Below are positions 1-64,000 of a stretch of DNA of 64,000 nt, in pieces (the stretch's first letter is position 1; each line of letters begins with the position of its first letter). This DNA is from Liolophura sinensis (Eukaryota > Mollusca > Polyplacophora > Chitonida > Chitonidae): NCBI RefSeq assembly GCF_032854445.1, contig NC_088302.1, positions 57,082,237 to 57,146,236 of the forward strand, read 5' to 3'. The position numbers and the translations under genes are program-made. The notes beneath the pieces were generated by a model. The model was not told where the DNA came from, made no database searches, and worked only from the letters and a program-made list of their open reading frames with translations.

Positions 1-469
1 TCAGATTTTTGGAAGAGATGTAAAAAAACACAGAGCATTCAAGCATCAAAACACGTTGGCACAAGGCACCGTCAAAGTCTAACATAGGGACAAACTACGA
101 TTTCCTGCTGATCTACTGTTCATGATGAAGTAAAATCTGATTTGTCCTATTAACTCGTCAAAGTTGAAGGAAAAGAAGACACCTATTAACTCGTCAAAGT
201 TGAAGGAAAAGAAGACACCCACTATTTCATATACCTGCCGCTTTCAAATGGTGGACTTGTATAACGTTTGTTTTGTTTTCATCCGACAAACCGGATACAC
301 CGCTAGCCTCTGTACCCGTCTCCGGTAAAGATAAATTTCCCCTTTCCACCAGGAATGCATGATGGCTGAAACTGTAGCGAGTAAATGTTGTCACATGCCC
401 TGCAATTCTAGTGCATCTTCCTGGCACTGGGAACCGTGACCTCCCAGAAGAGAGAGACCATAGATAAAG
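1..469. other. Unannotated flank before the first array
   Basis: No gene is seen. The only structure is a 36-bp direct duplication at about 147-218 (unit includes ACTCGTCAAAGTTGAAGG, two copies). Confidence 0.5.
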
Positions 470-3005
470 CTAGCATGTATATGTACAGTAGAAGACATGT
501 ACAATAGATAGCATGTACAGTACACATGTACTGTAGACAGCATGTACAGTAGACATGTGCGCTAGAGGGCATATAAAATAGACGGTATGAACAGTAGACA
601 GCATGTACACTAGACATGTACAGTAGACAGCATGTACAGTACGCGGCGTGTACAGTAGAAGACATGTACAGTGGACAGCATGTACAGTACACATGTACAA
701 TAGAGGGCGTATGCAGTAGACAACATGTACAGTACACATGTATCGTAGACGGCATGTACAGTGGTCATGTACAGTAGACAGCATGTACAGAACATATTTA
801 CAGTAGAAAATTGTACAGTGGACAGCATGTACAGTAGACAGCATGTGCAGTACACATTTACAGTAGAGGGCATGTACAGTACACATTTACAGTAGAGGGC
901 ATATGTAGTAGACAGCATGTACACTAGACATGTACAGTAGACAGCATGTACAGTAGAAGACATGTACAGTAGAGAGCATGTAAAGTGGACATATACGGTA
1001 GAGGGCATATGAAGTAGACGGCATGTACAGTAGAGAGCATGTACAGTACACATGTAGACAGCATGTACAGTACACATGTAGACAGCATGTACAGAACACA
1101 TGTACAGTAGACAGCATGTACAGTACACATGTACAGTAGAGGGCGTATGCAGTAGATGGCATGTACAGTACACATGTACAGTACACGGCATGTACAGTGG
1201 TCATGTATAGTTGAGGGCATGTACAGTAGACAGCATGTACAGTAGACAGCATGTACAGTAGACGTACAGCAGAGGGTGTATGCAGTAGACGGCATGTACA
1301 GTGGTCATGTATAGTAAAGGGCATATACAGTAGACAGTGTGTACAGTAGACAGCAGGTACAGTAGTCATGTACAATAGACAGCATGTACAGTAGTCATGT
1401 ACAGTAGACGGCATGTACAGTAGACAGCATGTACAGTACACATGTAAAGCAGATAACATATACAGCAGAAAACATGTACAGTAGACATGTACAGTAAACA
1501 TGTAGAGTAGAAGGCATGTAAAGTAGACATATACAGTAGACAGCATGTACAGTAGACATGTAGAGTAGAAGGCATGTTCAAGAGATATGTACAGTACACA
1601 TGTACAGAAGACAGCATGTACAGTAGACATGTACAGCAGACAACATGTACAGTAGACATGTACAGAAAACAGTATGTACAGAAGGCATGTACAGTAGACA
1701 GCATGTATAGAGGACAAGTACAGTAGACAGCATGTACAGTAGCCATATACAGTACACATGTACAGTAGACAGTATGTACAGTACACATGTACAGTATACA
1801 GTATGTACAGTACACATGTACATTAGAGAGCATGTACAGCATTCATGTACAGTTGACAACATGTACAGTACACATGTACAGTAGACAGCATGTACAGTGC
1901 AAATGTACAGTAGAGGACATATGTAATAGACAGCATGTTCAGTACAAATGTACAGTGGAGGGCATATGTAGTAGACAGCACATGCAGTAGGCATGTACAG
2001 TAGACAGCATGTACAATACAAATGTACAGTAGATGGCATGTACAGTACACATGTACAGTAGACAGCATGTACAGTACAGGGCATGAACAGTACACATTTA
2101 CAGTAGAAAACATGTACAGTAGACAGCATGTACAGTAGACAGCATGTATAGAGGACAAGTACAGTAGACAGCATGTACAGTAGCCATGTACAGTACACAT
2201 GTACAGTAGACAGTATGTACAGTACACATGTACAGTAGACAGTATGTACAGTACACATGTACAGTAGAGAGCATGTACAGTATTCATGTACAGTTGACAA
2301 CATGTACAGTACACATGTACAATAGACAGCATGTACAGTGCAAATGTACAGTAGAGGACATATGTAGTAGACAGCACATGCAGTAGACATGTACAGTAGA
2401 CAGCATGTACAATACAAATGTACAGTAGAGGGCATATGTAGTAGACAAGTACAGTAGACAGCATGTACATTAGACAGCAAGTACAGGAGACATGTACTGT
2501 AGACAGCATGTACAGTAGGCAGCATGTGCAGTAGACATGTACAGTAGGCAGCATGTACAGTAGAGGGCATGTGCAGTAGACAGCATGTACAGTAGGCTTG
2601 TACAGTAGACATGTACAGTAGACAGCATGTACAGTAGACAGCATGTACAGTAGACGGCATGTACAGTGCACATGTACAACAGACAACATGTAAAGTAGAC
2701 AAGTACAGTAGAAAGCATGTACAAGAGACATGTACAGTAGACAGCATGTATAGCAGACAGCATGTACAGTAGACAAGTACAGTAGACAGCATGTACAGTA
2801 GACAAGTACAGTAGACAGCATGTACAGTACACATGTACAGTAGACAGCATGTACACTAGACAAGTACAGTAGACAGCATGTACAGTAGACAAGTACAGTA
2901 GACAGCATGTACAGTACACATGTACAGCAGACAGCATGTACACTAGACAAGTACAGTAGACAGCATGTACAGTAGACAAGTACAGTAGACAGCATGTACA
3001 GTAAA
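470..3005. repeat. 2.5-kb minisatellite of 13- and 16-bp words (ACATGTACAGTAG type)
   Basis: Irregular tandem mixture of AGACAGCATGTACAGT, ACATGTACAGTAG and ACAAGTACAGTAG words, about 160 words long. It lies beyond the 3' end of Rab30. The words lack stops in several minus-strand frames, so they give long overlapping Cys/Tyr/Leu/Met-rich open frames that are not genes. Confidence 0.95.
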
Positions 3006-4128
3006 CAGCCAGCTTGTGGCAGTGACAATCAAAAAAAAAAAAAGGAATAGCAGTTCATGTGAAGTAAATATTCATTAACTATGTGCAGATAAAATGGTAA
3101 CATAAAGAAGAATCTGTCATGATGTAGCATAACCTCTGCTCATGACCACTAGGAGAAGGTTCATACAAGAGATTACATCCCTGGCTCAGGTCAAAGTTCA
3201 CACAAATCATACACATCTTCAAGTGTACATATACACACTAAGGGGAGAATAGCATCTGGGAATGTACATGTTCACATGTATGTTAACCTGTCCTGAACAA
3301 ATTCAGAGACAGGAAGACATATCATGGCAGTAATGAACACAAGGTTATTGCCTTTGTCATATGAGCAGTTTCCAGCCACAAAAGACTTACTCGCACAAGT
3401 TAAAGTCCCCTCAATATACAACATTGGCACTCACAAATGTAAAACTTCATGAAAAGCAAAATAGAGACCAAATATAACATAGCATACATGTTAAACTCTT
3501 GACTATCCAGTCTAGTAAATATGAAGCACCATAACAAAATAACATAGATGACATTCATTACAAAACATTTGCTAGAACATCATGACTTTCTCAATCAACA
3601 GAAATGAATCCTTCTGTGTGAAAGTCAGCTTAAAAGCAAAATAATACTGTTTTAATCCTCCTTTATATAAATTTATGTTTCTAAAATCTTATTTTCAAAT
3701 CTCGAGATGTAGACATAATTAACAAATACATGACTATGCCTCCCTAATGACGTCTGTAGAGAAAATTTAACACAGGTTTGCATAAAGCTTGAACACTGCA
3801 ATCCATGCAACATACATTATGAAAATATCTTTCACAATTTTGAACCAAACCTAACAATACACCCATGTAATGGTTGTATTTGACAATGATACAACCCTAT
3901 ACTTAGGGTCATCTGCAAATATCCACTTATCAAGCGCATTATCATTTATCTGAAGCTACAGAAAAGCTGTAACAACAAATTGGTCCCTTCAACAAGTTAC
4001 TATATATCCTCTACTTCCACTCTTTCAAAAAAACAGAATCCTGTCACGCATCATTGTCAAAAGGCAAAGTTAGGGAGCAGATTTAAGTAGGACTTCTGAT
4101 GACACCCGCTGACCAGGCTGACTGGTTG
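3006..4128. other. AT-rich sequence downstream of Rab30, probably including its 3' UTR
   Basis: Follows the Rab30 stop on the minus strand. No open frame, repeat or clear AATAAA signal stands out; the transcript end cannot be placed from sequence alone. Confidence 0.4.
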
Positions 4129-4380
4129 TTAGATCTTACAACAGCTGAAGGAAGATACTGTTGTGGCACTGCCAGGAGTAAAGCCTGCCTCTCCCTTGGG
4201 ACGCACTTCATTCTCGCGGGTTAATTTCGTCAGTTCTTTGCCAATTTCCAGAAAGAGTTTTTTCAACATTATCTGCTTCTTTGGCCGAAGTTTCCAGAAA
4301 GCGCATCTCGTAGCGCTGAGCAAACTGCTGTCCAATGGCTGTGGGTATCTCACGCCGGTTAATTTGATCCGTCTTGTTAC
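4129..4380 (-). CDS. RAB30: Rab30 terminal coding exon 4, with a one-base frameshift
   Basis: Begins (G)[11 protein letters not shown] after a TTTTGACCAG acceptor and contains ETSAK. The original frame reads to ...ADNVEK; conserved sequence ([12 protein letters not shown]... to SCCKI, stop at 4131-4129) then continues one frame over. The shift falls in a six-A run. Exon length 252 is one base more than the 251 that phase 1 requires. Confidence 0.88.
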   Translation of the reverse strand, partial: VTRRIKLTGVRYPQPLDSSLLSATRCAFWKLRPKKQIMLKKLFLEIGKELTKLTRENEVRPKGEAGFTPGSATTVSSFSCCKI

Positions 4381-7300
4381 CTGGTCAAAAGTAGAGGAAA
4401 ATGTAATCTGATCTGTTTTGTTACCTGGTCAAAAGTAGAGGAAAATGTAATCTGATCTGTCTTGTTACCTGGTCAAAAGTGGAGGAACATGTAATCTGAT
4501 CTGTCTTGTTACCTGGTCAAAAGTGGAGGAAAATGTTGTCTGATCTGTCCTGTTACCTGGTCAAAAGAAGAGGAAAATGTAATCTGATCTGTCTTGTTAC
4601 CTGGTCAAAAGTAGAGGAAAATGTAATCTGATCTGTCTTGTTACCTGGTCAAAAGTGGAGGAAAATGTAATCTGATCTGTCTTGTTACCTGGTCAAAAGT
4701 AGAGGAAAATGTAATCTGATCTGTCTTGTTACTTGGTCAAAAGTGGAGGAAAATGTTGTCTGATCTGTCCTGTTACCTGGTCAAAAGAAGAGGAAAATGT
4801 AATCTGATCTGTCTTGTTACCTGGTCAAAAGTAGAGGAAAATGTCATCTGATCTGTCTTGTTACCCGGTCAAAAATAAAGGAAAATGTCATCTGATCTGT
4901 CTTGTTACCTGGTCAAAAGTAGAGGAAAATGTAATCTGATCTGTCTTGTTACCTGGTCAAAAGTAGAGGAAAATGTAATCTGATCTGTCTTGTTACCTGG
5001 TCAAAAGTGGAGGAAAATGTCATCTGATCCGTCTTGTTACCTGGTCAAAAGCAGAGGAAAATGTCATCTGATCTGTCTTGTTACTTGGTCAAAAGTGGAG
5101 GAAAATGTAATCTGATCTGTCTTGTTACCTGGTCAAAAGTGGAGGAAAATGTAATCTGATCTGTCTTGTTACCTGGTCAAAAGTAGAGGAAAATGTCATC
5201 TGATCTGTCTTGTTACTTGGTCAAAAGTAGAGGAACATGTAATCTGATCTGTCTTGTTACCTGGTCAAAAGTAGAGGAAAATGTAATCTGATCTGTCTTG
5301 TTACCTGGTCAAAAGTGGAGGAAAATGTAATCTGATCTGTCTTGCTCCCTTTTCAAAAGTAGAGGAAAATGTAATCTGATCTGTCTTGTTACCTGGTCAA
5401 AAGTAGAGGAAAATGTGATCTGATCTGTCTTGTTACCTGGTCAAAAGTGGAGGAAAATGTGATCTGATCTGTCCTGTTACCTGGTCAAAAGTGGAGGAAA
5501 ATGTGATCTGATCTGTCCTGTTACCTGGTCAAAAGTGGAGGAACATGTAATCTGATCTGTCTTTGTTACCTGGTCAAAAGTGGAGGAAAATGTAATCTGA
5601 TCTGTCTTGTTACCTGGTCAAAAGTGGAGGAAAATGTAATCTGATCTGTCTTGTTACCTGGTCAAAAGAAGAGGAAAATGTAATCTGATCTGTCTTGTTA
5701 CCTGGTCAAAAGTAGAGGAAAATGTCATCTGATCTGTCTTGTCAAAAGCAGACAAAAATGTACAGTAAATAAAAAAGGAAACTTCTACAATAATGTGTTA
5801 ACATTATACATGTAAATATTCAACAGAGATCAATGAAAAAGACTTATGTAGTGTTGTTACACATGTATCAGGTGTTAATATCCTACCATCGCATAAAATA
5901 CGAAACACTCCATGATGTATTACTGTGTTGAATCTTGAAAATGTCCCTCAACTATCAAAACTAAAATCTTAACTCACAGCTGAAGGAACAGACAAACTGA
6001 GGAGCAGACAAACTGAGGAGCAGACAAACTGAGGAGCAAACAAACTGAGGAGCAAACAAACCGAGGAGCATGAAGTTTCTGCTAGTAAATAACTCTGTAA
6101 CTGCATTTATCTCTTACCTACTAAATATGTGAGGATATTCTTGCCAGCATAGTTCTCCATCTCAGTAATCCACTGGGGCAGGCTCTCAAATGAGTCTTGT
6201 AGGCAAACATCATATACAAGGATGAGGGCATTGGCAGAGCGGTAGTAACTCTGAGTGATGGACCGGAATCTCTCTTGGCCAGCAGTGTCCCAGATCTGTA
6301 ACTGTTCACATCAGTCTGCATTACAGTCAGTCATTCACATCAGTCCACATTACAGTCAACTGTTTACATCAGTCCACATTACAGTCAACTGTTCACATCA
6401 GTCCATATTACAGTCAACAGTTTACATCAGTCCTCATTACAGTCAACTGTTCACATCAGTCAATATTACATTTAATCTTTCACACCAGTGTAAAGTCAAC
6501 TGTTTACACCATTGTACATCACAGTCAAGTGTCCACATCAGTCTACATTACAGTTAGCTGTTCACATTACAGTCAACTGTTTACACCAGTCTACACTACT
6601 GTCAACTGTTCAGATCAGTCTACATGATGGTCAACCGTTCACATCAGTCTATATTATGGCCAACTGTTCACATCTGTCTGCATTACACTCAGCAGTTTGC
6701 ATCAGTCTATAGTACAATCAGCTGTTCACATCAGTCTTTATTACACTCAGATGTTTACATCAGTCTATATTATGGCCAACTGTTCACATCTGTCTGCTTT
6801 AAAATCAAGAGTTTGCATCAGTCTATAGTATAGTCAGCTGTTCACATCAGTCTGTATTACACTCAGATGTTTACATCAGTCTGTATTACACTCAGATGTC
6901 CACACCAGTCTGTATTACACTCAGATGTTCACATCAGTCTGTATTACACTCAGATGTTCACATCAGTCTGTATTACACTCAGATGTTCACATCAGTCTGT
7001 ATTACACTCAGATGTTCACATCAGTCTATATTACGCTCAGCTATTCACATCCATCTGCATTCCAATCAACTGTTCACATCAGACTATATTACGCTCAGCT
7101 TTTCAAAAGACTATATCACAGTCAGCCTTGATCTGCATTCCAGTCAACTGTTCACATTAGTCAGCATTATAGGGATATTTACCTTCACTGTCTCGATGAA
7201 TTCACTATATCTCAACAAAAAATTATACAGAAAAATTCTTCAGGATTTTTTCACCCAAATCTTCCTCCCTTGGCTACAGTGTTACGCCAGGACTGAAAAA

Positions 7301-8230
7301 CTTAGTCTCTTCACATAAGTGAACAATTTTTGAGCATTAAATCTGTCCAAGAGAAGAGTTTTCTCTTGAACACTAATTTTTCAAAAATCCAGTAACACTG
7401 GTTAACAAATATGTATATACTGTACATCCTTTGACATGTTCCACTCTCTAGTAATATCATATTAACAAACCTTTATTTTTTCACCGTCAATTTCCACAGT
7501 CTTAATCATGAAATCCACACCTATTGTGGCCCCTTGACCGGGTGGGAATAACCCCTGTACAGCAAAGAAAATATGGAATACATCAGTTGCTTTGTTGAAA
7601 ATTCAGTGTATAGGACACTTCGGATAAATGATTCCATTGCTTCCATCCTCCTCCTAAAGTTCTCGCCAAGAAACAATTGACGCTGCTCTCTTGTCTCTTA
7701 CATAAAGTTTGCAGGTGTCCGCTTGCCTTCCTTCCTTCGATATGAGGTAGATCTCTGCCACATGTGGAAAAGTTGGCTAGTCTAGCCATAGGTCTGCCAG
7801 TTTCCTCCACCCAGAAATCTGGCCACCATTGCAAGAGTGAAAAATTCTTCAGCATTGCATTCAAAACCAATCAAAAGCACATAAATAAATAAGTAAATTC
7901 TGGATGTTTTGCCCATTGTCACTGTTCATTCTTTATAAAAAGGTGGTCTTTTTTCTCTTTTTTAGTTACATGTTTCTTCTAAATTCATTGATTATTATCT
8001 AATCATGTTGCTACATCAACTATTTCATACACATGACTGAAAAGTGAATGGTTATAAAAATCATGATCAGAGTATATGGATGTTACGAAACAATGACGTT
8101 TTTTGTCAAAGCAAAATTCTACAAGTTTTATATTTTAAATTACCTGGGTGAATCTCCTCACTAGGCATGTTTTGCCAACACCTGCATTACCAATCAACAC
8201 CACCTTGAACAGGTATTTGTAATCTTCCAT
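4129..8230 (-). CDS. RAB30: Rab30 small GTPase gene, four coding exons, frame broken in the last exon
   Basis: Coding exons in gene order are 8144-8230, 7471-7554, 6118-6301 and 4129-4380, all with GT-AG junctions and matching phases (0, 0, 1). The product starts [20 protein letters not shown], the Rab30 N-terminus. Visible motifs are the P-loop GNAGVGKT (residues 14-21), switch I ATIGVDF (38-44), WDTAGQE (61-67), NKTD (120-123), ETSAK (148-152) and a C-terminal Cys-Cys for geranylgeranylation (ending SCCKI). If one surplus base in a run of six A's (plus positions 4258-4263) is ignored, the protein is 201 residues, close to the roughly 203 of vertebrate Rab30. As written, the frame shifts after Lys159 and soon stops, losing the prenylation site. 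Known role of the family: a Golgi-located Rab supporting Golgi integrity and autophagy. Introns 2 and 3 are filled with minisatellites touching the acceptors. A possible 5' UTR acceptor lies at 8297/8298. Identity is secure; whether the frameshift is real is not. Confidence 0.93.
4381..5747. repeat. 44-bp minisatellite made of the Rab30 exon 4 acceptor
   Basis: About 31 copies of a 44-bp unit. On the minus strand each copy holds ATTTTCCTCTACTTTTGACC followed by AG|GTAACAAGACAGATCAGATTA. The true junction is the same pyrimidine-rich tract and CCAG followed by exon bases GTAACAAGACGGATCAAATTA. Each unit is thus about half intron 3' end and half exon 5' end. The last unit merges into the real exon at 4380. 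Confidence 0.95.
6000..6075. repeat. Short 16-17-bp tandem repeat (GAGGAGCAGACAAACT)
   Basis: About five copies inside Rab30 intron 3, close to the donor of exon 3. Confidence 0.85.
6118..6301 (-). CDS. RAB30: Rab30 coding exon 3
   Basis: 61 codons plus one base, starting [20 protein letters not shown] and ending ...ILTYLV(G). Acceptor GTGAACAG directly abuts a 29-bp repeat array. Donor is GTAG|GTAAGAG. Confidence 0.92.
6302..7170. repeat. 29-bp minisatellite abutting the Rab30 exon 3 acceptor
   Basis: About 30 copies of ACTGTTCACATCAGTCYACA followed by TTACAGTCA (plus strand). On the coding strand the copies near the exon read GATGTGAACAG, identical to the real acceptor. Copies farther away change ACTGTTC to GATGTTC and so lose the AG. 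The array starts at the exon edge. Confidence 0.93.
7171..7470 (-). other. Remainder of Rab30 intron 2
   Basis: Unique sequence between the array and exon 2; nothing further seen. Confidence 0.5.
7471..7554 (-). CDS. RAB30: Rab30 coding exon 2
   Basis: 28 codons, [20 protein letters not shown] onward, covering switch I. Acceptor is TGTACAG, donor is AAG|GTTTGT. Phase 0 on both sides. Confidence 0.92.
7555..8143 (-). other. Rab30 intron 1
   Basis: 589 bases of apparently unique sequence. A 95-codon open frame on the minus strand here has no recognisable domain and is intronic. Confidence 0.6.
8144..8230 (-). CDS. RAB30: Rab30 coding exon 1
   Basis: 29 codons from ATG (8230-8228) to ...RRFTQ, ending in phase 0 at a CAG|GTAATT donor. 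It carries the whole P-loop. The start matches the conserved MEDY of Rab30. Confidence 0.92.
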
Positions 8231-9639
8231 GTTAAGACTGTATTTATCTGGCACTCTCCAGTGGGATTATATGTTATAGCACCAGTGTGTTGTGGATCTG
8301 CAATCAGGGACACATGTAAATAGTTACCCTTGTGAAAAGGCATGAAGTGCTATACACATGCAGTGGGTACACATTCCGTGTTAATATAGAAGACCACAGG
8401 CTCAGGTAACACTATATACATCTGTGCATTATAATACATGTTTGTCTGATCTACATACATTACATCTGGTCAGTTTTAATACAAATGTTATACTATATTG
8501 GTATCTGCACCTACAAGTATTATGAGTACATAAACACAAGAAATCATACACTTGTTTTGGTCCAGCTAGACTGCTGTACAAAAGTCAGAGCGACAACCTG
8601 TAAGCATAATAAATGTGTAACTTAAATAATTATTCAAGATTCATGGCACTGTTTCTGTGATTTTAGGAAGGTTTTCATCGACTTAACTTAAAGGACAATC
8701 TGAAATATTCAATCAATAAACTGGATTACATTAACGAGTAAACCACAAAATGTTTAAATTACAAGCTAACTAATGTCTTGCAAGACTTACAGACAAATGT
8801 CTTTAAAAGCATACCAATGTCTTCAGAAACTACATGTACAAACATTAAACAGCACAATGGTTATGAATTAAACGAAAACAATTAGCTAAAAATAAACTGA
8901 CACATATGTATTAGCTTGCATCTGCTCTAGTCCTTGAAGGTAATTCACCGAGTGTGTTATTCTAGAGTAATTTGGAATCCTGTCATATATTATCAATGTA
9001 TCTTCCCACCAATGACTCGGATAAAGTAAAACAATACACTGTGTCTTGCTAGGCAAGCTTTTACTTCTTATCTGGGATTAAGATAGACGTTTGTCTTCAT
9101 CCCATCTCTAACAGCGTTACATTCCAAGATAAGAAAGGAAAAGGAATGATCGAAAACCTTGTGATACCAGCTAATTAATAGTCTCTCAAATGATAATTAT
9201 ACTGAAACTTTTGTCAATAATATAGGAATCTAATCTCTCCCGTTCCCCTCGTATCAGCAGATTAAAACTCCTTCTTCTTTTCAACACAGTAGTATTACCA
9301 TATCATGACTACACAAAAAAGATCCATGGGCATAACAACCATTGAGTCATTCAACAACAACAACAACACAACCGGATCTGCGTTTGCTCGTTTTAGTCTG
9401 CAAGACAAATTTGTTATCACGTCTGCATTACCATCAAAACCATGAGAATTGATCTCATCAGAAGCAAAGCCTTGTGAAAGACAGTGTATATGACATAGCT
9501 GAGCTCGACAGCTTTCACTTGTTGACGATGATTTTTGTGATGAGGATGTAAATAATGCAGGCCTCGCCCTCAGCGAGCAGAATGCTTCTTTCAACTCCCC
9601 GTGTCAACTACTACAAACTCCTCACACTGATAAGAACAC
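8231..9639. other. Rab30 upstream region
   Basis: No coding sequence recognised. On the minus strand a CTGATTGCAG at about 8298 could be the acceptor of a 5' UTR exon containing the start codon, implying a noncoding first exon farther upstream. A short CAA-type microsatellite lies near 9353-9370. Confidence 0.4.
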
Positions 9640-9995
9640 TTATTGCCGAATTTGCGCATTTCGTAACTTTCAAGCTTCGACATAGGCTACATGTACATGC
9701 ATGGCCTAAAGTTAAAAAAAATAGATAAGAATTCAGGTAAACTGGCATGATACACAATTTGCGCATCTCTTAACTTTCAGATTTCGACATACGTGTGTAC
9801 ATGAAGCCTAGGCCTATATGGACTAACGAGATACGGTACCGGTAACAACAAAGGTAAGCTGATATGACAGACATGACAATCTTGAGGATGCCTACATGTA
9901 GGCATAGACCCCAAACACTAAGAAAAGAGGGAAAACAAGCTATGGCAGTTATCTTCAAGACATACACATGTATGTCGAAATCTGAAAGTTGTAGG
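9640..9995. mobile_element. Small foldback element with a duplicated left arm
   Basis: Left arm ACTTTCAGATTTCGACATAC (9773 onward) is matched in reverse complement by 9961-9990. A second, diverged left arm with the same TTTGCGCAT lead-in lies about 107 bp upstream (9652-9700). No transposase is inside; it looks non-autonomous. Confidence 0.6.
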
Positions 9996-10051
9996 CAAGA
10001 ATTCCAGACATGATGTTTGTAGGCGTATAAGCCAGTCACGCTAGTTTGCCA

Positions 10052-10619
10052 CCGGGCTACGGTGGTCCATATGCGACATTTTCCTTTTTCTGAACTTTTG
10101 TAACTTTTTGTTAGATGTCTACCAGGGTGAAAACGCGGTGTAAACAGTTTTCACTTAGGTGGAAACTCACGTGCGCTTTTACCAAGGTGGAAAACAAACG
10201 TGAGTTTTGACCCAGTTGGAAACCGACGAGAGTTTTCACCCAGGTGGAAACTCACGTGACACAAGAAGTTCTCGTTTCCGTGGGCAGCCGAACTTAAGGA
10301 CGGGTTATTAATGGAAAATGCAATTATTTTGACAACAGATGAAATTTTGGGGACACTATAGGGAGGTCATGTAGAATTCCATGTGACTTGTTTCATCCAC
10401 GCCTTTCTCCGTCATGTTGAAGTTCTTACATGTTGTAGTTCATCATCATTCTGCCCACGGATACGAGAACGAGGCTTCTTGCATCACGTGAGTTTCCACC
10501 TGGTTTCCACTAACACGTTTTCACCTGGGTGGAAACGGTTTTCACCCAGGTGGAAACCTAACAAAAAGTTACAAAAGTTAAAAAAACAAAAAAGGATAAT
10601 GTGGGCCACCATACCGGGC
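10052..10619. mobile_element. Long foldback (MITE-like) element, about 570 bp
   Basis: A perfect 22-bp inverted repeat lies at 10093-10114 and 10558-10579 (core AACTTTTGTAACTTTTTG). Homology continues outward (CCGGGCTACGGTGG against CCACCATACCGG) and inward: CACGTGACACAAGAAG at about 10254 pairs with CTTCTTGCATCACGTG at about 10475, and the GTGGGCAG/CTGCCCAC blocks also pair. The arms also carry repeated CACCCAGGTGGAAAC palindromes. No open frame of note. Confidence 0.8.
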
Positions 10620-10711
10620 ATATCGATGGGAATTCTAACCTGTGTGCATGTACAAGTCCATATAGGCCTATTTAAATACGCATTTCAATACTAAAAAAAT
10701 AGTACGTGTAC

Positions 10712-10780
10712 ATGCAGGTTTCCTCAGGGTGGTAGACGTGGGTGGAAGGTCTCCCAGCAACCTTTGGATGGTCGTGCGTT
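10712..10780 (+). mobile_element. SINE body fragment
   Basis: GGAAGGTCTCCCAGCAACCT followed by a GGATGGTCGTG motif matches the central body of the full SINE at 28926-29203. Both ends are lost. Confidence 0.6.
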
Positions 10781-10799
10781 TCCATTCCTGCCAACACAA

Positions 10800-11095
10800 A
10801 CATCTTGGCCCCGTGTAGGACCAAGATGGGCTGCACTCTGGGCCCCGGTTGGGATGCCCATGTGGGGCTATGAGGAATTTGTCACTGGGCCCTATGGTGG
10901 CCCCGAGTGGGCAAGCCCAGATGGGCTCTTAGATGGGTCCAATGTCGGTCCATTCTGGGCTAGCCCATACAGGCTTTATATGGGTGTACGAGGAGTCCCC
11001 TCTGGGCTAGCTCTTATACGTTTATATGGGTTCGAGGTGTGCGCATTCTGGGCTAGCCCGTCTGGGATTCATATGGGTCCACGGTGGTTCTGTTA
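10800..11095. repeat. Degenerate GGGCTAGCCC/ATGGG-type tandem repeat
   Basis: Irregular repetition of TGGGCTAGCCC and ATGGGTCC words, giving a Trp/Gly/Pro-rich 110-codon open frame (10764-11096) with recurring WASP words. The open frame looks like a by-product of the repeat. Confidence 0.55.
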
Positions 11096-12008
11096 GCTAA
11101 TATATGCTAAATGTGTGTCCACAATGGACTGTTTCCACAGACACGCCCCAGTCAAGGTAAACAATAATCAACAACCAATCAAGTATTCACAATGAAAATT
11201 TCATTGCTTTCTGTAATGCTCATCGTTGTCGGCAGATAAAATATTGACTTATTTGACTGCTTTAACGCTGTGTTGAAGAATTTTTGGCCAGCACAATGGG
11301 TTTCAGTTTTATGGGTGGAGGAAATTGGATTGCCCGGAGTAAACCAGACCTCTGGCAAGTTACTGATGAATGGTGGGCTTCTACATTAAATGGCCACATA
11401 AGCGTCGCTGACCGATTATTGTCACGAAGGTCCCATGAGCAATGAGAGAGGGGGTGTCCACAAATTCTCTTTGTACAGCTGGGTTTGAAGACACACCCAG
11501 TGTATTCCGGCGATTGAAGAGCACGAACTACTTACAGCTAAAATAAAACAAAACTTGGCATGTAGATGATCAAAATTCGTATTCAAAACACAACTTCAGT
11601 TTCACAGAATAGTAACAGTAGAGGGGTGCCCTCTGGCTTTTGCAGCTCGTAAGGCCCGGTTTCCATTCCGGTTCCATGGAACACAGCGCGTTCCATGTCC
11701 TTTTCGTGACAGTGGCTGTTGCAATTGTGTTGCGCTTATTGGAACCTGTATTTTATAAACTAACAGCCCAGCATAGCCCATCTCAAACCAGCAAGAATCC
11801 CACTGATTATCTTTATCTCACCATAATGGATTTATTTTATGATGTAGATATGTCATTTAAAAAACCTGACATTATACCATAAATGTTTCATGTCCGTTTG
11901 TATCCCACATGAAAGTCCAGGCACAGCCCTGGCCCATCTAAGTCTAGTCTGCCCAGCAATATCCCGCATGGGCCCAAGCTGGACATGATCACTGGGATGC
12001 GGCTCTGT
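11096..12008. other. Intergenic sequence without recognised gene
   Basis: An 80-codon open frame at 11640-11882 has no recognisable domain. GC-rich TGGGCC/CCCAGC words near 11920-11990 resemble the preceding repeat. Confidence 0.4.
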
Positions 12009-12117
12009 CGGCTTTCCCCCCATCATAATATTGACTGCCGTGATATTTTTATAGGCCTCTGAGTGAAATATTCTTGAGTATGGCGTAGAACACCAATCAA
12101 ATAAATAAATAAATAAA
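12009..12117 (+). mobile_element. SINE 3' tail, decayed
   Basis: GTGAAATATTCTTGAGTATG, then CACCAATCAAATAAATAAAT, matches the 3' end of the SINE family at 28926. Confidence 0.75.
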
Positions 12118-12307
12118 TACTACGGTATATGCATAATGATTATATGCACGAATTCTACATGGAGATCTATAATGCCATGTGTCACGTACAGACGAAGACA
12201 AGTGAAGTTAGTCCCTGGTTAGGAGAAACATATATATGAACAGCTGCATGTACGTATTTACTGTATTTTACTGTATTGTCCATATGAAGCTACGTGCAGG
12301 CAGGCCA

Positions 12308-12362
12308 GCATCATGGCGGGAGGAAACCCACGACCACCCGCAGGTTGCAGGCCTTCCCACAT
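12308..12362 (-). mobile_element. SINE body fragment, reverse orientation
   Basis: Reverse complement of the GGTCTGCAACCTGCGG and GGTCGTGGGTTTCC part of the same SINE family. Confidence 0.65.
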
Positions 12363-13019
12363 GATATATATGCCTGTAGCAGGCCTACATAATATCGTGC
12401 CGGCATGTCTGGAACAAGGCTATCAATTGCTGAGGACGCGTGGTATCTCGGTCTTTGCATCTTACTGATAGCGGTATTTATCATACACTTCATGTAGGCC
12501 TACATGTACACCTGAAGGTCCTACGTACACACTCAACAATGTTCCAAGCTCCAGGTCACAGCTATACAGGACACAGCTAAAACTGCCACCAATGTCAGAA
12601 TATAGTTTATCTTTCGTTATGTCGTAAGATATTAATAGGCCTATTTATTTTCATATCTTTGCTATCACGTAAAATTAGTCAATGCATGCTTGAAATATCT
12701 TTGGAAGAGTATATCTGTTATTTTAGTCCCATGTTAATCCGATATATGGGCCTACTTATACGTCTGGCTTTAATTTCCGGCTTACATGCCCTAAGGGAAT
12801 AAGCCCATACACACCCATGTAAAATAAATTAACTCATATATGTAAATGTGAGCTGGAGCGTGAGTAATCTCCCGACAGAATCCAAATGTCTGAGCATTAT
12901 ACATACTGACATAATTAACAATATCGTAGGGCTGAAAGTGGCGAAATGCAAACATATGGACGTGAGGGAGATGCTGTCATGGAGTAAAATTATGGGTATG
13001 CACACATGGGGTACATTGA
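12363..13019. other. Intergenic sequence, nothing recognised
   Basis: No gene, RNA or clear repeat seen. Confidence 0.4.
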
Positions 13020-13790
13020 TGAGTATGCACACAAAATTATGAGTATGCACACATGGGGTACATTGATGAGTATGCACACATATATGATCTCATAGGGTAA
13101 AGGGATGAGTATGCACACATAGGGTACAATTATGGGTATGCACGGTATACGGGAGTTTTTCCTCACGTTAAAGGGGGGTTCTTCCTCACGATATATGGGT
13201 TTTCTTCATTCTATGTGCACTAAAGTTCTTCATCCCGGTACAAAGAATTTCTTCTTTCCGGTATACAGGAGTTCTTCCTTACGTTATGCGGCTATTTTTC
13301 CTCCGGGCTCTTCTTCTCCGTAGACGGGAGCTCTTCTTCTCGGTAGACGGGAGTTCTTCCTTCCGGTACACGGGAGTTCTTCTCAGTGCACTGGAGTTCT
13401 TCCTCCCAGTACACGTGAGTTCTTCCTCCGGGTGTACGGGAGTTTTTCCTCACGTTATACAGGAGTTTTTCCTCCGTGTATGCAGGAGTTCTTCTTCTCG
13501 GTAGACGAAAGTGTTTCTCGGTGCACAGGAGTTCTTCTTCTCAGTAGACAGGAGTTCTTCCTCCCGGTACACCGGAGTTCTTCCTCCCGAAACAAGGAAG
13601 TTCATCTTCAGAGTATTGGCATATGGGAATTCTTCTTCTTGGTAGGCGGGAGTTCTTCCTCTTCGTGGACGAGAGTTCTTCCTCAGGTTATACGGGAATT
13701 TTAGATTCATGAGAGTATAGGAAGTTCGTCTTCACGGTATACGGGAGTTCGTTACTTCGATAAACAGGAGTTACTAGTATTTACCGCGGT
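13020..13790. repeat. Two adjoining minisatellites (GAGTATGCACACA and CGGGAGTTCTTCCTC types)
   Basis: 13020-13140 repeats a GAGTATGCACACATGGGGTA word. 13140-13790 repeats roughly 24-bp GGTATACGGGAGTTCTTCCT units with much divergence. Open frames on both strands here are repeat by-products. Confidence 0.85.
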
Positions 13791-14049
13791 ATTCTGGAAT
13801 TCTAACTTCCTCGCGGTGTACAGGAACCCTTCCTGATCGTAGTTCTGCCTACAATATACCCTAGTTTTTCAACCACCTGGGCAACCAATATTTTGAACGA
13901 TTCTGGAAGAACTATGGATTGTAGAGAAGTAATTTCAGTTTTGTGCATCTTGAATGAGACAAAAAAATCATTTCCATAATAATTCTATGCATGAATTCTA
14001 CTAATGACGTGCTTTAGTGATTGAAAAGGTTGAAGATACAGGAGTTTGC

Positions 14050-14490
14050 ATACTTATGATGTGGGCCATGAGACCATACCTGCATACTCATGATAGCATG
14101 TGGCTCATGAGGCCATAAGTGCATACTCATGATAGCATGTTGTTCACGAGGCCATACTTGCATACTTATGATAGCATGTGGCTTATGAGGCCATGCGTGC
14201 ATACTCATGGTAGCATGTGGCTCATGAGGCCATATGTGCATACTCATGATAGCATGTTGTTCACGAGGCCATACTTGCATACTTATGATAGCATATGGCT
14301 CATGAGACCATGCGTGCATACTCATGGTAGCATGTGGCTCATGAGGCCATACGTGCATACTCATGGTAGCATGTGGCTCATGAGGCCATACGTGCATACT
14401 CATGATAGCACGTGGGTCATGAGATCATGGCATGTGGCTCATAACGCCATGCGTGCATACTCATCACAGCATGTTCCTCATGGGCATACT
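14050..14490. repeat. 39-bp minisatellite, about 11 copies
   Basis: Units contain ATAGCATGTGGCTCATGAGG and GTGCATACTCATG. The resulting MHxWPHEP-like open frames on both strands are not genes. Confidence 0.92.
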
Positions 14491-14974
14491 CATCATTGTG
14501 TATCACCACATTGTACATTGTGTCAGTGTACATACATAACATGAATACAGCGGCGCACTGTTTATAAAAAAAATGGGTTGATATGGTTACATGCTACAAA
14601 TGTGATCAACCCATGACTACGAATTTAGACACCGAAATTAGCAGGTGTACTTGAACGGCATTTCCGCAATCCTGTGTCAAACTTTAAAAGATTATCAAAG
14701 ATTGTCAAAGATTATCTCTGTATAAAAGTGATAACACTCGGAATGGTATGCGGTACATTGCAAATTTAGCCACGGCTCATTCTGTATTCGTTTGGTTGAT
14801 CATGCATAGCAAATAAAATACATTTTTAGATATTAACGGTGTCATTGTCCTACAAAATCCCACTGATGGTCATTTAACAACTCTAAATCACAAACCAAGT
14901 AAACTTAGAGTCAAATTCTTCTTGTTTGGTTACTGCACACTTCTTCATTCCAAAGTGTGAAGTAAGTGAGTACA
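14491..14974. other. Intergenic spacer between two arrays
   Basis: Unique AT-rich sequence; nothing recognised. Confidence 0.4.
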
Positions 14975-15670
14975 TACAACGTATACATGTGTACAGAGTA
15001 TAACGCCACAGCGTATGCATGTGTACACAGTATAACGCCACAGCGTATACATGTGTACAGAGTAGAGCACCACACCGTATAAATGTGTACACAGTATAAC
15101 GCCGCAGCGTATACATGTGTACAGAGTAGAGCACCACACCGTATAAATGTGTACACAGTATAACGCCACAGCGTATACATGTGTACAGAGTAGAACACCA
15201 CACCGTATAAATGTGTACACAGTATAACGCCACAGCATATACATGTGTACAGAGTAGAGCACCACACCGTATAAATGTGTACACAGTATAACGCCACAGC
15301 GTATACATGTGTAAAGAGTAGAGCACCACACCGTATAAATGTGTACACAGTATAACGCCACGGCGTATACATGTGTACAGAGTAGAACACCACACCGTAT
15401 AAATGTGTACACAGTATAACGCCACAGCATATACGGGTACTGAGTATGACGCCACAGCGTATACATGTGTATAGAGTATAGCTCCACATGTAGCGTATGC
15501 ATGCGTACAGAGTAGAACAACACACCGTATAAATGCGTACACAGTATAACGCCACAGCGTACACATGTGTACAGAGTATAGCGCCACATGCAGCGTATAC
15601 GTGTGTACAGAGTAGAACAACACAGCGTATAAATGAGTACAGAGTATAACACCACAGCCTATATACGTGT
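14975..15670. repeat. 64-bp dimeric higher-order repeat (two 32-bp monomers)
   Basis: Monomer A (TATAACGCCACAGCGTATAC ... ATGTGTAC) alternates with monomer B (AGAGTAGARCACCACACCGT ... AATGTGTAC) over about 11 dimers. Stop-free on the minus strand in three frames, giving spurious 217-263-codon open frames. Confidence 0.92.
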
Positions 15671-16484
15671 ACACAAGTACTTGTTTAGGCCTCCATCAGA
15701 ACGTACAGCCAATGGGTGGATCTATTAACCTGGGACTATTATACACCGGCACATGTTACGTGTGTAACTGTTAACACGGGATTTTAACTTGAACTAATAC
15801 TATCATAATTGGAGAAAATGCTTCATTATTTATATATCGGTGAAATCCCAGTATTTCCTTCACTGATACAAATGATATCTTCACCAGTTAGATATCACTC
15901 TTGTTATTACATTTTGCTATTACACTGCTGGAGACCTTCACCCATGACCCACAGTTGACCTTGCCGGAACTACTTTCGTACACGCCGTCAGCTACATTCA
16001 CGCCTGGTGTGTAATATTCGTGAACCGCATCACAAGGTCGTCCACCTCCGCGCAATATATAGTTCGCAAAAAAAAGAAGTACAAATTTTTCATGTACTTC
16101 ATTTAAGTAAATACCTATATTGCATTACCATGAAGCACCTTTGTAGAATGTAGAATTACTTACAGACAGCATTTAAAACTGTATAAAGGTTTTGTGAGCG
16201 CGGACGTGAACGAAATTGCAGCGCGTATGAATAGAATCAGAAATACAACGAAGATGGCACATTGCTGATTTTTTTCTGGGATGCAACAGATAAACCGATG
16301 CGCATTTATATACATGGAAAGAAAATGTCAGGAAAGAAATAATAAATAGAATATTGCATAGTGAAAGTCGAATATTGTTCTCACTCGAACAATATTTATG
16401 GTATTCAACCTTCACTGAGCAATATCCTCTATGTAGGCCTATTATCGTACAAGAAACTCAAAGACAGAAGAATGACCGCGTTTT

Positions 16485-16487
<3 letters not shown>
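15671..16487. other. Intergenic sequence, nothing recognised
   Basis: No gene or clear repeat. Confidence 0.4.

Positions 16488-16554
<67 letters not shown>
16488..16554. repeat. (TA)n microsatellite
   Basis: About 33 uninterrupted TA dinucleotides. Confidence 0.97.
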
Positions 16555-16558
<4 letters not shown>

Positions 16559-18670
16559 GTTGAAAATGTGATTGCTCACCCAGAATGTACATCTTGGTTG
16601 ACGGCTGGTATACAAATATCTGTTTCGACACAAAGCGTCTTTCAAGTCGAAGACTCTTTTGAAACCGACCAACACACTACTCCCCTGATATTCCAATACT
16701 AGGAGAGCTGACAGAGAAATCATGGAGCACTGTGCTTTGGAATTAAGTGGAGCTGAGCAGGAATCGCCATTGTTCTCAGCAAGGGGAATCAGTCCCTAGG
16801 ACGTCCAGAATTTCTTTCGCTCTGCTTCTTGGTAGAGGCCAGAATCCTTGGCGCTCTGCTTCATGATTGCGTCTAATTCCGATTCACCCGGGGCTCGGGG
16901 CTGAATTAGATCGTCATATTGGATATATGAACGGTTGCATCAAAGCGCAGCTGAGACACATATGTATGTTTTTATCGACAGCTAGCATGATACACGCCTT
17001 TGAATACTGATTTCACCCCATGCGCCTTGAACAAACAAGTTACTGCGCCTTTCCATCACTGAAAACTGTTGACTATCTCTCTGAATGATTCCGTCCTTCG
17101 TATATTTTTTTTACTTTTTTGGTAGTTTGTGTTGGACGTGGTTTTGGGAACGTCCATCTTGGTTGATGGCTGGTATACGAATGTCTGTTTCGGTGTATGG
17201 ACTCGTCAGCATATAATTGGCTCGGAATTTCAATCAACTCGGTCCATTGATTTAACTCCTATTTTGAACAGCGTGGTCATTATATGCACACAAGGGGACA
17301 GTGAAGGCCCGTATCTAAGTTTTCTAAACATTAAATGAAAAGATTTCACATTTAAGGTGATGATCAATGAAGTATCAAGGATCGAAATGCTGTCAATGCT
17401 TATAGACGCGGAATATCTTTTGATAAGAAATGGTAATCAATACACATCGCCAAATTCCACTCTACTGCACTTTGTAATCACGAAACAGTGTTAGGCAATA
17501 GCAAAATCTCTGCTTGGGAAAAAGGGAGCATCATCCAGTCTGGCTGGTTTATTCATCCTTTGACTCTTACAGGCTTTCTTATACAGTTATATTTCCCACT
17601 AACAAATAGCAAGAAATAAAACTTTACCGATATGTACACAGAAATATTGAACTGACAAATTAAAACTTACAGCAACTTCAGGTATCCTTTGGGATACTTT
17701 GTCTATAAATTCAACATATACAAACCCTGACAGACCGTGACATGTACAACACGGTAAGGAAACCTCCCAAAAGAAGGCCAGTAGACACATTGTACATTGG
17801 CAGGAGAAGAAATTAGGCAATTGTCAGGACACAGCTATCATGGACAGATAAATCATAAAAGATTGAACATCAACCACACATATTTATGTCTGCATTTTCC
17901 AATCACAATAACCAGTGACATCTGGAAACTTTCTTAAATACCAAAAGTATCCACATGTAAGCAAATACTAAAACTTGGTCCCACATAAAACACTGGAAGC
18001 AACTACTTTAAGCTACAGTTTATGGGTCAATGGGTGATATCTCTAGTAATATATGTAGTAATAATAATAATAATAATAATATTTACATTTACAAATAATT
18101 CCAAAGTATAAGTACCTATTACAATATATTAGAATCTGTGAACAACACCTATTATCTTTCAATATCCACAGAGTATGATATCCAGGGAATGTGGTATCCA
18201 TGGAGTGTGGTATACAGAGAGTGTTATTGTGTGGTATCTTGGAGTAGCACATCAACAGAGAAGGAAAAAAAAAGAAAAGCACCAGCCTTTTTATTCAGTC
18301 AATTTAAGTGATCAAAAAAAAAAGACACCTCCTGGAAACTATTGTCTGTCCCTAATTGACTCAAGCTTATCTCTTCCGTTCATCAATTTTTCTTACCTTT
18401 TCAAGTCAGACTCATTAGTCAACAGTCATGTATGACTTCGGTTTCTATAGAAGCAATTGTCTTGGATCTATGTTCTATGTTTACATTTTGTTCTTGACAC
18501 AACACAGTCCCTTTCCCAATAAAACAATTACATGCACATGTTCCAATTAACTCCCTAGCTCCACGCCCCCCCCCCCCCCCCCCCCACTCCCCTCAACACC
18601 GCCCAGACTGTGTGAAAATTTGGATCAAATTGTTTGTATAACACTGGCACTTTTCTATTACATTTCAATG
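16555..18670. other. Intergenic sequence with microsatellites
   Basis: Contains an imperfect duplication of about 45 bp (16587-16635 and 17155-17200, core GGCTGGTATAC), a (TAA)n run at 18056-18081 and a 20-base C run at 18566-18585. No gene recognised. Confidence 0.5.
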
Positions 18671-19035
18671 TAACATAATTACATTTCAACACAAGAACAT
18701 TTCTAAGGTACAGCGATCACTGTTACCATCACTGTCAAATACACGCATTTTCTAAAATGGTCAGACCAAAAGCATCATTTTATACAATACTAACATAATT
18801 ACATTTCAACACAAGAACATTTCTAAGGTACAGCGATCACTGTTACCATCACTGTCAAATACACGCATTTTCTAAAATGGTCAGACCAAAAGCATCATTT
18901 TATACAATACTAACATAATTACATTTCAACACAAGAACATTTCTAAGGTACAGCGATCACTGTTACCATCACTGTCAAATACACGCATTTTCTAAAATGG
19001 TCAGACCAAAAGCATCATTTTATACAATACTAACA
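18671..19035. repeat. Perfect 120-bp tandem triplicate
   Basis: Three copies beginning TAACATAATTACATTTCAAC at 18671, 18791 and 18911 with no mismatch that I can see, plus the start of a fourth at 19031. Confidence 0.97.
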
Positions 19036-19655
19036 TAATTACATTTATTGCATTGTGACATGATCTCTTTAACTCTGTAAATCAATGCTAATTTTCACAA
19101 AATTCATCTTTCCAAGTTTCTGTACAAGCAGGAAGACACATGTAAGGCTTCCTCACTCTATACGGTAACACTACTTTTCTCATCTCAACTTCTGCCACAT
19201 GGTCATCTGCTAACTAGTCAGCAATATCAAGAGAATCTTTAAACGACAAAGCAATATAAAATCTTTGCAAGATAAGTCACAAATATACTGATGTTCCCTG
19301 ACATCCTCAAAAGTCATATGTCCTTTCCTGGAACATAATATGACGATTCATATTTAGTTCATATCATGTTCATTTCTTGTCACAGCCATGCCCAACTTTT
19401 TTGTCTTAACAATACTTGATTAGTTCGAGCTCACCATTTTGCACTTCCACATATCTCTTTGTAAAACCATAAGCACTCCAATAAGGACTCCAATACAATA
19501 TTAAAATAGCACAAGTTAACTATTCATTTAAATTAAATGTATTTCTGTTCATATGAAAATTTTAATGGCATAATAGATATATGTCGCAGTAAAGGAAAAA
19601 CAACTTAGCATCTGAAAGTAATCCTTCCACAATTACATTGTGTATATGATTACCA
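19036..19655. other. Spacer between arrays
   Basis: AT-rich, nothing recognised. Confidence 0.4.
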
Positions 19656-20670
19656 CACCTGTGATCGCTATACAACTGTACACCTGGAAAGTGATCATTA
19701 CACAAGCCTATACCTGCAAAGTGATCACTCTACAATTGTTCACCTGTAAAGTGATCGCCATATAACTGTACACCAGTAAAGTGATTGTTATACAACTGTA
19801 CACTGGTAAAGTGATTGTTATACAACTGTACATTGGTAATGTGATCATCACCTGTAAAGTGATTGCTATACACCTGTACACCTACAAAGTGCTCACTACT
19901 CAACTGTACACCTGTAAATTGATTGTAACACAATATACACCAGCAAAGTGATCATTATACAACTGTGCACAGGTAAAGTGATCATCATACAATTGAACAC
20001 CTGTAAAGAGATCGTTATACAAGTGTACACCTGTAAAGTCATCGTTACACATCTGTACACCTGTAAAGTGATGATTATACAGCTGTACACTTGTAAAGTG
20101 ATGGTTATACAGCTGTGCACCTGTATGGTGATTAGTATACAGTTGTACACTGGTAAAGTGATCATTATGCAACTGTACACCTGTAAAGAGATCATTATAC
20201 AACTGTACACCTGTAAAGTGATCGTTATACAACTGTACACCTGCATAGTGATCAGTGTTTGCTACAAACTGTACGCCTGTAAAGTGATCATCATACAACT
20301 GTACACCTGTAAAGTGATCATTATACAACTGTACACCTGTAAAGTCATCGTTACACATCTGTACACCTGTAAAGTGATGATTATACAGCTGTACACTTGT
20401 AAAGTGATCGTTATACAGCTGTGCACCTGTATGGTGATTAGTATACAGTTGTACACTGGTAAAGTGATCATTATGCAACTGTACACCTGTAAAGAGATCA
20501 TTATACAACTGTACACCTGTAGAGTGATCATTATACAACTGTACACCTGTAGAGTGATCATTATACAACTGTACACCTGTAAAGTGATCATTATAGAACT
20601 GTACACTGGTAAAGTGGTCATTATACAACTGTACACTGGTAAAGTGGTCACCATATAACTGTACACATGA
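19656..20670. repeat. 30-bp minisatellite with a 306-bp higher-order duplication
   Basis: Units of TACAACTGTACACCTGTAAA then GTGATCATTA, about 33 copies. A variant block starting at 20035 (AAAGTCATCGTTACACATC) recurs at 20341, so roughly ten units were duplicated together. It lies downstream of Rab33. Confidence 0.93.
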
Positions 20671-21084
20671 CTCTTCCATAGTTGTACATATGTGCAGTCT
20701 CCCAAGAAAGAAACACAAAGATGGCACATGGTGTTGACACCAGATGCTGAGAACAATGTCCATTTGTGACCTGATGCCATTGCTGAATGAGGTTGTGTTG
20801 CTAGTTTTATTATTACATTTTAGCATTCTCATTGTGTGACTAGGCTGACAGTGACAGCTTATTAATTAATTATCCTGCTCTGATTTAATGCAGATATATC
20901 CTGTGAAAAGTTATCTCTGTGTTTCTTTTCTTGGCACCCTAAATACGACCTTTCTACAACTGCACACCTATCAAAATGACTATAAAATGACCCTTGTACA
21001 AGTGTACACCTGTATTCAATAAAAATACAATACTATACCTGCAAATGGAAATTACCCCACTGTACACGTGTATATGTACATCAG
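20671..21084. other. Spacer between two arrays downstream of Rab33
   Basis: Contains a TTTATT at 20807-20812, i.e. AATAAA on the minus strand, a possible distal Rab33 polyadenylation signal. Confidence 0.35.
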
Positions 21085-21830
21085 CATATGACCAATACAC
21101 AAGTTTGCACGATGCTCACATAGCAATGCCTTACCAGTCCCCAATTGTACAACTGTCAAGATACTTACGCTATCTGATACATTTGGGTGTGCACGATGCC
21201 CACATAACAATGCCTTACCAGTCCCCAATTGTACAACTGTCAAGATACTTATGCTATCTGATACATTTGGGTGTGCACGATGCCCACATAACAACGCCTT
21301 ACCAGTCCACAATTGTACAACTGTACAAGATACTTATGCTATCTGATACATTTGGGTGTGCACGATGCCCACATAACAATGCCTTACCAGTCCACAATTG
21401 TACAACTGTGCAAGATACTTGCGCTATCTGATACATTTGGGTGTGCACGATGCCCACATAACAACGCCTTACCCTTCCACAATTGTACAACTGTACAAGA
21501 TATTTGCGCTATCTGATACATTTGGGTGTGCACGATGCCCACATAACAACGCTTTACCCTTCCACAATTGTACAACTGTACATGATACTTACGCTATCCG
21601 ATACATTTGGGTGTGCACGATGCCCACATAACAACGCCTTACCCTTCCACAATTGTACAACTGTACATGATACTTACGCTATCTGATACATTTGGGTGTG
21701 CACGATGCCCACATAACAACGCTTTACCCTTCCACAATTGTACAACTGTACAAGATACTTACGCTATCCGATACATTTGGGTGTGCACAATGCCCACATA
21801 ACAACGCCTTACCAGTCCACAATAATATGA
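21085..21830. repeat. 84-85-bp minisatellite downstream of Rab33
   Basis: About nine copies containing TTTGGGTGTGCACGATGCCC and CACAATTGTACAACTGT, ending about 200 bp past the Rab33 stop, possibly within its 3' UTR. Confidence 0.95.
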
Positions 21831-22027
21831 TTATTTAATGTCATCTTTAAGTAACTATGAGACAACAACTTACTTTACCACTTCACCAGACACCCTCATA
21901 ATTCCCACCGTCATGCTCTAGCCGGTGTACAATGGAATAGATAATAATACTACGTGTATGTACACAATGTCTATTATATCAGTTTGTATCCAACAGTATG
22001 TACATATCAGTATTGTGTCACAGTCAG

Positions 22028-22522
22028 TTAACATGCACAACTGTCCTTCTTCTCCTCATCAGCAGGGTGTAGATTTGCCTGGCTAAGGTTTCCACCTACA
22101 TTAATGATTCGTGATGGCTGCTCAGGGGAGTTAAATCTGGAGAGATAAGCCGGCATCATTGGCTTGGAATTTTTTAGCTTATGGGCTAGAGTGATGAATA
22201 TTGCTTCCACGTGGTCAGCTTTCTCATCATCTTTCGCAGAAGTTTCAAACAAAGGCATGTTGTGCGAGTCTGCAAACTTTTGAGCCATATTTGTGTTAAC
22301 GGCAATTTTATCCTTAACATCACACTTGTTGCCGACCAAAATACGAGGAATGTCTGTATTGAGGTTATGCCGATCACATTCCTCAATCCACTGAGGCATA
22401 TTATCAAAGGAACTCATCTTTGTGACATCATACACGAAGACGACCGCATGAACATTTCTGTAATAATGCTGTACCATGCTCTTTCGAAATCTCTCCTGGC
22501 CAGCCGTGTCCCATAGTTGTAG
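22028..22522 (-). CDS. RAB33B: Rab33 coding exon 2
   Basis: Residues 91-254 from [15 protein letters not shown] to DSCAC and a TAA stop at 22030-22028. Acceptor is TTTGTTGTAG. The intron position, just before [10 protein letters not shown], is the same site as Rab30 intron 2. Confidence 0.95.
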
Positions 22523-25491
22523 CTACAACAAACAAATGTAACATAGTATGTTAAAGTAAACAAAAGCTTAAATATGAAGTAAGGTGATATCATACAGACA
22601 ACTGAAAGCTATGTGTAAAAATACTTTCATTTATTTTTTTAATAGTGTTGAAAAGGATTCAAATATTTGAATTCTATAGTGGGCTTTATGAGCCATACAG
22701 ACATTATTTAGGAACTCAGACGTCACATCACCTTTTTTTCCTCATGTTCACCAGAATGAAAAAATTTTTGAGAACATTATTTCAGTAATCTTTTACTCAT
22801 GAGTTAAAAGAGTTATTACAACATTCAGTGTCATGACTTAAGTTGGAAAAACTCCTTGTGACGTTTCTAAACCCTGATAGTATGGTCCATAAAGCCCACC
22901 TTAGAATTCAAAGGTTTAAATGGTTTTAACTCTCTTCACAAATATCTAAAAACTAAATAAAAGTATATTTATGCATAGTTTTAAGATGACCTTACTTAAA
23001 TTTACCTGTGATGAACCTTACTTCGTATCTTAGCTTTCTTTTACTTTAGAACACAGCCACAATCAAAACAATTCTTACAAAGTATTCATGTAAGTCACAA
23101 TTATGTCAAGAATAACTCTACAAAATAAATGTCCTAGCAAACTGAAACGCGCCTTAATCAAACGCTCACTTTGTCATTGGTGCCAAAAGATATAACTTAT
23201 TGTTTCTTCAAACATGTGACCATGTCAAGTTCTTCTGTTCTTGTTTCAAATAATGAACAATATAGGAGATTCCTTCCCCCCAGCATTCATTTCACAACAA
23301 ATTGTACCCTGCCATCAGGTAACCGGTTCTGATGCACTGTCTGTGTTTGATGAGGCTACACATGGCAATCAAGGGAAATAACAGTGTTGCTTTTCTACTG
23401 GAAATGAGAAAATTTACTTTCCATAAGAATTATACAGCACAAATGGAATTTCGCCTGGTGAGTTGAATGCATGTGTACATGTTACTTTAGAGGGCATGTG
23501 TGATGGACAAAGTTGATGTAAAACCACCTTTAGAGGATGAAGGACAGAGGTAACAGGTTATAAATATTGTTTATTTAGCAATCTGATTTAATTATAACAC
23601 AAAACTGATATTCACTATGGTGTATGTTCACTTATTTCATCATCATGTTTTTGTTTTTTGTTTTTTTTGAGGTGGAAAAAACTGGTGGAGAAGATGAGAC
23701 CTCCAACAAACAAAAGACTGTGAAATCGCCTCATCAGCATCACAGACAATAAACTGTAAAGCCCACAAACATTTGTACACATCTTTGATTTCACACCTAC
23801 TACCTGTATATATGCATTAATATCCCTCTTGGAGTGTTACAACTATAATTGGATCATCTTTTTTCCACTGCAGACAGATCGTAAGACATGCTCATCAACA
23901 GCTGTTTCACAAAATGACTCACCATATTTCCCTAATGTCTCACTTTACATTTTAATGCATTCAATATTACAATACAATGTGAAAGTAGGCCTTGTGATAT
24001 TAAACAAAAACTTAGTATGACAGTGGTGTCTGATTTCTTCTCAATGTCCTTGGTCATTTCTAGGATAATCAAAACAACCAAATTCATCCATGGGCCTGAC
24101 ATGATATGGGTACCACCTGAGGTGGCCAAAACTAATTGGTACTAACATATTTATACGGTCAGTAGAAGAAAATTAAGACATGATAACATTTCTGCAATGG
24201 TAACTTTATAGATGTATAAGGCATGGTGCAAATCACGAAAAGAAAGAGAAACGTCAATATACTGTGGACTCTCAGTTAATAAGAGAATAAGACCAATTTA
24301 AACTTTAAACTTGACATCAACAGTTAATTGTTAACACAACCGTGTCAGAATGTCCTAAAATGTTACAAACTACACAGTTTATGTCTTTTGCCATTTTCTG
24401 GAAAATTGCTGAAGCAGTCCTTCTCATCCCTGTAGCTCACCACTCTCCACAACCAGATATGGCTAAAATGTCATCTTTCATCAACAAATCTGCCATTATG
24501 TTTGAGAAGAATGGCTTGAATTACTTAAGGAAGTATTCCTGAAGGTAAACACTCTGTTCCTGAGTTAATTTCGGGTCCAAATAGCGCTGTTACTGTATGG
24601 CTGTTGGCAGACGGTATATGAGTGAGTGAGTGAGTGCTTGGGGTTTAATGTCGTACTCAACAATTTTTCAGTCATATGACGACGAAGGAATCATTAGGGT
24701 GCATGTATGTGTAATGTACCTCCTTGTTGCAGGACGGATTTCCACCGCTCTTTTATTTAGTGCTGCTTCACTGAGACGACTTACCGAAGGCAAGTAAGCC
24801 GCCCCGCCCGAGCCATTATACTGATACGGGTCAACCAGTCGTTGCACTATCCCCTTCATGCTGAACGCCAAGCGAGGAAGTTACAACTTCCTCTTTTAAA
24901 GTCTTAGGTGTGACTTGATCAAGGATTGATCCTGGATCTACCGGTCCCGAAGCAGACGCTCTACCTGTGCTATCCGGGCCGGTCAGGCAGACGGTATATG
25001 AGTTAGTACACTGAACAATGGGTACGTTTATTAAAGGGGGCATAAACCATACACATCTGCCTATGGGCGAGGGCTATTACATCGAAACATAAACTTAAAC
25101 CGTGTACCATCGTAAAAATAGCTAGGAGATTTGGCCACCCTTGGTGGTACCAATATGTGAAATTTTGAGCCTTGGCCCACAAACTAAATTACAGCCCTGA
25201 CACTATGGATGGATAGAGTACCTTAATCTGTTCGCTTTCCAAATCCACTTGCCGCTCCCTGAAATCCACACCGATGGTAGCCTCGGTTTTGTCAGGAAAT
25301 TTTCCGCTACAGAAACGATATGTCAGACAAGTCTTGCCCACGTTAGAATCACCTATGACTATGATTTTAAAAATTCTTTTCTGAACAGGCTTTGTTTTCG
25401 TGACAGTCACTTCCGACGAGGAGGTCTCAACATCGCGCTCATCGCTTTGTTCTCCAACTTCAGCTTCGCGCGAAAGCTTACTGTCTGCCAT
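22028..25491 (-). CDS. RAB33B: Rab33 (RAB33B-type) small GTPase, two coding exons
   Basis: Exons are 25222-25491 (90 codons) and 22028-22522 (164 codons plus stop), joined in phase 0 to give 254 residues. The start chosen is MADSKLS at 25491, because the upstream in-frame Met would add an unconserved stretch. After a 37-residue Ser/Thr/Glu-rich N-terminus come [20 protein letters not shown] (P-loop 47-54), TIGVDF (72-77), [20 protein letters not shown] (94 onward), NKCD (155-158), ETSAK (183-187) and a C-terminal CAC double-prenylation motif. The run from RIFK through [14 protein letters not shown] is almost identical to vertebrate RAB33B. Known role: medial-Golgi Rab in retrograde traffic and an ATG16L1 partner in autophagosome formation. 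The 2.7-kb intron carries two elements (a foldback at 22552-23048 and a SINE at 24624-24985). It is divergent from NAA15. RAB33A is the only close alternative name; pre-duplication invertebrate genes are simply Rab33. Confidence 0.95.
22552..23048. mobile_element. Foldback (MITE-like) element in the Rab33 intron
   Basis: About 500 bp with long imperfect inverted arms: AAAGTAAACAAAAGC at the left pairs with GCTTTCTTTTACTTT at the right, and TTTGAATTCTATAGTGGGCT pairs with AGCCCACCTTAGAATTCAAA. No coding capacity. Confidence 0.75.
23049..24605 (-). other. Remainder of the Rab33 intron
   Basis: Unique sequence with small open frames but no recognisable domain. Confidence 0.5.
24624..24985 (-). 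mobile_element. Full-length tRNA-derived SINE, family 1, with 18-bp target duplication
   Basis: Read on the minus strand it starts GACCGGCCCGGATAGCACAG then GTAGAGCG (tRNA head with A-box-like and B-box-like parts). It passes through the body GGCGTTCAGCATGAAGGGGA and ends GTTGAGTACGACATTAAACC then a (CACT)n tail. It is flanked by the direct repeat GGCAGACGGTATATGAGT at 24606-24623 and 24986-25003. Confidence 0.93.
25222..25491 (-). CDS. RAB33B: Rab33 coding exon 1
   Basis: Residues 1-90, ending ...DLESEQIK at an AAG|GTACTC donor, phase 0. Contains P-loop and switch I. Confidence 0.94.
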
Positions 25492-27058
25492 CCCTGGTGA
25501 ATAAAATGGGAATATCACATTAATTGTAAATATAAATGAGTCAGATCAAAAATAATCTGAAAATCACCTCGCTGCTGTCATCATCGCCTTCACCAGTCAC
25601 CAGTCAGACAGTCTATTCGCTTCCGGGTCATCTGTTATTGACACATATAGAATAGTCTTGCAAACCAGACCGAGAGAGACAAGACAGTGTTTTTATCCAA
25701 GGGCAGGCACACCGCGAAATACGTCACGCTAGAAAAGATGCTTCATGTTGCATTTGAAATAATATAATTTCATAATCATGACAAAGTTACTATTTTAAGT
25801 GAGTGAGTGAGTGCGTGCTTGGGGTTTAACGTCGTACTTAACAATTCTTCAGTCATATGACGACGAACGAATACTTAAAGTGCATGTAATGTGCCTCCTT
25901 GTTTCAGGATAGATTTTCACCGCTCTTTTATCTAGTGTTGCTTCACTGAAACGAAGGTAAGTAAGCCGCCCCGCTCGAGCCATTATACTGATCACAGGTC
26001 AACCAGTCGTTGCACTATCCCCTTCATGCTGAACGCCAAGCGAGGAAGGTGCAACTTCCTCTTTTAAGGTCTTAGAAGTGACTCGACCCAGGATTGACCC
26101 TGGATCTACCACTCCTGAAGCAGACGCTCTACAATTTTTTTTGAAGTCAATCATCTGTTGGTAGAAACGTCGATTTACACATGTATCAATTTCATTTTTC
26201 AGTTAAAACCAAGGTTACTACATATACCAACATTCCATGGGTTTTTTTTGACATAAGTTATAAAGTGCATTTCTGTCACACCACGGCAGCTATCACATTT
26301 CGCGATATTAGTTCCTGAGGCGTTAAACTACGAGAGGTGACCAGGATCTCGTATGCAGCATAAGGGTTATACATCTCACGACAGCTGCATGTATTTTAAT
26401 GTACTAGGCAGCAGAATGTTGCTATTTGAGAGTCACAGAATTATCGATATATCTTAAATAAAGTCCATGTTTTTCAACCTAACTGAAATATAAAGGTGTA
26501 CATACACGTTCGTACTTTGTCAGCCTACATGTACAGCTTTGTTGTGAAAGGCTTAACCATTTATTTTATCATGGGCTTCCAAATAAGTTTACAAAAGTAA
26601 AATCGGTCTTGGCGCTATGTCCTAAGCCATTTTCCATTTTCAGATGCCCCACCGAACCACAGTTTGCTTTTAAAAAATCGCCATTTACAGTGGAATAATC
26701 TCAGGGGAGGTAATTCGGTATAGCCCTATTTCGATCAACAAATACCTGTCTACTTATTCGACAGGAAGTTTGGTAAAACTGTTGCGTGGTAGTCTAAAAT
26801 TATACAAAATGTTGGAGAACTTGAACGATATTCAGATTTATTCTTGACTGGATAACATAAGTGGGTTTTTTTGTCAACTATGCTAAAATTTTTTGACACA
26901 ATATCGCTATTTTTGACAAAATGTAAGTCTCGTCTGCTCGAGATTTAGGGGCTGGTTACACTGTCGCCATATTGAAAATTACCACCACGAGGTGCTTCCT
27001 TTGGGTTGGAAGTGTTTAGAACCAAAATAGTCACAGTTTGGGGCATTGGGTGTCAAGA
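25492..27058. promoter_or_regulatory. Divergent Rab33/NAA15 upstream region
   Basis: 1.57 kb between the two start codons, presumably holding both promoters; the SINE at 25799-26134 sits in it. No TATA box or other element can be assigned with confidence. Confidence 0.45.
25799..26134 (-). mobile_element. SINE family 1, second copy, 5'-truncated
   Basis: Same body and (CACT)n tail as the copy at 24624, truncated inside the tRNA-like head (ends at GTAGAGCGTCTGCTTC on the minus strand). It lies in the Rab33-NAA15 intergenic region. Confidence 0.9.
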
Positions 27059-56925
<29,867 letters not shown>

Positions 56926-57640
56926 AACTCATGGAATTAGGTTAGGGCTGTGTGACAGTGTCTAGGAAGAATTGGGCAGTTGTGTTCGAAAACTATCAAG
57001 GGCCTGGAGAGCAGAGGAAGAAGGGAGGTAACCCTGTAGACTGAGGTGAAGCAACTATGTTAAAAGCTGGACATGTGACAGCAGGCCTAGATGGACAGGC
57101 AGCGGTTGTGTCCTCTGTGGGACTGACAGGGTAGGTCTGTGCCATGGCACCATTTCTCACAGGAAGGACAGAATACTGAGCAGGCCTGTGGCCACAGCAC
57201 CATATCTCGAGCTAGAGGGAACTCATTTGAAAGCCGCACTGTGAAATCAGGTGCTGTATGTAGTTCTGATTCTGTATGACCTGTCCAAGGTTTCTTCTGT
57301 TCTCTCGATGCTCATGATTTGTCCTACGTATGATCATTAGGTCATACTGTATGTTTTTTGTTTTTTTTTCTTCCTTGGCAGCTCTAGTGATCTAGGTTAA
57401 TGCACATACTGCACAGTGTTGTATGAATTCCCCTGTGACTGGTAGGGGGGGGGGGAGGGAGCATGTGCACACCACTATTCAGATAGAGGAAATGAGCATA
57501 TGCCGGAGTTAAAAGTGAGTGCTTTTTGTTGTTTATCTTGATTAACCCTCAGTTAAATGTTTTACCAGAACTCCAACATCCTTCCTTAGCTTGATTAATA
57601 TATTTCATTTTTATCTGTCAATAAAAAAAAAAAGAGAATA
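56926..57640 (+). other. Probable NAA15 3' UTR
   Basis: From the stop codon to a candidate AATAAA at about 57620. Other AATAAA hexamers lie farther on (for example 61399-61404), so the true end is unknown. Confidence 0.45.
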
Positions 57641-58199
57641 ACAAAAAAGAAAGCAAGAAAACAAGCAGAACAGCCGAGACCAAGGGAAAGCAGCGCCAGT
57701 TCCTAACCTTCCAGCTTGGTGTTGCTGTTGAGTGTCACTACGTAATGTTAGCAGTATCTCATTAAGGAGCATCCTCCCACCATAGTGCTGTCATCCTTCC
57801 TATAAAGGATATATTTTTGGGTTTGCAGCATATAACAACAATCGATAAAATAAATAAACGAGCATCCTCCAATCATGTCAGTGGGACCTATCTGTGATCT
57901 TAACGTGTGTACCTTTCCTCTGTTTCTCTCCTATACTTAATTTTAGCTAGCATTTGAAATGGAACTCCCCAGCAGAATTTTACAGGTCAAGAGTACTTTA
58001 CTGATGTCAGTTCAGTACATGGGTCTAACAGGGAACAAGTCTTGTATGCTTGAACCCTGTTAGTTTGACAGGCCTCAATATCACAAAGCTGTCTTAGTCA
58101 AATTAAGTTTTAACTTCAAAATAGATTAGTGCTCTGAGTATTTTTTACTTACAATGCTCATAGTGAAAATGTTTTAAGTTCAGATCTTGGTTCAGGAAT

Positions 58200-58330
58200 A
58201 ATACCACATCCTGAAGCCATATGGTCCTGGAGCCAGGTGATCCTGGAGCCAGATGGCCCTGGAGCCAGGTGATCCAGCAGTCAGATGATCCTGGAACCAG
58301 GTGACCATGGAGCCAGATGGTCCATAAATA
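58200..58330. repeat. Short CCTGGAGCCAGATGG tandem repeat
   Basis: About six diverged copies of an 18-24-bp unit. Confidence 0.85.
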
Positions 58331-58569
58331 TATGGTACATTTGTCTCATACAGACACAATTCACTTCCTTGTTTGACATCCTGAATTTATCAATTTTTTT
58401 TTCACATTTTTTTAGTGGACACCCTATGATTTAGAGAATTCTATGTGAAATAAATGGTTATTTTGCATAATAACTGAGACCTAGCTTATTTGTAATAATT
58501 CTTTATGGAATAGAATGCACCATGATGCTATAGGTATTATCAGTGCTGGTAGTTTTACATTCACCTATG

Positions 58570-59170
58570 AATGTATGAAGTAAGAGACTGACTGACTGTA
58601 ATACACGCTTCTGCCACTGAGAGGGTTTGGGGGGACTGGCAGACTGTAATACACGCTTCTGCCCATGAGAGGGTTTGGGAGGACTGGCAAACTGTAATAC
58701 ACACCTCAGCCACTGAGAGAGTTTGAGGCTGACGGACTGTAATACGCGCCTCTGCCACTAAGAGAGGTTGAGGAGACTGACAGACTGTACTACACCACTG
58801 CCACTGAGAGTGTTTGAGGAGACTGTTTGACTAATACACCACGGCCACTGAGATGGCTTGAGATTTAGAGACTAGTAGAGAGCCACTGAGAGGATTTGAG
58901 ACTGTTTGTAGTAGACATGTCTGCCACGGAAAGGGTTTGAGGAGACTATTTGACTTTAATAGATGCCTCTGCCATTGAGAGGGCTTTGAGACTGAGAGGA
59001 TTTGAGGAGAGTGTTTGACTAATAGACATCTTTGCCAACTGAGGGGGTTTGAGACTGACGAACTGCAGTAAGCGCCCCTGTCACTGAGGGAGTTTGAGGA
59101 GACTGACAGACTGTAATACACGCTTCTGCCACTGAGAGGGTTTGGGGAGACTGACTTGTAGGCTGTCCCA
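58570..59170. repeat. Diverged minisatellite (CTGCCACTGAGAGGGTTTG)
   Basis: Units of about 55-60 bp containing GACTGTAATACACGCTTCTG and CCACTGAGAGGGTTTG, roughly ten copies with variable length. Confidence 0.9.
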
Positions 59171-59400
59171 TGGTTGCCATTGAGAAGATTTGTGTGAAGA
59201 ATGTGCCAGAAATCATGGGCATGTGTAAAGTATGTTAGTGTGTTTATCAGACCAGTTTTTGATGTCCACGTCAATACCTGTCTGGACAGCCAAATCTTTA
59301 ATCCTTTAGCTGTTAAATATCTCTGAGACATTGCCAGTATGGCCTAATCACGCATTCAGCTGTAATAGGAAATGCGATAATGGATTAGTTAGGACAGGCT

Positions 59401-59562
59401 CATGAATGTCTGTGAAAAGTTAACCTTCGCTGGGTGATCAGTGCTATGGACTGCCATGAATGTCTGTGAAAAGTTAACCTTCGCTGGGTGATCAGTGCTA
59501 TGGACTGCCATGAATGTCTGTGAAAAGTTAACCTTCGCTGGGTGATCAGTGCTATGGACTGC
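59401..59562. repeat. Near-perfect 54-bp tandem triplicate
   Basis: Three copies of CATGAATGTCTGTGAAAAGT onward (ending ATGGACTGC) with no mismatch seen. Confidence 0.96.
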
Positions 59563-60264
59563 TTATTTCCAAAAGGAGCCATAGGCTCCGGTCTTTGTCT
59601 GCAGTCAGCTCGTACTAAATACAAGACTGGGTGAGCTGTGTGGACAGGTTTTCAGTATGTGACCGATCGTGCCATAGGTAAACCCCCGAATTAACACCAA
59701 TCAAACCAGTAAACCATTATTGGTTTTTGACCAGCCGTAGAGTATCACCAGCTGGCGTAGAATACATTCTACCTCTGAACTGCTTGAAATACCTTGTCAG
59801 GAATCGCCTGTACTCAGTTCCTGTCTGTAGCATACATTGGCTTATTTTTTTCTCTGTGACTATCTTTGTAGAAGTGAGTATTCGTGTGAATGGTTTGTAA
59901 ATGAAGCAATCAAATGATGCAAGAAAAAATTATTACATGATCTTCCAGTTGACCATTTTTTCCTGATTAAGAAATACAACTGCAAACTTGCAAGTGTAAC
60001 GTGACAGTTGTTGACTGGATAGGCTCAAAATTCAACAGGGTACAAGATGAAGTTAATTAGTGATTTCATGATAACTGTGGCAGAAGTTCCAGCCAACAGC
60101 ATGTAGTAAAGCTATACAGTGTGTAGATGACGATAAACAAACTACTTATTGGTTTGGAATCTCCTATTGAGACGTATCCGTATCCATTGCATATTGTTTG
60201 TTTACCTGCCTTGTTTCTTCTTGTTTGTTAAAAAGTTAAAGGAGGGAGGAGAGCGGCTGTGGTA
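59563..60264. other. Intergenic sequence, nothing recognised
   Basis: No gene or clear repeat. Confidence 0.4.
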
Positions 60265-60410
60265 TGCTTTGATATATCACTATGCTGTAATATATCAGGT
60301 TGTGTTGTGATACATCACGGTGTGATGTCATATACCACGGTGTGCTCTGATACATCACGGTGTACTCTGATACATCACGGTATGCTCTTATATATAACGA
60401 TAAATGGTCA
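60265..60410. repeat. 20-bp minisatellite (GATACATCACGGTGTGCTCT)
   Basis: About seven diverged copies. Confidence 0.9.
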
Positions 60411-61499
60411 TGGTGAAAACGGTAGTGTAGTTTATCCAAAGTAAATCCGCCATCTCACGTGAGTCGACAGGAAGCTGTAGCAAGGAACTGCCCTCACAAG
60501 AGAAAGTGGGTGAATGTACTCTTATTAACAAGATGGCAGACAAGGAAGAGGGTCGCAGTCTTTGCTCTTAAGTTACTGTGCTACTATACATTTGTGTTTA
60601 GTTTGGGTGCACGTGTATATACAAATATTCAAATTTCGACTTTGTTATGATATACGGCTAAGTTAACTGTAAAAGTTCCATCATTTGAATCAAGTTTGTT
60701 TGAATTGTGCTGATAGGTGGAATGTGTTGTCAGAATACTGCTGATGCAGTGGTGCGTGTGCACCTATCGATAGCTGCCTAGGATGTCAATACGCTGTGAA
60801 TTCTGCAATAATTAAGATGTCTTTTACCACTCCCCTGTTATGTCATGACAGCATAGCTTCAGCAGGAGATACGGAGAAAGGTAGTAGAGCTTCCGACTTG
60901 TTGATGGGGTCTAGAAAGTTGATTTAGAGTGGGTGCACACATGTACATGTATGTGTCATTGACATTGGCGTGGAGGAAAGTCCCGACGCCATATGAATTC
61001 TGATCATCCAAGATAACGCCAGCTTTTCATTTTGAAGTTTTTGTGGCATCTTTTCTTTGTGGGATTCTGCTTATGTAGTTAAATCAAAATTTCAATCAAA
61101 CAGTCACGATATGCAGGCGGTATTTCCAAATGCTCATCTCATCAAAGGATAAGGTAAAAGACTTAAGATAAACGTTGTCTTAAGAGTTTTTGTTGGAGGA
61201 GTGAATTTAGTGCTGTCCATTTAAAAGTGACTTTGATAAGCATAAATACCTTAATGTTTATAATATAGTTGCTTGATGTCACCATGTCAAGCTGTTTGTA
61301 TATAGTCAAGTTGTCCTTACGTTGGACCTCTATTACAAGGCCAATCCCTGTAACACAATTGTTGAGATGAACTGATTCCAGTATGTATGGAGTGCTGTAA
61401 TAAAACGTTTTATACTCTTGTCATCTGATCATTTGTGTGCTTGTTTTTCTTATCTGTGACTTACTGGACCAGTTTGTAAGCCCGAACACATGTAAAAGC
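60411..61499. other. Intergenic sequence, nothing recognised
   Basis: Contains AATAAA at 61399-61404; otherwise no gene, RNA or repeat seen. Confidence 0.4.
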
Positions 61500-62275
61500 T
61501 CGTGGCTTGCAGTTGTGATGACGAGTGGTGTGTTTTTGGCCTGACGCGTAGCACGGCTTGTCTATGAACAAGAATGGGATAGGGTGTCTTGTCTGGTGAT
61601 GATCAGTGGTGTCTCCTTGACCTGACGCTCAGCACGGCTTGTCTATGGACAAGGATGGGTTAGGGTGTCTTGTCTGGTGGTCATCGGTGGTGTCTCCTTG
61701 ACGCTCAGCACGGCTTGTCGGCATGGTGTCCTTGCGGGTGATGACGAGTAGTGTACACTTGACCTGACGCTAAGCAAGGCTTGTCGGCTTGGTCTCCATG
61801 GACAAGAATGGGATAGGGTGTCTTGTTTGGTGATGACGAATGGTGTATCCTTGACCTGACGCTCGGCACGGCTTGTCTATGGACAAGGATGGGATAGAGT
61901 GTCATGTCTGGTGATGATCAGTGGTGTACCCTTGACCTGACGCTCGGCATGGCTTGTCTGCATGGTGTCCATGGAGTAGGATCGGATAGGGTGTCTTGTC
62001 TGGTGGTGACGAGTGGTGTACCCGTGACCTGACGCTCGGCATGGCTTGTCTGCATGGTGTCCTTGGAGTAGGATGGAATAGTATCCTTGCAGGTGCTATC
62101 GAGTGGTGTACCCCTGACCTGACGCTCGGCATGGTGTCCATGGACTAGGATGGGATAGTGTCATGTCTGGTGGTGACGAGTGGTGTACCCCTGACCTGAC
62201 GCTTGGCACGGCTGCTTGGCATGGTGTCAATGGACTAGGAAGGGATAGTGTTATGTCGGGTGATGAAGAATGAAA
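61500..62275. repeat. Roughly 80-90-bp minisatellite (TGACCTGACGCTCGGCA)
   Basis: About nine units built from GACGAGTGGTGTACCC, TTGACCTGACGCTCGGCACG and GGACAAGGATGGGATAGGGT with length variation. Confidence 0.92.
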
Positions 62276-62458
62276 TCTGTCCAATATTCCACCGTGCTAC
62301 GATGATAATAAAACTATTTCATGGAAACATTGTGAACCGCATGTACACATCGTGTCATTAAGCACAAGTAAAGTAAATTAAACTTGTCAAACAATCCGAT
62401 TTATAGTTAGAGCAAAGATATCCCCTGACTGGAAAATGAATAAAGGTAGTCGGTTTAC

Positions 62459-62548
62459 CTGCCGACCAATTTTCAGCTTCACATTAGCAATGGTTACATT
62501 ATAATTAGGACGTACAGCATAGAGAGCAAGATCAGAGCAGCGACGACT
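62459..62548 (-). CDS. Possible internal exon of an unidentified gene
   Basis: On the minus strand a CTACTTTCACAG acceptor and a CGGCAG|GTAAAC donor bracket 90 nt that are open in one frame (30 codons, starting SRRCSDLALYAVRPNYN and ending KLKIGRQ). I do not recognise the sequence and see no partner exons. A chance open frame of this size is common, so this is only a candidate. Confidence 0.15.
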
Positions 62549-63263
62549 CTGTGAAAGTAGGCAAATGGTCACACGTAATAGGTGAAATACGACCTCTTGT
62601 CAATTTACCTGTCAGGGTTTTATTCTAACTGTTCATGTAAGTGCGCCAATAGTGGCAATTTGCTGTTTCAGTTACGTGATTGTTGTACATGTATGTAGTA
62701 CGCCTTTTCTGGCACAACTTTGTATTCTGTTCAAAATGGTCTTGTTGGTGAGAAAGAAAGTCTTTTTAACTCTATAGCTTCTATTAGTTTACACACGCAT
62801 ATGGTGAGCGATACAGAGCAGTAAGAGCAAAGGTATGATTCATAGCTTTTAACAGGGTTTTGGTACGGAAATAGGAACTGATGACTTCCAACTGTTTAGG
62901 ATCACATTATACATCCAATCTGTATTCACGAGTTTGAGAATTTTGTATTGTGTTTGTGAATTGAGAATTTTTGTAAGCTATTCTTCATCTTCCTACACCA
63001 TCTGTTCATATGTTCAAATTTCCGTGGTATGGTTGTTGTTTCTAAGTCACGAGTGATAAATCTATCTCTCTTATATATTCATTTACCTTTCAATCACTAG
63101 GAAAGAGGAGGTCCAGTTTCGAACGCGGCTTTGGGAAAGGAATTTCTAGATTTCTTCACTTTTCAGTGTTCGTAGTCCCTTGGGGAGAGTAAGCGCTCCA
63201 GGACACTCGCCACTGGTCAATCAAATAAAGGTCCTACTTTGTACTGTGGAAAAGTGGTGTACT

Positions 63264-63413
63264 CGTACGTGGGAAGGTCTACCAGCAACCTGCGGATGGT
63301 CATGGGTTTCCCTCGGCCTCTGCCCGGTTTCCTGCCACCAAAATGCTGTCCGCCGTCGTAAAAGTGAAAAGTTTTGAATACAGCGCAAAGCACCTATAAA
63401 ATTAATTAATAAA
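63264..63413 (+). mobile_element. SINE family 2, 5'-truncated copy
   Basis: CGTACGTGGGAAGGTCTACC to GCTGTCCGCCGTCGTAAAAG and an ATTAATTAATAAATG tail; the tRNA head is missing. Confidence 0.88.
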
Positions 63414-63920
63414 TGCTTCATTGCAATTTTAATCGTCGAATGGTATTGATATCATATTATATTAGTTATCATGTATGACTGACTTTTGTGCTGCATCTCC
63501 ATAGCAATGGTCTTCATCTGGTTACTTCACTTTCCCACTCTATCTATACAACGTTTGTTTCACCCATGAAAACAAACACCTGGTGTTGTACTTAATTGTT
63601 CTCTTGTGAAATGATACTGCCTTTGTTAGTTACATGGAGCATAAATATATTTGTTATCGTAACTGAAGGGACAGGTTTTGAAATGCTGTTTGGGCGGCGT
63701 GGTTTTCATTTCATTGGCTGTGTTGCGTGAGTGTAGCTTTACTAAATTAACGAGGCCAGCAAGACCTTTTTTGTGTGCAGTACCATGGATGCAGGTCCGC
63801 GGGGATGCATGCTAACTGCGCTGGCCAGTTTAAGTTGAGTACAGGCACTTTGCGATGCTACTAAGCGGTTTTCAGTACTGGTCATCAGGAATGTACAGAA
63901 TGTACAAAAGTAGGCTAGAG
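63414..63920. other. Right-hand flank, nothing recognised
   Basis: No gene or clear repeat. Confidence 0.4.
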
Positions 63921-63927
63921 CAGTTTA

Positions 63928-64000
63928 CCTCGGCCAACCAGCGCCAGTTCACACAGGTGAAGGGCCGCGGCCATCCAGCGCCAGTCCACGCAGGTGAACG
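63928..64000. repeat. Tandem duplication cut by the window edge
   Basis: CGGCCAACCAGCGCCAGTTC then ACACAGGTGAA is repeated about 37 bp later with few changes and runs to the edge; probably the start of another array. Confidence 0.7.

What the first reader, a model, noticed from the sequence alone, without database searches (positions are those of the whole stretch)
4129..56925. Hypothesis: minisatellites in this genome are preferentially born at exon-intron junctions
Of 24 introns in three genes, at least four have duplications that include exonic bases and a splice site (Rab30 intron 3; NAA15 introns 7, 8 and 12). Three more arrays abut or nearly abut an acceptor (Rab30 intron 2; NAA15 introns 5 and 16), and two lie within 80 bases of a junction (NAA15 introns 14 and 19). 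Random placement in introns averaging over 1 kb would rarely include exon sequence. Possible causes are R-loop or replication slippage at splice sites, or tolerance because extra AG/GT sites shield the real one. I do not know this as a described system.
Basis: inference. Interest (0 to 1): 0.82.

Follow-up and report, generated by a model that had tools for sequence, protein, structure and literature searches.

The report
Chiton minisatellites spanning exon-intron junctions
In a chiton, tandem repeats inside genes sometimes include the end of an exon and its splice site copied many times over, as seen before in amphioxus, but a test on other genes does not show that such repeats clearly prefer these places.

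Summary
The anatomy is real. The window lies in the chiton Liolophura (assembly match). In its 24 introns I confirm four tandem duplications that contain exonic bases plus a splice site (RAB30 i3; NAA15 i7, i8, i12), one array that supplies the acceptor AG (RAB30 i2), and arrays 7, 25, 43 and 88 bp from a junction.

In 31 other genes (217 of 237 introns resolved) 6 of 37 arrays, in five genes, hold at least 10 exonic bases. So such repeats recur in this genome. They match the 'mirages' described in amphioxus; a mollusc is new in the searches I made.

The inference fails as argued. A unit of about 50 bp placed at random in introns of 500-800 bp often straddles a junction: 3.5 of 37 expected, 6 seen (1.7-fold, P=0.11). 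A wider criterion (within 25 bp) gives P=0.011.

Best reading: ordinary local tandem duplication with near-random breakpoints, tolerated at junctions because the exon-proximal splice site still works although decoys often score as high. A preference up to about 3.7-fold is not excluded.

The parts
4360..5742 (-). RAB30 intron 3 minisatellite (44-bp unit, about 31 copies) running through the acceptor into exon 4; 21 exonic bp; exon 4 starts at 4380, intron 6117-4381
6300..7126 (-). RAB30 intron 2 minisatellite (29/58-bp unit); its last unit supplies the acceptor AG at 6303-6302; exon 3 starts at 6301
5984..6070 (-). small 16-bp array in RAB30 intron 3, 47 bp from the donor (exon 3 ends at 6118)
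30689..31289 (+). NAA15 intron 5 array (40-bp unit), 7 bp from the acceptor (exon starts 31297)
31910..33394 (+). NAA15 intron 7 array (40/70-bp units), contains the last 36 bp of the exon ending 31945 and the donor; GT in 39 of 41 aligned copies, authentic included
33600..33783 (+). NAA15 intron 8: decayed two-copy tandem duplication; first copy about 33600-33692 holds exonic 33600-33678 and the donor, second copy begins about 33693
37761..39755 (+). NAA15 intron 12 array (110-bp unit, 18 copies), contains the last 33 bp of the exon ending 37793 and the donor; GT in 18 of 18 copies, authentic included
41838..42989 (+). NAA15 intron 14: two neighbouring arrays, nearest edge 88 bp from the acceptor (exon starts 43078)
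45200..45842 (+). NAA15 intron 16 array (58-bp unit), 25 bp from the acceptor (exon starts 45868)
47182..56017 (+). NAA15 intron 19 array (17-bp unit, about 518 copies), 43 bp from the donor (exon ends 47138)

Best explanation
These are mirage-like arrays. A short stretch of gene is duplicated head to tail by ordinary local tandem duplication, with breakpoints falling roughly evenly over introns and exon margins, and then grows. When the founding unit straddles a junction, every new copy carries an exon end and a splice site. The allele survives because the copy next to the exon still makes the correct splice, so the protein is unchanged although many decoys lie in the intron. Shown: the anatomy, its recurrence in other genes, units found only at their own locus (four arrays tested), decoys that often score as high as the authentic site. 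Inferred: the duplication mechanism, correct splicing in the animal, and tolerance as the reason for survival.
For: Straddling arrays in 3 of 10 window TRF arrays and 6 of 37 in the independent sample, not far from what uniform birth of a unit of that length gives (1.34 and 3.48). In the independent sample founding units cover 1.29% of collapsed intron bases, and 6 of 434 junctions (1.4%) lie inside an array with at least 10 exonic bp. The exonic share of the unit ranges from 0.27 to 0.90 and does not differ from uniform (KS P=0.41, n=10, some shares approximate), as random breakpoints predict. Copies are found only at their own locus for the four window arrays tested. GT/AG in decoys not kept beyond other dinucleotides (9 arrays, P=0.31). 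The exon-proximal donor gives the best fit to the conserved protein, and in 6 of 7 donor-side TRF arrays reading past it meets a stop within 1-107 bases.
Against: Every ratio in the pooled independent sample lies above 1 (1.67-1.75) and the 25-bp criterion reaches P=0.011. Purifying selection against straddlers would make the true birth rate at junctions higher than seen. The parts differ: CCT/HSPD1 4 of 18, MCM/proteasome 2 of 13, aaRS 0 of 6. Six of 9 arrays keep the splice dinucleotide in every aligned decoy. No RNA data, no polymorphism data, one assembly.
Confidence: 0.6

Rival explanations
1. Preferential birth: tandem duplications start more often at exon-intron junctions, for instance through R-loops or stalled replication at splice sites, above all on the donor side.
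For: Independent sample 14 arrays overlapping or within 25 bp against 7.98 expected, P=0.011; all loci 20 against 10.71, P=0.0008, but that includes the discovery window. Donor side 8 against acceptor side 2 with NAA15 i8 counted (P=0.11); independent sample 5 against 1 (P=0.22).
Against: Exonic share of units looks random.
Confidence: 0.25
2. Selection keeps junction-spanning copies because extra splice sites buffer or regulate splicing (shielding, alternative isoforms).
For: Most aligned copies keep GT or AG, and in 6 of 9 arrays all decoys do; the CCT3 i11 array is open in frame for 432 bp past the donor.
Against: Splice dinucleotides are not better kept than other dinucleotides of the unit (P=0.31); CCT6 i4 decoys keep GT in only 0.41. 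In 6 of 7 donor-side TRF arrays decoy use would meet an early stop.
Confidence: 0.06
3. The arrays are dispersed satellites or mobile repeats that inserted next to exons.
For: The genome is rich in arrays: 17.0% of sampled intron bases.
Against: Units hold exon sequence of their own gene, and the four window arrays searched match only their own locus (one candidate region was scored each time, so weaker copies could be missed; no array of the independent sample was searched).
Confidence: 0.03
4. Artefact of assembly or of exon placement.
For: One assembly at 14x HiFi (PMC11068029, passages seen); CCT1 shows apparent frameshifts; junctions rest on homology only, and one (NAA15 intron 11 acceptor) was set one base too early in the scripts.
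Against: Two detection methods find the same nine arrays with at least 10 exonic bases, and nothing in 80,000 bp of Markov-1 random sequence; mismatched-intron control 0; recurs in five other genes.
Confidence: 0.03

Closest known systems
Amphioxus 'mirages' (Adh3, troponin C, globins BflGb6 and BflGb9, PGBD5; PMC3087553 and PMC3902484, passages seen)
   Same: Minisatellite-like tandem duplications across exon-intron boundaries, on donor or acceptor side, units of about 10-160 bp, splice signals in many but not all copies
   Different: Here in a mollusc; correct splicing and length instability, reported for amphioxus, are untested here; here measured against a null over 241 introns
[quoted passage not shown] potato RdRp, PMC4974935, passages seen)
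   Same: Tandem duplication that multiplies AG/GT signals in a gene
   Different: In the arrays seen the copies lie inside an existing intron and no new intron is shown; intron positions were not compared across species
Ordinary intronic minisatellites
   Same: Local tandem arrays; units private to the locus in the four tested
   Different: The founding unit includes an exon end and a splice site

Membership tests
amphioxus mirages | tandem array spanning an exon-intron boundary | tested here: met
   3 of 10 window TRF arrays plus NAA15 i8, 6 of 37 independent arrays
amphioxus mirages | unit length in the minisatellite range (10-160 bp) | tested here: met
   the nine TRF straddlers have units of 36-120 bp, except CCT5 with 218 by TRF and 109 by self-comparison
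amphioxus mirages | splice signals in many but not all copies | tested here: met
   GT or AG in 7/7, 5/6, 11/12, 10/21, 39/41, 18/18, 27/31, 44/44, 4/4 aligned copies of the nine arrays, authentic site included
amphioxus mirages | regular mRNA splicing despite the copies | not testable with these tools
   no RNA data; inferred from protein homology only
amphioxus mirages | length instability between haplotypes or somatic | not testable with these tools
   one assembly held
amphioxus mirages | occurrence in a cephalochordate (the reports seen are from amphioxus) | tested here: not met
   mollusc: eight haemocyanin beta-sandwich hits, assembly match. I therefore call them mirage-like; taxon is not a structural feature
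intron gain by tandem duplication | a new intron arises within a former exon | not tested
   no ortholog intron map was made
dispersed satellite insertion | unit present elsewhere in the genome | tested here: not met
   four of four window arrays searched match only their own locus, one candidate region scored each

The most novel reading that the evidence does not exclude
Birth of minisatellites is truly raised two- to four-fold at exon-intron junctions, mainly at donors, by a process tied to transcription or splicing, in a mollusc as well as in amphioxus; it would be a general route by which introns lengthen and splice sites multiply.
Probability: 0.22. Interest if true: 0.72.

Novelty: new member of a known kind. 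Interest (0 to 1): 0.45.

Why it matters
If it holds genome-wide, the chiton offers many natural constructs in which one correct splice site sits beside several similar decoys (3 to 43 aligned copies in the nine arrays), some scoring at least as high as the real one (NAA15 i12: 7 of 17). That makes the rule of splice-site choice directly testable in vivo. It also shows that mirage-like arrays are not confined to amphioxus, and gives a null model that any claim of a preference must beat.

Tried and rejected
Amphioxus as the source: suggested by the mirage papers; rejected by the haemocyanin hits and the assembly match. The GFP family gave no hit, which is weak: the search is exon by exon and the family rang in no control.

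Naive null (arrays never touch exons): rejected because it ignores that a founding unit may straddle; replaced by a null that collapses each array to one unit and varied over thresholds and unit definitions.

Codon-phase signal: TRF units of the donor-side arrays are of mixed phase; not tested formally. Splice-site retention above other positions: a first ranking ignored ties; redone with mid-ranks, P=0.31.

Rows dropped: 20 of 237 candidate introns in the independent sample (4 of 86 CCT/HSPD1 by gap or doubtful fit; 9 of 115 MCM/proteasome and 7 of 36 aaRS by gap or model score below 20). TRF arrays with score below 80 or period below 10 were left out of the main count; with score 50 the independent sample has 49 arrays and 6 against 3.5. 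Of 13 proteasome loci I took 10: the seven with two or more hits and three of six with one. Two Cpn60-family hits in long open frames were not taken. NAA15 i8 is not in the TRF counts.

Error found on checking: the acceptor of NAA15 intron 11 was set at 37467 and should be 37468; no TRF array with period 7 or more lies there.

Full report
What the window is. G000 has 609,464,459 bases in 632 contigs. The chiton assembly published as Liolophura japonica has 609,495,693 bases in 632 scaffolds (PMC11068029, passages seen), later corrected to L. sinensis (PMC12441733, whole text). The totals differ by 31,234 bases, which I did not explain. Five contig lengths of G000 (96,433,062; 37,343,639; 28,395,274; 27,489,247; 19,479,325) equal lengths printed in that paper. 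Eight matches to the molluscan haemocyanin beta-sandwich family agree.

Genes. RAB30 (best PDB match Rab-30; junctions read, set), RAB33 (Rab-33B) and NAA15 (20 introns). Junctions were placed by tblastn with recalled human proteins plus frame and splice signals, in RAB30 and RAB33 by eye; no transcript supports them.

The observation. Four duplications contain exonic bases and a splice site, one array supplies the acceptor, four lie 7-88 bp away. Details are in the observation field.

Independent test. I located other genes by family search and cut 31 stretches by exon position, before looking at their repeats: CCT1-8 and HSPD1; MCM2-7 and two further MCM genes (called MCM8/9-like by elimination only) with ten proteasome subunits; four class I aminoacyl-tRNA synthetases. 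The second batch was chosen after the first had been analysed. Of 237 candidate introns 217 were resolved. TRF (score at least 80, period at least 10) gave 37 arrays. Six, in five genes, hold at least 10 exonic bases: CCT5 i7 (97 bp), CCT3 i9 (25) and i11 (44), CCT6 i4 (23), MCM6 i3 (64), all donor side, and the MCM8/9-like L021 i4 (17, acceptor side). Three more touch within 5 bp: CCT3 i1 acceptor, CCT6 i2 and CCT8 i11 donor.

Not chance similarity. A second, ungapped self-comparison (offsets 20-400) found the same nine straddlers of window and sample, and nothing in 80,000 bp of Markov-1 random sequence. Local alignment of up to 60 exonic bases at each end against the adjacent intron (241 introns, 482 ends, threshold 34) gave 8 donor-side and 1 acceptor-side matches; one random pairing with introns of other genes gave 0 and 0, reverse complements 0 and 1. 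At threshold 46 it is 6 and 0, with the reverse-complement acceptor match still there. RAB30 i3 is not among the matches; only 21 exonic bases are copied there.

Not a strong preference. I collapsed each array to one unit, allowed the unit to fall anywhere with at least 10 intronic bases, and computed the chance to hold exonic bases. Independent sample: at least 10 exonic bases 6 against 3.48 (P=0.11); at least 1, 8 against 4.62 (P=0.068); exonic or within 5 bp, 9 against 5.39 (P=0.066); within 25 bp, 14 against 7.98 (P=0.011). Window alone: 3 against 1.34 (P=0.12). All: 9 against 4.82 (P=0.034), 13 against 7.32 within 5 bp (P=0.017), 20 against 10.71 within 25 bp (P=0.0008), but these include the discovery set. 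Over score thresholds 50-300 and two unit definitions the independent ratio for at least 10 exonic bases stays between about 1.4 and 2.0, P 0.06 to 0.27. With 20 bp added to the best period, in the 31 arrays then at hand, it is 6 against 5.53 (P=0.49). Standard exact Poisson limits for 6 seen (2.2-13.1, recalled) give 0.6- to 3.7-fold. The tests are correlated and uncorrected for number. The null knows no selection; if straddlers are often harmful, births at junctions are commoner than counted.

Mechanism. Units match only their own locus in four of four window arrays searched (one candidate region scored each), so they were probably born in place. The exonic share of the unit (10 cases, some approximate) is compatible with uniform. 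Six of nine arrays keep GT or AG in every aligned decoy, three do not; ranked against other dinucleotides of the same unit this is unremarkable (P=0.31). Decoys often score at least as high as the authentic donor: NAA15 i12 7 of 17, CCT3 i11 10 of 10, MCM6 i3 3 of 3, but CCT3 i9 1 of 5, CCT6 i4 4 of 21, NAA15 i7 14 of 39, CCT5 i7 3 of 6 (recalled generic weights). In 6 of 7 donor-side TRF arrays reading past the authentic donor meets a stop within 1-107 bases; CCT3 i11 stays open for 432. So correct choice of the exon-proximal site must be the rule, or wrong products are removed; neither is shown. The excess of donor over acceptor cases (8 to 2 with NAA15 i8, P=0.11; independent 5 to 1, P=0.22) would fit tolerance: for a donor the first copy transcribed is the right one, for an acceptor it is the last. 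That is inference.

Literature. 'Mirages' in amphioxus globins, Adh3, troponin C and PGBD5 (PMC3087553, passages; PMC3902484, passages). The original Adh paper (Canestro 2002) is not held. Intron gain by tandem duplication: PMC4974935 (passages). Earthworm metallothionein genes have intronic minisatellites and fourth-exon duplications absent from the final transcript (PMC12783039, passages), worth checking as a further case. C. elegans minisatellites near alternative exons: PMC4039745 (passages). My searches listed, by title and start of abstract, no report of junction-spanning minisatellites in molluscs; I opened only the papers named here, and the library holds open-licence papers only, so this is not proof.

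Verdict. Real, recurrent, of a known kind in a new phylum; the claimed preference is unproven and at most moderate.

Noticed in passing
window 4381-5742 (RAB30 intron 3): Many units read TTTTGACCAG|GTAACAAG, an acceptor joined to a donor-like GTAA, which resembles a recursive-splicing site (resemblance recalled); 27 of 31 aligned copies keep the AG.
   Followed up: no
window 47182-56017: A 17-bp unit repeated about 518 times makes NAA15 intron 19 9.2 kb long.
   Followed up: no
window 37794-39755: The authentic NAA15 i12 donor (CTCGG|GTATGA, score 2.5) scores no higher than 7 of 17 decoys (up to 7.2).
   Followed up: partly
L005, about 3750-3940: A CCT1 exon shows apparent frameshifts: sequencing error or a damaged copy.
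   Followed up: no
L006, 7483-8337 on the reverse complement: CCT3 i11: 66-bp in-frame unit open for 432 bp past the donor; decoy use would insert 22 residues per copy.
   Followed up: partly
G000 C8:37880506-37891931 (L002 is a part): Eight haemocyanin beta-sandwich hits in 11.4 kb, an eight-unit haemocyanin gene by appearance.
   Followed up: no
sampled introns of 34 genes: Tandem arrays make up 33,217 of 195,055 intron bases (17.0%), in 40 of 241 introns.
   Followed up: yes
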